From Planococcus shixiaomingii (GTDB taxonomy: Bacteria > Bacillota > Bacilli > Bacillales_A > Planococcaceae), in contig NZ_CP129236.1 of assembly GCF_030413615.1 (NCBI RefSeq), positions 3,890,001 through 3,954,000 of the forward strand: 64,000 nucleotides of DNA, in the 5' to 3' direction. Shown here in pieces: positions 1 through 64,000 of this stretch. Position 1 is the first letter of the stretch. Every line of letters begins with the position of its first letter. The notes under the pieces are model-generated. The model searched no databases. It worked only from the letters and a program-made list of their open reading frames with translations, and had not been told where the DNA came from. Position numbers and translations under genes: made by a program.

Positions 1-332
1 CAGATGTCCATCACATTAAAAAGGAAAACATCGGCTTGATCGAAGTGATGGGACTGGCGGTTTTACCGCCGCGCCTGAAGGATGAGCTGGCTGACATCCA
101 GGGATATTTAATGGGTGAGCCAAAACAGCCCGAAGAATATCATATGGACTGGGCAGAGCAATTGAAAACAGAATACGGAACGCTTGAAAATGAAGAAGAT
201 GCTGAAGCAATTTTACAAAAAGAGCTTGGAAAGAAATTTGTCCGCGTTCTTGAAGATGCGGGCGTCTTAAAAGATCGGCAAGCATTCGATCGATTTCTTC
301 ACGCATTAACAACTAAGTGGGTGCAAGTATGA
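1..332 (+). CDS. galT: UDP-glucose--hexose-1-phosphate uridylyltransferase, C-terminal end (partial)
   Basis: This is the 3' end of a gene that begins before the window; the frame is open from base 3 and stops with TGA at 330-332. The visible ~109 residues carry the tail typical of the Firmicutes-type GalT family (NIGLIEVMGLAVLPPRLK near the left edge). GalT exchanges UMP between UDP-glucose and galactose-1-phosphate in the Leloir pathway, in the cytosol. The catalytic His-Pro-His region lies outside the window, so identity rests on the tail and on the neighbour galM. Its stop overlaps the galM ATG (ATGA), which indicates translational coupling in a gal operon. Confidence 0.85.
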   Translation, partial: DVHHIKKENIGLIEVMGLAVLPPRLKDELADIQGYLMGEPKQPEEYHMDWAEQLKTEYGTLENEEDAEAILQKELGKKFVRVLEDAGVLKDRQAFDRFLHALTTKWVQV

Positions 333-1366
333 ATATTACAGCAGTACCAGCTACAGAAGAGTGGACAGAATACACCTTGACGAACGGCACAGGAATGGCC
401 GTCAGCATCCTTGATTTCGGCGGAATTATCACCAAAATCATGGTGCCCGACCGCAACGGAAATCTTGAGAACGTTGTTTTGAGTTATAAAAATGTACCGG
501 ACTACCAGCAAAACCCCAACTTTTTTGGAGCTTTGATCGGTCCGGTTGCCGGCAGAATCGAAGGAGCTTCGTTCGAACTATCCGGTACACCTTACTCTTT
601 AGAAGCGAATGAAGGAAATAACCATTTGCACGGGGGCAGTGAAGGGTTTCATCAAGCCCTTTGGAAAGCTGTCCCTTTCCAGAATGAACAAGCGGTCGGT
701 TTAACGCTTAGCCATACGCGTCCCGACGGCGAAGGAAGCTATCCCGGCACTGTAACCGTTTCAGCTACCTATACGCTGACAAACGACAACCGGCTCATCT
801 TGGAATATGAAGCAAGCAGCGATAAAACAACGCCGTTGACGTTGACCAACCATTCTTATTTCAACTTGAGCGGCAATTTGAAAAACACGGTTGGGCCTCA
901 GGTTGCAACCATTGATAGCAGCCGAGTTATCGAATTGGATGATCAGCTGATTCCTACCGGAAACCTGATGGCTGTTACAGAAACCCCTTTTGACTTCCGC
1001 GCTGGCCGAAAGCTCGAAGACGGATTCAACGATGCGTTCGTCCAGAATGAACTCGCCGGAAGCGGTTATGACCATTACTTTGTTTTTGACAATACCCGGC
1101 AGCCGAAAGTGCTCCTTCAAGATTCCGTCAGCGGACGCCAAATGGCTGTAGAGACTGATCAGCCTGGAATGGTCATGTATACAGGGAATGGATTGGACGA
1201 TTCTTTGCATTTGAACGAAGGTATGTCCCGCAAATACCTCGGTGTCTGCTTTGAAACCCAAGGCTCTCCCGCTTCCTTGCATCATGAAAATATGCCGGGT
1301 ATTATTTTGCACGCAGGCGATGTTTACAAAACACAGACTGCTTTCATTTTTAGTTTGATGGAATAA
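329..1366 (+). CDS. galM: Aldose 1-epimerase (mutarotase)
   Basis: GalM interconverts alpha and beta anomers of galactose or glucose, feeding galactokinase. The 345-residue protein has family marks: the early DFGGIITKIMVPD strand, NNHLHGG, LTNHSYFNLSG with the catalytic His, and CFETQ near the C-terminus with the catalytic Glu. I chose the ATG at 329, which overlaps the galT stop as ATGA; an in-frame GTG at 317 would lie inside galT. The Shine-Dalgarno is weak (GTGGGTG), consistent with coupled translation. It is the last gene of the gal operon: a strong hairpin follows at once. Length is normal for the family. Confidence 0.93.
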   Translation: MNITAVPATEEWTEYTLTNGTGMAVSILDFGGIITKIMVPDRNGNLENVVLSYKNVPDYQQNPNFFGALIGPVAGRIEGASFELSGTPYSLEANEGNNHLHGGSEGFHQALWKAVPFQNEQAVGLTLSHTRPDGEGSYPGTVTVSATYTLTNDNRLILEYEASSDKTTPLTLTNHSYFNLSGNLKNTVGPQVATIDSSRVIELDDQLIPTGNLMAVTETPFDFRAGRKLEDGFNDAFVQNELAGSGYDHYFVFDNTRQPKVLLQDSVSGRQMAVETDQPGMVMYTGNGLDDSLHLNEGMSRKYLGVCFETQGSPASLHHENMPGIILHAGDVYKTQTAFIFSLME

Positions 1367-1367
1367 A

Positions 1368-1406
1368 AAATAGGGTGAACCTTCACTATGAAGGTTCACC
1401 CTATTT
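1368..1406. terminator. Bidirectional terminator between galM and the ROK gene
   Basis: An 18-bp perfect stem with a 3-nt loop: left arm 1368-1385, right arm 1389-1406, with A-rich sequence on the left and T-rich on the right. It follows the galM stop by 2 nt and contains the stop codon of the opposing ROK gene, so it probably ends both transcripts. Confidence 0.9.
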
Positions 1407-2574
1407 GCATCACCGGATCAAACAGTTCGACCAGCAGCAGGGACACTGCTCCCAATAAAGTCGCTTCATCTCCTAGCCGACTGACTGTTACATGCGTCCC
1501 TCTAGCATCAGGAGTGAGAACCTTTTGCTGGATAGCCGCAAGAGCTGCGGGCATCAAGAATTTTTCACTTTTTATGACGCCTCCCCCTAAGACAATTTCA
1601 CCTGGGTTGATCAAATGGATCAAGTTCGTTAAGCCGACGCCAATAACATGCCCGGTTTCCTCTAATAGATCCACACAAGACTGGCTGCCGCTTTCAGCCA
1701 AGTCAAAAACGTCCTTGCCCGTTAAATTCCCATTCTGTTCTTTCAACTGTTTTTCTGCTCGTTTGGCAATTGCTGTCCCGCTTACGAATGTTTGCAGGCA
1801 TCCACGATTACCGCATTCGCATTCTTCACCATTGATATCAATCGTCATATGGCCAAATTCTCCGGCAATGCCTTGTGCGCCGTGGTAAAGCTTGCCATTC
1901 ATGACAATTCCCGCACCCACGCCTCGGCCGATATTCACCGCAACCATGCTGTCGGCATCCCCATGGCCGCCAAACCACGATTCACCTAATGCCATTGCCC
2001 TGGCGTCATTTTCAACTTTTACGGCCAAGTTAAATTCTTCTTCCAACACTTCTTTAATAGGAATATTTCTCAGGTTCAAAATCGGAGCGATGAGTGATGT
2101 TCCCGTATTGACATTGACCACTCCATGCATTGCGACACCGATTCCGATGATTTTTTCCTGGTCGGCTTCACTGGACTGCAAAAGTGCAAAAATCGTTTCT
2201 TTCAAATCAGCGAGAAACTGCTCATTAGTCAACGGATTCTCCAACACTTTCGAAGTCCGCTGAAGTATGGTCCCAGTTAAATCCGTTAAAACACATTCTA
2301 CGTTTTCCGGTCCTGCATCTACCCCGATCACATAAAAAGCATCGGTGTTGATGTGCAGCATCGTCGGTTTCCTTCCCCCGCTTGAATTGCCCAGGACACT
2401 TTCTCTTACCAGTCCCTGTTCCATTAGCTCTTTTACAATACTGCTTACTGTCGGAGGAGTCAGACTGGTTTCTTTCGCAATTTGAGCTCTTGATATCGGT
2501 TCCGCTGTCCGGATTTTATTTAAAATAATTGATTTATTAACAGATTTCATTAATTGAAAAGTTCCACGCTGCAT
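1396..2574 (-). CDS. ROK-family transcriptional repressor (XylR-like)
   Basis: A 392-residue cytosolic regulator. The N-terminal ~75 residues form a winged helix-turn-helix (AEPISRAQIAKETSLTPPTVSSIVKELMEQGLV); the rest is a ROK sugar-kinase-like fold with ATP/sugar motifs (VIGVDAGPENVECVLTDLTG) and the zinc signature CECGNRGC. ROK regulators of this architecture bind sugars and repress sugar-use genes. It is convergent with galTM, so galactose control is possible, but xylose or another sugar is equally open. The start is an ATG with GAGGGA about 8 nt upstream. A palindrome lies over its own promoter, suggesting autoregulation. Confidence 0.85.
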   Translation of the reverse strand: MQRGTFQLMKSVNKSIILNKIRTAEPISRAQIAKETSLTPPTVSSIVKELMEQGLVRESVLGNSSGGRKPTMLHINTDAFYVIGVDAGPENVECVLTDLTGTILQRTSKVLENPLTNEQFLADLKETIFALLQSSEADQEKIIGIGVAMHGVVNVNTGTSLIAPILNLRNIPIKEVLEEEFNLAVKVENDARAMALGESWFGGHGDADSMVAVNIGRGVGAGIVMNGKLYHGAQGIAGEFGHMTIDINGEECECGNRGCLQTFVSGTAIAKRAEKQLKEQNGNLTGKDVFDLAESGSQSCVDLLEETGHVIGVGLTNLIHLINPGEIVLGGGVIKSEKFLMPAALAAIQQKVLTPDARGTHVTVSRLGDEATLLGAVSLLLVELFDPVMQIG

Positions 2575-2608
2575 AAAAAATCCCTCACATTCACTTGCTG
2601 ATTCGGCA

Positions 2609-2644
2609 ATTATAACATAGTTAGTTAATTTAATTAATTAAATT
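2609..2644 (-). promoter_or_regulatory. Promoter and likely operator of the ROK regulator
   Basis: On the minus strand a perfect -10 (TATAAT, plus 2609-2614) lies upstream of the ROK gene. A perfect 18-bp palindrome made only of A and T occupies plus 2627-2644, over the expected -35 position. Binding there by the ROK protein would repress its own gene and perhaps the divergent reductase; this is inference. Confidence 0.5.
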
Positions 2645-2673
2645 GAAACAAGCAAAGACAAGGGGTAATTTCT

Positions 2674-2731
2674 AGACGTTTCCACTTTTTGCTAGGTATA
2701 ATGCAAAAGTAAGCGCTTTACTAAAGGAGGA
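2674..2731 (+). promoter_or_regulatory. Promoter, cre-like site and RBS of the aldo/keto reductase
   Basis: A TATAAT -10 sits at 2697-2702 with a poor -35 (TAGACG) about 18 bp upstream. Just past the expected start point, 2709-2722 carries a cre-like core (GTAAGCGCTTTAC) with mismatches at the outer positions, so CcpA control is possible. A strong AAAGGAGG follows near 2724-2731. Confidence 0.5.
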
Positions 2732-2738
2732 ATTCTTC

Positions 2739-3557
2739 ATGGCAAAAGAAATCACATTTACTTTTCACAACGGCATAGAAATTCCGAATATCGGCTTTGG
2801 CACTTGGCAAATTCCAAACGAAGAAGCCTATGCATCTGTAACAACGGCTCTTGAAAACGGCTATACACATATCGATACCGCATTAGCTTATCAAAATGAA
2901 CAAAATGTAGGCAAAGCGATAAAAGATTTTTCTCTTGCACGTGAAGACGTTTTTATCACCAGCAAGCTTCCGGCACAAATCAAGGGCTATGAGAAAACCT
3001 TAAAAGCGTTTGATGAAACGATCACCAATTTAGGCATGGACTACCTGGATCTCTACTTGATCCATGCGCCTTGGCCATGGGATGAAGTGGGAAAAGACTG
3101 TACAGAAGGCAACATCCAGTCCTGGAAGGCCATGGAACAGCTCTATAATGAAGGAAAAATCCGCTCCATCGGCGTTTCCAACTTTTCAGAAAGGGACATC
3201 CAGGCCATTCTTGATACATGCACCATTGTGCCAATGGCCAACCAAATCCCGTTTTATATCGGCCGTGACCAAGAAAGCCTTCTCGCGTACTGCAAAAAGC
3301 ATAAAATTGTTGTAGAAGCTTATTCTCCTTTGGCAACCGGACAAATTTTAAACAGCCCAGCTATTTTGGAAATGGCTGAAAAATACAGCGTAACACCTGC
3401 TCAGTTATGCATCCGTTATTGCTTAGAGCGTGAAACCCTCCCGCTTCCAAAATCAACAAATGAAACCCGCATTATCGAAAACAGCCAGTTAGATTTCACC
3501 ATCTCTTCAGAAGACTTGAAAATACTTGAGAAAATTGAAGATGTACGGACAAAATAA
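2739..3557 (+). CDS. Aldo/keto reductase (NADPH-dependent)
   Basis: A 272-residue (beta/alpha)8 barrel oxidoreductase that reduces aldehydes or ketones using NADPH. The catalytic tetrad is complete: D46 and Y51 (HIDTALAYQNE), K76 (ITSKLP) and H109 (YLIHAP). The C-terminal cofactor region reads LPLPKSTNETRIIENSQ, matching the usual PKS..RI..N pattern. Length is typical of the small bacterial AKR5-type enzymes. It starts at an ATG behind a strong AAAGGAGG and is transcribed alone, divergent from the ROK regulator. The substrate cannot be told from sequence; detoxification of methylglyoxal-like carbonyls or a sugar reductase role are both plausible. Confidence 0.9.
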   Translation: MAKEITFTFHNGIEIPNIGFGTWQIPNEEAYASVTTALENGYTHIDTALAYQNEQNVGKAIKDFSLAREDVFITSKLPAQIKGYEKTLKAFDETITNLGMDYLDLYLIHAPWPWDEVGKDCTEGNIQSWKAMEQLYNEGKIRSIGVSNFSERDIQAILDTCTIVPMANQIPFYIGRDQESLLAYCKKHKIVVEAYSPLATGQILNSPAILEMAEKYSVTPAQLCIRYCLERETLPLPKSTNETRIIENSQLDFTISSEDLKILEKIEDVRTK

Positions 3558-3987
3558 ATCTACCATCTTTTGATAAAGTTCCAATTTCTTTATCCCTTGT
3601 TTCTAAGAGTGTTCATTGGAATGTCGGCAGTTTTTTCCGTTCATTTAGTCAATCTTTTCAAGAAGTTTTGCCGATAGTCCGAAATGGGTAACTAGAAAGA
3701 GAATGAGCGGAAGTTGTTAAATGGTTTTGACAGGATTCCCCTGCCGCCTGTCCCTTTTCTGCGGTCAGGTAAAATAACCATTCCTCAATGAAAACCAGGC
3801 TCGATTAATGAATGTCTCCATGATACGATAAGGCCATAAGCCCATTCAGGACCCGCCTTTAGTTGATTTTGATTAACTATACTGTATCCTGAATGGGCTA
3901 TTTCTACATTATTGCCCTTCACGCTATAGAATCATCCGTTTTTCAATTTTAATGAAAGCAATTCGCACAGACAAAAGAGGTGAGAAA
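3558..3987. other. Intergenic stretch with a large inverted repeat
   Basis: About 430 bp without a convincing gene. At 3839-3851 and 3887-3899 two 13-nt arms are perfectly complementary around a 35-nt loop that itself can form a small hairpin (TAGTT/AACTA). It lies ~90 bp upstream of the stress operon start and has no clear T tract, so it may be a leader structure or an operator rather than a terminator. An RBS (AGAGGTGA) at about 3976-3983 belongs to the next gene. Confidence 0.4.
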
Positions 3988-4497
3988 ATGAGCTTTTTAA
4001 ACCGCTTATTTGGCGGAGCCGAGAAACAGGAGCCGAAAGTCGAAAAACGGACGCTGCTCAATTTGCGCGTCGGCGATTTTGTGGCTTATGATTTAGTAGA
4101 TTATGAAGTGACCGGAAAAATCCATTACGATGACAGCGGCTATACATGGGATTCTTTTCAGCTGGCCTCTGCCAGCAAAACGCTATGGCTAAGTGTCGAA
4201 ATGGACGATGAACTTGAAGTGGGCATCTATGAGAAATCACGCCTCCCGGGAATTGAACCAGGGACAAAGAAAATCATGTATGAGGACCGGCCTTACTTTT
4301 TGGAAGAACAAGGCCGGGCCTATGTTCTGGGAGAAGGCCGAAGCCGAAATGTCAACGGCACAGAGATGGATTACTATGAATATGTAGACGAATCAGGAGA
4401 ATACTTTGTATCTGTAGAAGTATGGGGCGGCGAAGTGGAAGTCAGCCACGGTTATGAAATCGAAGAATTTGAAGTAACCATTTTAGCAGGAAGCTAA
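3988..4497 (+). CDS. DUF4178 domain protein, first gene of the PspA operon
   Basis: A 169-residue soluble protein matching the DUF4178 family: TLLNLRVGDFVAYDLVDYEVTGKIHYDDSGYTWDSFQL at the start of the domain, then a beta-rich remainder with several aromatic and acidic positions (YYEYVDESGEYFVSVEVWGGEVEVSHG). No signal peptide or membrane segment. I chose the ATG at 3988, behind AGAGGTGA, instead of an upstream in-frame ATG at 3952 lacking a ribosome site. It is followed after 18 nt by the pspA homologue. DUF4178 proteins are known to co-occur with PspA and spermidine-synthase-like genes; biochemical role is not established. Confidence 0.8.
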   Translation: MSFLNRLFGGAEKQEPKVEKRTLLNLRVGDFVAYDLVDYEVTGKIHYDDSGYTWDSFQLASASKTLWLSVEMDDELEVGIYEKSRLPGIEPGTKKIMYEDRPYFLEEQGRAYVLGEGRSRNVNGTEMDYYEYVDESGEYFVSVEVWGGEVEVSHGYEIEEFEVTILAGS

Positions 4498-4515
4498 CAA
4501 ATTGGAGGAGAGAAT

Positions 4516-5187
4516 ATGTTTCAATTTTTCAAACGTGTACAGACCTATGTGGAATCTGAGCTAAACGCAGCGCTTGATAAAGCAGAAGATCCGGTTAAAA
4601 TGCTCGAACAGTTTATGCGGGATATGGCGGCGGATATCCGCGATGCCGAAACAGCGGTAGCCAAGCAGCTGGCGAATGAAAAAATGCTGAAAAAGAAGTT
4701 CGACGACGCTAATAGCATGATAGAAAAGCGGCAGCAGCAAGCGATTCAGGCGGTGGAAGCCAATAACGAAGAACTCGCCCGCCGCGCGCTCGAAGATAAG
4801 CAAACTTACGTTAAACAAGCGAATGACTTGAAATCCACTTATGAACAAGCGGCATCTGATTCAATCGTGCTTCGTGAAAAGTTAGCGGAGATGAAACGTG
4901 AATATGAGCAAATGGAAATCAAAAAGGATTCCTTAAAAGCCCGTGCTGAATCTGCGAAAACCCGGACAATGATCAATCGGACAATGTCTTCTGTCGGCAG
5001 TGATGAATCACGCAGCGGATTTGAGCGGATGGAAGAAAAAGTGATGCAGTATGAAGCGGAAGCGGAGACGTCCGAAGATCTGCGGGCAGGTTCCCGCAGC
5101 CTGGATGATGAATTTGCTTCATTAAATAAAAATAGTGCAGTTGATGACGAATTAGCGGCGCTGAAGCAACAATTCAAAAAAGAATAA
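4516..5187 (+). CDS. PspA/IM30 family envelope-stress protein
   Basis: A 223-residue PspA/Vipp1/LiaH-type protein. It begins with the membrane-binding amphipathic helix (MFQFFKRVQTYVESELNAAL), then EDPVKMLEQFMRDMAADIRDAETAVAKQ, typical of the family, followed by long charged coiled coil to about residue 165 and a short helical tail (DDELAALKQQFKKE). These ESCRT-III-like proteins polymerise on the inner membrane surface and stabilise it under stress. RBS TTGGAGGAGAG. The gene follows DUF4178 by 18 nt. A terminator-like hairpin right after it may make this mRNA more abundant than the downstream genes. Confidence 0.92.
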   Translation: MFQFFKRVQTYVESELNAALDKAEDPVKMLEQFMRDMAADIRDAETAVAKQLANEKMLKKKFDDANSMIEKRQQQAIQAVEANNEELARRALEDKQTYVKQANDLKSTYEQAASDSIVLREKLAEMKREYEQMEIKKDSLKARAESAKTRTMINRTMSSVGSDESRSGFERMEEKVMQYEAEAETSEDLRAGSRSLDDEFASLNKNSAVDDELAALKQQFKKE

Positions 5188-5194
5188 ACGAACA

Positions 5195-5232
5195 AACGGC
5201 GGCCCGCTTCATGCGGCGGGCTGTTTTTGTTC
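5195..5232 (+). terminator. Terminator or attenuator between the PspA gene and the DUF4247 gene
   Basis: A GC-rich stem (GCCCGC pairing with GCGGGC) followed by TGTTTTTGTT. It lies inside the operon, so partial termination would favour the first two genes. The following gene starts ~20 nt later without a visible promoter of its own. Confidence 0.7.
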
Positions 5233-5250
5233 ATATGGGGTGTTTACTTT

Positions 5251-5799
5251 ATGATAAAAAGAGGATGGCTATGCGGAATAATTTCTGCAGTGCTTTTTTT
5301 AGCAGCCTGTGGAATGGCTCAAGCGGAAGATTACATTGAGCAAAACTATACGTTCGTCGATGCAGTTGCGGGCAGCACTTCAAACGACCGCGCCATGATG
5401 TACCGCTCTGAACAAAGCCTGGCCGATACGGCAGCAGAGCTCAGCCAAGTGCAGGAACCGGAACAGATTGGTGAAGTCGTAGAAGGACGGCAAGTGCTTG
5501 TTTACAACGATGAATTCATCATATTAACAGAAGATCCCGACAATCCGGGCTCTACCCTCGTGGAAGTGGCTGGAGAGGAATTCGTCCGAAACACCTACCA
5601 CCCCGGCTTTTTCACCGGCATGTTTGTCGGCTCGTTTTTAAGCAACCGATTTGGCCCCACTTGGGTGCAAACGCAAGGCAATCGATGCAGCCGTGGCGGC
5701 TGTTATTCCGGCGGCGGTTCATACCGGTCATTCCCGTCTACTAGCAACTACGGACGCGGATCAACATTCCGGGGCGGCGGCCCAGGAGTCGGAAAATAA
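5251..5799 (+). CDS. DUF4247 family lipoprotein
   Basis: About 182 residues. The N-terminus is a lipoprotein signal (basic MIKRGW, hydrophobic core, lipobox LAAC), so the mature protein should be anchored outside the membrane through Cys. The mature part carries the DUF4247 pattern (YIEQNYTFVDAVAGSTSNDRAMMYRS, then VLVYNDEFIILTEDP), a GFFTGMFVG segment, and a Gly/Ser-rich tail with two Cys (NRCSRGGC). The ATG at 5251 follows GGGGTG; an upstream TTG would weaken the signal peptide. It is the outer-face member of the PspA/polyamine operon. Function is unknown. Confidence 0.8.
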   Translation: MIKRGWLCGIISAVLFLAACGMAQAEDYIEQNYTFVDAVAGSTSNDRAMMYRSEQSLADTAAELSQVQEPEQIGEVVEGRQVLVYNDEFIILTEDPDNPGSTLVEVAGEEFVRNTYHPGFFTGMFVGSFLSNRFGPTWVQTQGNRCSRGGCYSGGGSYRSFPSTSNYGRGSTFRGGGPGVGK

Positions 5800-5822
5800 C
5801 CTATAGCAAAGGAGCTGGAGCA

Positions 5823-6218
5823 GTGAATCCATTCTTATTGACTTTTTTATATTATCTTGCAGCCATCGCTGTTGTAATTGCAGGCTTAGTTGTTTTTGAA
5901 CTCTTGACGAGAAAATACAAGGACTGGGAAGAAATACAAAGCAACAACGCTGCAGTTGCGTTATCAATTGCAGGGAAAATTATCGGTACATGTATCATCC
6001 TTACTTTTTCTATTCTCCATAATGACACGATTTGGGAAACCGTTATTTGGGGATTGTTTGGTTTGGCGCTTCAATTTCTCGCTTATTTCCTTTTTGAAAT
6101 CCTCACTCCCCGCTTTTCAGTGGAGCAGCAGCTGAAAGAAAGAAATACAGCGGTAGGAATCATTTCATGTGCCGTTTCAATCGGATTGGCGTTCGTAATC
6201 GGCGCTTCCATTACATAA
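5823..6218 (+). CDS. DUF350 membrane protein
   Basis: A 131-residue integral membrane protein with four hydrophobic segments (about residues 5-28, 45-62, 68-90, 108-130) and the DUF350 signature around NNAAVALSIAGKIIGTCIIL and RNTAVGIISCAVSIGLAFVIG, two similar halves. It starts with GTG 7 nt after AAAGGAG. DUF350 proteins (YjfL in E. coli) are repeatedly found beside PspA-family genes and polyamine-ligating or aminopropyl-transferring enzymes. Its role is not established; a channel or membrane scaffold for the PspA partner has been suggested only by context. Confidence 0.82.
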   Translation: MNPFLLTFLYYLAAIAVVIAGLVVFELLTRKYKDWEEIQSNNAAVALSIAGKIIGTCIILTFSILHNDTIWETVIWGLFGLALQFLAYFLFEILTPRFSVEQQLKERNTAVGIISCAVSIGLAFVIGASIT

Positions 6219-6230
6219 GGCGGTGTTTGC

Positions 6231-7784
6231 ATGATGGAACAAGAAGCCGTCCGGCAAAGCCGGGCGATTTATTACGCATCCGGCATTGTGTCGATTTGCG
6301 GGATTATTTTTGAAGTGTTGTTCGGCGCACTCGGTTCGTATATTTTAGGGGATGGTGTGAAGCAGTATACGCTCACTATCTCCCTTTTTTTGACTGGAAT
6401 GGGCATTGGTGCTTATGTCAGCGAGAAAATGACCAGGAATTTGATTTCCTCCTTTATCTGGATTGAATACAGCATCGGAATTATCGGCGGCTTTTCCGCT
6501 TTACTGTTGTTTGGTGTGACTGCTTATTTTCCTCCCGGCACCGGCTCCCTGTTTTTGTACAGCGTAATTTTGCTAGTTGGGGCATTGACCGGCGTCGAGC
6601 TCCCGATTTTAATTCGCAAAGCCAATGAAATCGGCGTTTCCTTGCAAAAAAGCGCAGCGAAAGTATTGTTCTCCGATTATGCCGGCGGACTTGTCGGCGG
6701 GCTGCTTTTCCTATTTTTGCTGCGCCCCTACTTCGGTCTGGTCAAAACAGCATTTCTGGTAGCGCTTATCAACGTGGCAGTTGCCCTATGGATTGTTTTT
6801 CGCTTTAAACACGAACTAAAACGTTATCAAATGCATGCGGGTTTTGGCATTTTCTTTTTGCTGCTGCTGATTTCAGGCGCATTTTTTGGCGAAGAAGCCG
6901 CTCTTCAATTCGAAGAAAGGCTGTACAAAGATCCGATTGTCTTTTCTGAACAGTCCTCTTATCAGCAAATCATTTTGACGAAAGCGCAAGGCGATACACG
7001 GCTGTACTTGGATGGCCAACTTCAGTTCAGTTCGTCTGATGAACACCGTTACCATGAAATTTTGGTGCACCCTCCCATGGCTGCCGCTGCACGGCATGAG
7101 CGCATCTTGATTCTTGGTGGCGGTGATGGCCTGGCAGCCCGGGAAGTGTTGAAATATCCCGATGCCGGAAAAATAACATTAGTCGACTTGGATCCAAAAA
7201 TGACAGAAATTGCCCGGAGCAATTCCCTGCTGGCCGAATTGAATGAAGGCTCTTTGGACAATGAAAAAGTAGAAGTTGTGAACGACGACGCCTTCCGCTT
7301 TTTGGAAGGCGCAGAAGGCTTTTACGACGTCATCATCATCGATTTGCCCGATCCGAACAATGAATCGCTGAATAAATTGTATACTCAGGAGTTCTATTCG
7401 CTGGTCCGCAACCGCTTGCATCCAGATGGAGCCATGATGGTCCAGGCAACCAGTCCGGTATTCGCCCCGCCTGTGTATTGGACGATTGATACAACCATAC
7501 AGGCAACCGGATTGAAGACTGAAAACATGCATGCGGACATCCCAAGTTTCGGCGGATGGGGGTATATCCTCGCATCACGCAATGAAATTCAGACTGAAAA
7601 CCTTGAAATTATCGACGACACGCAATATCTTACCACCGATTTGCTGCCGGCTTTAACCGCTTTCGGCAAAGACGAAGATGCCGTTATTGAAGACGATAAC
7701 GGCAAAAAAATTATTCTCAAACCGAATACGTTAATTCATCCGAATTTAATCGAGTACTATGAAAAATCTTGGCGATACTACTGA
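6231..7784 (+). CDS. Membrane-bound spermidine-synthase-like aminopropyltransferase
   Basis: A 517-residue protein. Residues 1-~220 hold about seven transmembrane helices; residues ~235-517 are a spermidine synthase domain with the SAM/decarboxy-SAM binding motif LILGGGDGLAAREVLKY, the acidic strand VDLDP, VVNDDAFRFL, and the catalytic-region IIIDLPDPN. This is the architecture of 'polyamine aminopropyltransferases' with an N-terminal membrane domain, about 200 residues longer than soluble SpeE. It follows DUF350 by 12 nt and is the last gene of the operon. The donor is likely decarboxylated SAM; the acceptor at the membrane is unknown. Confidence 0.87.
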   Translation: MMEQEAVRQSRAIYYASGIVSICGIIFEVLFGALGSYILGDGVKQYTLTISLFLTGMGIGAYVSEKMTRNLISSFIWIEYSIGIIGGFSALLLFGVTAYFPPGTGSLFLYSVILLVGALTGVELPILIRKANEIGVSLQKSAAKVLFSDYAGGLVGGLLFLFLLRPYFGLVKTAFLVALINVAVALWIVFRFKHELKRYQMHAGFGIFFLLLLISGAFFGEEAALQFEERLYKDPIVFSEQSSYQQIILTKAQGDTRLYLDGQLQFSSSDEHRYHEILVHPPMAAAARHERILILGGGDGLAAREVLKYPDAGKITLVDLDPKMTEIARSNSLLAELNEGSLDNEKVEVVNDDAFRFLEGAEGFYDVIIIDLPDPNNESLNKLYTQEFYSLVRNRLHPDGAMMVQATSPVFAPPVYWTIDTTIQATGLKTENMHADIPSFGGWGYILASRNEIQTENLEIIDDTQYLTTDLLPALTAFGKDEDAVIEDDNGKKIILKPNTLIHPNLIEYYEKSWRYY

Positions 7785-7808
7785 AATATAAATTTGTTGC
7801 ATCTATAG

Positions 7809-7845
7809 AAAAGGCTCTAAGTTCATTCTTACGAGGCTTTTTTTC
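7809..7845 (+). terminator. Probable terminator of the PspA/polyamine operon
   Basis: An imperfect hairpin (AAGGCTC against GAGGCTT with one mismatch) followed by a run of seven T. It is the only candidate before the next promoter. Confidence 0.55.
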
Positions 7846-7875
7846 GAATTGTACCAATTTTTCAAAAAATAAAAT

Positions 7876-7902
7876 GTTTGAAGTTGGGGTAAATTAGGGA
7901 AA
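7876..7902 (+). promoter_or_regulatory. SigB-like general-stress promoter
   Basis: GTTTGA at 7876-7881, a 15-bp spacer, then GGGAAA at 7897-7902. This closely resembles the Bacillus SigB consensus (GTTTAA, 12-15 bp, GGGWAW). No good sigma-A promoter is visible here. The downstream YtxH-type gene is of a class often under SigB. Confidence 0.55.
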
Positions 7903-7940
7903 TAAAAAAAATACCCAAAAAACGAAAGAGGAGTGATCAA

Positions 7941-8864
7941 ATGGTTAAAATTGCAATAGAACAACCGTTTACAGACATTCAGCAAGTGCTTCAGCAAAGA
8001 GGATACCAAGCAGATATGATTGATCAAAAATCTGAAGGAGCCAGCTATGACGTTGTTGTCGTACGCAATGTGGAAAGTTATGAAGGCGTTCAAACCCAAG
8101 GTTCCCTTGTGGAAACGAGCGGCCGAACAGTAATTGAAGTCGTTCAAGAAGTAGAAGAGCGCTTGCAGCGTGCAGGCAAAACTTTGGCTCCAAAACAATC
8201 AATAACAAGCCCATCATTAGCAAGCGATACCGTTGCCGCTGGAGGCGGTGGTTTTGTAACTGGCCTATTAACTGGAGCTGTAGTTGGTGCGGCAACGGCT
8301 CTTCTGTTAGCTCCAAAAAGCGGGAAAGAAATGCAAAAAGTCGTTAAAGATAAAGTGGCAAGCACTTCTTCCGGTGAAGGCGGAAGCGGGAAACTGAGCC
8401 AAGTGAAGGAAAAGGCAGCTGGTATTGCAGGGCAAGTGAAAGATAAAGTCGGCAGCTCTTCTGGCGAAGGCGGAAGTGGTAAATTGAGCCAAGTCAAAAG
8501 CAAAGTAACTGATATTGCCGATCAAGCAAAAGGGAAAGTATCTGAATTGAAAGAGAAGAAACAAGGTCAAACAACAGATACATCTTCAACCTCGACTACT
8601 AAAACACCTAGTACAGTAGTAACGACTGATAGCCTTAATACTTCAAGCACTTCTGGCACCACTGGCACTTCAGGTACTACCGCTGGTGGCACTTCAGGCA
8701 TTACTGGTGCGTCGGGTGCTTCAGGCGGTTCAGGTACACAGGACACGTTGAATACTTCCGGTACTTCGGGTACTAGAGGCGGTTCGGGAACTTCTGGAAC
8801 TACGGGTACATCGAGTACATTGGGCACTAAAAACAATTTAGACTCTAAAAAAGACAATAAATAA
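7941..8864 (+). CDS. YkuS-like / YtxH fusion protein with low-complexity tail
   Basis: A 307-residue protein of three parts. Residues 1-~85 resemble the YkuS/UPF0180 family (MVKIAIEQPFTDIQQVLQQRGY and VVVVRNVESYEG). Residues ~100-125 are a Gly/Ala-rich single membrane segment ending in LLLAPKSGKEM, the YtxH signature. After that come two near-identical ~30-residue units beginning GEGGSGKLSQVK (about 8376 and 8466) with apolipophorin-like Lys/Val heptads, and a Ser/Thr/Gly-rich tail of ~100 residues. RBS AAAGAGGAGTG. The SigB-like promoter suggests a general-stress protein. The function of either domain is unknown. Confidence 0.72.
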   Translation: MVKIAIEQPFTDIQQVLQQRGYQADMIDQKSEGASYDVVVVRNVESYEGVQTQGSLVETSGRTVIEVVQEVEERLQRAGKTLAPKQSITSPSLASDTVAAGGGGFVTGLLTGAVVGAATALLLAPKSGKEMQKVVKDKVASTSSGEGGSGKLSQVKEKAAGIAGQVKDKVGSSSGEGGSGKLSQVKSKVTDIADQAKGKVSELKEKKQGQTTDTSSTSTTKTPSTVVTTDSLNTSSTSGTTGTSGTTAGGTSGITGASGASGGSGTQDTLNTSGTSGTRGGSGTSGTTGTSSTLGTKNNLDSKKDNK

Positions 8865-8877
8865 GTTCTAAAAAAAT

Positions 8878-8925
8878 AGAGCCCCCGAAGAAATTACTTT
8901 AAAAAGTAACTTCTTCAGGGGCTCT
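8878..8925. terminator. Bidirectional terminator
   Basis: Outer arms AGAGCCCC and GGGGCTCT enclose a second stem (GAAGAA.TTACTTT with AAAGTAA.TTCTTC). It lies between the + strand YtxH-like gene and the end of the minus-strand helicase gene and probably serves both. Confidence 0.85.
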
Positions 8926-8949
8926 TTCTTCGCGTCAGCCAAGTCCTTG

Positions 8950-11900
8950 CTACACCATTAAAATTTCGCGTATATCCTCTTCGGTCATCGATTTTAACGG
9001 CTCTTCTCCGGCTTGAATCACTTCATCAATGAGGTTTTTCTTCCGTTCTTGCAGCTGGGTAATTTTCTCTTCAATGGTTCCTTTTGCGACCAAACGGATA
9101 ACCTGAACTTCGTTTTTCTGCCCCATGCGATGCGCCCGGTCAGCGGCTTGCTGTTCAATTGCCGGATTCCACCACAAATCGTAAAGGATTACGGTGTCGG
9201 CACCCGTTAAATTCAATCCGGTCCCTCCTGCTTTCAACGAAATCAAAAACAGATTGCCTTCACCTTCATTGAACCTATTGCATAACGCTACCCGCTCTAC
9301 AGGAGGTGTCTGGCCGTCTAAATAAAAGTAAGGAGTGCCTTCTTTCGCAAGTTTTCCGCCAATAATTCCAAGCATTTGCGTAAATTGAGAAAATACCAAC
9401 ACCCGTCTTCCGGAGATGCGGGATTCTTCCAAGATTTCCATCAATTGATCCAACTTAGCTGATCCTCCGGTATATCCCTCTACAAATAGGGCCGGGTGGC
9501 AGCATAACTGCCGAAGCCGCGTCAATCCAGCTAGTATGCGGATGCGATTTTTTTGAAAGCTGTCTTTGTTTAAATGCTTCAAAGCGTCCTGCTTTAGTTC
9601 AGCTAAATAAGCCGCGTACAGCTTTTTCTGCTCTATTTTCAATTCCGAGTGCAGAGTGGTTTCAATTTTATCCGGCAACTCTTTCAGGACATCTTGCTTC
9701 ATCCGGCGCAAAATGAATGGCCGCACCCGTTTCGTGATGCGGTCCCTTCTCATTTCGCTAAAAGCCCGCCGGCTCGGCAATAGTTCCGGAAAGACGACAT
9801 AGAAGATTGACCATAATTCATCCAAAGAATTCTCAATCGGTGTACCTGTCAAAGCAAAACGGTATTCTGCCTGAATCGTTTTGACTGCTTTAGCTGTCTG
9901 GGTAGTCGGGTTTTTAAAAGCCTGTGCTTCATCTAAAATAAGCGTATGAAAACTTTTATCTCGGTATAAAACACTATCCATACGTAAGGCTGGATAAGAC
10001 GTGATTACAACATCAATTCCCTCCCTTTGATTCAAGAGCGCAGCCCTTTTTGCTTTAGTTCCGTCGATAATGGCCGCATTTATTTCAGGAGCAAACTTTT
10101 TCAATTCGTTTTGCCAGTTATATACAAGCGAAGCAGGCGCGACAATCAAGGCAGGCAGTTTCCGGGAGCGGATTTCCGGAAGCACTGATACGATGAATGC
10201 GATGCTTTGCAGCGTCTTGCCGAGCCCCATATCGTCCGCTAAAATCCCGCCAAATTTATACTTTGCCAATAGCTTGAACCAATTGAATCCCGCTTTCTGG
10301 TAATCGCGCAACGTTCCCGCTAAACGTTCAGGCACTTCCTTATTCGCTTGTTCCGGGAGAGTTAAGTTTTTTATCAGGTTGGCAAAATCCTTGCCCGGGT
10401 CAATCAGCTGGCCTTCTTCCAGAGACTCAACCAGTGGCATTCCCTGAATCAATGGCACACGGATATCCTGTTCCCCAAAATTTTCCTCTGTCACGCCAAA
10501 ATTGTAAATAAAGTCGCTCAATGCCAAGAATTCAGGCGTTTCAAGCGACATTAACGTTCCGTCAGGGATTCGATAATATTTTCTTTTTTCCTGAAGCGAA
10601 GCCAATATCTTCTTGATTTCGGCTTCTGGAATTTCTTGAAGATCAAATTTAAATTCCAGCCAATCTGTTCTTTCGCTGATTTCCACTTTTATTTTCGGTC
10701 CGGCATACGCTTTTGTCACCCGTAGTTTTACCGCAGTGGTGGCATAAACCTCAACCAATTGTTCCAATGCCGGGATGACATGATACAGAAAATGATATTC
10801 CGCTTCTTCATCGTGCATATAAAAGCCGCCATCAGTCTGCGTAAATTCGCTCTCCTGCATCATTTTCAAAATTTCCTGTTCTTTGTCGCGCTGGCGCCGA
10901 ATGCCGGGATAATGCCTAAACCCTTCTTCCATCTCTTCAAAAGGGTTGATAACCAAATGGCCGTAATGAAACTCTACCCCAGCCAATAGGCGATGCTTGA
11001 GCCGGTCCAAAAACACTTTTGCACAAAGCGGCGTTTCCACAAGCCGTTCCGCCACAACGTCCGTAAGATGGACACTACCCAGCTGCTCCAATCCGGGAGT
11101 GACCGTCTCCATGAAATGATCCAGTTCAGCAGCGGAAATAGAAAGCCGGTTTTCTGTACCGGCCATCATATCCTTTAATTGAACAAGCCGTTTGCTGTCT
11201 TCTTCAGACAACAGGACCAGCGAGCCGCCGGAAAACACGGCATCGTAAGCTGGCAAAATCAGCAGTTCTTCTAAACCTGCTACACCCATCTCGTAGCCTC
11301 CCGCACCCGCTTCATCAAAACGAAAAGCCAACGGCAGCGCTTCTGCTACATGTAGGCCACGGAAAATCCGGCTCCCTTGCACCACCTTTACTAAAGGCGC
11401 TTGCTTCAACAAAGGCACAAGCCGCTCCCAATCAGAAGGCGAAACAATCCGCATATCTTTTGAAACAGCCACATCCTCTTTGATTGGTCGGCTTTTTATC
11501 AAAAACTGAAGGACGGCATCGGTTCTTTCATCAAACCTGCACGTTTCAGGAGTATAAACAAGATCTTTAGCGATACTATAGTTTTCTTCTTGCCCGATAC
11601 TTGAGAGAAATTCCCTTACGTTTTCAATGGCTGTCAACTTTTCGGTTCCCACTTGTATTGTTATGCCGAGTGCTGACTCAGATTTTCCGATTCGTACCGG
11701 GATACAGCTGAATTCCGCTTGGATAAGCTGCCTCTTGTCGAAATAGCGGCGGCTGCTTCGAGATGGCGATGTTTTCCGGGAAAACAAATCCATCATCTTA
11801 GCCGTCATGGGGTTTTCCTGTTGCTGCATTTCATCGATTGCCAACAACACGCCTGCAATATGATGGCAATAAGTCGCTACAAAACCGACTGGTGGACAAC

Positions 11901-12108
11901 TGCAAGAAGCGAGGATTTCTCCAGTCGGCGCTTGCTTGATGCTGACCTGAACCTCGTTTTGTCCCTGCACCGTTGCTCTGATCGACAAATCGTCTGCCGG
12001 ATCCCTTTTGAGCAAAACTTTTCCAGCCATATTAAGGTTGACGCCTTTTTTATAAGCGGCTGATCCGCATAGTTTTTTTATTTTTAGTTCACTTAATAAA
12101 AAATTCAT
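8950..12108 (-). CDS. SWIM zinc finger / SNF2-family DNA helicase
   Basis: A 1052-residue DEAD/SNF2 ATPase. The N-terminus has a SWIM zinc finger, C69-x-C71 ... C81-H-H83. A ~500-residue bacterial SNF2-associated region follows. The ATPase core has Walker A near residue 630 (ILADDMGLGKTLQ), DEAQ near 726, ALTGTPIENSLDELWSIF, and the helicase C lobe with VFSQFTQML, SLKAGGTGLNLTGAD and QAADRAHRMGQ. Full length for this bacterial class. It probably acts as a dsDNA translocase in nucleoid or transcription/repair processes; no specific role is known. Its ATG follows AAAGGG. Transcribed alone; a modest promoter must lie in 12109-12230. Confidence 0.92.
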   Translation of the reverse strand: MNFLLSELKIKKLCGSAAYKKGVNLNMAGKVLLKRDPADDLSIRATVQGQNEVQVSIKQAPTGEILASCSCPPVGFVATYCHHIAGVLLAIDEMQQQENPMTAKMMDLFSRKTSPSRSSRRYFDKRQLIQAEFSCIPVRIGKSESALGITIQVGTEKLTAIENVREFLSSIGQEENYSIAKDLVYTPETCRFDERTDAVLQFLIKSRPIKEDVAVSKDMRIVSPSDWERLVPLLKQAPLVKVVQGSRIFRGLHVAEALPLAFRFDEAGAGGYEMGVAGLEELLILPAYDAVFSGGSLVLLSEEDSKRLVQLKDMMAGTENRLSISAAELDHFMETVTPGLEQLGSVHLTDVVAERLVETPLCAKVFLDRLKHRLLAGVEFHYGHLVINPFEEMEEGFRHYPGIRRQRDKEQEILKMMQESEFTQTDGGFYMHDEEAEYHFLYHVIPALEQLVEVYATTAVKLRVTKAYAGPKIKVEISERTDWLEFKFDLQEIPEAEIKKILASLQEKRKYYRIPDGTLMSLETPEFLALSDFIYNFGVTEENFGEQDIRVPLIQGMPLVESLEEGQLIDPGKDFANLIKNLTLPEQANKEVPERLAGTLRDYQKAGFNWFKLLAKYKFGGILADDMGLGKTLQSIAFIVSVLPEIRSRKLPALIVAPASLVYNWQNELKKFAPEINAAIIDGTKAKRAALLNQREGIDVVITSYPALRMDSVLYRDKSFHTLILDEAQAFKNPTTQTAKAVKTIQAEYRFALTGTPIENSLDELWSIFYVVFPELLPSRRAFSEMRRDRITKRVRPFILRRMKQDVLKELPDKIETTLHSELKIEQKKLYAAYLAELKQDALKHLNKDSFQKNRIRILAGLTRLRQLCCHPALFVEGYTGGSAKLDQLMEILEESRISGRRVLVFSQFTQMLGIIGGKLAKEGTPYFYLDGQTPPVERVALCNRFNEGEGNLFLISLKAGGTGLNLTGADTVILYDLWWNPAIEQQAADRAHRMGQKNEVQVIRLVAKGTIEEKITQLQERKKNLIDEVIQAGEEPLKSMTEEDIREILMV

Positions 12109-12222
12109 CGAAAAACCCTTTCCGATTTGCTTAACTGAGTTCTATATCTATTTCTATCTTCTCCCATTAAAACAGGGTGATTTAATGAAAACAACAACTA
12201 GCTCTCTACTCCTGCAAAAATC

Positions 12223-12262
12223 TAATAAAAAAAGCACATCACTTTTTAAATTTGATGTGCTT
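12223..12262 (-). terminator. Terminator of the RsbQ-like gene
   Basis: 10-bp perfect arms at 12232-12241 and 12253-12262, followed on the minus strand by a T-rich tail (plus 12223-12231). It lies 16 nt after the stop codon of the hydrolase gene. Confidence 0.88.
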
Positions 12263-12278
12263 CTTATTATTTAATTTA

Positions 12279-13109
12279 TTAATGTGTGGCATTGTCTTTT
12301 TCTAGATATTCCTTAATTTTAGCAATCGTTTCTTCCGCGTGGCTAACATGCGGATTATGGCCGGTCGCTTCCATTAAAGTAAATTCACTGTCTGGAATTT
12401 TGCTGTGGACGTATTCACCGACTGCCACTGGTGCAACCGCATCTTCTTTTGTCTGAAGAATCAATGTAGGTACAGTAACTTTTTCAAGATCCGTACGGAC
12501 ATCCGCCAGGAAAGTAGCTGCTGCGAAGTGGCGCGCAATGACAGGGTCATTCGAACAAAGTACCTGTTCAAATTCTTCTGTGAGATGGGGCCGATCCCCG
12601 TTTTGCATAATGACCGGAGCCAAAAATTGTGCCCAACCTTCATAGTCGACTTCCATCATTTCCAGCATGCCGTCAATCGTCTCTTTTTCAAAACCGCCTT
12701 CGTAGCCCGGTTCATTTAAAAAATGAGGGGAAGGTCCAATCATAATTAAATTTTTTATCAAATCCGGCCGTTCGATAGCCGCTAATGCGCCAATCATGCT
12801 GCTGACCGAGTGGCCGATAAAAACAATATTTTTTAATTGCAAAGCATCGCATAGATTCAACAAATCTTCTTTATATCCGTGCAACGTGCTATATCGTTCT
12901 GCAGAATATGCTGATTTATCACTTTTACCGGATCCAATATAATCAAACAGTACAACCCGGTATTTCATCTCAAAAGCCGGTGCAACTTTTTTCCAAACAT
13001 ATTGGTCACAGCCAAAACCGTGAGCAAAAACCAACACTTTATCTCCATGTCCGGACAAGCTCACGTTATATCGTTTTATTACTTCCTCAGTCGTTCCTGA
13101 TTGAACCAT
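12279..13109 (-). CDS. rsbQ: RsbQ-like alpha/beta hydrolase
   Basis: 276 residues, strongly similar along its length to what I recall of B. subtilis RsbQ: VLVFAHGFGCDQYVWKKVAPAF, VVLFDYIGSGKSDKSAY, the nucleophile GHSVS (S101), MIGPSPH, DPVIARHFA, LILQTKEDAVAP (catalytic Asp), ATGHNPHVSH (catalytic His). RsbQ is needed with the PAS-PP2C phosphatase RsbP to activate SigB on energy stress, apparently by supplying or processing a small ligand for the PAS domain. No rsbP is adjacent here; instead two GGDEF proteins are divergent from it. RBS AAAGGTGG. Related to plant strigolactone/karrikin receptors DAD2/KAI2. Confidence 0.88.
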   Translation of the reverse strand: MVQSGTTEEVIKRYNVSLSGHGDKVLVFAHGFGCDQYVWKKVAPAFEMKYRVVLFDYIGSGKSDKSAYSAERYSTLHGYKEDLLNLCDALQLKNIVFIGHSVSSMIGALAAIERPDLIKNLIMIGPSPHFLNEPGYEGGFEKETIDGMLEMMEVDYEGWAQFLAPVIMQNGDRPHLTEEFEQVLCSNDPVIARHFAAATFLADVRTDLEKVTVPTLILQTKEDAVAPVAVGEYVHSKIPDSEFTLMEATGHNPHVSHAEETIAKIKEYLEKDNATH

Positions 13110-13408
13110 CTAGTTACCACCTTTAGGAAGTATAGCTTTATATAATCCCTTTTTACCAATTATAACATATATGTATCCAACTATGTCTTTTTCCCCTCCC
13201 CCCTTTCTTATAAACCTAATTTTATGTAAAAATACAAAAATTGTTCTTTTTTATTATTTTATACCTATATAATGTCCAATAATCAAAATATATAATAGGA
13301 TATAGTAATTTTTTACAATAGACATATTTTACTATAACACTATACAAACTTTTAAATATTATCAGTAAATATATATGCAATTTTTATACGAATAAAGGAG
13401 AACCATGA
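13110..13408. other. AT-rich divergent intergenic region
   Basis: About 300 bp, over 75% A/T, between the RsbQ-like gene and the first diguanylate cyclase. It must hold both promoters, but several TATAAT-like hexamers compete and I cannot choose between them. RBS AAAGGAG at about 13394-13400 serves the GGDEF gene. The first ATG after it (13405) opens only a six-codon frame; the true start is the ATG at 13409. Confidence 0.5.
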
Positions 13409-15034
13409 ATGAAGCGATTATTTAACACCCGAAAAGTGAACTTAGCAACATTGTTAACTTTTCTTGTATCAGCCTCTGTAATTCTTACCTTATTGATTCT
13501 TACAATCTCGACATATCATTCCAATAAGGAATCTCTCATGACTACTTATTTATCACTCAACTACTCCAAAGCAGAAAAAATGAGCAACTCCGTCGAATCG
13601 TTATTTGGCTCGATGAGAACGAATCTGGAATCTACGGTGGATTTTCTTGAAGAGCATGAGGAGATGAGCGATCAAGAAATTCATGAGCAATTAGAACTTC
13701 TCCGGAAAAGCAGCAGTTATTTCAATTCTCTTTCGTGGGTAGACGAAACAGGGCTTGTACGAACTATCAGTCCTGTAAGCATCGGGTTAAAAGGAACAAA
13801 AATAACATCAGGGGTAACAAAAGACGTTTTAGATGCAAAAAAACCTATGTTGACTACCCCTTATATTGGTCCGTCAAATCGCTTGCTGGTATTGATGAGC
13901 CAACCCATTTTCTCTAAAGATGGAACTTATAGAGGGATAATTAGCGGAAGTATTTACCTGCAGGAACAAAACGCCTTAAACCACATACTTGGAAATGATG
14001 CGGCTGAAAAAAACGGCTCCTACTATTTTGTAGTAGGGCCGGAAGGAACTCTCTTATTCCATCCCGAACGTAAATTAATTGGAGAGAATGTCTATAAGAA
14101 CCCGGTAGTTCAAAAGTTAACGCATGGAAAAAGCGGAATGGAACTTGTGACAAATACTAAAGGGATTCCTATGCTTGCAGCTTACAGTTACGTACCAGAA
14201 GCAGGATGGGGCGTCGTACAGCAAATTCCCTATTCATATGTTCATAGCTTGCTGGTAGACCAACTTCAAAATTTATTGGTAAATGTATTACTTCCATTCC
14301 TCATATTGCTTCTTTTGTCGATTTTTATTGCCCGCAAGTTAGCGAAACCCTTTATTTATTTAGCCGACCTTGCCAATCGATTAGCTGAAGGAAAAGACGT
14401 TTCTCAATCCCTTAAAAACACTCTTAGGCAGTCTCATTGGAACCGCGAGGCCGACCTGCTAACCAAAAGTTTTGCCCACGCTCTTGAATTGCTGGAAAAA
14501 AACACTGAAAAGCTTACTCAATCCGCGTTAACAGATTCGCTGACTGGTTTACCGAACCGAAGAAAATTGGAAGAAATTTTAAATACATGGTCAAGCGATG
14601 GACGACATTTTTCTTTATTAGTGCTAGACATCGATCATTTCAAATCCATAAATGATACATACGGACATCAAATGGGTGACGAAACATTAAAAACGCTGGC
14701 TGAGACGATTCAAGCCATTACCCGGAACAATGACTATTGTTTCCGATATGGTGGGGAAGAATTTGTTCTTCTTCTTGATACGAATGCCGCAGGAGCTTAT
14801 AAAGTAGCAGAAAAAATACGTCAAAAAATTGAAAAGACTATGGTGATACCCGGTAGGACCATTACAGTATCACTTGGGATTTCAGAATTCCCAAAACATA
14901 CAAATTCGGTGCAGGAACTTTTCGAACTAGCAGATAAGGCATTATACGAATCAAAATTAGGAGGAAGAAACCGGATAACGATTTCCCCTGCACCTCAACC
15001 AGAAATACAGTACGGTATATATAAATCTAATTAA
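13409..15034 (+). CDS. Membrane-bound Cache-domain diguanylate cyclase (GGDEF)
   Basis: 541 residues. A transmembrane helix at ~15-35 leads to an extracellular double-Cache sensor (~40-280), a second helix (~292-312), a short HAMP-like linker, and a GGDEF domain (~370-530). The active site is GGEEF at 448-452, and the inhibitory I-site RxxD (R439-N-N-D442) sits exactly five residues before it, so the enzyme should make c-di-GMP from two GTP with product feedback. Metal-binding VLDIDHFKSIND is intact. The sensor probably binds a small extracellular ligand. It is followed after 33 nt by a second c-di-GMP gene, forming a two-gene unit. Confidence 0.93.
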   Translation: MKRLFNTRKVNLATLLTFLVSASVILTLLILTISTYHSNKESLMTTYLSLNYSKAEKMSNSVESLFGSMRTNLESTVDFLEEHEEMSDQEIHEQLELLRKSSSYFNSLSWVDETGLVRTISPVSIGLKGTKITSGVTKDVLDAKKPMLTTPYIGPSNRLLVLMSQPIFSKDGTYRGIISGSIYLQEQNALNHILGNDAAEKNGSYYFVVGPEGTLLFHPERKLIGENVYKNPVVQKLTHGKSGMELVTNTKGIPMLAAYSYVPEAGWGVVQQIPYSYVHSLLVDQLQNLLVNVLLPFLILLLLSIFIARKLAKPFIYLADLANRLAEGKDVSQSLKNTLRQSHWNREADLLTKSFAHALELLEKNTEKLTQSALTDSLTGLPNRRKLEEILNTWSSDGRHFSLLVLDIDHFKSINDTYGHQMGDETLKTLAETIQAITRNNDYCFRYGGEEFVLLLDTNAAGAYKVAEKIRQKIEKTMVIPGRTITVSLGISEFPKHTNSVQELFELADKALYESKLGGRNRITISPAPQPEIQYGIYKSN

Positions 15035-15067
15035 TATAAGGTTATTCGATTTTACGGAGGAACAATA

Positions 15068-17185
15068 ATGAAAAGATTAAGTAATAACGAAAACAAGATT
15101 TCCCTAGATTTCTCAACTAGAAATAGCCAAACAAACGGATTATTTTACCAGGAAATGTTCGAGGTAATGATCGAAAATGCCGCTGTAAGCATGTATGTCA
15201 TGGAAGACAACGAATTTTCATATGTTAACGCTCAACTTTGTCGTCTTGTTGGTTACTCACAAGAAGAATTAGTTAATGGCTCCATTGCCACAAGTGATTT
15301 ATTCCATCGAGATGATTTGTCTGTTGTACAAGAAAACATGAGAAAAAAAATGGAAGACCAGGAAGTATTGTCGCGTTACCGGGTGAGAGTATACAAAAAA
15401 AACAGAGAATTGATTTATGTTGAAATACATTCTTCCAAAGCATTTAGAAGGGGAAAACCATTTTTGTTTGGTACCCTTATCGATGTAACCGCAGAAGTCG
15501 CGGCAACTCTTCGCCTTAAGGAAAATGAAGAGAAATTTAAATCCCTGTTTTACAATAACCCGGATGCCATCTTTAAGATTGATCTTCAAGGGAATTTCAT
15601 CGATGCAAATCCAGGCTGTGTAGAGTTGACGGGGTATTCTACGGATGAATTGCTTGGAATGGCTTTTGCCCCTCTTATTACAGATGAAGATTTAGAAGCA
15701 AGCTTTGTTTATTTTAAGGAAGCTGCACAAGGCATCTCCAACAGCCATGACCTTACACTTATCCGAAAAGATGGAACTCACCGAAATATTGAAATAACAA
15801 AATTCCCTCTGAAACACGCCGGTGAAACTATAGCCGTATACGGAATTGCAAAAGACATTACAGCGAAAGTTGAGCACCAGAAACTGATGGAAGATCTTGT
15901 TTTCTATGATCCATTAACAAAGCTTCCCAACAGAAAGCTTTTCGAGGACCGGTTAAACCAAGTTTTCAAATTAGGGGAAAGCAATGAAAATACAACAGCT
16001 GTACTCTTTTTGGATTTGGATCGTTTTAAGTTTATCAACGATTCGTTAGGCCATCATTCAGGCGATGAATTTTTAAAAATTGTTGCCTTGAGGTTAAAAG
16101 AAAATGTTCGCACCACGGACACAGTCGGCCGTTTTGCGGGAGATGAGTTTGCGATCTTGCTGCCTAAATCAGGACGGTCCGAAGCTATTGCTTTGGCAAA
16201 GCTGCTTAATAAAGCCTTATCGGAACCTTTTGAAATTATGGGCCATTCCCTATCCGTATCCGCGAGCATCGGCATCGCTTTTAGTAAGGGAGCCGACGAG
16301 ACAATCGACAGCCTGATTAAAAAGGCCGATACGGCCATGTACTATACGAAAAAGTACGGAAAAAACAACTATACTGTCTATTCGGAAGAACTGGATCAGA
16401 AAACGGCTTATAAACTCATACTTGAGAGAGATTTAAAGTCCGCCATCCATAAAGATGAGCTGGTTTTGCATTACCAACCGATTGCCGATTTGAAGACAGG
16501 AGAACTCCGTGCGATGGAAGCGTTAATTAGATGGAATCATCCGGAACTTGGACTGGTGCCGCCGGACAGCTTTATTCCAATTTCTGAAGAAAGCGGCCAA
16601 ATCGTTGCTATTGGAAAGTGGGTACTGCAAACCGCCTGCGTTCAAAATAAAACATGGCAAGACCAGGGTTACCCTCCTTTTAAATTATGCGTCAACATTT
16701 CCACCATCCAATTGCAGCATCCCAATTTTGTGCAAACAGTCAAGGACGTGTTAGAGGAAACCGGGCTGGATGCAGAATGGCTCGAACTCGAAGTGACGGA
16801 AAGTATCTTGATGGAAGACACCAAAACGTTGAAAGAAAGCTTAAGCAAATTGAAGGAACTAGGAATTTCAATGTCGATTGACGACTTTGGCACAGGCTAC
16901 ACTTCGTTGAGCTATTTACAGCAATTCTCATTTGACCGGGTTAAAATCGATCGCAGTTTTGTTGAGGACATTCCAAAAGATCGAAATGGCAAGGCTATCA
17001 CTTCCACCATCATTTCGTTAGCCCATAAATTAAACATGAGTGTAATCGCGGAAGGAATCGAAGATGAAACCCAGTTAAACTTTCTGAAAGAAGAAAACTG
17101 TGACAGTGGCCAAGGCTATTATTTCAGTCGCCCCTTGCCTGCTGAAATGCATGATTTATCTGCGTTGCCCAAAAAGTATTCTTAA
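15068..17185 (+). CDS. PAS-PAS-GGDEF-EAL bifunctional c-di-GMP protein
   Basis: 705 cytosolic residues. Two PAS domains (~30-145 and ~155-275) precede a GGDEF domain with A357-G-D-E-F361 and I-site R348-T-T-D351, and an EAL phosphodiesterase domain with E484-A-L, VNISTIQLQHPNF, LELEVTES, DDFGTGYTSLSYL, VKIDRSFV and VIAEGIE. Both catalytic sites look intact, so it may make or break c-di-GMP according to PAS signals. RBS ACGGAGG. The paired Cache-GGDEF gene lies upstream, and the divergent RsbQ-like hydrolase could feed a ligand to a PAS domain, by analogy with RsbP; that is inference. Confidence 0.93.
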   Translation: MKRLSNNENKISLDFSTRNSQTNGLFYQEMFEVMIENAAVSMYVMEDNEFSYVNAQLCRLVGYSQEELVNGSIATSDLFHRDDLSVVQENMRKKMEDQEVLSRYRVRVYKKNRELIYVEIHSSKAFRRGKPFLFGTLIDVTAEVAATLRLKENEEKFKSLFYNNPDAIFKIDLQGNFIDANPGCVELTGYSTDELLGMAFAPLITDEDLEASFVYFKEAAQGISNSHDLTLIRKDGTHRNIEITKFPLKHAGETIAVYGIAKDITAKVEHQKLMEDLVFYDPLTKLPNRKLFEDRLNQVFKLGESNENTTAVLFLDLDRFKFINDSLGHHSGDEFLKIVALRLKENVRTTDTVGRFAGDEFAILLPKSGRSEAIALAKLLNKALSEPFEIMGHSLSVSASIGIAFSKGADETIDSLIKKADTAMYYTKKYGKNNYTVYSEELDQKTAYKLILERDLKSAIHKDELVLHYQPIADLKTGELRAMEALIRWNHPELGLVPPDSFIPISEESGQIVAIGKWVLQTACVQNKTWQDQGYPPFKLCVNISTIQLQHPNFVQTVKDVLEETGLDAEWLELEVTESILMEDTKTLKESLSKLKELGISMSIDDFGTGYTSLSYLQQFSFDRVKIDRSFVEDIPKDRNGKAITSTIISLAHKLNMSVIAEGIEDETQLNFLKEENCDSGQGYYFSRPLPAEMHDLSALPKKYS

Positions 17186-17204
17186 AAACGAGACAGCAAA
17201 CATA

Positions 17205-17264
17205 ACAAACAGACGGTTGTAAAGAAAGGATGCCTCTTTACAACCGTCTGTTTGTCTTTTTGGA
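17205..17264. terminator. Strong bidirectional terminator
   Basis: 21-bp perfect arms at 17205-17225 and 17235-17255 around a 9-nt loop, followed by TCTTTTT. It ends the c-di-GMP operon and may also act on the opposing protease-nuclease gene. Confidence 0.92.
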
Positions 17265-17286
17265 CCTTTTCGCTCTAAGTGTTGTT

Positions 17287-19029
17287 CTATAGCTGTATAT
17301 CTCCAAACTCTTCGATCTTCGTTGCCTTAGCTTTGCCGTCCACCACATAGGCATCATGTGCTCTAAGCTGATCAAAATTGAGGTTCGTCAGTGCCTCTAC
17401 TTCCGCAACCCGCACTTGATACGTCTGGTATTCTCCGTAAGAAAACTCCAGATTTCCAATCAAATCCTTTTGTGTTTGGAGATAAGCAGTTGCCGAAAGC
17501 GCTCCTTCACCATTCCTCATGACGGCAATTTTCCAGAATTCAGCAGGAATTTTAAATTCTCCTCGGTACAAATCGTCGTCCTCACTGAATACCGGCCCTG
17601 TAAACACCGTAACTTTCAAGCCATGTGCTTTTGCGTTTTCCAATATATAATCTTCAAGGCCGAGCCATGTTTTTTGGTTAAAGTTTTTATGCTGAGGCGC
17701 ACAATTCGTGAAGTGAAACGTATGCTCATTTGCCCGGATTGCATCCGGTCCCCAGTTCGGATCTTGTCTTCTTGTCAAATGTCCTCGGTCAAGGTCATTC
17801 TTTTCATACAATTCGGGTCCGCTTTGAAACGCTTCTTCCAATCGCGGATCGAAATACCATTTGTCGTTGCCGCGGTTAACATCGACTAGTTCGTTGCCGT
17901 CAATGTTAACCGCGGTATAGAATGCCAGCCTTCTCGATTTGCTCATGGCAATGGAAAAATGCGTATAATCCAAAACCGGTTTGCCGTCTTTCGTCAACGC
18001 CACGTCCTGCGCGATTTCATCCGTTAATACAGGCAACGGAACAGTTAATCCTTCACCCAGGAATGTCGGGTCATATCCGGAAACACCGCTATACCAGTCT
18101 TCTCCAAGCTGTCCGACTTCCATTTGGCCTGCCTCGGCTGCCGGCTCTGAAACGCCTTGCAAAAGCGCAGCCAGCAATTGATGAGGTTCAATAGGACTTT
18201 GCCCAGCAAGAAACGCCAAAATGGAACTGATTCTGATCCCTTCGTTGGCAATCCATTCGGTGTCGTTATCTGGATCACTCACGGCTGCATGGTGAAGCGC
18301 CACCACAATCCACTGGTCGTTAAATACGGGTGAACCGGATGACCCCGCTTCCGTATCGCTTACATAATGAATAAAATCGGGCGATAAAAACCGCACTTCG
18401 TTTTCCCTGACGGTCACCGCTTTAGGTCCGCCTTTTGGATGCTGAATGATCGATACATATTCCCCTTCGAGAATTTTTCCTTTTTGGGGCAACAACGGCA
18501 AAAAGCCGAAACTGGAAAGTTCTGTGCCGTTTCCGGCAGTTTCCTGTACGGCCACCAACGTGAAATCCAGCGTTTCGTCCGTGATGAAGAGTTTGTCTGG
18601 TTCGAAAGCGAAACTGGTTATTTCACGCGGCTTAAAATTTTCATCCATTTCATAGTTGAACTCCGCCGCTGCGTATAAAGCGATTTCTTTTGTTTCCAAC
18701 ACATGATTATTTGTTAACAGCAGCGTAGGAGAAACTAAAAACCCGGTGCCGTACCCTTGAATTTGGCCGTTCCGATTTCGCAATGCAATGCGGCAAACCG
18801 CCCTGCTGGCTTTAGTGCCCGTTTCTAAATAAGCGATAGGCAGCAAATCGCTTTTGTTGATAATGCGTTCTATCGATAACATGTCCTCTGCCTTTACGAC
18901 GCTCGTACGCACCATCATTTTTTCCATCGGATCAAAATCGGCGACCGGTTTTTCGTTCCGTTCTTTTTCAAGCTGCCGATACCTGGCAAGGACTTGCTGT
19001 TTGATGCTTTCCAATCTATATGTTGTCAT
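17287..19029 (-). CDS. Trypsin-like protease fused to a NUC (DNA/RNA non-specific) endonuclease
   Basis: 580 residues with two catalytic domains. Residues ~70-275 are a V8/trypsin-like serine protease with an apparent triad H109 (LLLTNNHVLE), D155 (ETLDFTLVAV) and S231 (EAGSSGSPVF). Residues ~330-565 are a beta-beta-alpha-metal NUC nuclease with the DRGH motif (D414-R-G-H417) and metal-site region TNCAPQHKNFNQKTW. There is no signal peptide or membrane helix, so it should be cytosolic, unlike most NUC nucleases. A protease that cleaves or activates its own nuclease would be a suicide or defence effector; this is inference. A DJ-1-like gene lies 41 nt upstream in the same direction. RBS AAAGGGGTG. 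Confidence 0.88.
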   Translation of the reverse strand: MTTYRLESIKQQVLARYRQLEKERNEKPVADFDPMEKMMVRTSVVKAEDMLSIERIINKSDLLPIAYLETGTKASRAVCRIALRNRNGQIQGYGTGFLVSPTLLLTNNHVLETKEIALYAAAEFNYEMDENFKPREITSFAFEPDKLFITDETLDFTLVAVQETAGNGTELSSFGFLPLLPQKGKILEGEYVSIIQHPKGGPKAVTVRENEVRFLSPDFIHYVSDTEAGSSGSPVFNDQWIVVALHHAAVSDPDNDTEWIANEGIRISSILAFLAGQSPIEPHQLLAALLQGVSEPAAEAGQMEVGQLGEDWYSGVSGYDPTFLGEGLTVPLPVLTDEIAQDVALTKDGKPVLDYTHFSIAMSKSRRLAFYTAVNIDGNELVDVNRGNDKWYFDPRLEEAFQSGPELYEKNDLDRGHLTRRQDPNWGPDAIRANEHTFHFTNCAPQHKNFNQKTWLGLEDYILENAKAHGLKVTVFTGPVFSEDDDLYRGEFKIPAEFWKIAVMRNGEGALSATAYLQTQKDLIGNLEFSYGEYQTYQVRVAEVEALTNLNFDQLRAHDAYVVDGKAKATKIEEFGDIQL

Positions 19030-19070
19030 CTATTGCGTGCACCCCTTTGGCGATAATAAATGCGGAAATT

Positions 19071-19700
19071 TTATTTCGGACTGTTTTCACCGCTAACTTG
19101 TTTCACATATTCGTGATAGCCCACTTTAAAGACTTGATACCATTCTTCTATTTCTTCTTGCGGAAAAGCATCTAAAGCCAGCAATACTTCTTTTCCAAAT
19201 TCCAAAAATGCTGTCCCGTTGGCTGTAATGACGTTTCCGCTTCTGACCACTTGCTGATGAAGATATTGCGTCTCCCCGGTATAATCGCTTCCTGCCCAGT
19301 CTTTCAGTTCTTCTAATTGATTGCTCGTGTGGTCAATGTCATTAAGCAATCCATTTTTTCCCGCAAACACCGTAGCGTCGCAAATCGCACCCAGAACAAG
19401 CTTGCTGTCCAGCGCTTTTTGGACAAGTTGCATTACTTGCCCGCTCGCTTCTTTTCGCCACGAATTCCCGCCGATTAAAATTACACCTGCATATCCATCT
19501 TTTACTGATGCCAGATCGTAATCCGGCAGTACCGTAAAGCCGCCAATTGACCTTACCGGTTCTTTTGTCAACGATACTGTTTTCACAAGATACTTCTGCT
19601 CCGCTCCTTCGGTTTCTGGCGCCTGATTTAGTGCTGCGGCGAGTGAAGCGGCTTCCCAATCCGCAAACTCATCCAAGATGACAATCAAAACTTCTTTCAT
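19071..19700 (-). CDS. DJ-1/PfpI family (class I glutamine-amidotransferase-like) protein
   Basis: 209 residues of the DJ-1/PfpI superfamily: beta-strand VLIVILDEFADWEAA, GVILIGG with the acidic-elbow region, and the nucleophile elbow GAICDATVF, where C replaces the usual ICGAT context with D. Members act as chaperones, glyoxalase/deglycase-like or stress proteins; a type resembling B. subtilis YoaZ is likely. The ATG at 19700 has AAGGAG 8 nt upstream; a GTG nine bases earlier touches the RBS. It precedes the protease-nuclease gene by 41 nt and may be co-transcribed. Confidence 0.82.
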   Translation of the reverse strand: MKEVLIVILDEFADWEAASLAAALNQAPETEGAEQKYLVKTVSLTKEPVRSIGGFTVLPDYDLASVKDGYAGVILIGGNSWRKEASGQVMQLVQKALDSKLVLGAICDATVFAGKNGLLNDIDHTSNQLEELKDWAGSDYTGETQYLHQQVVRSGNVITANGTAFLEFGKEVLLALDAFPQEEIEEWYQVFKVGYHEYVKQVSGENSPK

Positions 19701-19956
19701 CCCGATCACTCCTTATTATTTAAAAATTCCGTCTTTATTTGGCATTATAACATAGTAGCGGTTTGCCAACAGAGCGGCAGCTGGTCCAGGCAATAAATGG
19801 CGGATCCATTGCCAACACTCAGCTTTGTTACTTGCCCATTCACATTTTCACTATTCTGCAAAATTGTTTATTCTTTTCCATTTCACTCTTTCAATTTAAC
19901 GATAAAATGATAGACTGAAACAAACTTTCGAAGAACAGATTTAAGGAGGAACACGA

Positions 19957-21168
19957 GTGGCTGCTTTTTTTCTGATCATCATCTATTTAGCTTTTATCAG
20001 TTTAGGTTTGCCTGATTCGTTATTGGGGGTCACATGGCCCGTGATGCAATCGGAATTTGGCGCTCCTCTTGAAACTGCCGGTCTTCTTTTTATGGTGATT
20101 GCAGGCGGTACGATTGTATCGAGTTTAATGAGCGGCACCGTAATAAAGCGGTTTGGAACAGGTAAAGTCGCCTTTGTCAGTTCTGTTATGACGGCCGCGG
20201 CTTTAGTGGGCTTCTCTTTTTCACCGTCGCTTGTTTGGCTCTTTTTATGCGCTATTCCTCTTGGTCTAGGGGCAGGAGCCATTGATGCGGGGTTGAACAA
20301 TTACGTCGCAGCTCACTACAAAGCCCATCATATGAATTGGCTGCATTGTTTTTGGGGAGTCGGTGCCACTCTTGGTCCGATTGTAATGGCTTCCTTTATC
20401 TCTGGAAATAATTCATGGCGCAATGGCTACCTGGCCATTGCCGGCATTCAGTTGCTGCTCGTTGTCATTCTGTTTTTAGCGCTGCCATTATGGGACAGAA
20501 TTGCCGTCTCTCCTTTAAGTAAAGAACCGGAACAAGAAAAAAGCGCTGACGGACAGACTGTGAAGCCTTTCCAGATCAAAGGCGTTAAGCTGACACTCAT
20601 CGCTTTCCTGTTTTATTGTGGAGCAGAATCGGCCATTGGCCTTTGGGGCAGCAGCTTTTTGGTAAACGTTAAAGACCTATCCATTGAGACGGCCGCCAAA
20701 TGGGTTTCACTTTATTTTGCCGGCATTACGGTTGGCCGCTTTGTGACCGGATTTATCTCCTTAAAAATCAGCAACTACACGCTTATTCGAACCGGCCAAG
20801 CAATGGCGCTCGGGGGTGCAATCTTGCTGTTGCTGCCTTTGCCAGCCATTTTTTCGCTAGTCGGCTTTGTTTTAATCGGATTGGGGTTAGCTCCGATTTT
20901 CCCAAGCATGCTTCATGAAACACCGACGCGCTTTGGGAAAGAACATTCGCAGACCATTATGGGTTACCAAATGGCCCTTGCTTATACAGGCAGTACTTTT
21001 TTGCCGCCACTTCTCGGTTTCATGGCATCCCAATCTACAATAGCTATCTTCCCGTTCGTAATTGCTATTTTTATTGCAGCGATGTTTTTGAGTTCGGAAT
21101 TGTTGAATGCCTTTTTAAAAAAGAAGCATTTGCTGAGCGGCCAAAAGAAAAAAACGACTGTATTTTAA
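19957..21168 (+). CDS. MFS transporter (sugar-permease-like)
   Basis: 403 residues, 12 predicted membrane helices in two six-helix halves separated by a charged loop (~185-205). The N-terminus (IYLAFISLGLPDSLLGVTWPVM) and ALIDAGLNNYVA-type motif in helix 4-5 resemble the FucP/YfkF-like branch of the major facilitator superfamily, which includes sugar transporters, but the substrate is not identifiable. The start is a GTG at 19957 behind TAAGGAGG. It is divergent from the DJ-1 gene across ~250 bp and transcribed alone. Confidence 0.85.
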   Translation: MAAFFLIIIYLAFISLGLPDSLLGVTWPVMQSEFGAPLETAGLLFMVIAGGTIVSSLMSGTVIKRFGTGKVAFVSSVMTAAALVGFSFSPSLVWLFLCAIPLGLGAGAIDAGLNNYVAAHYKAHHMNWLHCFWGVGATLGPIVMASFISGNNSWRNGYLAIAGIQLLLVVILFLALPLWDRIAVSPLSKEPEQEKSADGQTVKPFQIKGVKLTLIAFLFYCGAESAIGLWGSSFLVNVKDLSIETAAKWVSLYFAGITVGRFVTGFISLKISNYTLIRTGQAMALGGAILLLLPLPAIFSLVGFVLIGLGLAPIFPSMLHETPTRFGKEHSQTIMGYQMALAYTGSTFLPPLLGFMASQSTIAIFPFVIAIFIAAMFLSSELLNAFLKKKHLLSGQKKKTTVF

Positions 21169-21268
21169 TTGGTGTATGTTTAATTAAAGACGGGAGCTCT
21201 GAGCATGGCTTCCGCACCGCTTTGCTTACTTCGAGACATTAAAGTACGGTGGAGTGAAATGAAAAAAA

Positions 21269-21326
21269 GGCTATCGAGAGTTTCTCGATAGCCTGACAAA
21301 AAGAGCTCTTTGTTGAGCTCTTTTTG
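21269..21326 (-). terminator. Tandem terminators of the trxB-like gene
   Basis: Two hairpins back to back. Plus 21297-21326 has arms AAAAAGAGCTC/GAGCTCTTTTT; plus 21269-21293 has an 11-bp stem (GGCTATCGAGA) followed on the minus strand by seven T. Both are read by minus-strand transcription from the thioredoxin reductase gene. Confidence 0.87.
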
Positions 21327-21339
21327 TATACCATTAACT

Positions 21340-22314
21340 TTATGTGCTTTTATTATACGAGGGTTCTGACAAAGTTTGGCTCCAGTCGATGATTTCCTGG
21401 CCTTCCAGATAGCGCTCGGTGTCCATAGCTGCCATGCAGCCGGATCCTGCAGCGGTGATAGCTTGGCGGTATTTCTTGTCCTGTACATCACCGCATGCGA
21501 AGATGCCCGGAATGTTTGTCTCTGTGGTGCCAGGCTTCACTTGGATATAACCGGTTTCGTCCGTATCGAGTTGGCCATTCAGAAAAGCCGTGTTTGGAGT
21601 ATGGCCGATGGCGACGAAAATGCCATCCGTTTCGATCACTTCAAGCTCCCCGGTTTCTCCATTCCGGACTTCAAGACCGGTCACTTTCGTGCCATTGTTC
21701 ATCACTGCGACCGGGGTATTGTTCAGTTTCCACGAAATCTTCTCATTTTGCCGTGCGCGGTCCTGCATAATTTTAGAAGCACGCAATTCGTCCCGTCGAT
21801 GAACGACTGTCACTTCTGAAGCGAAACGTGTCAGGAAGCTCGCTTCTTCCATAGCCGAGTCGCCGCCTCCGACCACAATGATTTTTTTCCCGCGATAGAA
21901 AAAGCCGTCGCAGGTGGCACACGTGCTGACACCTGTTCCGATACTATCGAGCTCTCCAGGGATATGCAGGAGCTTTGCCGATGCACCCGTCGACAGGATC
22001 AATGCCTCGGTCTGTATTTCTCCCAAGCCGCTGATTTGCAGCTTGAATGGTCTTTGTGAGGTATCTACGGCTGTCGCCCAACCGCTTTTAAAAACCGCAC
22101 CGAAACGTTCCGCCTGTTTTCGCATATTGTCCATTAGTTCCGGTCCCATAATGCCGTCGACAAAACCGGGGAAATTTTCGATTTCCGTCGTCAGTGTCAG
22201 TTGGCCGCCGGGCTGGTCTCCATCAATGATCAAAGGGTTCATATTGGCTCTTGCCAAGTAAATTGCCGCGGTCAAACCGGCAGGGCCTGTTCCCAGAATT
22301 ACTACTTTATGCAT
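21340..22314 (-). CDS. trxB: Thioredoxin reductase
   Basis: 324 residues, a low-molecular-weight TrxB flavoprotein that passes electrons from NADPH to thioredoxin. It has the FAD motif VILGTGPAGLTAAIYLARA, the redox pair C132-A-T-C135, the NADPH motif VVGGGDSAMEEA with HRRDELRAS, and the C-terminal FACGDVQDKKYRQAITAAGSG. I chose the ATG at 22314, with GGAGG 8 nt upstream, over an ATG 33 bases earlier. It lies downstream of arsC and arsR on the same strand. Since this ArsC type is recycled by thioredoxin, the copy may be devoted to arsenate reduction, though a ~180-bp gap separates them. Confidence 0.93.
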   Translation of the reverse strand: MHKVVILGTGPAGLTAAIYLARANMNPLIIDGDQPGGQLTLTTEIENFPGFVDGIMGPELMDNMRKQAERFGAVFKSGWATAVDTSQRPFKLQISGLGEIQTEALILSTGASAKLLHIPGELDSIGTGVSTCATCDGFFYRGKKIIVVGGGDSAMEEASFLTRFASEVTVVHRRDELRASKIMQDRARQNEKISWKLNNTPVAVMNNGTKVTGLEVRNGETGELEVIETDGIFVAIGHTPNTAFLNGQLDTDETGYIQVKPGTTETNIPGIFACGDVQDKKYRQAITAAGSGCMAAMDTERYLEGQEIIDWSQTLSEPSYNKST

Positions 22315-22500
22315 AATCGGCGCCTCCAATTCAGGATGAATTTTCAACTCATTACAGTTTACCTATTCTTCCAACTTGTAAGATTCCAATGGCTTCAGTA
22401 ATTTTTAATTCTTTATAAATACCCCAGTTTCTCGCCGTTCAACCTATTTCTTGCACTAAGAAAATTCTCAACTTCGCGCCTTGTCTTTGAGGTTGTTTGA

Positions 22501-22920
22501 TCAGTTGCCTGTCTTCTCAAATTGCTTAATCCGTGCGCCAATTGCATCGCGGACGTTTTGGAAAACCGTCCATTTTTCTTCTTCCGTGCCTTGTGCTTTT
22601 GCCGGATCTTCGAATCCCCAATGCTCACGCCTTACATGAGGCGGTGTCATCGGACATTTGTCCGCTGCGTCTCCGCAAAGTGTGACAACAAAATCTGCGT
22701 TATTTAAAATATCGTTGTCGATGATATCAGATGTTTGGCTTGAAATATCGATTCCCACTTCGTTCATCGCCTTCACCGCATTCGGGTTCAAGCCGTGCGC
22801 TTCGATTCCGGCGCTCAGCACCTGCCACTCGTCTCCAAGAATTTCTTTGCCCCAGCCTTCAGCCATTTGGCTGCGGCATGAGTTGCCTGTGCATAGGAAG
22901 TACAATGTTTTTTTCGTCAT
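22501..22920 (-). CDS. arsC: Thioredoxin-coupled arsenate reductase
   Basis: 139 residues of the low-molecular-weight-phosphatase-like ArsC family (B. subtilis/S. aureus pI258 type). The P-loop C10-TGNS-C15-R and the redox cascade cysteines C82 and C89 ([10 protein letters not shown]) are all present, so the triple-cysteine mechanism should work: arsenate is reduced to arsenite and the enzyme is regenerated by thioredoxin. It lies 31 nt after arsR in the same direction. No arsenite pump (arsB/acr3) lies next to it in the window, which is unusual. Confidence 0.93.
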
Positions 22921-22951
22921 AATGTAAAACTCCTTTTCAAATCAACTTTTT

Positions 22952-23302
22952 TTATTCGCAAGTAATTCTAAGTCCCTGCTTTTCCAATTCTGCAATCCGC
23001 TCATCCTGGCTTGGAATAAATCCAAGGATTTTCAGCACGATTTCATACATATCGCTTTTCTTATTCAATGAATAAAAGATCCATTGGCCTTTGCGGGTTT
23101 CCTTCACCAAACCGGCGTCCCGAAGTTTCCGGAGGTGCTGGCTGATGGCCGATTGGCTAATATCGAAGAGTGCTACAAACTCGCAGACACAGCATTCGTT
23201 CTTCTCCAACAGTTTCATCATCGCAAGCCTTGTCTTGTCCCCCAATAACTTCAGAACCAGGCTGGCTTTCTCAATTTCTATTTCACTTGCCTTCACTTCC
23301 AT
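22952..23302 (-). CDS. arsR: ArsR/SmtB-family metalloregulatory repressor
   Basis: 116 residues with a winged helix (ISQSAISQHLRKLRDAGLVKETRKGQW). Just before it lies NECCVCEF, the arsenite-binding CVC motif (C38, C40) of helix alpha-3 plus C37. It should release DNA on binding As(III) or Sb(III). It is the first gene of the arsR-arsC(-trxB) unit; the operator-like palindrome overlies its promoter. The ATG choice is clear from length (family usual 100-120). Confidence 0.9.
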   Translation of the reverse strand: MEVKASEIEIEKASLVLKLLGDKTRLAMMKLLEKNECCVCEFVALFDISQSAISQHLRKLRDAGLVKETRKGQWIFYSLNKKSDMYEIVLKILGFIPSQDERIAELEKQGLRITCE

Positions 23303-23352
23303 GCCGCCTTCACCTCACTCGTATTGAACTGCGCTTCACACCGCTTCTTAAC

Positions 23353-23381
23353 AGTATATTAGCATATCCTTATATACTCAA
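23353..23381 (-). promoter_or_regulatory. arsR promoter with overlapping ArsR operator
   Basis: On the minus strand: -35 TTGAGT (plus 23376-23381), 17-bp spacer, -10 TATACT (plus 23353-23358). The inverted repeat AGTATAT (23353-23359) / ATATACT (23372-23378) covers the promoter, the place expected for autoregulation by ArsR. Confidence 0.72.
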
Positions 23382-23394
23382 CCTGCTTTTTACT

Positions 23395-23443
23395 TACAAA
23401 AAACACATTCACAAAAGTGTTGAGACACTTAAGGAATGTGTTT
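23395..23443 (-). terminator. Terminator of the histidine phosphatase gene
   Basis: 10-bp arms at 23401-23410 and 23434-23443, an inner stem (AAGTGT/ACACTT), and a minus-strand T run at plus 23395-23401. Confidence 0.82.
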
Positions 23444-23445
23444 GC

Positions 23446-24015
23446 TTACTCTAACAAGGAATAGGAAATACAGTTCCAGTGTTTTGTCCCTAGTTTCCTT
23501 TCACCTTTCCATCCTGCTTTCTGCAATTCTTTTGCTATCAACATGTTGAAAAAGCCATGTCCGATTAGCACTACTGATTGGTGTTGATCCGTATAGCCGA
23601 TTAATTGCTGCGCCGCTTTTTTTGCTCTTAATCTTGCCTTTCTTAGAGACTCGCAATTTTTGGAATATCCACCGAACCATAACAACCTTAAAGAAATTGC
23701 CCAAAAACTTGGCCGTAATTTTAAACCGAATAACTTCATCGAACCGGCAGGCAACTCTACTTCCCGAAACAGCGGACTTGAAATGAGGTTTGCATGCGGG
23801 TTTATCAACATAGCCGATTCCACAGATCTTTTTAAATCACTCGTAATCACAATGCTCGCTTCCGCTGCTTTTCTAAGCGTCTCAGGAGGACAAACAAATT
23901 CTTCATCAATTCCATGCGAATTATAATTCTCAATCCACTGATTGAACTCCCGGAAAGTTACTGCACCACTTTGGACCCATTGGGATTTTCCATGTCGGAT
24001 CATTGATATTTCCAT
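23446..24015 (-). CDS. Histidine phosphatase family protein
   Basis: 189 residues of the phosphoglycerate-mutase-like branch. The catalytic motif is near the start (SMIRHGKSQW), followed by VITSDLKRSVESA (second Arg), REVELP, and the C-terminal catalytic His in VVLIGHGFFNMLIA. The ATG at 24015 has AAGGAG 6 nt upstream; a start 42 bases earlier lacks one. Substrate is unknown; small-molecule phosphatase or SixA-like roles are possible. Monocistronic, ends at its own terminator, with a hydrophobic LRPSFWAISLRLLWFGG segment in mid-protein. Confidence 0.82.
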   Translation of the reverse strand: MEISMIRHGKSQWVQSGAVTFREFNQWIENYNSHGIDEEFVCPPETLRKAAEASIVITSDLKRSVESAMLINPHANLISSPLFREVELPAGSMKLFGLKLRPSFWAISLRLLWFGGYSKNCESLRKARLRAKKAAQQLIGYTDQHQSVVLIGHGFFNMLIAKELQKAGWKGERKLGTKHWNCISYSLLE

Positions 24016-24219
24016 ACTCTTCTCCTTGGATTTCTTTAATAAAAACTCATGTACCATGAAATGTCTTTTTCAAAAGTGTACGCCATCAACAAAATCAAAA
24101 CAAATCAGGAATATTTAGGGCAAAACCCTTTATTATTTTTTAACAATTCTGACATTTATGATGATAAAATAGAAAAAGCTTTAATTCAACTTTAAACAAC
24201 ATTACAAGGAGGATAAAAG

Positions 24220-26151
24220 ATGAGTCCAAAAACAACATCGCCCTACGGTAGCTGGAAATCCCCTATTACTGCCGAGTTGATCACCCAGGACACGGTAACC
24301 CTTGAGAGCGTTGCTTTTTACGGAGAAGATATTTACTGGATAGAAGAACTTCCTGCTGAAGCAGGACGCAACACCGTGATGAAAAAATCCAAAGACGGGA
24401 ACGTTACCGAACTTACTCCTGCACCTTTTAATGTTCGGTCTCGCGTCCATGAGTACGGCGGAGCTCCATTTTTAGCCCATCAATCCCAACTCTTTTTCTC
24501 CAATTTCGAGGACAATTTGCTTTACCTGCGGCAGGAAAACGGCTCGATTCACCCCATTACATCCGACTCTAATCACCGCTACGCCGATGCTTCAATTGAT
24601 GCTTCGCACGGCCGTCTTTACTGGGTCCGTGAAGACCATACCGAATCGGCGATTTTTGCTGAAACGACGATTGTTGCTATGGATTTGGACGGCAACAACG
24701 AAATCGTTATTGTATCCGGCAATGAGTTTTACTCTAACCCCCGCATCAGCCCGGATGCAAAGCAACTGGCTTACCTGACTTGGAACCATCCGAACATGCC
24801 TTGGGATGAAACGGAACTTTGGACTGCAGATTTAAACGATGATGGGTCTGTTTCCAATGCCAAAAGAGTAGCAGGCGGTACTAATGAATCCATTATCCAG
24901 CCGGTCTGGTCACCGGACGGGGTGCTGTATTTTTTGTCCGACCGGTCGAATTGGTGGAACATCATGCGCTTGAACAACGGAGAAGTTGAAGAGGTCTGCC
25001 CTATGGAAGCCGAGTTCGGCTCACCCAGCTGGATTTTCGGGAAATCCGATTATGACTTTATCGATGAAACGACAATCATTGCTTCCTACGTGCAAAACGG
25101 AAGGCAGCATTTGGCAAAAATCGACGTGCAAAATGGTACGGTTTCTCCAGTTGAAACTGGCTTTAGCTTGTTTTATTCAATCCATTCAAATGGCCAAAAA
25201 ATTACTTTTATCGCTGCGTCGCCAACCCAATTCCCTCGCGTCGTCCGAGTGGATTTGGATGGCAAGCAAGTTGAAGAAATCCGGCTATCCTCCAGCTTAA
25301 CTTTGGATGAAAATTACTTGTCCTTGCCGGAACCGATTGAATTTCCGACCGAAGGCGGCAAAACAGCGCACGCCATCTATTACCGTCCGAAGAACGCTGA
25401 CTACATGGCGCCAGCGGATGAGAAACCGCCTTTATTGGTGCACGTCCATGGGGGGCCGACCAGCGCATCCCCAGCTATACTCGACCTTGCGTTTACGCAA
25501 TACTGGACAAGCCGCGGATTCGCGGTAGTTGATGTGAACTACGGCGGTTCTACTGGCTATGGACGCGAGTACCGGGAACGATTAAGAGGCAATTGGGGAA
25601 TTGTCGATGTGCAGGATTGTGCGAATGCAGTGCGCTACCTCGTAGAACAAGGCGAAGTTGACAGCAACCGGGTTGCCATAGCTGGAGGCAGCGCCGGCGG
25701 CTACACGACGCTGGCTTCCTTGGCCTTCACCGATGTGTATAAAGCCGGAGCAAGTTATTTTGGGTTAAGTGAATTGGAGGTTTTTGCGACAGAAACCCAT
25801 AAATTTGAGTCGAGATACATGGACAGCATGCTGGGACCTTATCCGGAAGCCAAACAAGTCTATTACGATCGCTCCCCTATCAATTTTACAGATCAGTTGT
25901 CTTGCCCGGTCATTTTCTTTCAAGGGCTTGATGACAAAATCGTTCCTCCCAACCAAGCAGAATTGATGGTAGAAGCCTTAAAAGAAAAAGGTTTGCCGGT
26001 TGCGTATTTAGCTTTTGAAGGCGAAGGCCACGGCTTCCGGATGGATCAAAATATCAAGCGGTCGATTGAAGGCGAGCTGTACTTCTATAGCAAAGTCTTT
26101 GGCTTTACCCCTTCTGATGATATTGAACCGGTGCCGATTGATAATCTTTGA
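24220..26151 (+). CDS. S9-family prolyl oligopeptidase-like peptidase
   Basis: 643 residues. The N-terminal ~370 form a beta-propeller (repeated YLSPDGKQLAY-like blades); the C-terminal ~260 are an alpha/beta hydrolase with the charge relay S491 (GGSAGGY), D571/D572 (GLDDKIVPP) and H604 (EGEGHGF). The HGGPTS oxyanion motif is present. Such dipeptidyl aminopeptidase/acylaminoacyl-peptidases cleave small peptides in the cytosol; there is no signal peptide. RBS AAGGAGG 7 nt before ATG. Single-gene transcript. Confidence 0.92.
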   Translation: MSPKTTSPYGSWKSPITAELITQDTVTLESVAFYGEDIYWIEELPAEAGRNTVMKKSKDGNVTELTPAPFNVRSRVHEYGGAPFLAHQSQLFFSNFEDNLLYLRQENGSIHPITSDSNHRYADASIDASHGRLYWVREDHTESAIFAETTIVAMDLDGNNEIVIVSGNEFYSNPRISPDAKQLAYLTWNHPNMPWDETELWTADLNDDGSVSNAKRVAGGTNESIIQPVWSPDGVLYFLSDRSNWWNIMRLNNGEVEEVCPMEAEFGSPSWIFGKSDYDFIDETTIIASYVQNGRQHLAKIDVQNGTVSPVETGFSLFYSIHSNGQKITFIAASPTQFPRVVRVDLDGKQVEEIRLSSSLTLDENYLSLPEPIEFPTEGGKTAHAIYYRPKNADYMAPADEKPPLLVHVHGGPTSASPAILDLAFTQYWTSRGFAVVDVNYGGSTGYGREYRERLRGNWGIVDVQDCANAVRYLVEQGEVDSNRVAIAGGSAGGYTTLASLAFTDVYKAGASYFGLSELEVFATETHKFESRYMDSMLGPYPEAKQVYYDRSPINFTDQLSCPVIFFQGLDDKIVPPNQAELMVEALKEKGLPVAYLAFEGEGHGFRMDQNIKRSIEGELYFYSKVFGFTPSDDIEPVPIDNL

Positions 26152-26164
26152 ACAGATTAAAAGA

Positions 26165-26196
26165 GGAAGCTCTGATAGTGTGGTACCTTAGCTTCC
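26165..26196 (+). terminator. Hairpin after the S9 peptidase gene
   Basis: Arms GGAAGCT and AGCTTCC, 14 nt after the stop codon, without a good T tract. It resembles, at roughly 60%, the hairpin at 26609-26645 on the far side of the repeat element and could be a decayed duplicate. Confidence 0.5.
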
Positions 26197-26199
26197 GAG

Positions 26200-26607
26200 T
26201 TGTCGAGAAATAGCTCTCGACAATTTTTCCATTTCGCTCCAGGCGGACGCTTTCCGCGGGCTCGCGCCGAGCCGCTTCGTCGCTTCGCGACTGCAGGGTC
26301 TCGGCTGTCTCGCTGTCCCGCAGGAAAGACATTGGCCGATGGCAGTGAGGCCAAGTATTTGCGACGAAGCAAGCGCAGCGATGCAGGAGCAGAGGGTTTT
26401 CCGCCGCCTTCCGCTTCACTCAATGCCTGTTTTTTCTTTAGAATATTTTTCAAATAAGAAACTGCCAGGAAAACTAACCTTTCTGTTGTTTCTTTCTTGT
26501 TTGCAAGATATGGAGCAAAACAATGTAGACTCCCGCGGGATAGCGCAGCTGTTTTGCAGAATATCGGCTATCCATATGAAAGAATAATTTTTTATTTTTC
26601 TCAACAA
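26200..26607. repeat. GC-rich intergenic element, copy A (~408 bp)
   Basis: Non-coding element with near-perfect 11-bp terminal inverted repeats (TTGTCGAGAAA at 26200-26210; TTTCTCAACAA at 26597-26607, one mismatch). The left module begins AGGCGGACGCTTTCCGCGGG; the right module carries GAGCAAAACA and GCTGTTTTGC in inverse orientation. Copies B, C and (rearranged) D lie at 31785, 36816 and ~62095. It sits between two convergent genes. Open frames here are not real genes. Confidence 0.85.
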
Positions 26608-26608
26608 A

Positions 26609-26650
26609 AAGGAAAGCCGTGACAGCGTACTGTCATGGCTTTCCTTTTTA
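26609..26650 (-). terminator. Terminator of the HAD phosphatase gene
   Basis: AAAGGAAAGCC pairs with GGCTTTCCTTT and an inner GTGACAG/CTGTCAT stem; A and T tracts on both sides make it bidirectional. It lies directly right of repeat copy A. Confidence 0.88.
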
Positions 26651-26662
26651 TTCTATATGTTG

Positions 26663-27529
26663 TTATCGTACTTTCACAGCCAAGACATTCGATTTCAAAT
26701 AATGATAAACGCCGTCTTCATCACAGGTGAATTCCGTTACGTCGTCTACGATTGCTTTAATATGGTCCGCTGCATTTTTCATGGCTACTGCGTGGCTGAC
26801 ATACCCGAACATCTTCACGTCGTTGTCGCTGTCACCGATAGCCAGCGTCTCGCAGCCTTTTAGCCCAAAGTGCTCCAGCATCTGGTCGATGCCGCTTGCT
26901 TTGTTGACGTTGGCGACCATGACCTCTGCGTTGTGCGGAGAAGAAGGCGTCATCGTGAAGTCCATCTCTTTTTGCAGCTGCTTGAGCTCTATTTTCCAGT
27001 TGTTGATGTGTTCTCTCGATCTTGCGAAAAAATAAAACTTTGAAAAATGCGTTGCCGTTATCGCTTCTTTCCACGCAATTTCTTCTTTGATCGCTTTTTT
27101 GCGTGAAATCCATTCGTTGATTTCTACGCCTTCGGGCTGTGGATCCCGGATTTCAGCTTCCACGTATTCCCGGTCTTCTTCCAGCACCAGACGCGGTTCG
27201 CCATATGGAAACAGTTCGTAATATACTTTGTTTTTCCGTGCGCGCTCAATAATGGTATCCACCAGTTCACGCGACAGCGAATGCTCAAACACCACTTCTT
27301 TTCCAATATAGCCCGACATGCCGTTGGCTGTGATGATGCCATCCACTGCAAAGCCCTCAGGCAGCATGTCCCCTAATTCCACTGCGGATCTTCCGGTTGC
27401 AATAAAAACAAAGATTCCTTCGCTTCGCAACTCATCTATGATGGTTTTCGTATTCATGCTTACTTTATTGTGGTGGTTCAAAATAGTGCCGTCCATGTCC
27501 AAGAAAATAGCTTTCGGTTGTATTGCCAA
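26663..27529 (-). CDS. Cof-type HAD-IIB phosphatase
   Basis: 288 residues of the HAD superfamily, Cof subfamily with a C2 cap. Motif I is D11-x-D13-G-T, motif II FIATGRS, and the C-terminal motifs are KASGIDQML and AIGDSDNDVKMF. These enzymes dephosphorylate sugar phosphates or nucleotides/flavin precursors. The start is TTG at 27529, supported by AGGAGG seven bases upstream; no ATG fits that position. Ends at a strong terminator next to repeat copy A. Confidence 0.9.
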   Translation of the reverse strand: MAIQPKAIFLDMDGTILNHHNKVSMNTKTIIDELRSEGIFVFIATGRSAVELGDMLPEGFAVDGIITANGMSGYIGKEVVFEHSLSRELVDTIIERARKNKVYYELFPYGEPRLVLEEDREYVEAEIRDPQPEGVEINEWISRKKAIKEEIAWKEAITATHFSKFYFFARSREHINNWKIELKQLQKEMDFTMTPSSPHNAEVMVANVNKASGIDQMLEHFGLKGCETLAIGDSDNDVKMFGYVSHAVAMKNAADHIKAIVDDVTEFTCDEDGVYHYLKSNVLAVKVR

Positions 27530-27772
27530 TGCGTTTCCTCCTGTTTCTTCAAATAAAATGTATTAAGCTAGTATACGCTGTGCCATTTTCAAAATCAAAG
27601 GAAGCCCTCTTTTCAACTGAAAACCCTCTAATTAAGAATTTGATGAATTAAAACCCTATTTTCAATATAATGAAGGTTGAAGAAGTATACTTATAACATA
27701 TGCAATTAAATAATTGTCTGTTTACGCATGCCAGTCTGGTAAAGTATGGCCTGCTGGCGGATGGAGGATAAT

Positions 27773-28615
27773 ATGAAGCAGATATTGACCATAGAAAAAA
27801 TACTGAATAATAACGTTGTCATTGCTCTTCACGATACCTATAAAGAAGTGGTCATGATTGGCAACGGGCTCGGTTTCAATAGAAAAAAAGGCGATTCAAT
27901 CTCTTTCGATAAAGCAGATAAAACATTTTTATTGAAAGATGAAAAAGAAAAAGAGCAGTACGTTAACCTGCTCCCTCATATTGAAGAAAACCTGATTGGA
28001 TTTATTCATGAACTGCTCCTCTTTGTGGAAGAGCAAATGGGCAAAGAATTGAATGAACATATTCATGTGGCATTGACGGACCATCTTGCTTTTGCAATCA
28101 GCCGTGCCAAAAAGAATATGCAATTCTCCAATCCGTTTTTGTATGAAATTGAAGCTTTATATCCGAGAGAATACCAAGTGGCAAAAGGCGTCGTAAAAAA
28201 AGTGGAAGACCGGATGGACATTTCGTTTCCTGAAGGTGAAATCGGTTTTATCGCACTCCATATCCACAGTGCGGTGACCGACAAGTCCTTGCGCGACATC
28301 AACCGGTACAATCTCCTTATCTCAAAGCTTGTGGCCCTTATTGAAGAAAGCTTGTCCCTTCAACTGAAAAAAGATGACGTCGATTACCACCGGCTGATCC
28401 AGCATCTTCACCGGGCAATCGACCGCGCTCATCAAGGCCAGGCGCTTGGCGAGGAAAACAAGTTGGAAGAAGTGTTGAAAAAAGAATATCCCGTGTGCTA
28501 TAATCTTGCGTGGAAACTAATAAAAGTTATGCAGAACCAATTGAATAAGCCGGTTGATGAAGCTGAAGTGCTGTATTTAACGATTCATCTTCAACGCCTG
28601 CTGCATAAATCCTAA
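27773..28615 (+). CDS. glcT: GlcT-type transcription antiterminator of ptsG
   Basis: 280 residues of the BglG/LicT/GlcT family: an N-terminal RNA-binding CAT domain (MKQILTIEKILNNNVVIAL, EVVMIGNGLGFNRKKGD) and two PRD domains with the conserved His positions (ALTDHLAFAISR, ALHIHSA, LIQHLHRAIDR, LTIHLQRLL). Unphosphorylated GlcT binds the RAT element in the ptsG leader and blocks the terminator; PtsG phosphorylates it when no glucose is taken up. I chose the ATG at 27773, just behind GGAGG, over ATGs 12 and 27 bases upstream. ptsG follows immediately. Confidence 0.93.
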   Translation: MKQILTIEKILNNNVVIALHDTYKEVVMIGNGLGFNRKKGDSISFDKADKTFLLKDEKEKEQYVNLLPHIEENLIGFIHELLLFVEEQMGKELNEHIHVALTDHLAFAISRAKKNMQFSNPFLYEIEALYPREYQVAKGVVKKVEDRMDISFPEGEIGFIALHIHSAVTDKSLRDINRYNLLISKLVALIEESLSLQLKKDDVDYHRLIQHLHRAIDRAHQGQALGEENKLEEVLKKEYPVCYNLAWKLIKVMQNQLNKPVDEAEVLYLTIHLQRLLHKS

Positions 28616-28618
28616 ACT
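28590..28618 (+). promoter_or_regulatory. Candidate ptsG promoter overlapping the end of glcT
   Basis: TTCAAC (28590-28595), 17-bp spacer, TAAACT (28613-28618). The -10 includes the glcT stop codon. The predicted start point is near 28625, exactly where the RAT begins. Hexamers are imperfect, so this is a prediction. Confidence 0.5.
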
Positions 28619-28624
28619 AATCAT

Positions 28625-28735
28625 ACGTGTTACTGATTCGATCAGGCATGAGTATGAAAAGATAAACAGGTTAAATCTTAGGGGGACGTGTCCCCTTTTT
28701 TAACCATATCTTTTCTGCTCATGCCTTTTTATTTT
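28625..28735 (+). promoter_or_regulatory. ptsG leader: RAT antiterminator target and overlapping terminator
   Basis: 28625-28653 matches the GlcT-specific RAT as I remember it from B. subtilis ptsG (GTGTTACTGATTCGATCAGG core). Its 3' half (AGGCATGAG, 28644-28652) is also the left arm of a long terminator whose right arm CTCATGCCT (28718-28726) is followed by a T-rich tract. RAT and terminator are therefore mutually exclusive. Inside the terminator loop a second hairpin (GGGGACGTGTCCCC plus six T, 28682-28701) could act as an extra stop. Confidence 0.92.
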
Positions 28736-28796
28736 GAACAGCAGGATTCAATTTGGCCGCATCTTTTATTTTAATAAAATTAAGGAGGAATTTTTC

Positions 28797-30869
28797 ATGT
28801 CTACTAAATCTGCAACGTCGAGCAATTTGTTCGGCACCTTGCAAAAAGTCGGTAAAGCACTGATGCTTCCGGTCGCACTCTTGCCTGCAGCTGGTATTCT
28901 GCTTGCCTTCGGTACGAGCTTTGCACAAGAGTCATTCTTGGAAGCGGTGCCATTCTTCGGCGCTGACTGGATCCAAAAATTATTGTTTGTTATGGCGGAA
29001 GCCGGCGGCATCATATTCGATAACTTGCCGTTGCTATTCGCAGTCGGAGTAGCCATCGGGCTTGCCGGCGGAGACGGCGTAGCAGGTCTTGCAGCCATTA
29101 TCGGCTACTTGATCATGAACGTTACCATGAAGGCATTCGGCAACATTACAGCCGAGATGACGACCGATCCCAAATATGCGGAAGTGCTGGGTATTCCTAC
29201 GCTTCAAACAGGCGTTTTCGGCGGTATCATCGTCGGAGTATTAGCCGCCTTTATGTACAATAAATTCTTTAACATCAAATTGCCGCAATTTCTTGGATTC
29301 TTTGCCGGCAAGCGTTTTGTTCCAATCGTTACGGCTTTCTCAGCAGTATTTCTTGGAATTGTCATGTTCCTTGTATGGCCATTTGCTCAAAACGGCTTGA
29401 ATGCGCTATCGCACTTCATGCTTGAAACCAACCGGACGTTAGCCGCTTTCGTATTCGGTACGATTGAACGCGGATTAATCCCGTTCGGCTTGCACCATAT
29501 CTTTTATTCGCCATTCTGGTTTGAATTCGGATCTTACACGAATGCTGCTGGAGAAATCATTCGCGGAGACCAGCGAATCTTCTTCTCTCAATTGCAAGAC
29601 GGCGTCGATTTTACAGCTGGTACATTTATGGCCGGCAAGTTCCCGTTCATGATGTTCGGCCTTCCGGCTGCTGCACTTGCCATCTATCACTGCGCACGCC
29701 CCGAGAAGAAAAAAATCGTCGGCGGAATCATGGCATCAGGTGCTTTGACTTCATTCTTAACAGGTATTACAGAACCACTTGAATTTTCATTCTTGTTTGT
29801 TGCACCAGTTCTTTTCGGTATCCATGCAGTTTTTGCAGGATTGTCGTTTATGACTATGCACCTTCTTGACGTTAAAATCGGTATGACTTTCTCGGGCGGA
29901 TTGATCGACTTCCTGCTCTTCGGCGTTATGCCTGGAAGAACCGACTGGTGGTGGGTCATCATCATTGGTGCTGTCTTCTCGGTTATTTACTATTTCGGTT
30001 TCCGCTTTGCCATCAAGAAGTTCAACTTGATGACTCCAGGCCGTGAAGAAGATACAGAAGAAGACGACGACGGCGAAGAAGTCGGCGATCTGCCATATGA
30101 AATTCTTGCGGCGATGGGCGGACAAGAAAACATCAAGAACTTGGATGCGTGCATTACCCGCCTTCGCGTCAGTGTAGAAGATAAAAACAATGTAGACAAA
30201 AACAGATTGAAGAAACTTGGCGCATCCGGCGTCATGGAAGTCGGAAACAACATCCAAGCAATCTTCGGACCAGTCTCTGACAGCTTGCGCGGTCAAATGC
30301 AAGATATCATCAACGGCAAGAGACCACGTCCACAAGCAGCTGCTCCAAAAGTTGCCGAAGGGACAATCGAAAATGCTGCAGACAAAACAGCAACACTAGA
30401 ATTTGTTAGCCCGATGACGGGCGAAATCCTGCCAATTACTGAAGTTCCTGACCAAGTATTCGCAGGCAAAATGATCGGCGACGGATTTGCCATCCGCCCT
30501 ACTGACGGCAAAGTCGTATCACCCGTCAACGGTAAAGTCGTTACGGTTTTCCCGACAAAACATGCGATCGGCATTGCGGCAGACAACGGCACTGAAGTTC
30601 TGATCCATATCGGAATTGATACGGTCAACTTGAAAGGCGAAGGATTTACGTCGAGAATTGAACAAGGCGACCTTGTCGAACAAGGCCAACTTCTAATGGA
30701 AGTGGATTTGGACTATGTCGAAAAGAACGCAGCATCAATCGTTACACCTATTGTCTTCACTAATTTGACTGAAGGCCAGGCTGTAGAAATTAAAACATCC
30801 GGTATTGTGAACGCTAAAGATAAAAATATTATCAAAATCACAGAAGGACAGCCTGCAACCACTAACTAA
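28797..30869 (+). CDS. ptsG: PTS glucose transporter EIICBA
   Basis: 690 residues: EIIC membrane domain (~1-410, about 10 helices), EIIB (~430-510) with phospho-Cys C452 ([11 protein letters not shown]), and EIIA (~545-690) with phospho-His H604 (LIHIGIDTV) and the partner His in TKHAIGI. It imports and phosphorylates glucose using PEP through HPr. The ATG at 28797 follows AAGGAGG; an upstream ATG would read through the leader terminator. The glcT gene, RAT and terminator upstream give substrate-dependent antitermination. Complete and normal length for an EIICBA glucose protein. Confidence 0.95.
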
Positions 30870-30879
30870 GTTTCACATC

Positions 30880-30930
30880 AAAAGCCCGGCTAGCAGCGAT
30901 TTGTTATCGTTTGCGTCCGGGCTTTTCATT
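30880..30930 (+). terminator. ptsG terminator
   Basis: 10-bp arms AAAAGCCCGG (30880-30889) and CCGGGCTTTT (30917-30926), with an imperfect inner stem. Confidence 0.85.
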
Positions 30931-30958
30931 ATTTAAAAGAGAAATTGGAGTGGGATAA

Positions 30959-31750
30959 ATGAAGTTATTAACGTTGAATTGCCATTCCTGGCATGAAGAA
31001 AACCAGCTCGAAAAAATCAGTCATCTAGCGGAAGCGATCAAAGAACAGGCCTATGACGTGATTGCCTTGCAGGAGGTCAATCAATCGATTGGCGAACCAT
31101 TGATTGATAAGAACATTAAAAAAGATAATTATGCAGTGGTCTTGCTGCACCAGCTAAAAGAAATCGGTGTAGAAGATTACGCGCTCGTATGGAATTTTTC
31201 CCACTTCATCTATGGAAAATTCGAAGAAGGTTTGGCTATTTTAACAAAACATCCCATACTGGAGGAACATTCTTTCTTCGTCAGCAAAGAATCCGATCCA
31301 GATACTTGGAAAACCCGGAAAATCGTTGGGACAAAAATTGATTGGAATGGCCGGCCAATCTCCTTCTACTCCTGCCATACCGGATGGTGGCATGACGCGG
31401 AAGAACCTTTCAAATACCAAGCGGATGTCCTCTTTGAGAATTTAAACAAGGAAGAAGTGTTCTTTCTATTAGGCGATTTCAACAACAACGCTTCTCTTGC
31501 AGGAGAAGGCTATGAATACTTGATGAACAAAGGGCTTTATGACAGCTACTCTCTCGCCGAAGAAAAAGACGAAGGCATTACCGTCAAAGGAAAAATTACG
31601 GGCTGGAACAACAACAAAGAAGACTTGCGCATCGATTTAATCTTGATGAGCGAGCCGTTTCCGGTTGTTTCTTCAAAAGTCATCTTCAACAACGAAAACA
31701 AGCCCGTCGTTTCCGATCATTTCGGAGTCGAAGTGGAAGTGAAAATATGA
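30959..31750 (+). CDS. Endonuclease/exonuclease/phosphatase (EEP) family protein
   Basis: 263 residues of the DNase I-like EEP superfamily. Visible motifs are LTLNCHSW, the metal ligand Glu in ALQEVNQ, SCHTGWW, LLGDFNNN (catalytic Asp/Asn) and the C-terminal SDHFGVEVEV (catalytic Asp-His). No signal peptide. Family members cleave phosphodiesters in DNA, sphingomyelin or inositol phosphates, and the target here is not known. RBS TTGGAGTGG. It lies between ptsG and repeat copy B; its original terminator seems to have been disturbed by the repeat. Confidence 0.85.
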   Translation: MKLLTLNCHSWHEENQLEKISHLAEAIKEQAYDVIALQEVNQSIGEPLIDKNIKKDNYAVVLLHQLKEIGVEDYALVWNFSHFIYGKFEEGLAILTKHPILEEHSFFVSKESDPDTWKTRKIVGTKIDWNGRPISFYSCHTGWWHDAEEPFKYQADVLFENLNKEEVFFLLGDFNNNASLAGEGYEYLMNKGLYDSYSLAEEKDEGITVKGKITGWNNNKEDLRIDLILMSEPFPVVSSKVIFNNENKPVVSDHFGVEVEVKI

Positions 31751-31754
31751 AAGC

Positions 31755-31773
31755 AGCCCTCTTCTAGATGAAG
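31755..31773. repeat. Flanking direct repeat left of copy B
   Basis: Nineteen bases nearly identical (one inserted C) to 32139-32158 on the right of the element. The right copy is the core of a functional terminator hairpin; the left copy has only a degraded stem. Confidence 0.75.
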
Positions 31774-31784
31774 TGGCTTAAAGG

Positions 31785-32132
31785 TTATCTAGAAAAAGCT
31801 TTCGCCAATTTTTTCATTTCGCTCCAGGCGGACGCTTTCCGCGGGCTCGCGCCGAGCCGCTTCGTCGCTTCGCGACTGCAGGGTCTCGACTGTCTCGCTG
31901 TCCCGCCGGAGTCGCCGCCTTCCGCTTCACTCAATCGCTGTTATTCCTTGCAATCGTTTTTTTGCTAAGTAAGTTCTGGAAAACTGACCTCTCTGACGTT
32001 TCTTTTTAATACACAAGATATGGAGCAAAACAGCGGAGACTCCCGCGGTGCAAGCCCGCAGGAAAGCGGAGCTGTTTTGTGGAGTATCGACTATTCCAAT
32101 ATGAGAGAATAATTTTGTATCTTTCTCAACAA
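31785..32132. repeat. GC-rich intergenic element, copy B (~348 bp)
   Basis: Same family as copy A: about 95 bp from 31814 onward are almost identical to copy A from 26230, then the right module with GAGCAAAACAGC and GCTGTTTTGT. The right end TTTCTCAACAA (32122-32132) is intact; the left end (TTATCTAGAAA) has decayed. It lies between convergent genes. Compared with A and C it lacks most of the central segment. Confidence 0.85.
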
Positions 32133-32173
32133 AAAGTAAGCCCCTCTTCTAGATGAAGAAGGGCTTACTTTTT
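32133..32173 (-). terminator. Terminator of the Gfo/Idh oxidoreductase gene
   Basis: AAAGTAAGCCC pairs with GGGCTTACTTT, with A/T tracts on both sides. Its core (32139-32158) is repeated on the other side of element B. Confidence 0.87.
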
Positions 32174-32188
32174 CAATTAAATTCCGCC

Positions 32189-33127
32189 TTACTCAAGCAG
32201 TTTTGCCACTTTTCGGGAAATCTCATGCGTATTGATGGCGGATTCCAGCTGATTGTTGTTCACGCACTTTATGAATTCCTCGACTTCGTAATACATCGTG
32301 TCAAATTCATGCGGAACCGAAAGGTCTTCCGTTGAGCCGTCTCTGTATTTGATGACGATATGCTTCGGATCGCTGATTCGGTCGATTTCGATAATACCGT
32401 TCTCACCTTGGATTTCACTTGGCATGTAAGAATCCGATATCTTCGAATACATGATCACTGCTTCTACCCCATTGTAATTCAGGATCATGCTGCCTTGGCC
32501 TTCTGCACCCGTCGATAACAAATAACTATTTCTCAGGACTGAATCCGGTTCTCCTACTAAATGGACGATAGGTGCGATGCAGTAAACTCCTAAATCCATT
32601 TTGGCACCATTCCCCAGTTCAGGCTTAAAGGCATTTTCAATAATACCTTCTTTGTATTTATCGTAGCGGGAAGAATACTGGTTGTAATGGAAAACAAAAC
32701 GGCGCAGCTGGCCGATTTTATCCAAGTTCTTTCTCATGTTAAGGAACGACGGCGTCACCGTTGACTTCATCGCTTCCATATACGTCACTTTGTATTTCTG
32801 AGAAGCCTCAATTACCCGGTCCATTTCCGCAGCGGAAGTAACTGCAGGCTTTTCGCAAAGAACGTGAATACCATGCTCCATCGCAAGCACACTTTGTTCC
32901 ACGTGGAACGAATTTGGTGACGCGATATAGACAGCATCAATCGTTCCGCTTTGGAACATTTCCACCATATCGGTGTAGACATGTTCCACCCCGTACTGAT
33001 CCGCAAACTCCTTGCCCTTTTCTGTTGTTCTGGAGTAAACAGCTCCTATACTGAATTCCGGATGCGCTTTTGCTGCTTTAATGAGCCGATCGGTGATCCA
33101 GTTCGTTCCGATAATTCCAAATCTCAT
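32189..33127 (-). CDS. Gfo/Idh/MocA family oxidoreductase
   Basis: 312 residues. The N-terminal Rossmann fold opens with MRFGIIGTNWITDRLIKAA, followed by AVYSR, the dinucleotide/substrate motif VLCEKPAVTSAAEMD, and a C-terminal dimerisation/substrate domain (DLGVYCIAPIVHLVG, LNYNG). NAD(P)-dependent dehydrogenases of this class oxidise sugars, inositols or dihydrodiols; substrate unknown. The ATG lacks an outstanding RBS. Transcription may start at its own promoter between 33128 and 33255, downstream of the small RNA terminator. Confidence 0.87.
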   Translation of the reverse strand: MRFGIIGTNWITDRLIKAAKAHPEFSIGAVYSRTTEKGKEFADQYGVEHVYTDMVEMFQSGTIDAVYIASPNSFHVEQSVLAMEHGIHVLCEKPAVTSAAEMDRVIEASQKYKVTYMEAMKSTVTPSFLNMRKNLDKIGQLRRFVFHYNQYSSRYDKYKEGIIENAFKPELGNGAKMDLGVYCIAPIVHLVGEPDSVLRNSYLLSTGAEGQGSMILNYNGVEAVIMYSKISDSYMPSEIQGENGIIEIDRISDPKHIVIKYRDGSTEDLSVPHEFDTMYYEVEEFIKCVNNNQLESAINTHEISRKVAKLLE

Positions 33128-33254
33128 GTTGTTCCCTCTTTTCTAATTCAACTATGTATTTGCTTTCTATGAACAGCTGCAACCATTTTCTTTAGTGGAT
33201 GCATATTTTTTATATAAACAATTCTAACACACGCTTAGGGTTTGATTGGACAAA

Positions 33255-33376
33255 TAGAAAAAGCACCTCGCCCGAAGGCAAGGTGCTTATCGATAGTTTG
33301 CGGCGTTCCAAGCCACGCTCCACAACGTGTTCCTAAAAGGAATGCTTGTCCGTCTTACGCAAACGAGCTCATCGCG
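33255..33376 (-). ncRNA. Candidate ~120-nt structured small RNA
   Basis: On the minus strand a near-consensus promoter, -35 TTGACA (plus 33406-33411), exactly 17 bp, -10 TATTGT (plus 33383-33388), is followed by an RNA ending in a strong terminator (plus 33261-33288, then T-rich). No credible reading frame. The RNA folds well: P1 pairs 33358-33364 with 33296-33302, P2 pairs 33344-33348 with 33309-33313, and inside P2 two hairpins (33330-33342 and 33314-33329) abut without linkers. I do not recognise the family. A leader/riboswitch for the downstream oxidoreductase (start 130 nt away) is the alternative. Confidence 0.72.
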
Positions 33377-33382
33377 TCTTTA

Positions 33383-33411
33383 ACAATAGATCATATTAGA
33401 AAAAGTGTCAA
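33383..33411 (-). promoter_or_regulatory. Sigma-A promoter of the candidate small RNA
   Basis: TTGACA, 17-bp spacer, TATTGT on the minus strand; the start point is expected near 33376. It is among the strongest promoters seen in this window. Confidence 0.8.
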
Positions 33412-33452
33412 TGCATTTCGCTTGGGAAGCGTGGCGAAGAACAGTATTCCTA

Positions 33453-35009
33453 TTACAAAATAGGCGCAACAAGTTCGGCAACCCGCAGCCTGAGCCGATT
33501 ACTCAATGAAAAATCCCTAAAGTACTCTGTCGTAAGTTCCTTAGAAAGCTTTACATCATTCAAGAAGATCTGAACCATCTCTTCCGCAGCCTCTGCATCG
33601 TAGACAAAGGCATTCGCTTCATAATTCAATGTAAAACTCCTTACATCCATATTCGCCGAACCCACCGAAAAAGCTTTGCCATCAACCACTAAGGTTTTAG
33701 CATGCAAAAAGCCATTATCATAGGCATATACTTTTACACCGAAGCCTGCAAGTTCTTTGGCAAAAGACAAGCTGGCACTATAGACAAATATATGATCCGC
33801 TTTATTCGGAATCATAACCCGCACATCTATGCCACTGAGCGCCGCTGTACGGAGTGCATCTAAAACAGCTAGATCAGGAACTAAATAAGGGGTTTGAATA
33901 TAAACGAACTCCCGCGCTTGGGCAATCATCCGCAAATACCCATTTTTTATTTGATCAATCAATTCATCCGGTCCGCTAGCCACTACTTGCATCCCAACTC
34001 CTTCTACAAGATCGGCAGAAGGAAAATAATTATCTTCATACGTTTTGAAGTATTTTTTAGTCGTTTCGTTCCAGTCAGTTAAAAACCGATGCTGCAAAGA
34101 ATAGACGGCCTCCCCTTCGACGCGGAGGTGCGTGTCCCGCCAGTAGCCGAACTTCCCGTTTCGTCCTAAATATTCATCTCCAACATTAAATCCGCCGATA
34201 TATCCAAATTTCCCGTCTATGATCGCAATTTTTCTATGGTTCCGGTAATTGACGCGTGGATTAGCGAAAGGCAGTTTGGAAGGCAATGATGCTGCTGCTT
34301 TGCCACCAGCCTGAAAAAAGTCATGAAAAAATTTTTTGGACAATGAATTAGAGCCGATATCATCATAAAGAAAAAGGACTTCAACGCCTTGCTTCGCTTT
34401 TTCCGTCAGCAACCCAATAAGGCTTCTCCCCATATCGTCATTATTCACCAAATAATATTCGAGGTGGATATGGTCTTTCGCCGCTTCAATATCCTTGAAC
34501 AATGCATCAAATTTCCGTTTTCCATCCGTGTAGATTTGAAGGCGATTATGATAAGTGAACGGAGCTGTCTCGTTTTTCAGATTCATCCGTATAAGATGCT
34601 GCCATTCATCCGCCACCGCTGATGGAAAACTGAAAGTTCCCCGGTCAATTTGGGACAGTTGCTGTTCTGAATGATCCTGGATTTCCTGATTCATATAAGT
34701 AGTGGCATGCTTTGATTTGTTTTTTCTATGCGGCTGGCCAAAAAACAGGTAAAGCAGAAAGCCCAAAATAGGAAGAAAAAATAAAATCATAACCCACGCC
34801 CATTTAGAAGATGCCCTTTTCCGTTCGATAAAAAGGATAAAAAGCGCTAACCCAGCATTTAATAAAAACACCAGATTGCTGACAAGGTTCCACCATCCTA
34901 ACGAATTCCACCACTCGGCAGCAATAGTGATTACCTCCTTTCGCTTTCGGTTTTCCTTTAATTTACCCGGTTTGCTAGCTATTAGTCCTTTTACTAAAGG
35001 GCATAACAT
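33453..35009 (-). CDS. cls: Cardiolipin synthase
   Basis: Up to 518 residues. Two membrane helices near the N-terminus (about residues 38-60 and 70-92) are followed by two phospholipase D domains with HKD motifs: NHRKIAIIDGKFGYIGG and FLHAKTLVVDGKAFSVGSAN. The enzyme condenses two phosphatidylglycerols to cardiolipin at the membrane. The start is uncertain. The ATG at 35009 gives 28 extra basic residues, while a perfect AAAGGAGGT lies 8 nt before an in-frame ATT at 34925 (then AAEWWNSLGWW), which would give a more usual N-terminus but a rare start codon. Confidence 0.9.
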   Translation of the reverse strand: MLCPLVKGLIASKPGKLKENRKRKEVITIAAEWWNSLGWWNLVSNLVFLLNAGLALFILFIERKRASSKWAWVMILFFLPILGFLLYLFFGQPHRKNKSKHATTYMNQEIQDHSEQQLSQIDRGTFSFPSAVADEWQHLIRMNLKNETAPFTYHNRLQIYTDGKRKFDALFKDIEAAKDHIHLEYYLVNNDDMGRSLIGLLTEKAKQGVEVLFLYDDIGSNSLSKKFFHDFFQAGGKAAASLPSKLPFANPRVNYRNHRKIAIIDGKFGYIGGFNVGDEYLGRNGKFGYWRDTHLRVEGEAVYSLQHRFLTDWNETTKKYFKTYEDNYFPSADLVEGVGMQVVASGPDELIDQIKNGYLRMIAQAREFVYIQTPYLVPDLAVLDALRTAALSGIDVRVMIPNKADHIFVYSASLSFAKELAGFGVKVYAYDNGFLHAKTLVVDGKAFSVGSANMDVRSFTLNYEANAFVYDAEAAEEMVQIFLNDVKLSKELTTEYFRDFSLSNRLRLRVAELVAPIL

Positions 35010-35108
35010 TCATAGCTGATTACCTCAGAGAAATGGCTTTCTTTTATTGTTATCTACGCTCGAATCCCAAAGAACATGTTTTCTCTTTCGCGAAAAATCC
35101 GCAATAGT

Positions 35109-35145
35109 AAAGGGCATTGTTCTCGCACAGAGAACAATGCCCTTT
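35109..35145. terminator. Hairpin downstream of frlR
   Basis: 16-bp perfect stem (35109-35124 with 35130-35145) and a 5-nt loop, 32 nt after the frlR stop on the minus strand. The T tract is modest. Confidence 0.75.
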
Positions 35146-35177
35146 CTATATAAAAGCCCAAAAATTTATTTCATGTA

Positions 35178-35906
35178 TTACTTTGCCCGATGGACAGTCA
35201 AGTTCACCTTGTTCGTTTCACACATAAAAGTGGAAAGATGGACAGGTTCGTCATTCGCATCAAAAGCAATCTTTAAAATTCTAAATAAATTTGCGCCGAC
35301 ATCACATTCCAATAATTTCGCATACTCTGTGGTTGCGCCAATTACCTCAATAATTTTGTCGTTGCTGACAATTTCTGTGTTGTACTCTTTCGAAAGAATT
35401 TTGTACGTCGATTCGTTCATAGCAATTTTCTTTTCCAGATCGGGAAAGCGAACTAAAGGAAAATGAGCGATGTCGTAAAACAGAGGACGGTCATTTACGT
35501 ACATGAGCCGCTCCAATTCTAAAACAGGGCTTCCTTCATCAATTAACAGGTGGCCAGCGACTTCTTCAGGCGCCGGTATAACTTCGCTTCTTAAAATACG
35601 GGAGTTCGGAATCATGCCTAATTGATGGCTGAATTCTGAAAATCCGCTTACTGAAAGCAATTCATTGTGGAATTTGTTCGTTGTGACAAAAGTGCCTCTG
35701 CGCGGAACACGGGTTAACGTTCCTTCTTTCACCAACTCCTCAATGGCTTTTCGGATGGTGATGCGGCTGACATTGTAAATCTCACAAAGTTCAGCTTCAG
35801 TTGGAATTTGTTCATCCGGTTTGTACTTTCCTTGCTGAACGTCATTCTTCAACATTTGCCTTATTTGCATGTATAACGGCTGGGGAGTTGAAGGATTTAA
35901 ATTCAT
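35178..35906 (-). CDS. frlR: GntR/UTRA-family regulator of the fructosamine locus
   Basis: 242 residues. An N-terminal winged helix of the GntR type (PLYMQIRQMLKNDVQQGKY, IPTEAELCEIYNVSRITIRKAIEELVKEG, RVPRRGTFV) is joined to a UTRA ligand domain (LELERLMYVNDRPLFYDIAHFPL). UTRA domains bind phosphorylated sugars or amines; the likely effector is a fructosamine 6-phosphate. It is the last gene in the minus-strand set frlC-frlA-frlB-frlD-frlR, matching the gene content of E. coli frlABCDR. RBS AAGGA. The name rests on context more than on sequence. Confidence 0.8.
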   Translation of the reverse strand: MNLNPSTPQPLYMQIRQMLKNDVQQGKYKPDEQIPTEAELCEIYNVSRITIRKAIEELVKEGTLTRVPRRGTFVTTNKFHNELLSVSGFSEFSHQLGMIPNSRILRSEVIPAPEEVAGHLLIDEGSPVLELERLMYVNDRPLFYDIAHFPLVRFPDLEKKIAMNESTYKILSKEYNTEIVSNDKIIEVIGATTEYAKLLECDVGANLFRILKIAFDANDEPVHLSTFMCETNKVNLTVHRAK

Positions 35907-35934
35907 ACTTATTCATCCTTATCCATCAATAGAT

Positions 35935-35956
35935 TATGTAATATCTATTATACATA
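35935..35956. promoter_or_regulatory. Palindrome upstream of frlR
   Basis: TATGTA (35935-35940) and TACATA (35951-35956) separated by 10 nt, 30 bp upstream of the frlR start. A GntR-type operator for autoregulation is plausible. It differs from the motif found before frlC, frlB and frlD. Confidence 0.4.
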
Positions 35957-35971
35957 GATTTCCAAAGCCCG

Positions 35972-36754
35972 TCACCAAGCGCCAAAATAGCCGATTGTCT
36001 TGGCTGCCGTTTCTGAGCCCAATTCCATGCAGTCATCAATTGAAAGCCCCTTTAAGATCCCGTAAAGAAAACCTGCTATAAAGGAATCCCCCGCTCCCAT
36101 CGTATCCACTACTTCAGTTTCCACTGTCCCATTTTGATAAAACTGTTCGCCATCATAGGCGAGAGAACCGTTCTCGCCTAAAGTTGCTACAGCGATTTTG
36201 GATCCGCGATTTACTACTTCCTTTAATAATTGGCGGATATAGTCATCATCCTTTGTATAGGAGAAAAAAGAATAATCTACAAACGGCGATAAGTTTTTTA
36301 CCAAGTCGTGGCCGAGCTGATCGGAAAAGTCAAAGGACGTAAGCAAACCTATCTCTTTGAACAGCGGATACTTGTCTTCAGCATGTCCCCAAATTCCTGC
36401 GTGTACAAGCTTGTGCGTTCCTACAAACTCTACTTCTTTTTTTGTTAAGCAGAAACTGGCCATGACCCCTTCATCGTAATCTCCGAAACAACGGTCATTT
36501 CCCTTCAACTCAACTTGCGTAACTGCCGTTTTTCCTTCTTTTGTGGAAAGATGACTAATATCTACACCCTTTCCCTGGATTTTCTTTTTCATCAATTCCC
36601 CGTATGAATCAGTGCCTACCCAGCCGATATAAGCAGCATCAGCGCCTAACCCTTTTAGGTATACCGCCGCATTCACTGGATTTCCTCCGGGGTATGCCTG
36701 ATCATTTGCCAGATAAACATCCATGCAATTGTCCCCAACCGTCACAATTTTCAT
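35972..36754 (-). CDS. frlD: Fructosamine (fructoselysine) 6-kinase, PfkB family
   Basis: 260 residues of the PfkB/ribokinase family. It has VGDNCMDVYLANDQAYPGGNPVNAAVYL at the N-terminus (substrate site with the GGN motif), IGWVGTDSYG, and the C-terminal ATP/catalytic motif DTMGAGDSFIAGFLYGIL. FrlD phosphorylates fructoselysine or related Amadori compounds taken up by FrlA, producing the substrate of FrlB. The spacing and order with the SIS protein, permease and GntR regulator support this over other PfkB sugars. RBS GTAGGGGG. Repeat copy C separates it from frlB. A CTTGTATTA motif shared with the two frl promoters lies 18 nt upstream of its start. Confidence 0.83.
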   Translation of the reverse strand: MKIVTVGDNCMDVYLANDQAYPGGNPVNAAVYLKGLGADAAYIGWVGTDSYGELMKKKIQGKGVDISHLSTKEGKTAVTQVELKGNDRCFGDYDEGVMASFCLTKKEVEFVGTHKLVHAGIWGHAEDKYPLFKEIGLLTSFDFSDQLGHDLVKNLSPFVDYSFFSYTKDDDYIRQLLKEVVNRGSKIAVATLGENGSLAYDGEQFYQNGTVETEVVDTMGAGDSFIAGFLYGILKGLSIDDCMELGSETAAKTIGYFGAW

Positions 36755-36784
36755 CTTTCCCCCTACTTTCTCTTGTATTAAGGA

Positions 36785-36809
36785 ATGGGCACTACAAAGT
36801 AGCGCCCAT
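36785..36809. repeat. Flanking 25-bp direct repeat left of copy C
   Basis: Identical base for base to 37255-37279 on the other side of the element. It is itself a hairpin (ATGGGC.CTACTTTGTAG.GCCCAT on the minus strand). Confidence 0.9.
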
Positions 36810-36815
36810 TATAGG

Positions 36816-37248
36816 TTGTCGAGAAATTCTTGATAGACTTATTATTCATGGCGCTTCAGGCGGACACTTTCCGCAGGGTCTCGCCTGTCTCGCTTTCCCG
36901 CAGGAGTTGCCGCCTTCCGCTGTCATCAATATCCTTTTATTTCTTAGTAAATTTTTTAAATAAGTAAGTATTGAAAAACCTAACCTCTCTGCTGTTTCTT
37001 TCCGTTTCGCAAGATATGGAGCAAACCAGCGGAGACTCCCGCGGGACAGCGAAGTGCCGAAATCCACTCGGGCGCTAAGGCCGAGTTAGTTCGGCGCAAG
37101 CCCGCAGGAAAGACATTGGCCAATGGTAGTGAGGCCAAGTCTTTGCGACGAAGCGCACAGCGCTGCAGGAGCACATGTTTTTAGCGCAGCTGTTTTGCGG
37201 AATATCGACTACATCAATATAAAAGAACAATTAGTATTTTTCTCAACA
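36816..37248. repeat. GC-rich intergenic element, copy C (~433 bp)
   Basis: Left end TTGTCGAGAAA (36816-36826), right end TTTCTCAACAC (37238-37248). The left module (AGGCGGACACTTTCCGCAGG) is shorter than in A and B. The right module is the fullest: GAGCAAACCAGCGGAGACTC, then ~75 bp (37050-37110) shared with copy D, then GCAGCTGTTTTGC. It lies between frlB and frlD, two genes in the same direction. Confidence 0.87.
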
Positions 37249-37254
37249 CACTGG

Positions 37255-37279
37255 ATGGGCACTACAAAGTAGCGCCCAT
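37255..37279 (-). terminator. Hairpin after frlB; right-hand 25-bp direct repeat of copy C
   Basis: Seven nucleotides after the frlB stop. A GC-rich stem of about 10 bp with a short loop; T tract weak. Exact duplicate at 36785-36809. Confidence 0.75.
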
Positions 37280-37286
37280 CAGCTTT

Positions 37287-38306
37287 TTAATATGCCATTT
37301 GCCGGTAATATCTTCTAAGGGTTAATGGATGATTTCTTTCGCGCTCCAGGTAAACACTGATACGGCTTAACAACGCCCAGTTGATGTTGACAGAAAAGTG
37401 GCTTCTGAATTCATCGCTGATTCCTTCCATTTCGAAATCTTTCGTGTCAATAACCGTAAGCTGTTTTGTAATCTTTTCAGCAAATCTTTCAACACGATCC
37501 ATCAATGGCCGTGTTTCATCTTCGCCTTTCAGTAAAATAACACTCGTGTCTTCCACAACCAGTTCAAGGGTTCCGTGGAAGAATTCGGCTGCGTGGATTG
37601 ATTTGGCGTGAATCCATTGCATCTCTTCCAGAATGCACATTGCATAGGAATAAGTGTTGCCCCACAAGTTACCGGAACCGACCATCATGTGATAGTCCGT
37701 ATCTTTATGCTTAATCGCGAACTCTTCTGCTTTCGCATCAAATGCCTTCACTGAGCTTAAGATCGCTCTTGGCAGCAGCGCAACTTCCTCTGTGAATTGC
37801 TCGTACTGCGGAAATTCGCCATTGTTGTGCATGAAACGGAATACCACCATGTGCAACAGCATGAAGAACGTATCAAAAGAATGCGTTTCTGATCCAGTCG
37901 TGATGCAGTGGTCGACTGCTTGAGTAAGCGGCGTATTCGGCTCTGCCACTAAAGCGATCGTTGTCGCTCCTCTTTCTTTGCAGAATTTAGCTGCTGCGAC
38001 TGTTTCTTCCGTTGTTCCAGAGACGGATGTGAAGATGCACACAGAATCTTCGCTAAAGCGTTTGTTGTTCATCACCATGAATTCTGCCGCTATTTGCGCT
38101 TGCACTTCGATTGTTGAATTGGCTTTTAAAATGTATTCGTAAGGATACATCATCGCGATTGTTCCGCCTGCGCCGATAAGGAAAATGTTGCTGTAGCCTT
38201 TATTACAAATACCGTCTACTATTTCTTCGATTTTCCCTCTATAAGCTAACCCTTCTTTTTCAACCAGTTTCAAGAACAATTCTTCATCGTATTTTAGCAC
38301 GTTCAT
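37287..38306 (-). CDS. frlB: SIS-domain fructosamine-6-phosphate deglycase
   Basis: 339 residues with two sugar isomerase (SIS) domains: FLIGAGGTIAMMYPYEYIL and CIFTSVSGTTEETVAAAKFCKERGATTIALVAEP in the first, GSGNLWGNTYSYAMCILEEMQWIHAKSIHAAEFFHGTLELV in the second. FrlB hydrolyses fructoselysine 6-phosphate to glucose 6-phosphate and lysine. I chose the ATG at 38306 (MNVLKYDEELFLKL) because GGAGAGG immediately precedes it; the ATG 12 bases upstream overlaps that RBS. A well-conserved promoter/operator lies just upstream. Its stop is 7 nt before a hairpin that was duplicated with repeat copy C. Confidence 0.85.
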   Translation of the reverse strand: MNVLKYDEELFLKLVEKEGLAYRGKIEEIVDGICNKGYSNIFLIGAGGTIAMMYPYEYILKANSTIEVQAQIAAEFMVMNNKRFSEDSVCIFTSVSGTTEETVAAAKFCKERGATTIALVAEPNTPLTQAVDHCITTGSETHSFDTFFMLLHMVVFRFMHNNGEFPQYEQFTEEVALLPRAILSSVKAFDAKAEEFAIKHKDTDYHMMVGSGNLWGNTYSYAMCILEEMQWIHAKSIHAAEFFHGTLELVVEDTSVILLKGEDETRPLMDRVERFAEKITKQLTVIDTKDFEMEGISDEFRSHFSVNINWALLSRISVYLERERNHPLTLRRYYRQMAY

Positions 38307-38322
38307 CTTCCTCTCCATTTTA

Positions 38323-38349
38323 ATTTGTTATGCCTTGTATTATAATTTA
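38323..38349 (-). promoter_or_regulatory. frl promoter/operator before frlB
   Basis: 27 bp differing at one position from 40626-40652 before frlC. On the minus strand it contains TATAAT followed by ACAAGGCATAACA. The conservation of sequence around and downstream of the -10 marks a regulator site, probably for FrlR. Confidence 0.75.
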
Positions 38350-38380
38350 ATATAACAATTTATACAACCGGTTTCCATTT

Positions 38381-40581
<2,201 letters not shown>

Positions 40582-40625
40582 TCCAGCGATTTGCGAGCGA
40601 TTTCACTCCTTTATGAAAACGTTTT

Positions 40626-40652
40626 ATTTGTTATGTCTTGTATTATAATTTA
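40626..40652 (-). promoter_or_regulatory. frl promoter/operator before frlC
   Basis: Minus strand: -35 TTGTTT, 17-bp spacer, -10 TATAAT. The 27-bp block around the -10 recurs with one change before frlB (38323-38349), and its CTTGTATTA core occurs again before frlD (36772-36780). Likely FrlR operators. Confidence 0.75.
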
Positions 40653-40695
40653 GCAATACATAAAAAACAATCTAAATTTTACAAACTTTAAACAA

Positions 40696-40736
40696 AAAAA
40701 TGAAGACACTCTTCTTTTGATAGAGAAGAGTGTCTT
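40696..40736 (-). terminator. Distal terminator of the histidine kinase gene
   Basis: 14-bp arms GAAGACACTCTTCT... with a ~7-nt loop; seven T follow on the minus strand. Confidence 0.85.
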
Positions 40737-40828
40737 CAAAGTAGCTTTTGCAATTTGCTTCGGGTGTAGCTTTCGTAATCATGAAACAAAATAGCTGAAT
40801 GGCAGGGATCGATGCAAATCCACATGAA

Positions 40829-40864
40829 ACAAACAAGCTACCGAAAAATTCGGCAGCTTGTTTA
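40829..40864 (-). terminator. Proximal hairpin after the histidine kinase gene
   Basis: AACAAGCTACCG pairs with CGGCAGCTTGTT, one wobble or mismatch, 10 nt after the stop codon. The T tract is poor, and a second, better terminator follows. Confidence 0.65.
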
Positions 40865-40873
40865 AAGCGATCA

Positions 40874-42946
40874 TTAACTTATAGGTTGCTCTTCGTTGTT
40901 CAAATAAAACTTCGTCAGAAAAGTAGTGCCTTCAGGTCCTGTCTGAATTTCGATTTTGGCGTTGTGGCGCGCAGCGATGGCGTAACAAATGCCCAGCCCC
41001 AGGCCAGTGCCGTTGTCTTTCGTCGTGTAAAACGGCGTACCGAGCTTCTCCAATACTTCGGGTTGGATTCCTTCTCCTTCATCTTGCACGCCAAGAACCA
41101 CACAATTTTCATCTTCTTTGTACGTACAGATGGTCAGAACTTTTCCTTCATCCATCGCATCTAACGCATTGCGATAAAGGTTGATGATCAATTGCCGAAT
41201 TTCATTGCGGTTTAACAGCAATTCCGGAATGTCTTGCGTATCAAATTCGATCAGCTTGTTTTGGCCGAACGTATCAATTTTTATTAACGGTGAAATGTCA
41301 TGAATGATGGAGTTCAAATCCAGCATCTCCAAATCGGATGTTCTTGTATTTCCCACTGATAGAAATTCCGTGATAATGGAATTGGCCCGGTCGAGTTCTT
41401 CAATCATTACATCAAAGTACACGTCATGTTTATCGAGCTGATTTTCTTGCTTCAATAGCTGCAGGAATCCCCTTATAGTCGTCATTGGATTTCTGATTTC
41501 ATGGCTGATACCCGCGGCCATTTGCCCAATCAGATCCAAATTGGACAAGCGCCTGAATTCCTTTTCGTACTTCTTTTTTTCCGCTATATTTTTGAATAGG
41601 CAGCAGATGCCCTCGTCAAACGGATAAACCACAATTTCAGGCCAGTAAGTTTCAGTTACTGAAGGGATTTCAAAATGCACCGGCACCCGTTCGGTCATTG
41701 CCCGGTTAAACTCTTTGTACATGATGGTATCCGCATATTCCGGGAATATATCCCATATGTTTTTTCCCAGCACATCTTCAATCGATTTTCTTTTTGGAAG
41801 ATATTGATGCTTGTTTATATAAATGAATTCCCACTCTTTGTTCAAAGCAAAAAAGCCGTCTGTAATACTCTCTATGACACTTGTAACCCGTTCATTGGCA
41901 AGGGCCAGTTCGCTTGTCCGCTGCTCCACCCTATTTTCAAGCTGATCCATATAGAGTAAATTTGAAAATGTTGGAGCTGTAGCATCAACAATCGATTGAA
42001 CCAATTGAATTTGCGATTCGCTATAATCTGGGGCATTTCCTGCTAGATCAGCTACCATGATGATTCCCATTACTTCCCCCATTAATGCCAATGGAACCAT
42101 AAGAGATCCTTTGAATGGCTGGGATTGAACATAGCTGATCTCTTTTGTTTGCACCACATGTTGAATAATTGCTTCATAAGGGTGCCTCGTTTTCGCTTCG
42201 TCTAGCGCTGCATTCCATTCCGCTTCTGTCAAAGTGCTGTCTTTGTTCAGCTTTGTGCCATGAAAGACTTTCTTCTCCATTGGCTCCAGCAAGTGAGCCA
42301 CAATGTCATTATTGTCCAAGACTTTTCCTATGTAGAAAAAGCATTTATCTATACATTCTTGCAGGGAAGAACACATTGATAAATCGCTCGTCACATCCAG
42401 CAACAGCTGCTTTTCGGCAATCAGATTTTCTTTTTGGGCCAAGTTTTTAGCATTTTGGATGGCCACTGCCGCCATATTTACATACGCTTCCACGCTTTGA
42501 ATTTCCGACACCGATAAATCCATAGGTTTCGCGTAGTCAAATAAAAACACCATACCGAATAGCTCTTGTTCAAACGAAATCGGCAGCGCCAGCAGCGATT
42601 TAATTTCCAGCACATTAACCGGATTCCGGTCAGGCCGTTGATCTTTTGCTGTATCCGGAATGTAAACGGTTTTTTTAGTTTCAATCACTTCTCTGGCCAA
42701 TAAATCTGTTTTGGGATCGATTACTTGATCAGTCAGCAAATTGCCGTTTATCACTTCCGGTTTGCCTGCATAAGCCTTGAAAGTACCGTCACCCTGGGGC
42801 AAAAAAATGCCAACAGAGCTGCATTGCACAATTTCTTCGGAAATCGCCGCTGTTACATGCTGCAGCACTTCGCGCAGCTCGAGTTTGGTGTTGATGATTT
42901 TCGTTATATTTGCAAGCCTCGAATATCTCGTTTGTTCCCCTAACAT
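40874..42946 (-). CDS. GAF-GAF-PAS sensor histidine kinase
   Basis: 690 residues, soluble. Two GAF domains (~15-170 and ~185-335), a coiled coil, a PAS domain (~355-465) and a HisKA/HATPase kinase core. The phospho-acceptor is H482 (GISHEIRNPMTTIRGF), with N-box NLYRNALDAMDEG, G1 VQDEGEGI, F TPFYTTK and G2 GTGLGLGI. It resembles Bacillus sporulation/KinE-type kinases. No response regulator is adjacent, so it is an orphan. The ATG at 42946 follows a GGAG/GCGGAAG region; a TTG 15 bases upstream is the alternative. Confidence 0.88.
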   Translation of the reverse strand: MLGEQTRYSRLANITKIINTKLELREVLQHVTAAISEEIVQCSSVGIFLPQGDGTFKAYAGKPEVINGNLLTDQVIDPKTDLLAREVIETKKTVYIPDTAKDQRPDRNPVNVLEIKSLLALPISFEQELFGMVFLFDYAKPMDLSVSEIQSVEAYVNMAAVAIQNAKNLAQKENLIAEKQLLLDVTSDLSMCSSLQECIDKCFFYIGKVLDNNDIVAHLLEPMEKKVFHGTKLNKDSTLTEAEWNAALDEAKTRHPYEAIIQHVVQTKEISYVQSQPFKGSLMVPLALMGEVMGIIMVADLAGNAPDYSESQIQLVQSIVDATAPTFSNLLYMDQLENRVEQRTSELALANERVTSVIESITDGFFALNKEWEFIYINKHQYLPKRKSIEDVLGKNIWDIFPEYADTIMYKEFNRAMTERVPVHFEIPSVTETYWPEIVVYPFDEGICCLFKNIAEKKKYEKEFRRLSNLDLIGQMAAGISHEIRNPMTTIRGFLQLLKQENQLDKHDVYFDVMIEELDRANSIITEFLSVGNTRTSDLEMLDLNSIIHDISPLIKIDTFGQNKLIEFDTQDIPELLLNRNEIRQLIINLYRNALDAMDEGKVLTICTYKEDENCVVLGVQDEGEGIQPEVLEKLGTPFYTTKDNGTGLGLGICYAIAARHNAKIEIQTGPEGTTFLTKFYLNNEEQPIS

Positions 42947-43270
42947 TCTTCCGCTCTCCAATCATAAGCCTTTTATCTGCACCGCAATAAAGGCCCCAGT
43001 TTTCTTTCTAGTTCTATTCCTTCATTTTACATGGATTACCAAGAACTATGTAAAAAATAGTTTTAATTTACAGTTTAGTGTTGAACCGCGGACTTTTATT
43101 AGAAAGTTTTAACGAAAATTAAGCAATATGTATTAGTTTTTAGATTTTCCTATTTCTATTCCAAGTAAACTGACCCCTAAGAATTCTACTAAAGTGATAC
43201 TTTTAACTAGGCCACTCCTTTGCTATTGTAACAGTACGCGTAAAACTGCTAAGAAAGAAGGATGAGGACG
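42947..43270. other. Divergent intergenic region
   Basis: About 320 bp between the histidine kinase and the ECF S-component. AT-rich, no credible gene. I looked for riboswitch motifs common before vitamin transporters (preQ1, THF, TPP, FMN) and saw none. GATGAGGACG at 43261-43270 is the RBS region of the S component. Confidence 0.4.
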
Positions 43271-43810
43271 ATGCAAAAAACATCAACAACCAATTATTCA
43301 AGCGGCCGCACTTTTGATTTGATTTTGACCGCTATGTCCATTGCACTTGTATTTGTTGCGACACTCTTGTTAAATATTAAATTGCCAATTACGGCAAACG
43401 GCGGATTGGTCCACCTCGGGACGGCTATGCTTTTCGTCATCTCCATCGTCTTCGGCCCTAAAAAAGGCATGATTGCCGGAGCAATCGGGATGGGATTATT
43501 CGACTTGGTGTCTGGCTGGACCCTATGGGCGCCGATTTCATTTCTGGCCCGTGGATTGCAGGGCTATCTTGTAGGGAAGATCGCCTGGTCGAACGGCCGC
43601 AACGGAAACAGCACGAAATTCAATATCCTCGCTGCTATACTTTCGGTTCCGTTCATGTTGGCCATTTACTATGTTGGTGAAGCGATCATCTTCGGCAGTT
43701 TCATCGTGCCGGCGGCTTCGATTCCCGGTAATATCGTTCAAAACGTGGTCGGGCTAATCGTCGCTATCCCAGTTGCCGTTGCACTGAAGAAAACGCCGTT
43801 CTTCAAATAA
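43271..43810 (+). CDS. ECF transporter S component
   Basis: 179 residues with five to six hydrophobic helices. It has the pattern of energy-coupling-factor substrate-binding membrane proteins: LILTAMSIALVFVATLLLNIKLP, GGLVHLGTAMLFVISIVFGPKKGMIAGAIGMGLFDLVSG and a C-terminal ending in a short basic tail. It needs shared EcfA/EcfT energising subunits encoded elsewhere. The vitamin or metal substrate cannot be told; the family is close to DUF1393/HmpT-like proteins. The ATG at 43271 is preferred over one at 43262 that abuts the RBS. Confidence 0.8.
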   Translation: MQKTSTTNYSSGRTFDLILTAMSIALVFVATLLLNIKLPITANGGLVHLGTAMLFVISIVFGPKKGMIAGAIGMGLFDLVSGWTLWAPISFLARGLQGYLVGKIAWSNGRNGNSTKFNILAAILSVPFMLAIYYVGEAIIFGSFIVPAASIPGNIVQNVVGLIVAIPVAVALKKTPFFK

Positions 43811-43855
43811 ATCCCCCAAGCATAGTAGGTATTTAACTAAACAGTTTTATAGTAA

Positions 43856-43892
43856 AAAAGCAGGGAGCCATTCGTAGGCTCCCTGCTTTTCA
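43856..43892. terminator. Bidirectional terminator
   Basis: 14-bp perfect stem (43856-43869 with 43877-43890), 7-nt loop, A tract left and T tract right. Serves the ECF gene and the convergent YxjI-like gene. Confidence 0.92.
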
Positions 43893-43922
43893 TTGTGAGT
43901 TACAAAGAAGTATGTATTGAAT

Positions 43923-44420
43923 TTACATCGATACTCCTGAAGAAGCAGCTGCTTGGTCCGCTTTTACACAATCGATTGCAACAACAAGCGCAATGACGAT
44001 AGCCTCGATCTCTTCATTCAGTACTTGAACCTTATAGCTATCGCCCCAAGTGAACCACTCTTTGTTCACTTTGCCTATGACTTCACCATGCTGCAGCACT
44101 TGAAAATCCATCTCCCACCAATTTCCATGCACTTCAATGCCTGCCGCATCGATCGCATAACGTGCTTTGAAGAAGGAAAACTCCTTCGTGATCGTTAAAA
44201 CTTCCCGGCCATTTACTTCAACGAAAAACTTAGGCAATAAACTGAAGACCTTTTTCGTAATAAGCGCAACGCTTTCCCTCTTTGTATTCGTAATGGAAAA
44301 AGTTTTTGGGATTTGCATAAAACTGCCTTCCACGTAATATGCATCGTTCTCCTGCTGATCCTTGACCGTAAATTTGCCGCTAAGACTGAAAACCTTTTGC
44401 TTCATGTAAAAATGCTTCAT
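43923..44420 (-). CDS. LURP-one-related/YxjI-like protein
   Basis: 165 residues, all-beta with one hydrophobic central helix. The pattern MKHFYMKQKVFSLSGKFTVKDQQENDAYYVEGSFMQIPKTFSI, then a repeated F.V...G.EV..I.KEFSF, fits the tubby-like LURP-one/DUF567 family, of which B. subtilis YxjI is a member. A C-terminal hydrophobic segment (EAIVIALVVAIDCVKAD) may help membrane binding. Function unknown; phospholipid-scramblase-like or membrane-associated roles are proposed for the fold. Single gene. Confidence 0.82.
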   Translation of the reverse strand: MKHFYMKQKVFSLSGKFTVKDQQENDAYYVEGSFMQIPKTFSITNTKRESVALITKKVFSLLPKFFVEVNGREVLTITKEFSFFKARYAIDAAGIEVHGNWWEMDFQVLQHGEVIGKVNKEWFTWGDSYKVQVLNEEIEAIVIALVVAIDCVKADQAAASSGVSM

Positions 44421-44904
44421 ACTCCGCCTCCTTCGATTAAGTCCGTTCAGAAAAACTACCTTTACTTACGATTAACTTCACCTAATAGTTTCTAAATTTT
44501 TGTTTTTTAAAAATTAATTTCCTTATTAAGTCCAATTTGTTGGGTCCGGCATTCCACTTTTATCAGTTAACCCTTTTTTATTGAGAAATATTATCGCCAA
44601 ACAAAAAATAACCCTATTCTGAAATATTTAAATATTCCTTTTTTAAAATTTCAAATTTAAGTCTTACTTCCTGGAGTGGAAGCAAGCTTCACTTGGTATA
44701 CTGAAATCTCTAGAGAATAAAGAGAACTTTTAGTTAAAGGGTTATCTTTGACAAATAAGCAGTTTCATATAACAATAGTAATAGAATTAGAATTATTATA
44801 GTTTGATAACAATGTTAATCAAGGCGAATAACTTTGATTAATATTTTTTGTTCTCTGAATCCCAACTACAGTAATTCTAAAAAAACATCCTGGAGGTAGT
44901 TAAT
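44421..44904. other. Intergenic region upstream of ahpC
   Basis: 484 bp, very A/T rich, no credible gene. Its right half holds the ahpC promoter and a PerR-like box. An imperfect inverted repeat (CTTACTTCC and GGAAGCAAG) lies near 44664-44687. The rest shows nothing I can name. Confidence 0.45.
44748..44801 (+). promoter_or_regulatory. ahpC promoter with PerR-like box
   Basis: TTGACA at 44748-44753 with an AT-rich -10 (AACAAT, 17 bp on). At 44787-44801 the 15-mer TTAGAATTATTATAG matches the PerR box TTATAATNATTATAA at all but two positions. Peroxide derepression of ahpCF through PerR is the known arrangement in Bacillus. Confidence 0.65.
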
Positions 44905-45474
44905 ATGTCTTTGATCGGAAAAGAAATACAACCATTTAAAACTTCAGCTTACAATGCTGGAAGCGGTGAATTTATCGAAGTTACTGAGGAAAACTTGAAA
45001 GGAAAATGGAGTGTTGTTTGCTTCTATCCAGCAGATTTCACATTCGTTTGCCCTACTGAACTTGAGGATCTTCAAAAGCAGTACGCTACGCTTAAAAGTC
45101 TAGGAGTTGAAGTGTATTCAGTTTCAACGGATACTCATTTCACTCATAAAGCATGGCACGATCATTCAGATGCTATCAGCACAATCGAATATATTATGAT
45201 TGGCGACCCTTCTCAAAGAATTACTCGCAGCTTTGATGTACTGGACGAAGAAGCAGGTCTAGCACAACGCGGTACATTCATCCTTGATCCAGAAGGTATT
45301 GTCCAAGCAGCAGAAATCAACGCGGACGGCATTGGCCGTGACGCAAGCACGCTTGTCGGCAAGATCAAAGCAGCACAATATGTTCGCAACAACCCAGGCG
45401 AAGTTTGCCCTGCAAAATGGGAAGAAGGCAGCGCAACACTTAAGCCAAGCCTTGACCTTGTAGGCAAAATTTAA
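44905..45474 (+). CDS. ahpC: Alkyl hydroperoxide reductase subunit C (2-Cys peroxiredoxin)
   Basis: 189 residues. Peroxidatic C49 in FTFVCPTEL and resolving C168 in GEVCPAKW are both present, with the GFGxxR-type and YF-like C-terminal features of typical AhpC ([17 protein letters not shown]). It reduces H2O2 and organic peroxides and is recycled by AhpF, encoded 12 nt downstream. RBS CTGGAGG. Regulated probably by PerR. Confidence 0.96.
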
Positions 45475-45486
45475 GGAGTTCTGATA

Positions 45487-47034
45487 ATGATACTAGATGC
45501 AGATATAAAAGCACAATTAGGGCAATATCTACAATTGTTGGAAGGCGATGTACTGCTTAAAGTCAGCGCTGGATCGGACGATGTTTCCCGTGACATGTTG
45601 GCTCTAGTAGATGAACTATCTACCATGTCCTCCAACATTAAAGTTGAACATGCACAGTTAGAAAGAACACCGAGCTTTAGTGTAAATCGTATCGGAGAAG
45701 ACACAGGCATCACATTTGCCGGTATTCCTCTTGGACACGAATTCACTTCACTGGTACTTGCGCTGTTGCAAGTAAGCGGACGGGCTCCAAAAGTCGACCA
45801 GAAAATTATTGACCAAATCCAAAGCATTGAAGGCACTTACCATTTTGATTCCTACATCAGCTTAAGCTGCCAAAACTGCCCTGAAGTTGTACAAAGTCTG
45901 AACTTGATGAGTGTTCTCAACCCGAATATTTCGCACACGATGATTGACGGCGGTGCATTTAAAGTAGAAGTTGAAAGCAAAGACATCATGGCAGTGCCGA
46001 CTGTGTTCCTGAACGGGGAACCTTTCTCTAGCGGACGGATGTCAGTAGAAGAAGTGCTTGCCAAGCTAGGCAGTGCTCCTGATGCGTCTGAATTTGCGGA
46101 TAAAGAGCCATATGAGGTTCTTGTAGTCGGAGGCGGACCAGCAGGTGCAAGTGCGGCAATCTATGCAGCACGCAAAGGCATTCGAACTGGTATTGTTGCT
46201 GAACGCTTTGGCGGCCAAGTTCTCGATACGCTTAGCATTGAAAACTTTGTCAGTGTAAAGCACACTGAAGGGCCTCAATTTGCAGCAAGTCTTGAAGAAC
46301 ACGTGAAAGAGTACAACATCGATGTGATGAATCTGCAGCGCGCCAAGCGTTTAGAGAAGAAAGATTTCATCGAGATTGAACTCGAAAACGGCGCTGTTCT
46401 AAAAGGCAAAACCGTCATCCTCTCAACAGGTGCACGCTGGCGCAACGTTGGCGTACCTGGCGAAGCGGAATTCAAGAACAAAGGGGTAGCTTACTGCCCA
46501 CACTGTGATGGTCCATTGTTTGCCGGCAAAGATGTAGCCGTTATCGGCGGCGGGAACTCCGGCGTCGAGGCAGCCATCGATTTGGCGAATATCGTGAACC
46601 ATGTAACCGTTCTTGAATACAATGCAGAGCTAAAAGCGGATTCAGTATTGCAAGACCGCTTGCGCAGCTTGCCAAACGTAACGGTCCTGACAAAAGCCCA
46701 AACCAAAGAAATTACAGGAACTGACAAAGTGAATGGCATTTCTTATGTGGAGCTTGAAACAGGCAACGTTAAGCATGTTGAACTCTCGGGAGTATTCGTT
46801 CAGATCGGTCTTGTTCCGAACACAGACTGGTTAGGCGACACCGTTGAGCGCAACAAATTCGGCGAGATTGTTGTCGATCAGCGCGGAGCAACGAATGTAC
46901 CTGGCGTGTTTGCTGCAGGCGACTGCACAAACAGCCCATATAAACAAATCATCATTTCGATGGGATCCGGCGCCACTGCTTCATTGAGTGCGTTCGACCA
47001 TCTCATCAGAAGTGAAGTCCCTGTTTTGGTATAA
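45487..47034 (+). CDS. ahpF: Alkyl hydroperoxide reductase subunit F
   Basis: 515 residues. An N-terminal double thioredoxin-fold domain holds C128-QN-C131, and the TrxB-like flavoprotein part holds FAD motif VVGGGPAGASAAIYAARKG, C337-PH-C340, NADH motif VIGGGNSGVEAAIDLA and GVFAAGDCTNSPYKQIIISMGSGATA. Electrons flow from NADH via FAD to the C-terminal pair, then the N-terminal pair, then AhpC. RBS AAGGAG. Complete. Confidence 0.96.
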   Translation: MILDADIKAQLGQYLQLLEGDVLLKVSAGSDDVSRDMLALVDELSTMSSNIKVEHAQLERTPSFSVNRIGEDTGITFAGIPLGHEFTSLVLALLQVSGRAPKVDQKIIDQIQSIEGTYHFDSYISLSCQNCPEVVQSLNLMSVLNPNISHTMIDGGAFKVEVESKDIMAVPTVFLNGEPFSSGRMSVEEVLAKLGSAPDASEFADKEPYEVLVVGGGPAGASAAIYAARKGIRTGIVAERFGGQVLDTLSIENFVSVKHTEGPQFAASLEEHVKEYNIDVMNLQRAKRLEKKDFIEIELENGAVLKGKTVILSTGARWRNVGVPGEAEFKNKGVAYCPHCDGPLFAGKDVAVIGGGNSGVEAAIDLANIVNHVTVLEYNAELKADSVLQDRLRSLPNVTVLTKAQTKEITGTDKVNGISYVELETGNVKHVELSGVFVQIGLVPNTDWLGDTVERNKFGEIVVDQRGATNVPGVFAAGDCTNSPYKQIIISMGSGATASLSAFDHLIRSEVPVLV

Positions 47035-47044
47035 ATAAACTATA

Positions 47045-47088
47045 AAAGGACTGTAGAAGAGAGTTAACTCTCTTCTACAGTCCTTTTT
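47045..47088 (+). terminator. ahpCF terminator
   Basis: A 42-bp uninterrupted perfect palindrome centred on GTTAAC (47045-47086), then T-rich sequence. Confidence 0.93.
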
Positions 47089-47123
47089 GTTTTGTTGACT
47101 GGCATAAAAATCCCGCTCCCAGC

Positions 47124-47606
47124 TTACTGTTTCGCTTCATGTAACCGGCGATGGAGCTGATGGACCTGCTCTGCCAGTTCAGGGACAGGGCCATCTACTG
47201 CCGTATCCTTAATCACATCTTCAATGGCCAGATTGCGGACACGCGCTGGTGCAATGCCCATTTCGCTTAACCAACCGCTCAATTGCTCGGATGAACTTGC
47301 GTACACGATCCGTCCTAAGCCGACCCAGCCGTGAGCCGCCGCACACATCGGGCAATGTTCCCCGGAAGTATAAACCGTCGCTTTGCTTCTTTCTTCAGGT
47401 GCCATGTTAGTTGCCGCCCACCTGGCAATCGCAAACTCCGGGTGCTGCGTATGGTCACCACCGGCCACATGGTTATGGTCTTCAAAAAGCACTTCTCCAG
47501 CTGTTGAAACAAGGACGGACCCGAACGGCTCGTCCCCTTTCTCTAAAGCCGTTTCCGCCAATTCCACACAGCGCCGCAAATATTTTAAATCCGTCTCACT
47601 GATCAT
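47124..47606 (-). CDS. Nucleoside/cytidine deaminase-family protein
   Basis: 160 residues of the zinc-dependent CDA superfamily closest to the guanine-deaminase/tRNA-deaminase branch: DEPFGSVLV, the catalytic HxE as HPEFAIARWA (Pro in place of the usual Ala), and the zinc ligands in GEHCPMCAAAHGW. It probably deaminates a purine or pyrimidine base. The HPE and HCPMC variants differ from canonical HAE and PCxxC but keep the ligands. RBS GGAGGAG. Convergent with ahpCF. Confidence 0.85.
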   Translation of the reverse strand: MISETDLKYLRRCVELAETALEKGDEPFGSVLVSTAGEVLFEDHNHVAGGDHTQHPEFAIARWAATNMAPEERSKATVYTSGEHCPMCAAAHGWVGLGRIVYASSSEQLSGWLSEMGIAPARVRNLAIEDVIKDTAVDGPVPELAEQVHQLHRRLHEAKQ

Positions 47607-47869
47607 TATTGACTCCTCCTTCGTGTGCTTTCCATTCCATGCATCTGCCCTTGCTTGCCAAGAAGCGCGGAAAAGCCCTTATCGCTTTTCCGTCCTCAAA
47701 CCTGTTACGCCGCTCGTCTTCAGCGCACGTTCACCCTCTTTAACATGCACTTGACCCAAGGATATCATTTTATAGGAATTATCGCCGTTAGATCGAATAA
47801 TAAAAGGGTTCATCGAGGTCCATATCGAAAATTATCAACTAACTTGTTCCTATAGGGGGAGAATTCGCC

Positions 47870-48712
47870 ATGGCTAAACTGAATTATGGAAAATATGAAA
47901 TTCCTGAAAGACTAAAACAAATAATTGAATTGCAGCAGCATTTGAATGAAGTCGATCAATTAAAATATGGAGATTTACTAGGCTATTACTTTTCAGATGA
48001 AGGTATTTCTGCCCGCTATTTAAATACTCCATTGGACGTCATTCCCTTTGCTCGCCCGGGCGTGGATGGTATTCACTTTGGGTTTTTGACGGATTTCGGA
48101 CAAGTGAAAGAGCTGCAAGAAGCTTATATTGTGCGTGTTTCCCCAATGGATTTTGATAACCCAGTTCATGTTGTCGCCAGAAATATTGAAGATTTCATCA
48201 GCACTATCTGTTTTTATCCAGATTCGATGGAGATACTCGATATGACATCATTACGTAAAGAAGTTTTAGAGTTTTTATGCCATAATCCGATGATTCCAAA
48301 AGAAACGATGCTAACAAATCAGGAATATAACATCCACCGCATTGTTTGTGAAAAGTTTCAGCTAAAGCCTATCGGAAATTTTGAAAACTACTTTCACTTA
48401 CTTCATCAACAACGTGGCTTGGACGCAATACTTCCAACATTAGACCATATTGGAGTTGTAAAAAAAGAAGAGGCCACCAAAGCATCCTTAAACAATATCA
48501 TTCTATTAAATCTCAAAAATAAAGATGAAATCACACTTCCGGAAGTTAAATCTTTTTTTGAAACTGCGGTTTATGAGGCCAAATTAGTTTTTCTCCGCGA
48601 CGGTTATTCAAAAGGTTTAATATGGGATCAGGAAGATATCAAATTGTTTTTAAGTGAGCATCTTCTTTTAATGGACTTGCCAGACGAAGCAGAAAGCATT
48701 TTTTATCCGTAA
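47870..48712 (+). CDS. Hypothetical protein
   Basis: 280 residues, soluble, no signal peptide or membrane helix. I do not recognise it with confidence. The segment DVIPFARPGVDGIHFGFLTDFGQ ... VHVVARNIEDFISTIC recalls SUKH/SMI1-KNR4-like proteins, which often act as immunity proteins, but the match is weak. The C-terminal half is helical with alternating hydrophobic positions. A ribosome site (AGGGGGAG) and a strong terminator frame it as a single transcription unit, so it is a genuine gene. Base composition is more A/T than neighbours, which might indicate transfer. Confidence 0.7.
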   Translation: MAKLNYGKYEIPERLKQIIELQQHLNEVDQLKYGDLLGYYFSDEGISARYLNTPLDVIPFARPGVDGIHFGFLTDFGQVKELQEAYIVRVSPMDFDNPVHVVARNIEDFISTICFYPDSMEILDMTSLRKEVLEFLCHNPMIPKETMLTNQEYNIHRIVCEKFQLKPIGNFENYFHLLHQQRGLDAILPTLDHIGVVKKEEATKASLNNIILLNLKNKDEITLPEVKSFFETAVYEAKLVFLRDGYSKGLIWDQEDIKLFLSEHLLLMDLPDEAESIFYP

Positions 48713-48724
48713 CGCTGAACGAAA

Positions 48725-48761
48725 AAAGCGATACCTGTAATTTACCAGGTATCGCTTTTAG
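48725..48761 (+). terminator. Terminator of the hypothetical gene
   Basis: 14-bp perfect stem (AAAAGCGATACCTG with its complement) and a 7-nt loop, 12 nt after the stop codon. Confidence 0.9.
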
Positions 48762-48772
48762 ATGAAAATCAT

Positions 48773-48931
48773 TCATACTCGATTAGACTTGCCACCGAGG
48801 GCAAATGCCTTTTCTGTCTCTTCCACCTTAAGCAGATGCAGCACTAACCTGCGCTGCGGGTAATTCGCTAAGACCCGATTGATGGTTAACAAGTTGATTT
48901 TTTCGCCACGACCCGTAATCACTTCAATCAA
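48773..48931 (-). pseudogene. Possible C-terminal remnant of an unidentified gene
   Basis: Fifty-two codons open on the minus strand, from the very end of the esterase gene (frame shifted by one) to a TGA at 48773. The conceptual peptide starts IEVITGRGEKINLLTINRV and continues ANYPQRRLVLHLLKVEETEK. It has protein-like composition but no start or RBS, so it may be the tail of a gene whose 5' part was replaced. I cannot name it, and a chance open frame is possible. Confidence 0.3.
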
Positions 48932-51900
48932 AAGTTACCTAATTCTACATTCGTATCTAACACACTTGCCATTACTTTAACACTATAAGGTTGCTCTAAA
49001 TCCAAATCAGCAGAAACGACCTCTACACTAATGTCCAGATTACCTGCACCTGTCATAGAATAGAATTCCGTTTGAGCTGCAACTCGTTTTCCATTCTGTT
49101 CAATATAGACCGTAACTGGAATGACTAAGTCTGGATTTTGATTCATTGTATATTTACTTGCTGGAATGGTATTCAAGTAAGAAGCAATTTCGTCGTCGAA
49201 TTGGACAGTACCTGTAATAGAGACACGGCCTTCCCTAGTCGCTACTTCAACAGACCCTGAAACTGCTTGCGCGATAGCACCTTTTGTATCAAACATATGA
49301 CGACTTGTATAAGCCATTGCTTGTTTGAAGAATGGAATGTAAAATGCTGAGTCATGTTCGCCATTTTCAATAAAGTAATAATGGTCTACACCCTTAGATC
49401 GTAAAATTTGATCTAGTTGAATCGCTTCTCTGCCAAACCCATACACATCTCTATTCCCACTATTGAAATAATGGGAGAAATACTTGAGATACTCTGCTGA
49501 AACGTTATTCGCAATCGTTACCGGGTTACCCGCCCCTCCGTAAGCAAATGCCCCGAAGAAACTAGCCACTCCTGTAAAGTAGTCCGGATTTTGTAAGCCG
49601 ACACTATATGCTCCGACTCCTCCCATTGATGCTCCAGCTGTAGCACGGTATCTCGCATCATCGATCGTACGATACTTCGTATCAATCAATGGAATCAGCT
49701 CATCCGTGACCATATCTTCCCAGTCTCCTCGCCAAAAACTTGTCGCTGAACTGTCAGGTATCACGAGGATCATGTCATCCAATTCTCCAGAAGCGATTCC
49801 TTCATCCATCTGTGTGTGAACGCCATCAATTTCATACGATTTACTTGTACTATTAAATTGGTGCAGCAAATACACAACTGGATATCGTACTTCTCCTTCA
49901 AAATAGCCCGGTGGAAGATATACACGATAATTAACTTCTTTCATGCCAGGCATCCTACTTGCCGATGCCGCTTTTTTTGAAGAGAATGTATCTGTAAAAA
50001 ATCTTTCATGATCTCCATACATCACGGCTTTTCCATCTTCAATGACGAAATAATACTGAACCTGGGTTTCTATGACTTTCCCGTCCACCGTCATTTTGCG
50101 ATCAGCTTGGTACATATACTTATCGTCAGAGACGAAAACGGAGACGACACTATCCTCTACAGAAACAGAGGAAGCCCCTTTAATGGACTCTGACATTTCG
50201 TTAACCAGTCTTGCTTTATCATATCCATTTTGGAAATATTCAGGATCCACTGTTGAAGCAAATCCCTTTATGTCTAATGCTTCTAAATATGCCTTCTGTT
50301 CGGCAACCGTTTCTGCGACAAGATCTTGAACTTCTGTCGGTGCCACGACATACGGAAGCCCTTTCACCTTATTGTAAGCTGCAGGCGAATAAATACCGAC
50401 TGGCCCCGCGTACCAGCCACCGCCTCCGCTTGAATTAGCCATCCGAACAGCAATTGTATTCGTTCCTCCATAATTCAGGAGGGAAGAATCAAGGTCATAA
50501 AGACGGTCTACATCCCAAGGATTTGAACCATCGTATGTGCCATCCTCTCTAATACCAGTAGCCCCTACTTTTTTTCCGTTGATATATACAACATCTGCTT
50601 CATCAAACTTCCCAAGCGCTAGAAGAAGTCCTTCCGTTGCAAATTTTTCAGGTAAATCAAAGTTGCGGACATACCATGCATAACCTGTCCAGTTCGCATT
50701 GCCTTCAAGTGATGGAGCGAAACTTTCATTCCACCAACCAAGTGCTGGCTGAACCGTTTGCCAAGAAGTCCACACCTCCTCAGTCACATTATCAATGTTA
50801 TCAAGCGCATGTGGATTTATACTGTTGTAAGGTTTATAGGCATTAAACTTCCAATCTCCCATTAAATCCACGAGCTGATTCTCTGGTTCTGGTCCTGTAT
50901 CTTTTATTCTTACAATAGGACGCGTCCCTAAACTAATCTCTTTTCCAAGAATCGTAACTGTTAGTTCTACATTTGTATTTATATCATTGACTCGATTCGG
51001 AAGCGGTAACTCCCCTTGAAAATTCCCCTTATTGGTAACGGTTTGTTTTACTTTTTCACTGTGTAAAATCTCATTTGAATCCGGATCCGTCATCGTTACG
51101 TTGAGCCAAATCGTCTCTTTTTCTTTGGAAAACTGCTGTAACGAATCTTTAACCGCAATATCATACGACAGTGTGACTGACGCTGCCTTAGATGGCAAGG
51201 CCTGAGGGCTTAATGAAAATGAACTGCCTGTAAGCAATTTTGCAGTAAAAAAGTCACTTAATCTATCCATAGTACGATTCATGGATTCAGTTAAAAAAGC
51301 ATCATCAAAACTACCGTGTCTGGCAGTAAACTCATGGACACTATAGGGAAACATTGCATTTTTCCCAATAAATAGTCTCCCAAGATCTCCAGTCGATCCA
51401 CTCATAGATGTCCACGAATCCTCTGTCGGTGCATCTAAATACGTGTAAAATTTAGCAAGATCACCAGCTGTAAATCCATTCAAAACACTATGAACACTGC
51501 CATAACCCTTATACCAAATGTTGTCTTCTCCAACAAAATTTCCTCTTACACTAGCAATAGCTCCGAATAAATCAGGAGTCTTCGTTATTTTTGGAACCCC
51601 GTCTGCCCCTAAAGTATGTAATCCAAGGATATACGCCATATAGCCCCCAGTTCCAATACCGAAAACGGCTCTCGCATCAGATGCAGGAATGGTCTTATAC
51701 CTAGCATCTACGTCAGCTACAAGTTTCTTCATTTCAGAAACAAGTTCCGCTTCTTCATCAAAGGCAGTAAGTATTAAAATCGCTTCCAACGAGTCGTTCG
51801 TCTTCATCAATCTTTCCGCCATCTTAACAGCATTTTGGTTGATTTCCGTTGTTCCATCTTCAGGCATCACATAAATAACCGGGTATGCCCTTTTTTTATT

Positions 51901-52086
51901 AGCATTATAGCCAGCCGGCAGAACAGCTTGATAGGAGCTGTGCTTTAGTTCGATTTGCTGTTTGTTTTTTCCGTTCGTGTTCCCATTTCCATTTTGGCTA
52001 CCTTTACCTTGAGCAAACACTGAATTCGTTCCCACCATTCCAAATAGCATTACTACAATCATAATAAGCGCCACTGATCTTTTCAT
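48928..52086 (-). CDS. Large secreted protein with two esterase-like domains
   Basis: 1052 residues. The signal peptide (MKRSVALIMIVVMLFGMVG, cleaved after VFA) is followed by a Gly/Asn-rich linker. Residues ~48-290 are an esterase-D-like alpha/beta domain whose nucleophile elbow reads GIGTGGY, lacking Ser. Residues ~410-575 are a galactose-binding-like beta-sandwich (WTGYAWYVRNFDLP, DEADVVYINGKKVGATG). Residues ~715-930 are a second esterase with an intact GASMGG serine, DSSATSFWRGDW, and a late ENGEHDSAFY His. Probably a feruloyl/acetyl esterase acting on plant or other polysaccharide. A perfect cre site overlies its promoter. Confidence 0.82.
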   Translation of the reverse strand: MKRSVALIMIVVMLFGMVGTNSVFAQGKGSQNGNGNTNGKNKQQIELKHSSYQAVLPAGYNANKKRAYPVIYVMPEDGTTEINQNAVKMAERLMKTNDSLEAILILTAFDEEAELVSEMKKLVADVDARYKTIPASDARAVFGIGTGGYMAYILGLHTLGADGVPKITKTPDLFGAIASVRGNFVGEDNIWYKGYGSVHSVLNGFTAGDLAKFYTYLDAPTEDSWTSMSGSTGDLGRLFIGKNAMFPYSVHEFTARHGSFDDAFLTESMNRTMDRLSDFFTAKLLTGSSFSLSPQALPSKAASVTLSYDIAVKDSLQQFSKEKETIWLNVTMTDPDSNEILHSEKVKQTVTNKGNFQGELPLPNRVNDINTNVELTVTILGKEISLGTRPIVRIKDTGPEPENQLVDLMGDWKFNAYKPYNSINPHALDNIDNVTEEVWTSWQTVQPALGWWNESFAPSLEGNANWTGYAWYVRNFDLPEKFATEGLLLALGKFDEADVVYINGKKVGATGIREDGTYDGSNPWDVDRLYDLDSSLLNYGGTNTIAVRMANSSGGGGWYAGPVGIYSPAAYNKVKGLPYVVAPTEVQDLVAETVAEQKAYLEALDIKGFASTVDPEYFQNGYDKARLVNEMSESIKGASSVSVEDSVVSVFVSDDKYMYQADRKMTVDGKVIETQVQYYFVIEDGKAVMYGDHERFFTDTFSSKKAASASRMPGMKEVNYRVYLPPGYFEGEVRYPVVYLLHQFNSTSKSYEIDGVHTQMDEGIASGELDDMILVIPDSSATSFWRGDWEDMVTDELIPLIDTKYRTIDDARYRATAGASMGGVGAYSVGLQNPDYFTGVASFFGAFAYGGAGNPVTIANNVSAEYLKYFSHYFNSGNRDVYGFGREAIQLDQILRSKGVDHYYFIENGEHDSAFYIPFFKQAMAYTSRHMFDTKGAIAQAVSGSVEVATREGRVSITGTVQFDDEIASYLNTIPASKYTMNQNPDLVIPVTVYIEQNGKRVAAQTEFYSMTGAGNLDISVEVVSADLDLEQPYSVKVMASVLDTNVELGNF

Positions 52087-52208
52087 AAAAAACCTCCATT
52101 ATCCAATTTTTTGATAGGTGTTGCAGCTTAAGCTATCACAACCTTTCGGGAAATTATGAATAAGTGTTTTTATAAACAAGAGTTAGAGTGATGTCGTGTT
52201 TTCTCTAG

Positions 52209-52246
52209 AGTATAAATATGGAAACCCAATGATGTAAGCGCTTTCT
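52209..52246 (-). promoter_or_regulatory. Esterase promoter overlapped by a cre site
   Basis: Minus strand: -35 TTACAT (plus 52232-52237), 17 bp, -10 TATACT (plus 52209-52214). Plus 52233-52246 (TGTAAGCGCTTTCT) fits the cre consensus TGWAARCGNTWNCW at all 14 positions and covers the -35, so CcpA should repress the gene when preferred sugars are present. Confidence 0.8.
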
Positions 52247-52438
52247 AACAATCTTATTGCTAGCTTACCATCAGCAAAAATAATGAGTTAGGAAAATATT
52301 TGGGTGTATTTGTACTTTTTTTGATTTCTTATTACTATTACTTATAGAGGACTTGTATTATTTTTTGAATTTGTTTTATTTTTAGGTGTCTGCTTTTAAC
52401 TTACGTATAGGGAGCAGGACAAAGTCAGCACTAGAAAT

Positions 52439-52469
52439 AGGGACACAGGGACAGTTTTACTGTGTCCCT
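52439..52469. repeat. REP-like hairpin
   Basis: AGGGACACAG (52439-52448) and CTGTGTCCCT (52460-52469) pair perfectly around a loop containing GGACAGTTTTA. Palindromes of this form recur in Bacillales genomes, often near REP-associated transposases; only one copy is seen here and no transposase. Confidence 0.5.
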
Positions 52470-52910
52470 ACGCCCCTAAATTGAGCCTTAATATAGAAGG
52501 GCCTCATTTATTGTGAGCTAGTTTTTCGAAACAGAGGAATGACCTCTTCGACTTTTTTTCAAAGCGCTTGTTCTTTGATTGCAAAAAATCTCTAGTAATA
52601 TTTAAAAAACCTTATTTACATGAGATGATTACAGCGGACAGCTTGCACCTCCATTAACTGGCTATAATTCAAATACGGTTTTATCCTAAAAAAGGGGAAA
52701 TTCGCATTACATTTCCTTCTAGATTCTTACCAATCATATTCGATTACCTGATAATGCTGATAAGACACTCCTCATCACCATCTTTTGACTACGAAATTGG
52801 TATTTATGAACCTGGCAGCATCTATCATAATCATCTATCAAGCATTTGCAATTAAGCGCTTAACTCAGGCGGAAAGGCAATTGTCCGGAAAACAGGATGG
52901 ATAAAAAAAA

Positions 52911-52940
52911 AAACCATCAGTAAGCTGATGGTTTTTTTTT
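52911..52940. terminator. Bidirectional terminator downstream of the mmuM operon
   Basis: 10-bp stem AAACCATCAG/CTGATGGTTT with a 4-nt loop, eleven A before and ten T after. It may end the minus-strand mmuM transcript 150 nt past the stop codon. Confidence 0.85.
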
Positions 52941-53090
52941 ACTCTAGTTAATTGAAAACTTCCGTAATTTATTTTAAAAAACCTCATTTACTTATGGTAA
53001 GGTTCACCGGATCATATCTTAAACCCAGCTAACTCTGCTAAAGATGCCTCGGGATCCTCACAAGGCTCTCTGTTCTCTTTTCAGCCGCTT

Positions 53091-54023
53091 TTAACGAGCC
53101 CATCCTGTAATAGCTGCAATATCCTCAGGAGTTGTCCTGCAGCAACCTCCGATGATTTGGGCGCCAGCTTCATGCCAGCGTTGCGTGTTAGAGGAAAAAG
53201 GGTTTTCCTGAAGCTCTTCGTTCCATGTCTTACTTGTCGCATCGTACTCTTCACCTGAATTTGGATAAACGATGATCGGTTTAGAGGAGCGGCTTTTCAC
53301 TTCGTTGATCAATGACTCTATAAACTGCGGCGCTGAACAATTGATTCCGATTGCAGCTGCTTGCTCTTCTCCATCCAGCCATTCAGCGCAGCTGGAAATC
53401 TTTTCTCCATCACTTATGTGGTAGCCATCCTTTGCACTAAAGCTGAACCAGGCATAGACCTCTGGGAAGTCCTTTAGAACCTTCATGATCGCTTTTGCTT
53501 CTGCAAGACAAGGAAGGGTTTCACACGCTAAAACATCTGCTCCTGCCTCCACCAATACCCTTATCCGGTCTTTATGAAAGGCGACCAGTTCATCTTCTCC
53601 AATAGAATAATCACCGCGATATTCAGAGCCATCTGAAAGAAAAGCGCCATATGGACCCACAGATGCTGCAACTAACGGTTTCGGTCTGGTGGACTTATCC
53701 TTTAACTGGTTCCAAAATTCATCACGGGCCTCTGCTGCAAGTTGAACAGATTTTTGGATCAACCCAATTGCTTCTTCTTCCGACAGCCCTCTTTCTTGAT
53801 ATCCTTGAATCGTCGCCTGGTAGCTTGCAGTAATCGCGCAATCTGCACCGGCCTGAAAATAATCCAGATGAACTTTCTTTATCAATTCCGGATTCTCCAT
53901 TACGATTTTTGCCGACCATAAACGATCATTTAAATTGCATCCATACCTCTCAAGCTCTGTCGCCATAGCGCCGTCAAGAACCATGATCGGAAAGTTCGTT
54001 AAAATTTGATTTATCGGGTTCAC
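53091..54023 (-). CDS. mmuM: Homocysteine S-methyltransferase
   Basis: 310 residues of the Hcy_methyltransferase family: VLDGAMATELERYG, the zinc ligands in GINCSAP and GGCCRTTPEDI, SVGPYGAFLSDGSEYRG. MmuM transfers a methyl group from S-methylmethionine (or SAM) to homocysteine, producing methionine. It is the last gene of a four-gene minus-strand operon with an amino-acid ABC transporter and lies 42 nt after the ATPase gene. The SAM riboswitch upstream links it to methionine supply. Confidence 0.92.
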   Translation of the reverse strand: MNPINQILTNFPIMVLDGAMATELERYGCNLNDRLWSAKIVMENPELIKKVHLDYFQAGADCAITASYQATIQGYQERGLSEEEAIGLIQKSVQLAAEARDEFWNQLKDKSTRPKPLVAASVGPYGAFLSDGSEYRGDYSIGEDELVAFHKDRIRVLVEAGADVLACETLPCLAEAKAIMKVLKDFPEVYAWFSFSAKDGYHISDGEKISSCAEWLDGEEQAAAIGINCSAPQFIESLINEVKSRSSKPIIVYPNSGEEYDATSKTWNEELQENPFSSNTQRWHEAGAQIIGGCCRTTPEDIAAITGWAR

Positions 54024-54065
54024 TCCACAACATCCTTCCCTTATCCAAACTTGTCTAGCAATCTT

Positions 54066-54806
54066 TTAATTAGTTCTGATCGCTTTCCTTAAAAACTGCT
54101 TCGTTCTCTCAGCTTTAGGACGATTAAAGAGTTGCTCAGGAGTCCCCTCTTCAATAATCATGCCGTCTTCCATAAAAATGACGCGGTCAGAGATTTCACG
54201 TGCAAAATTAAGTTCATGTGTAACAACAAGCATCGTATTTCCTTCATTTGCTACTCTTTTAATCGTTGTCAAAACTTCATCAACCAGCTCAGGATCAAGA
54301 GAGGAAGTCGGTTCATCAAACAATAATACTTCCGGCTTGAGTGCAAGCGCCCGGGCAATTCCCACTCGCTGTTGCTGCCCGCCCGATAATTGTGATGGAT
54401 AGTGGTTTAACCGATTTGTTAAGCCCACTCGTTCAAGAATTTCCATGCTTATCTTTTTCGCTTCAACCTTATGTATTTTCTTTACACTGGTCAACCCGAT
54501 CATCACATTTTGCAGTACGGTGAAATTTTTAAATAGATTGTATTGCTGAAAGACCATTGCTGTTGAATTTCGTAAAGCAGTGATATCTGCCTTGCTTGCC
54601 GATTCAGCATCCACTATTTTATCGCTAATCTCAATGATCCCGCGCGTAGGCTGCTCCAAGAAATTAATGCAGCGCAAGAGAGTTGATTTGCCTGAACCGC
54701 TTGGCCCCAAGATCGAAACCACTTCGCCTTTATTGACGCTGAAATCAATTCCTTTCAGCACGTGCTGGCTATCGTAATACTTATGAATATTTTCCAATTT
54801 AATCAT
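54066..54806 (-). CDS. Polar amino acid ABC transporter, ATP-binding protein
   Basis: 246 residues with Walker [11 protein letters not shown]-loop VFQQYNLF, signature LSGGQQQR, Walker [14 protein letters not shown] and the switch His (VTHELNF). It powers the permease encoded just upstream, whose stop overlaps its ATG by 4 nt (ATGA). With mmuM downstream and the S-box upstream, the cargo is probably S-methylmethionine, methionine or a related sulfur amino acid. Confidence 0.93.
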
Positions 54807-55525
54807 GAAACAATCCCTCTTTCATATCTGCGAGCCCGCTTCTCGATTGTCACCAGCAATCGCTCCACTGCAATACAAAGAATCCAATAAACAATCGATA
54901 CCGCAATATACACTTCAAAAAATGCCAACCCACGGGAACCGAGTATTTTGGCTTCTCCCATAATATCTACAACCCCAATAATGAAAACTAGAGAAGTATC
55001 CTTGATCGTACTGATAAACATATTCCCAAGGTTAGGTATGGCTACTGCCAAAGCCTGCGGGAAAATGATTTTAAGCATCATTTGAGCAGGCGTCATGCCT
55101 ATCGATTTAGCAGCTTCAAATTGCCCGCGGTCAACCGACTCAATGGCGGACCTGATCGTCTCGGACAAATAGGCGCCCAGATTAACCGAAAAAGCCAATA
55201 ATGCATATACTTCAGGGGGGATGCTATTAACATCCGCCGATTGAAGCCAGCCATATTGAATCTGCAAATAGTAAATAATTTTAGGTATTCCATAAAACAC
55301 AAGATAGATCTGCACCAATAAAGGAGTTCCTCTGATAAAAGATACGTAGATAGATGAAATCACTCTTAATACCGGAACTCTATATATCTTGATGAGTGCA
55401 GTAACCACTCCAATAAATAAACTCAAAATCAACGAGCCTACAGCTATCCCTATCGTAATGGGTAAGCGTGAAATGATAGCCGGAAAGCTTTCTATTAAAA
55501 AGTTTATGTCCAGTAAATTTTCCAT
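54803..55525 (-). CDS. Polar amino acid ABC transporter, permease
   Basis: 240 residues, about five membrane helices (~18-40, 55-75, 95-115, 180-210). It carries the HEQRTA-type permease loop around [44 protein letters not shown], which contacts the ATPase. It starts 21 nt after the binding-protein gene and overlaps the ATPase gene. One permease only, so a homodimer is expected. Confidence 0.92.
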
Positions 55526-55546
55526 AATCTCTTCCCTTCCCTAAAC

Positions 55547-56362
55547 CTATTCAGGGATATATTCTCCGCCAGTCCATTTCTTGGAAAGCTCCGCTAAAGT
55601 GCCGTCCTGCTTAAGTTCTTTCAGAATCGGATCAATCAACACCTTCAACTTTTCGCCCTGTTCCCCTTTTTTCATTACAATTCCCATATCATCATTAACC
55701 AAAGGCTGTCCCACAATCTCTACACCTAGGTCATTCTTTTCTAAAACCGCATTAACCATGATCGGATCATTTACATAAGCATCTAAACGGCCATTTTGGA
55801 CATCTTGCAAAATTTCTGAAGGATTTCCACTTTCGCTGTACTTCAAATCAATCGGCTGCGCTGCTTTTTTGTTGTATTCCTCTAAAAGCAATGTGTAAGA
55901 ATCTCCTGCCAGGGCCCCGACCTTCTTACCTTCTAAATCTTCAATTGTTTGGATATCTTCTCTTCCTGTCTTTACAGCGATAACCGTTTGAGAGGCAAAA
56001 TAAGATTCATCGGTGAACAAGTACTTTTCTTGGCGTTCTGGTGTTTTTGCTACTTGATCCGCTATTGCCTGAATTTTATTTGACTCCAATGCAAGAAACA
56101 TACTGTCCCAAGGAACGGCGACAAACTCGAATGTATAACCGTCCAGCTGTTCATCAATCGCCTTTACCACTTCAACGTCATAGCCCGTCAGTTCATTGTT
56201 ATCGTCCGCAAAGGCAAAAGGAGGATAATCATTTTGTGTTCCTACTAAAATCACTTGGTCGCCAGTTGCACTTGCTGCTTCCTTTGACGAACATCCGCTC
56301 AAAGCCACACCGACGATCAATAATAAAAATATGGATACGGACAAATAATAGTTTCTCTTCAT
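55547..56362 (-). CDS. Amino acid ABC transporter substrate-binding lipoprotein
   Basis: 271 residues. The lipoprotein signal ends in the lipobox LSGC (anchoring Cys near residue 24). The mature part is a family 3 solute-binding protein: NDYPPFAFADDNNELTGYDVEVVKAIDEQL, VPWDSMFLALESNKIQAIADQVAKTPERQEKYLF, GKKVGALAGDSY. First gene of the operon controlled by the SAM riboswitch; it delivers the amino acid to the permease. Confidence 0.92.
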   Translation of the reverse strand: MKRNYYLSVSIFLLLIVGVALSGCSSKEAASATGDQVILVGTQNDYPPFAFADDNNELTGYDVEVVKAIDEQLDGYTFEFVAVPWDSMFLALESNKIQAIADQVAKTPERQEKYLFTDESYFASQTVIAVKTGREDIQTIEDLEGKKVGALAGDSYTLLLEEYNKKAAQPIDLKYSESGNPSEILQDVQNGRLDAYVNDPIMVNAVLEKNDLGVEIVGQPLVNDDMGIVMKKGEQGEKLKVLIDPILKELKQDGTLAELSKKWTGGEYIPE

Positions 56363-56589
56363 GTTAAAACTCCTTTTTTATACAGAGAGTCGCAAGTCAA
56401 TCTAATGCAAAAAGCAATAGCCGATTAATCTTTTTGCTAAATGAACAACAGAAAAGCCCTGCGCTAATTACAACTATCGATGGCTGAATACAAAAACCTG
56501 CCAGGTGGATTCAAAGTTATTTATATTGTCGTAAATCTCCTTTCTCTCCAATTTGCAAAACAAAAACGCAGCATAATTTTCCTTTTGGA

Positions 56590-56733
56590 TACAAAAAAAC
56601 CTACTCCGATAGGAATAGGTTTTAATCTGATTCTTATCTCTCAGAGCACTTGCTCTGCAGGAATTAGCACCTCTCATTAAATGATGGTTGCTGGACGTCA
56701 TCGGGCCTGTCCCTCAGTCTCTCTTGATAAGTT
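56590..56733 (-). promoter_or_regulatory. SAM (S-box, SAM-I) riboswitch with terminator
   Basis: The minus strand carries the SAM-I core: P1 left arm CTTATCAAGAGAG, GACTGAGGGA, CCGATG, CAGCAACC, AGGTGCTAATTCC, and P1 right arm GAGATAAG. The aptamer spans plus 56633-56731. It is followed by a terminator stem (56597-56622) and seven T. High SAM should terminate transcription before the transporter and mmuM genes. Confidence 0.96.
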
Positions 56734-56756
56734 ATTTAATTTTCAACATATTAAAG

Positions 56757-56785
56757 ATAGTATTTTACATTCCCTCTTCTGTCAA
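56757..56785 (-). promoter_or_regulatory. Promoter of the SAM-riboswitch operon
   Basis: TTGACA (plus 56780-56785), 17-bp spacer, TACTAT (plus 56757-56762), about 25 nt before the aptamer. Confidence 0.8.
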
Positions 56786-56835
56786 ATGAATTTTTAATCT
56801 ATTTCGAATTTACTTAGATATTTTTTAATGAAAAA

Positions 56836-56864
56836 TTGACAATAATCCAAATCTTACATACCAT
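56836..56864 (+). promoter_or_regulatory. Promoter of the FAD oxidase gene
   Basis: TTGACA (56836-56841), 17-bp spacer, TACCAT (56859-56864). It is divergent from the riboswitch promoter ~50 bp away. Confidence 0.68.
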
Positions 56865-56909
56865 CTAGTAATACTTCAGATTATCGATTTTAACGAAGAG
56901 CGGAGCGAA

Positions 56910-58058
56910 ATGAATATGACAAAAGAAACTGAGTTTGACGTAGCAATAATTGGAGCCGGAACAATGGGAATGGCTGCCGGTGCCTTTTTGGCGCAACAAG
57001 GAGTAAAAACAGTGTTAATTGACGCCTTTGACCCGCCGCACGTTAAGGGAAGCCATCACGGGGATACCCGCTTAATCCGGCATGCGTATGGAGAAGGCCG
57101 ACAATACGTCACGCTAGTGAAGCGTGCCCAGCAATTATGGGAGGAACTTGAACAGCAGACTGGTTATAAAATCTTTGAAAAAACCGGAGTTCTTGGCTTC
57201 GGCCCGGAAGACTCCCCTTTTCTTCAGGAAACCATTGCAGCTGCTCAAAACTATGATCTTCCGTTAGAGATACTTAAGAGCCAGGAAATCAAAGAAAGAT
57301 GGCCTGGGTTTTCAGTACCTGATCATTTTATCGGATGCTTTGAAGCAGGATCGGGAATCATTTACAGCGAAAATGCGATAAAGGCCTTTAAAGAAACCGC
57401 GATTAAAAATGGAGCACATCTTGTAACAAATACACCCGTTCAGCACATCGATATGAATGACGAACACGGGGTGAAAATTTCGACCGAAAACACGACATTT
57501 TATGCTAAAAAGGTGATCATCACTGCAGGGGCATGGGCAGCAAAATTATTACCGGATTTAAACCTTCCTATTCAGCCCATCCGTAAAGCCGTTGGCTGGT
57601 TTGAAGCTCCTGCCGACCTCTATGACGCTGCTAATTTTCCATCCTTTTTTATAGAAGATCAGGATAAAAAGGCTTATGGTTTCCCCAGCTTGAATGGTTC
57701 CGGCCTTAAAATCGGAAAATCCGATGGCGGGCAAGCAATTGATCCGGACCTGCATACACAGAACTTTGGACTGTTTGAATCAGATGAAGGTGACTTGAGG
57801 CATCTGCTTGAAACTTATATTCCCGGCGCAAACGGGAAACTAAATCAAGGGAAAACTTGTTTGTATACAAATTCGAGTGATCACGATTTTATCGTTGATT
57901 ATCATCCTGAAAATAAAGACGTTATTTTTGCCTGCGGTTTTTCTGGTCATGGTTTCAAATTTGGAAGTGTCATGGGAGAAGTGTTGAGCCAAATGGCTTT
58001 AGACGGACAAAGTCAGTTTGATATTTCCATATTCTCTCTCAAGCGATTTGGTATGTAA
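56910..58058 (+). CDS. FAD-dependent N-methyl amino acid oxidase (SolA/sarcosine oxidase-like)
   Basis: 382 residues of the monomeric sarcosine oxidase / N-methyltryptophan oxidase family. FAD-binding VAIIGAGTMGMAAGAFLAQQG is at the N-terminus, followed by GSHHGDTRLIRHAYGEG. The covalent flavin Cys lies in FACGFSGHGFKFGS. It oxidatively demethylates N-methyl amino acids to yield formaldehyde and H2O2. A second ATG at 56916 is possible. Divergent from the methionine operon and transcribed alone up to a good hairpin. Confidence 0.9.
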   Translation: MNMTKETEFDVAIIGAGTMGMAAGAFLAQQGVKTVLIDAFDPPHVKGSHHGDTRLIRHAYGEGRQYVTLVKRAQQLWEELEQQTGYKIFEKTGVLGFGPEDSPFLQETIAAAQNYDLPLEILKSQEIKERWPGFSVPDHFIGCFEAGSGIIYSENAIKAFKETAIKNGAHLVTNTPVQHIDMNDEHGVKISTENTTFYAKKVIITAGAWAAKLLPDLNLPIQPIRKAVGWFEAPADLYDAANFPSFFIEDQDKKAYGFPSLNGSGLKIGKSDGGQAIDPDLHTQNFGLFESDEGDLRHLLETYIPGANGKLNQGKTCLYTNSSDHDFIVDYHPENKDVIFACGFSGHGFKFGSVMGEVLSQMALDGQSQFDISIFSLKRFGM

Positions 58059-58093
58059 TTGTAAAAAATCGAAGTCACATTCTAATTAATAGC

Positions 58094-58131
58094 AAAAAAA
58101 TCTCAGTTCAGTGGACTGAGATTTTTTTATT
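58094..58131 (+). terminator. Terminator of the FAD oxidase gene
   Basis: AAAATCTCAGT pairs with ACTGAGATTTT around a 7-nt loop, followed by seven T. Confidence 0.9.
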
Positions 58132-58202
58132 TATTTTCAAGTGCTCCTTGAACTATCGCACCCGATTGCAGAACTATTAATTCCTTCTGTTCATTTCCTC
58201 CG

Positions 58203-58550
58203 TTAAGAAAGTTCCTTTTTATATCGAACGGCTAGATATATTCCCGCAGCGATGAATACGAAAGCATATTTGAACAAGAAGAAAATTTGCCACATATACT
58301 CTTTCGGAAAAATCAAATCGAACAGAACTACTCCACACAACATTATGGAAGCACTGTTTAAATATATTTGATTTGTTCTTTCATCAGCTTTGCCTATCCT
58401 TTTTATATAAACATATAACAGAAGCACTCCTAATAAAACTAATACAAAACCGCTGCCAACAAGCATATTCCAATTACCAGATGTTTCTTCTGCCCAAATT
58501 TTCAAAGGATAAAAGATCGAATTTGATATTTCTGTGCTAGATTTCCACAT
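58203..58550 (-). CDS. Small membrane protein (DUF2178-like)
   Basis: 115 residues, three to four membrane helices (about 28-50, 65-82, 88-108) with the cytoplasmic loop IKRIGKADERTNQIYLNSA, which resembles DUF2178 proteins. It follows a small HTH gene by 1 nt. Such XRE regulator/DUF2178 pairs are common in Firmicutes; the regulator probably controls the pair, and the membrane protein's job is unknown. No signal peptide. Confidence 0.72.
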   Translation of the reverse strand: MWKSSTEISNSIFYPLKIWAEETSGNWNMLVGSGFVLVLLGVLLLYVYIKRIGKADERTNQIYLNSASIMLCGVVLFDLIFPKEYMWQIFFLFKYAFVFIAAGIYLAVRYKKELS

Positions 58551-58551
58551 T

Positions 58552-58779
58552 TTAATCGCTTCCTTTCACATAAGTAAAAATATCGTTAACATCTACATCA
58601 AAGAAATCAGCTATTCGAAACGCCAAAATTAGAGAAGGAGAGTAATTATTCTTCTCCATAACAAATATAGTTTGCTTAGACACACCGACAGCGTCAGCCA
58701 AATCTTTTTGCGTCATCCTTTTTAAAACTCTATACTCATACACTTTGTTTTCTACATAATCTTCAACTTCTTTTTTCAA
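58552..58779 (-). CDS. Small XRE-family (Cro/CI-type) transcriptional regulator
   Basis: About 75 residues, almost entirely a helix-turn-helix of the Cro/CI class: YEYRVLKRMTQKDLADAVGVSKQTIFVMEKNNYSPSLILAFRIADFFDVDVNDIF. I prefer the TTG at 58779, 8 nt after AGGGAGG; a GTG at 58788 overlaps that RBS. It is the first gene of a two-gene unit with the membrane protein. Similar small regulators (YvaO/Xre types) autorepress. Confidence 0.85.
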   Translation of the reverse strand: MKKEVEDYVENKVYEYRVLKRMTQKDLADAVGVSKQTIFVMEKNNYSPSLILAFRIADFFDVDVNDIFTYVKGSD

Positions 58780-58936
58780 TGTCAACACCTCCCTTTTTGG
58801 CTTTAATTACACATTAAATTATTTCTTTATAAAAGTAAAGTAAACTTATACTAAATAAATAAAAAGTTATACTATAACATTAAGTAAGAGAACCTAAATT
58901 TCTTTTATTTAAGAAGAAAATGATGTTGCACCAACA

Positions 58937-58976
58937 AAAAAAGACCACCGAATCAACATACAATTCGGTGATCTTT
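58937..58976 (-). terminator. Terminator downstream of the DUF4317 gene
   Basis: AAAGACCACCGAAT pairs with ATTCGGTGATCTTT (one wobble), and seven T follow on the minus strand. Confidence 0.87.
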
Positions 58977-59089
58977 TAACATTACAATTTTAATGCTTGT
59001 GATAGATAGGCAGCTGAATCCATCATTCAGAAGGCGATTTGTTTTTCCCTTTTCAACTAGCTGACTGAAAGGTCTTCCAACTCTCCCGC

Positions 59090-60280
59090 CTACTCCAACA
59101 ACTCTTCCTCTATCAGCTTGAATCCTTCAATCATCGTGTCTTCTTCCACTTCGATCAAGATGCAGCGTCTGCCGTTGTAATTGACTTGTTTGACGTATCG
59201 TAAGTCTTGGGGGCTGATTTTAATTTCCGCGACTTTTGTGCTGATTTTGATGGACTTCGATGCGTAGCTTGGTACAACATGGCTCGCTTTCATTTCATAG
59301 GTTTTGTCTTCAACCACCTGTTGAAAGGCTCTCTCCACTTTTTCCATACTCACGTCTTTTACACCGCTCGCCTTCAGCACACGTACAACCTCTACCGTGT
59401 CTAAAGTTGGCGCTTCTTCGTCATCTTCACTTTCTTTGTCCACCACTAACATATGATTGATTTCATCATATACACCGGCAAGGGTTCTCGAATTCACTTC
59501 TTCTCCGATTACAGCTTTGACAATCTCTTCGAATACGGCTTTATCTTCCTCAGCAGTCATGATTTCTTGGCCGTTCAGCACATTCTCGATAAATTGGAAA
59601 TCCGGTTTATTCGCTTTGCTTGCCGCATAAACGATGTGATTGATGTCTGCCGCATTGTCCGTAAAGCTAGGGAACAGAAATCCTCCGATTGGAGAAGCCA
59701 ATTTAATAACGGGATCAACCAGCACATTCGACTTGAATTCTTTCTCTATAAAATCAAACACCAGTGAACTTTTTGGCAGTTCGGTTTGATTCATGCTGCT
59801 AAGGATAAATGGAGTGTTGTACACTTCATCCCTCATGTCTATTTCCGTTTCATCGGCCTTGCGTTTTGTCGTTTTAAAATAATTTCCGCGAATGAACGTG
59901 ATGACCATGTCTTTTTCATAAGGTCTTTCTTCAACCATCTTCAAGGCGATGCGCTGCATATTTTCTTTCCAATCAGCTGTATCATCTGTCTCTAGTCCTT
60001 CATACAGCAACCGCTGCGTATGGTCCGCTTGTCCTTCTTCTTGAGGCTGGAACTTCACCTCAAACAGCTTCTCATCCAGCTTCCCGCCTAATACCTTTTT
60101 AAAGTTGTTAAGGAACAGTTCTTGCTGTTCGCGGTCCAATAAAGAAAATGAGCGGCTCTCCTCATGAAAGATCTCACTGGTTTCCCCTTTGATGTAAACA
60201 TTATAAATGTCAGCGATTTTCAGCAAATCGGTATCCAGCTTAAATCGTTTTCGAATATCTGCTATATCATTCTTATTCAT
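59090..60280 (-). CDS. DUF4317 family protein
   Basis: 396 residues, soluble, acidic. It opens with MNKNDIADIRKRFKLDTDLLKIADIYNVYIKG, as I recall of DUF4317, and shows FLLSSMNQTELPKSSLVFDF, KLASPIGGFLFPSFTDNAADINHIVYA and a Glu-rich C-terminal part. No catalytic motif is evident. The ATG at 60280 fits the family start; a TTG 12 bases upstream abuts GGGAG. Function unknown. Monocistronic. Confidence 0.8.
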   Translation of the reverse strand: MNKNDIADIRKRFKLDTDLLKIADIYNVYIKGETSEIFHEESRSFSLLDREQQELFLNNFKKVLGGKLDEKLFEVKFQPQEEGQADHTQRLLYEGLETDDTADWKENMQRIALKMVEERPYEKDMVITFIRGNYFKTTKRKADETEIDMRDEVYNTPFILSSMNQTELPKSSLVFDFIEKEFKSNVLVDPVIKLASPIGGFLFPSFTDNAADINHIVYAASKANKPDFQFIENVLNGQEIMTAEEDKAVFEEIVKAVIGEEVNSRTLAGVYDEINHMLVVDKESEDDEEAPTLDTVEVVRVLKASGVKDVSMEKVERAFQQVVEDKTYEMKASHVVPSYASKSIKISTKVAEIKISPQDLRYVKQVNYNGRRCILIEVEEDTMIEGFKLIEEELLE

Positions 60281-60325
60281 CTTTAATTCCAACTCCCTAG
60301 CTAGTTAAGATCCTTGTTGTGTACA

Positions 60326-60373
60326 AAAAAAGAGCATCCAAAGCGAGTGTTCAGCTTTTGGCGCTCCTTTATT
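60326..60373 (-). terminator. Terminator of the ring-cleaving dioxygenase gene
   Basis: AGAGCATCCAAAGC pairs imperfectly with GCTTTTGGCGCTCCT and is followed by seven T on the minus strand. Confidence 0.78.
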
Positions 60374-60433
60374 ATAACAATAATTCTGACGGAGAAAGGA
60401 ATGCTTCGGCACAGAGAAGTCGAATCCCTTTTA

Positions 60434-61384
60434 CTAACGCTTGATTTGGTTTTCGATATAGCTGCGGCGGCCTTCTAAAAAATCCGGCAGAAACAATGGA
60501 ATGGCATCATAGTCTGCCGTTGCCATTGCTGGTTTTACAAAGTTCGTCTGCTCCGTGGCTAATTCAATCAGCAAATTATTCGGCTCACGGTAATACAAAG
60601 ATTCGAAGAAATCGCGTTGTTTTATACCTGAATACACGAAGTTGGTATCTAAAATCATTTTCTCCACTTCGTACAAATAGCTTCGGTCTTTGGCATTCAG
60701 TGCAATATGGTGAACTGAACCAATCCCTTGCTTTTCAATATCACGAATCCGATCTTCGATTAGGTGAAGCTGCTGCCCAAACAAGGCATCTTCTCCTCCC
60801 AATACGGTTACTTGGTGATGATTGTGTTCGTATGTCTCTATTTTTTGCAGACCATGCATTTTCATAAAATTACGTGCAGAAGCATCTGCATACCGGACGC
60901 GGCATTGAAAAGAATCAATGCCCAAAATGGCATGCTCCAGTGGAATATCAGCTGACTGGTGCGGTGCATGCTCGGATGCCTTGCCTATTCGCAGAGGCGT
61001 CAACGCCAGCTGTATACCGTCACGGTCTTCAAAATGTAAATACTTCCTGCCTTGATAAGATTCAATTTCACAATTAAATACCTCATGGGCTTCGAAGCGG
61101 GCAAGCCAAAATTGGAGCGACGCTTCAGAAGGCACCGCAAAAACAGTACGTTCCAGACTATTGGTACCAAACTGTTTTTTTGGGGCGTTCTGCATTTCAA
61201 ACACACTAAATTCAGTTCCCGGACGCCCCGTTTTGTCGCCGAAGAATAAATGCAGCATTTCAATCTCATCTTGGTTTACTGTTTTTAATAGAAATTCTAA
61301 ACCGAGTAGCTTATGATAAAAATCAAAAGTAATATAACGGTCACGGTTGATGACTGAAATATGGTGAATAATCGGGCTTGTCAT
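60434..61384 (-). CDS. Ring-cleaving dioxygenase, VOC superfamily (MhqO/MhqA-like)
   Basis: 316 residues with two glyoxalase-like halves: HHISVINRDRYITFDFYHKLLGLEFLLKTVNQDE, LHLFFGDKTGRPGTEFSVFEM, and HHIALNAKDRS ... LLIELATEQTN with the metal-binding His/Glu. Such enzymes cleave or thiol-modify quinones and catechols; in B. subtilis the MhqR and YodB regulons include several. It is divergent from an MhqD-like hydrolase with only 35 bp between start codons. RBS AAAGGCGG. Confidence 0.87.
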   Translation of the reverse strand: MTSPIIHHISVINRDRYITFDFYHKLLGLEFLLKTVNQDEIEMLHLFFGDKTGRPGTEFSVFEMQNAPKKQFGTNSLERTVFAVPSEASLQFWLARFEAHEVFNCEIESYQGRKYLHFEDRDGIQLALTPLRIGKASEHAPHQSADIPLEHAILGIDSFQCRVRYADASARNFMKMHGLQKIETYEHNHHQVTVLGGEDALFGQQLHLIEDRIRDIEKQGIGSVHHIALNAKDRSYLYEVEKMILDTNFVYSGIKQRDFFESLYYREPNNLLIELATEQTNFVKPAMATADYDAIPLFLPDFLEGRRSYIENQIKR

Positions 61385-61419
61385 AGGGCACCGCCTTTAT
61401 TAGGATTGGAGAGTTAATT

Positions 61420-61998
61420 ATGGAACAGTTTAACATAGCTGCAAAATCCGATACATCATTTATTGTTTTTCACGGTACAGGCGGAAATGAATATTCCCTG
61501 CTGCAAGTTGTGGGCGACATCGACCCAACTGCTAATATTCGCGCCTATATCGGTGACGTTGGCACAGGAAAAGAACGCCGCTTTTTTGCGCCTTTGGAAA
61601 ATGGCCAAATTAATCGCACCGATCTTGATAAGCATGTTGAGTCGTTTTTAAAAGATTGGGCGCAGCAAAAACCTGAAGGCAAAGTTATCATGTTAGGCTA
61701 TTCAAATGGAGCCAATTTCTTGCTGGCCCTTCTGGAGAAAGAACCGAACCTTGCAGACGCGGTGATCCTTTTGCACCCATCCAATTTAAGTTATCATTTT
61801 TCCGGAACTTCAAACACAGCGCTTATTTTAACAGCTGGCGCACGCGATGTCGTTTCGATTCCGGGTGAATCCTTGAAATTATCCAAAACACTTGCTGCCC
61901 ATTTCCCCCAAACAACGTTCAAGCTATTCGATCACGGACATGACATCGTGGACGAAGAAGTAAGGTTTATTCGTTCCCAACTGGCCCAGCAAATATAA
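61420..61998 (+). CDS. MhqD-like phospholipase/carboxylesterase
   Basis: 192 residues of the small alpha/beta hydrolase family with FIVFHGTGGNEYSLL, nucleophile S95 in LGYSNGAN, TAGARDVVSIPGESL (Asp) and FDHGHDIVDEE (His). MhqD of B. subtilis belongs to the quinone-responsive MhqR regulon and is thought to act with MhqE/O-type dioxygenases on ring-cleavage products, which agrees with the divergent partner here. RBS TTGGAGAG. Its promoter must lie in the 35-bp gap or inside the dioxygenase gene. Confidence 0.87.
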   Translation: MEQFNIAAKSDTSFIVFHGTGGNEYSLLQVVGDIDPTANIRAYIGDVGTGKERRFFAPLENGQINRTDLDKHVESFLKDWAQQKPEGKVIMLGYSNGANFLLALLEKEPNLADAVILLHPSNLSYHFSGTSNTALILTAGARDVVSIPGESLKLSKTLAAHFPQTTFKLFDHGHDIVDEEVRFIRSQLAQQI

Positions 61999-62011
61999 CG
62001 ATTGAAATAAG

Positions 62012-62050
62012 AAAAAACCTTTAATCTATCAAACGGATTAAAGGTTTTTC
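62012..62050. terminator. Terminator of the MhqD-like gene; left flank of element D
   Basis: 14-bp stem AAAAACCTTTAATC with its complement around a 9-nt loop. The stem is repeated exactly at 62612-62648; only the loop differs. Thirty-three of the 37 positions agree. Confidence 0.92.
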
Positions 62051-62094
62051 AGACTATAGACAAAGTGTCGGATTGATGAATAAAGATGCATAAT

Positions 62095-62560
62095 CCAACC
62101 GGGCCGGCCACTTCGCTTTCCGTGGGCTCGGCTTCAGCCTCCTCGTCACTGAAAAGACCGTTGCTCCTGTCTCTGCATCGCTTCGCTAGCTTCGAGACAT
62201 GAAAAAGCGTTGCATCGCTGCGCTAGCTTCGTCGCAAAGACATGGCCTCAAGACTTTCGGACACTGTCTTGCCTGCGGGGTCTTCCGCTCGAGCTGTCCC
62301 ACAGGAGTCTGCGTGGCTAGCCCGGTTGGGCTTCTTTCTCAAATCAGGGTGACTGCCTTCATTCGAGTGTCTGGATGGGGTAATAGATGGCGCAAGGCAC
62401 CGAGTATTCGCTTCTTGCTTAGGCATCGGAGCGCAAGCCGGCGACTCCTGCGGGACAGCGAAGTGCCGAAATCCACTCGGGACGCAAGGACCGAGTTAGT
62501 TCGGCGCGAGCCCGCGGAAAGCGTACGGCTGAAGCGGAGGTGCCGGTACAGATCCGGTTA
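62095..62560. repeat. GC-rich intergenic element, copy D (diverged, ~470 bp core)
   Basis: Member of the A-C family by content: CGCTTTCCGTGGGCTCGGCT at the left, and at 62440-62530 the same ~75-bp block as copy C (GGGACAGCGAAGTGCCGAAA ...). It also holds internal duplicates (GCATCGCTTCGCTAGCTTCG at about 62175 and a near-copy at 62212). The TTGTCGAGAAA ends are not evident. Open reading frames here are artefacts of high GC. Confidence 0.78.
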
Positions 62561-62611
62561 AATGTGTCTATTTATTCCTAGAAAGTTAACTATTCTTTTG
62601 TATACAAGCTC

Positions 62612-62649
62612 AAAAACCTTTAATCCATTGAATGGATTAAAGGTTTTTT
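62612..62649 (-). terminator. Terminator of mqo; right flank of element D
   Basis: Same 14-bp stem as 62012-62050, with six T on either strand. It lies 24 nt after the mqo stop codon. Confidence 0.92.
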
Positions 62650-62673
62650 GCTTTCTAAATCTGAATCTATTTC

Positions 62674-64000
62674 TTAAGCTTTTTCGCTCAATACTTTTGT
62701 TTCTACACCCGCCCAGTCTTTATCGTCCAAGCCAAGAGCTTTCGCTGTTGAAGCGTGGATTTCCTCAAAAAGTTCAGGGTTTTCGGATAAAGAAACGCCG
62801 TAAGAAGGAATCATTTCTTTAATTTTCGGCTCCCACTGTTTCAACTCTTGTGGGAAGCATTTTTCAAAGATCTCAAGCATCGCGTGAACAGCCGTGGATG
62901 CTCCCGGAGAAGCTCCCAGCAAAGCAGCGACCGAACCGTCAGAAGCGGTAACGATTTCTGTACCAAACTGAAGAGTTCCTTTGCCTTTGTCGGTATCTTT
63001 AATAACTTGCACGCGTTGCCCCGCTACTACTACTTCCCAATCTTCAAGTTTCGCAGTTGGAACAAACTCGCGCAATTCTTCAACGCGTTTTTCATTGGAC
63101 AACATCACTTGCTGAACCAAGTATTTCGTCAATGACATTTCTTTTGCGCCTGCTGCAAGCATCGTAAAGACGTTGCTCGGTTTCACAGAACCGATCAAGT
63201 CCATATTCGAACCTGTTTTCAAAAACTTTGGTGAGAAGCCGGCGAACGGCCCGAACAGCAATGATTTTTTGTTGTCGATGTAACGCGTATCAAGGTGAGG
63301 CACAGACATTGGCGGAGCGCCAAGTTTTGCTTTGCCGTAAACTTTTGCGTGATGTTTCTCGACGATCTCTGGATCTTTACATACAAGGAACAGCCCGCTT
63401 ACCGGGAATCCTCCGATATGTTTTGATTCCGGAATGCCGGTTTTTTGCAGCAATGGCAGACTTCCGCCGCCAGCGCCGATAAAGATGAATTTTGCAGTAT
63501 GGTATTCAATTTTATCGCTAAGCATGTTGTGGACTTTCACTTCCCACATGCCTTCTTTCGTGCGTTTAATATCTTTGATGGCGTGCTTATAGTTCACTTC
63601 GACGTTTTGGTTTTTCAAGTGATCGATCAGCATATTTGTTAATGCACCGAAATTGACGTCTGTTCCAGAGTCAATTTTTGTTGCGGCAATCGGCTCGCTT
63701 GAAGTGCGCTCTTCCATGATAAGCGGGATCCATTCTTTCAGCTTTTCTGGATCCTCGGAATACTCCATGTCTTTGAACAAAGGATTGCCCGATAACGCAG
63801 CAAAACGTTTTTTCAAGAATTGTACGTCGTCTTCTCCCAGCACCATGCTCATATGCGGAATCGGCATGATAAAATCTTTCGGGCTGCTGATCCGCTTGTT
63901 GTTTACAAGGAAGGACCAGAACTGGCGCGACAATTGGAACTGCTCATTGATTTTTATCGCTTTTGCGATTTCAATCGATCCGTCAGGTTTCTCAGGTGTA
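62674..64000 (-). CDS. mqo: Malate:quinone oxidoreductase (partial, 5' end outside window)
   Basis: The frame is open to the right edge of the window, so about 440 C-terminal residues are visible of ~490. It shows [115 protein letters not shown] and [21 protein letters not shown], all characteristic of Mqo. It is a peripheral membrane FAD enzyme that oxidises malate to oxaloacetate and reduces quinone. The N-terminal FAD-binding motif lies beyond the window. The internal TTG at 63933 is not the start. Confidence 0.93.

Follow-up and report, generated by a model that had tools for sequence, protein, structure and literature searches.

The window, a stretch of 64,000 nucleotides from the genome of Planococcus shixiaomingii (contig NZ_CP129236.1), contains four short elements, each flanked on both sides by a copy of a terminator hairpin (Table 1). 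This arrangement had been claimed in a preliminary description of the DNA, and reading of the sequence at all four loci bears it out, as it does the agreement given there between the hairpin copies at the 36.8 kb locus (25 of 25 positions, L073) and at the 62 kb locus (33 of 37, L074). The hairpins differ between loci and are unrelated in sequence, which had also been noted; the idea that they are part of the element was rejected. The extents first given for the elements were too narrow, as the elements reach the hairpin copies, for example at the 62 kb locus. This element contains an open reading frame of 120 aa. Searched at the gathering cut-off, the whole window gave two Rfam matches only, a BsrF small RNA (33263-33375) and a SAM riboswitch (56631-56733), neither of which is within an element.

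Table 1. Hairpin copies and elements at the four loci of the window
Feature	Position	Strand	Remarks
Left terminator hairpin copy, diverged	26163..26194	.	Aligns, like the right copy, to one 32-bp stretch of G030
Group A MITE	26195..26607	.	End repeats GAGTTGTCGAGAAA (26197) and TTTCTCAACA (near 26600); ends as in other group A copies
Right terminator hairpin copy	26608..26639	.	From alignment to the G030 empty site
Left terminator hairpin copy	31753..31776	.	Flank score 17.5; single hairpin in G032 (L299)
Group A MITE	31777..32137	.	End repeats AGGTTATCTAGAAA (near 31782) and TTTCTCAACAA (near 32122)
Right terminator hairpin copy	32138..32161	.	Stem and T-tract run on to about 32175
Left terminator hairpin copy, 25 bp	36785..36809	.	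Identical to right copy; single copy in G013 (L300) and G007 (L301)
Group A MITE	36810..37254	.	End repeats TAGGTTGTCGAGAAA and TTTCTCAACACACTG
Right terminator hairpin copy, 25 bp	37255..37279	.	Identical to left copy; single in G013 and G007
Left terminator hairpin copy	62013..62049	.	33/37 identity to right copy
Group B MITE, 562 bp	62050..62611	.	End repeats CAGACTATAGACAAA and TTTGTATACAAGCTC; related copies in the same genome
Right terminator hairpin copy	62612..62648	.	33/37 identity to left copy

The four elements had been described as related to one another. This holds for their GC-rich internal modules, which are common to them, but their ends carry two kinds of repeat, group A at 26.2, 31.7 and 36.8 kb and group B at 62 kb. 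The internal modules (window 26200-26600, 31800-32100, 36850-37200 and 62100-62560) are found in varied orders and orientations, within and between both groups as well as in relatives. The repeats of one element (L065, 1418-1667) are of group A on one side and of group B on the other, and because of such mixed ends chimeric elements may move as well.

A comparison of flank identity and terminator prediction across copies had been proposed beforehand and was carried out on the P. shixiaomingii genome. Cores were found by searching with three of the four window elements, by which 74 stretches were retrieved, and 40 of the 116-138 first-look candidates were scored; the copy number of the element is consequently a lower bound. 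When left flanks were aligned to right flanks, 35 of 76 cores scored at least 17.5, with a control maximum of 18.5 among 1118 mismatched pairs. With wider flanks, 35 of 76 cores scored at least 18, versus one of 1502 mismatched left/right control pairs. By flank score the duplication is absent from 41 of the 76. The window loci themselves are not all strong in this respect. The flank pair at 31.7 kb, at the score given in Table 1, is slightly lower than the largest control score, and the pair at 26.2 kb (L071) scored 8.0, which by itself is no better than chance.

Folding energy is low in nearly all duplicated cores, being below the 5th percentile of random segments of the same length for the right copy in 35 of 35 and for the left copy in 33 of 35. 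An end-to-end palindrome test was passed by 14 of the 35 and failed by 21; we put the failures down to alignment ends being out of register, and folding energy was therefore used instead. Both neighbouring genes could be called with a simple ORF caller at 30 of the 35 sites, giving 20 convergent pairs, 10 co-directional pairs and no divergent ones. The observation of hairpin-flanked elements is confirmed as real and genome-wide.

Empty orthologous sites with one hairpin were found for three of the four window loci. At 36.8 kb, the relatives G007 and G013 have a single 25-bp hairpin, to which both copies from P. shixiaomingii align, and at 31.7 kb a single hairpin is found in G032. The match at 26.2 kb had been called weak. 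The flanks alone do stand at chance level, yet the locus is a duplication, because in each of two relatives (G030 and G032) the empty site has a single hairpin that is matched by both flanks. For the 62 kb locus no spanned empty site was found in five relatives, and its halves match G030 approximately 25 kb apart. In total, 14 loci, the 62 kb locus among them, were prepared by joining the flanks with one hairpin copy and were searched in the five relatives. For nine of the 14, one or more relatives gave a match that ran across the hairpin and differed in length by -6 to +27 bp; this was judged on 19 hand-picked candidate rows, and alignments were viewed for seven of the nine (not L045 and L064). 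At L025 and L055 the single hairpin in some relatives differs in sequence and occupies the same place. The orthologous sites examined that lack the element carry one hairpin, and two hairpins in tandem were seen at none of the aligned sites. In G030 (contig C31), the terminator of the 31.7 kb locus is occupied by a group B element, flanked on both sides by that genome's own form of the hairpin (L295, 1084-1746). Since the element at this terminator is of group A in P. shixiaomingii (31753-32161), the two insertions were independent. The proposal that a mobile element selects intrinsic terminators and duplicates its target is thus supported, both by the 35 of 76 duplicated cores and by the one-hairpin empty sites.

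Two hairpins could also have come about without insertion, if tandem terminators had been present beforehand or if the later one had arisen by selection or gene conversion. In keeping with such an origin, stems are kept while loops drift; copy pairs in the P. shixiaomingii genome have mismatches in 29 of 864 stem and 33 of 145 loop positions, counted over 33 of the 35 pairs with L029 and L057 left out as irregular. It looks as if both hairpins stay useful, which is supportive only, the pairs having been chosen for similarity. Against this origin, a single hairpin is present at the empty sites that were viewed, and in most autonomous copies (below) the hairpins are identical and flush with the element. 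Tandem terminators preceding the insertion were rejected, and we consider an origin of the second hairpin other than by insertion very improbable.

Autonomous partners were sought by searching for the IS1182 DDE domain in 151 genomes of the bacterial family and inspecting the element ends. Insertion sequences were found whose ends, CAGACTGTAGACAAA and CAGATTGTCGACAAA, are those of group B. One such transposase was compared with named genomes and the best 80 of 386 relatives were kept, from Ureibacillus, Lysinibacillus, Sporosarcina, Bacillus, Neobacillus, Enterococcus avium and others; 68 of these best 80 loci were testable, allowing up to 5 mismatches in 15-bp terminal repeats. The autonomous members are about 1.5-1.8 kb long, with a single DDE transposase and terminal repeats matching those of the MITEs. 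A duplicated palindrome lies flush (within 5 nt) at both ends in 59 of the 68 testable copies, and the hairpin copies are identical in 54 of these 59. The 59 duplications are 59 different sequences of 19-34 bp (median 25); many of the copies come from few genomes, the target being distinct for each copy. End-to-end palindromes make up 55 of the 59 duplications versus 4 of 1180 controls, and a T- or A-tract lies outside the duplication in 52 of 59.

The transposase of L114, the one protein so compared, matched the NCBIfam model NF033551 (IS1182) at 478.8 bits against a cut-off of 270, and its 455-aa frame also gave PF13751, PF05598 and PF01609 above cut-off. The partners resemble IS1182 members in matching the family model, in having inverted repeats with a single transposase gene, and in their palindromic targets, which are on record for some members of the family. 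A sequence comparison of the transposase with the PDB gave no solved structure at E 0.01. For group A, broken IS1182 copies with group A ends were found in the same genus, two of which (L237 and L238) have identical hairpin duplications of 36 and 32 bp; a third relic with such ends (L236) had no duplication. In G025, short C-terminal pieces of transposase lie beside an element-like end repeat at contig ends (L248, L258 and L264).

Nine of the 68 autonomous copies lack a full duplication, in eight of which a hairpin directly abuts one end or both (10 of 400 for random single positions), L229 being the sole one without. L225 and L229, both from Enterococcus avium, have direct repeats of 6-7 bp instead of the full hairpin duplication, and our guess is that these reflect action of the enzyme on linear DNA. 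L176 and L197 have different hairpins on their two sides, a pattern expected from recombination between copies.

The P. shixiaomingii elements share the terminal repeats of these insertion sequences. Taking as a match any end within 4 mismatches of 15 to the insertion-sequence repeats, at least one end matched in 31 of 35 duplicated elements and both ends in 23 of 35, versus 40 of 4000 random segments. Between hairpin copies, elements of the window type in this genome measure 135-662 bp, which leaves no room for such a transposase. The window elements are, like MITEs, short and free of a transposase gene, and carry the terminal inverted repeats of an autonomous element; target duplication together with an empty orthologous site was found at three of the four window loci and nine of the 14 joined loci. 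No copy of the IS1182-type partner transposase was found in the P. shixiaomingii genome, and with its source gone the element copies there are probably fossils.

A target-primed (retro-) insertion had been offered as a copy mechanism, for which the length of the target duplications, exceeding that usual for transposons, would speak. This part of the preliminary description was not supported. The inverted repeats match those of autonomous IS1182 elements, which encode a DDE transposase and show duplications of the same kind, and this argues for movement of the MITEs by a DDE transposase. Target-primed insertion was rejected on these grounds, and its probability is next to nil. From the sequence comparisons, it is highly probable that groups A and B are gene-free MITEs moved in trans by a distinct branch of IS1182, by which a hairpin or cruciform would be recognised and the terminator split.

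Hairpin and duplication share exactly the same centre in 54 of 56 flush autonomous copies (centring, like the U-tract counts below, covers 56 of the 59 duplicating copies), and its length therefore follows the hairpin. This suggests that the transposase recognises the shape of the target and not a fixed sequence. It would meet a hairpin or cruciform into which the palindrome of the terminator can fold, and the sequence itself would not be what is recognised. The two 3' ends of the element would then be joined at the 5' stem feet, one per strand, and gap filling would copy the stem-loop, so that the duplication would be as long as the hairpin. The most specific version, to which we give an even chance, is that the structure recognised by this DDE branch at terminators is an extruded cruciform (four-way junction), with joining at both 5' stem feet, so that DNA structure and not a fixed stagger sets the duplication; the split terminator would also send host transcription from both sides through the element, and transposase expression may profit from this.

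Two other forms of the target have to be weighed. The target could be a linear duplex, each half-site of the palindrome being bound by one of two transposase subunits, whose spacing would determine a flexible stagger. The duplication starts with A in 53 of 59 and ends with T in 48 of 59, so a sequence preference at the joint is possible; the feet of terminators have an A/T bias anyway, however. A linear duplex would also have to accommodate 59 different sequences of varied length that are centred on the hairpin, as above, and a stagger across three helix turns would need an unusually flexible complex. We regard it as unlikely. It is similarly doubtful that the target is not a cruciform in resting duplex but a hairpin in single-stranded DNA, exposed either in the wake of a polymerase that pauses at the terminator or at the replication fork. 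The sites are indeed terminators, 20 of 30 of which lie between convergent genes and none between divergent ones, but a duplication made via both strands would require both stem feet.

The hairpin copies on the two sides of the autonomous elements are not equivalent. At least 6 T in the 10 positions after the stem were found in none of 56 left and 40 of 56 right hairpin copies, and at least 6 A in the 10 positions before the stem in 46 of 56 left and 1 of 56 right copies. These counts imply that the gene-proximal hairpin is parted from its U-tract and that an intact terminator lies across the element. The earlier suggestion that a terminator is kept for each neighbour is accordingly half right for the autonomous copies; the complete terminator is there beyond the element, but the gene-proximal hairpin has lost its U-tract. 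With the terminator split in this way, transcription from either neighbour would be expected to cross the element and to stop only at the hairpin copy on its other side. In the P. shixiaomingii genome, over the same 33 pairs as above, a T-tract follows the stem in 12 of 32 left versus 27 of 33 right copies, and an A-tract precedes it in 28 of 32 left versus 14 of 33 right copies, a weaker split than in the autonomous copies.

Other IS1182 members of the same bacterial family, with ends like GGGGCTGTCC or GGGGTTGGGACAAAA, share the DDE domain, the inverted repeats and a length of about 1.6-2.0 kb. They differ in that direct duplication of a hairpin was found in none of 22 testable copies (of 28). 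Complementary outer flanks, expected where a hairpin has been replaced, were found at the level of 8 or more of 10 positions in only two of these 22, and hairpin replacement is thus not demonstrated for them. In a transposase tree, duplicating and non-duplicating copies are separated by a 100/100 branch; the tree consists of 30 hand-picked C-terminal segments, some partial, and its group A pair is flagged as a long branch.

Among described systems, IS1272 and TnSha1 of staphylococci are likewise of the IS1182 family and target hairpins, which are unrelated in sequence and several of which are confirmed terminators, according to the portions of the reports available (PMC4923244, PMC5678879). 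As described in those portions, the hairpin is removed on insertion of IS1272 (Wan et al. 2017, PMC5678879), and removal is also reported for TnSha1 (Furi et al. 2016, PMC4923244); the loss is whole or partial and leaves no target duplication, whereas here the whole hairpin is duplicated and 59 of 68 autonomous copies keep two hairpins. Duplication of the whole hairpin corresponds to pathway b of the model in Wan et al. 2017 (PMC5678879), a possibility given without an example in the text available. ISCaa15 (PMC3196728) and ISPse1 (PMC3281130), assigned to IS1182 by their authors, differ in having 4-bp direct repeats in the available descriptions. The BrickBuilt MITE of Porphyromonas gingivalis (PMC4596501) is also gene-free and intergenic, and for 10 of its 19 copies terminators or sites of polyadenylation are predicted nearby. 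Unlike the elements here, its duplications are short and variable, and the sections available describe no duplicated terminator (PMC4596501). In the available part of a published survey, IS1182 copies are over-represented between convergent genes (PMC9208149), which fits the terminator sites found here.

Hairpin targeting by IS1182-family elements is known already. Within the open-access literature (subscription reviews and ISfinder being outside its scope), we recognised neither hairpin-duplicating IS1182 insertions nor the terminal repeats of these elements. The ISfinder family table is said to give direct repeats of 0-60 bp for IS1182, and long duplications in the family may therefore be on record already. 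A hairpin-doubling branch with gene-free derivatives in dozens of copies was not found described in the literature searched.

DDE transposons usually give short target duplications of a fixed length set by the protein. Here duplication length varies with the hairpin across dozens of separate insertions, so that structure-guided target choice can be tested directly. A natural contrast exists inside one transposase family, with one branch that loses the hairpin and another that doubles it. The findings suggest why gene-free repeats could accumulate where genes end, and by what route terminators become doubled and transcripts gain extended 3' ends.
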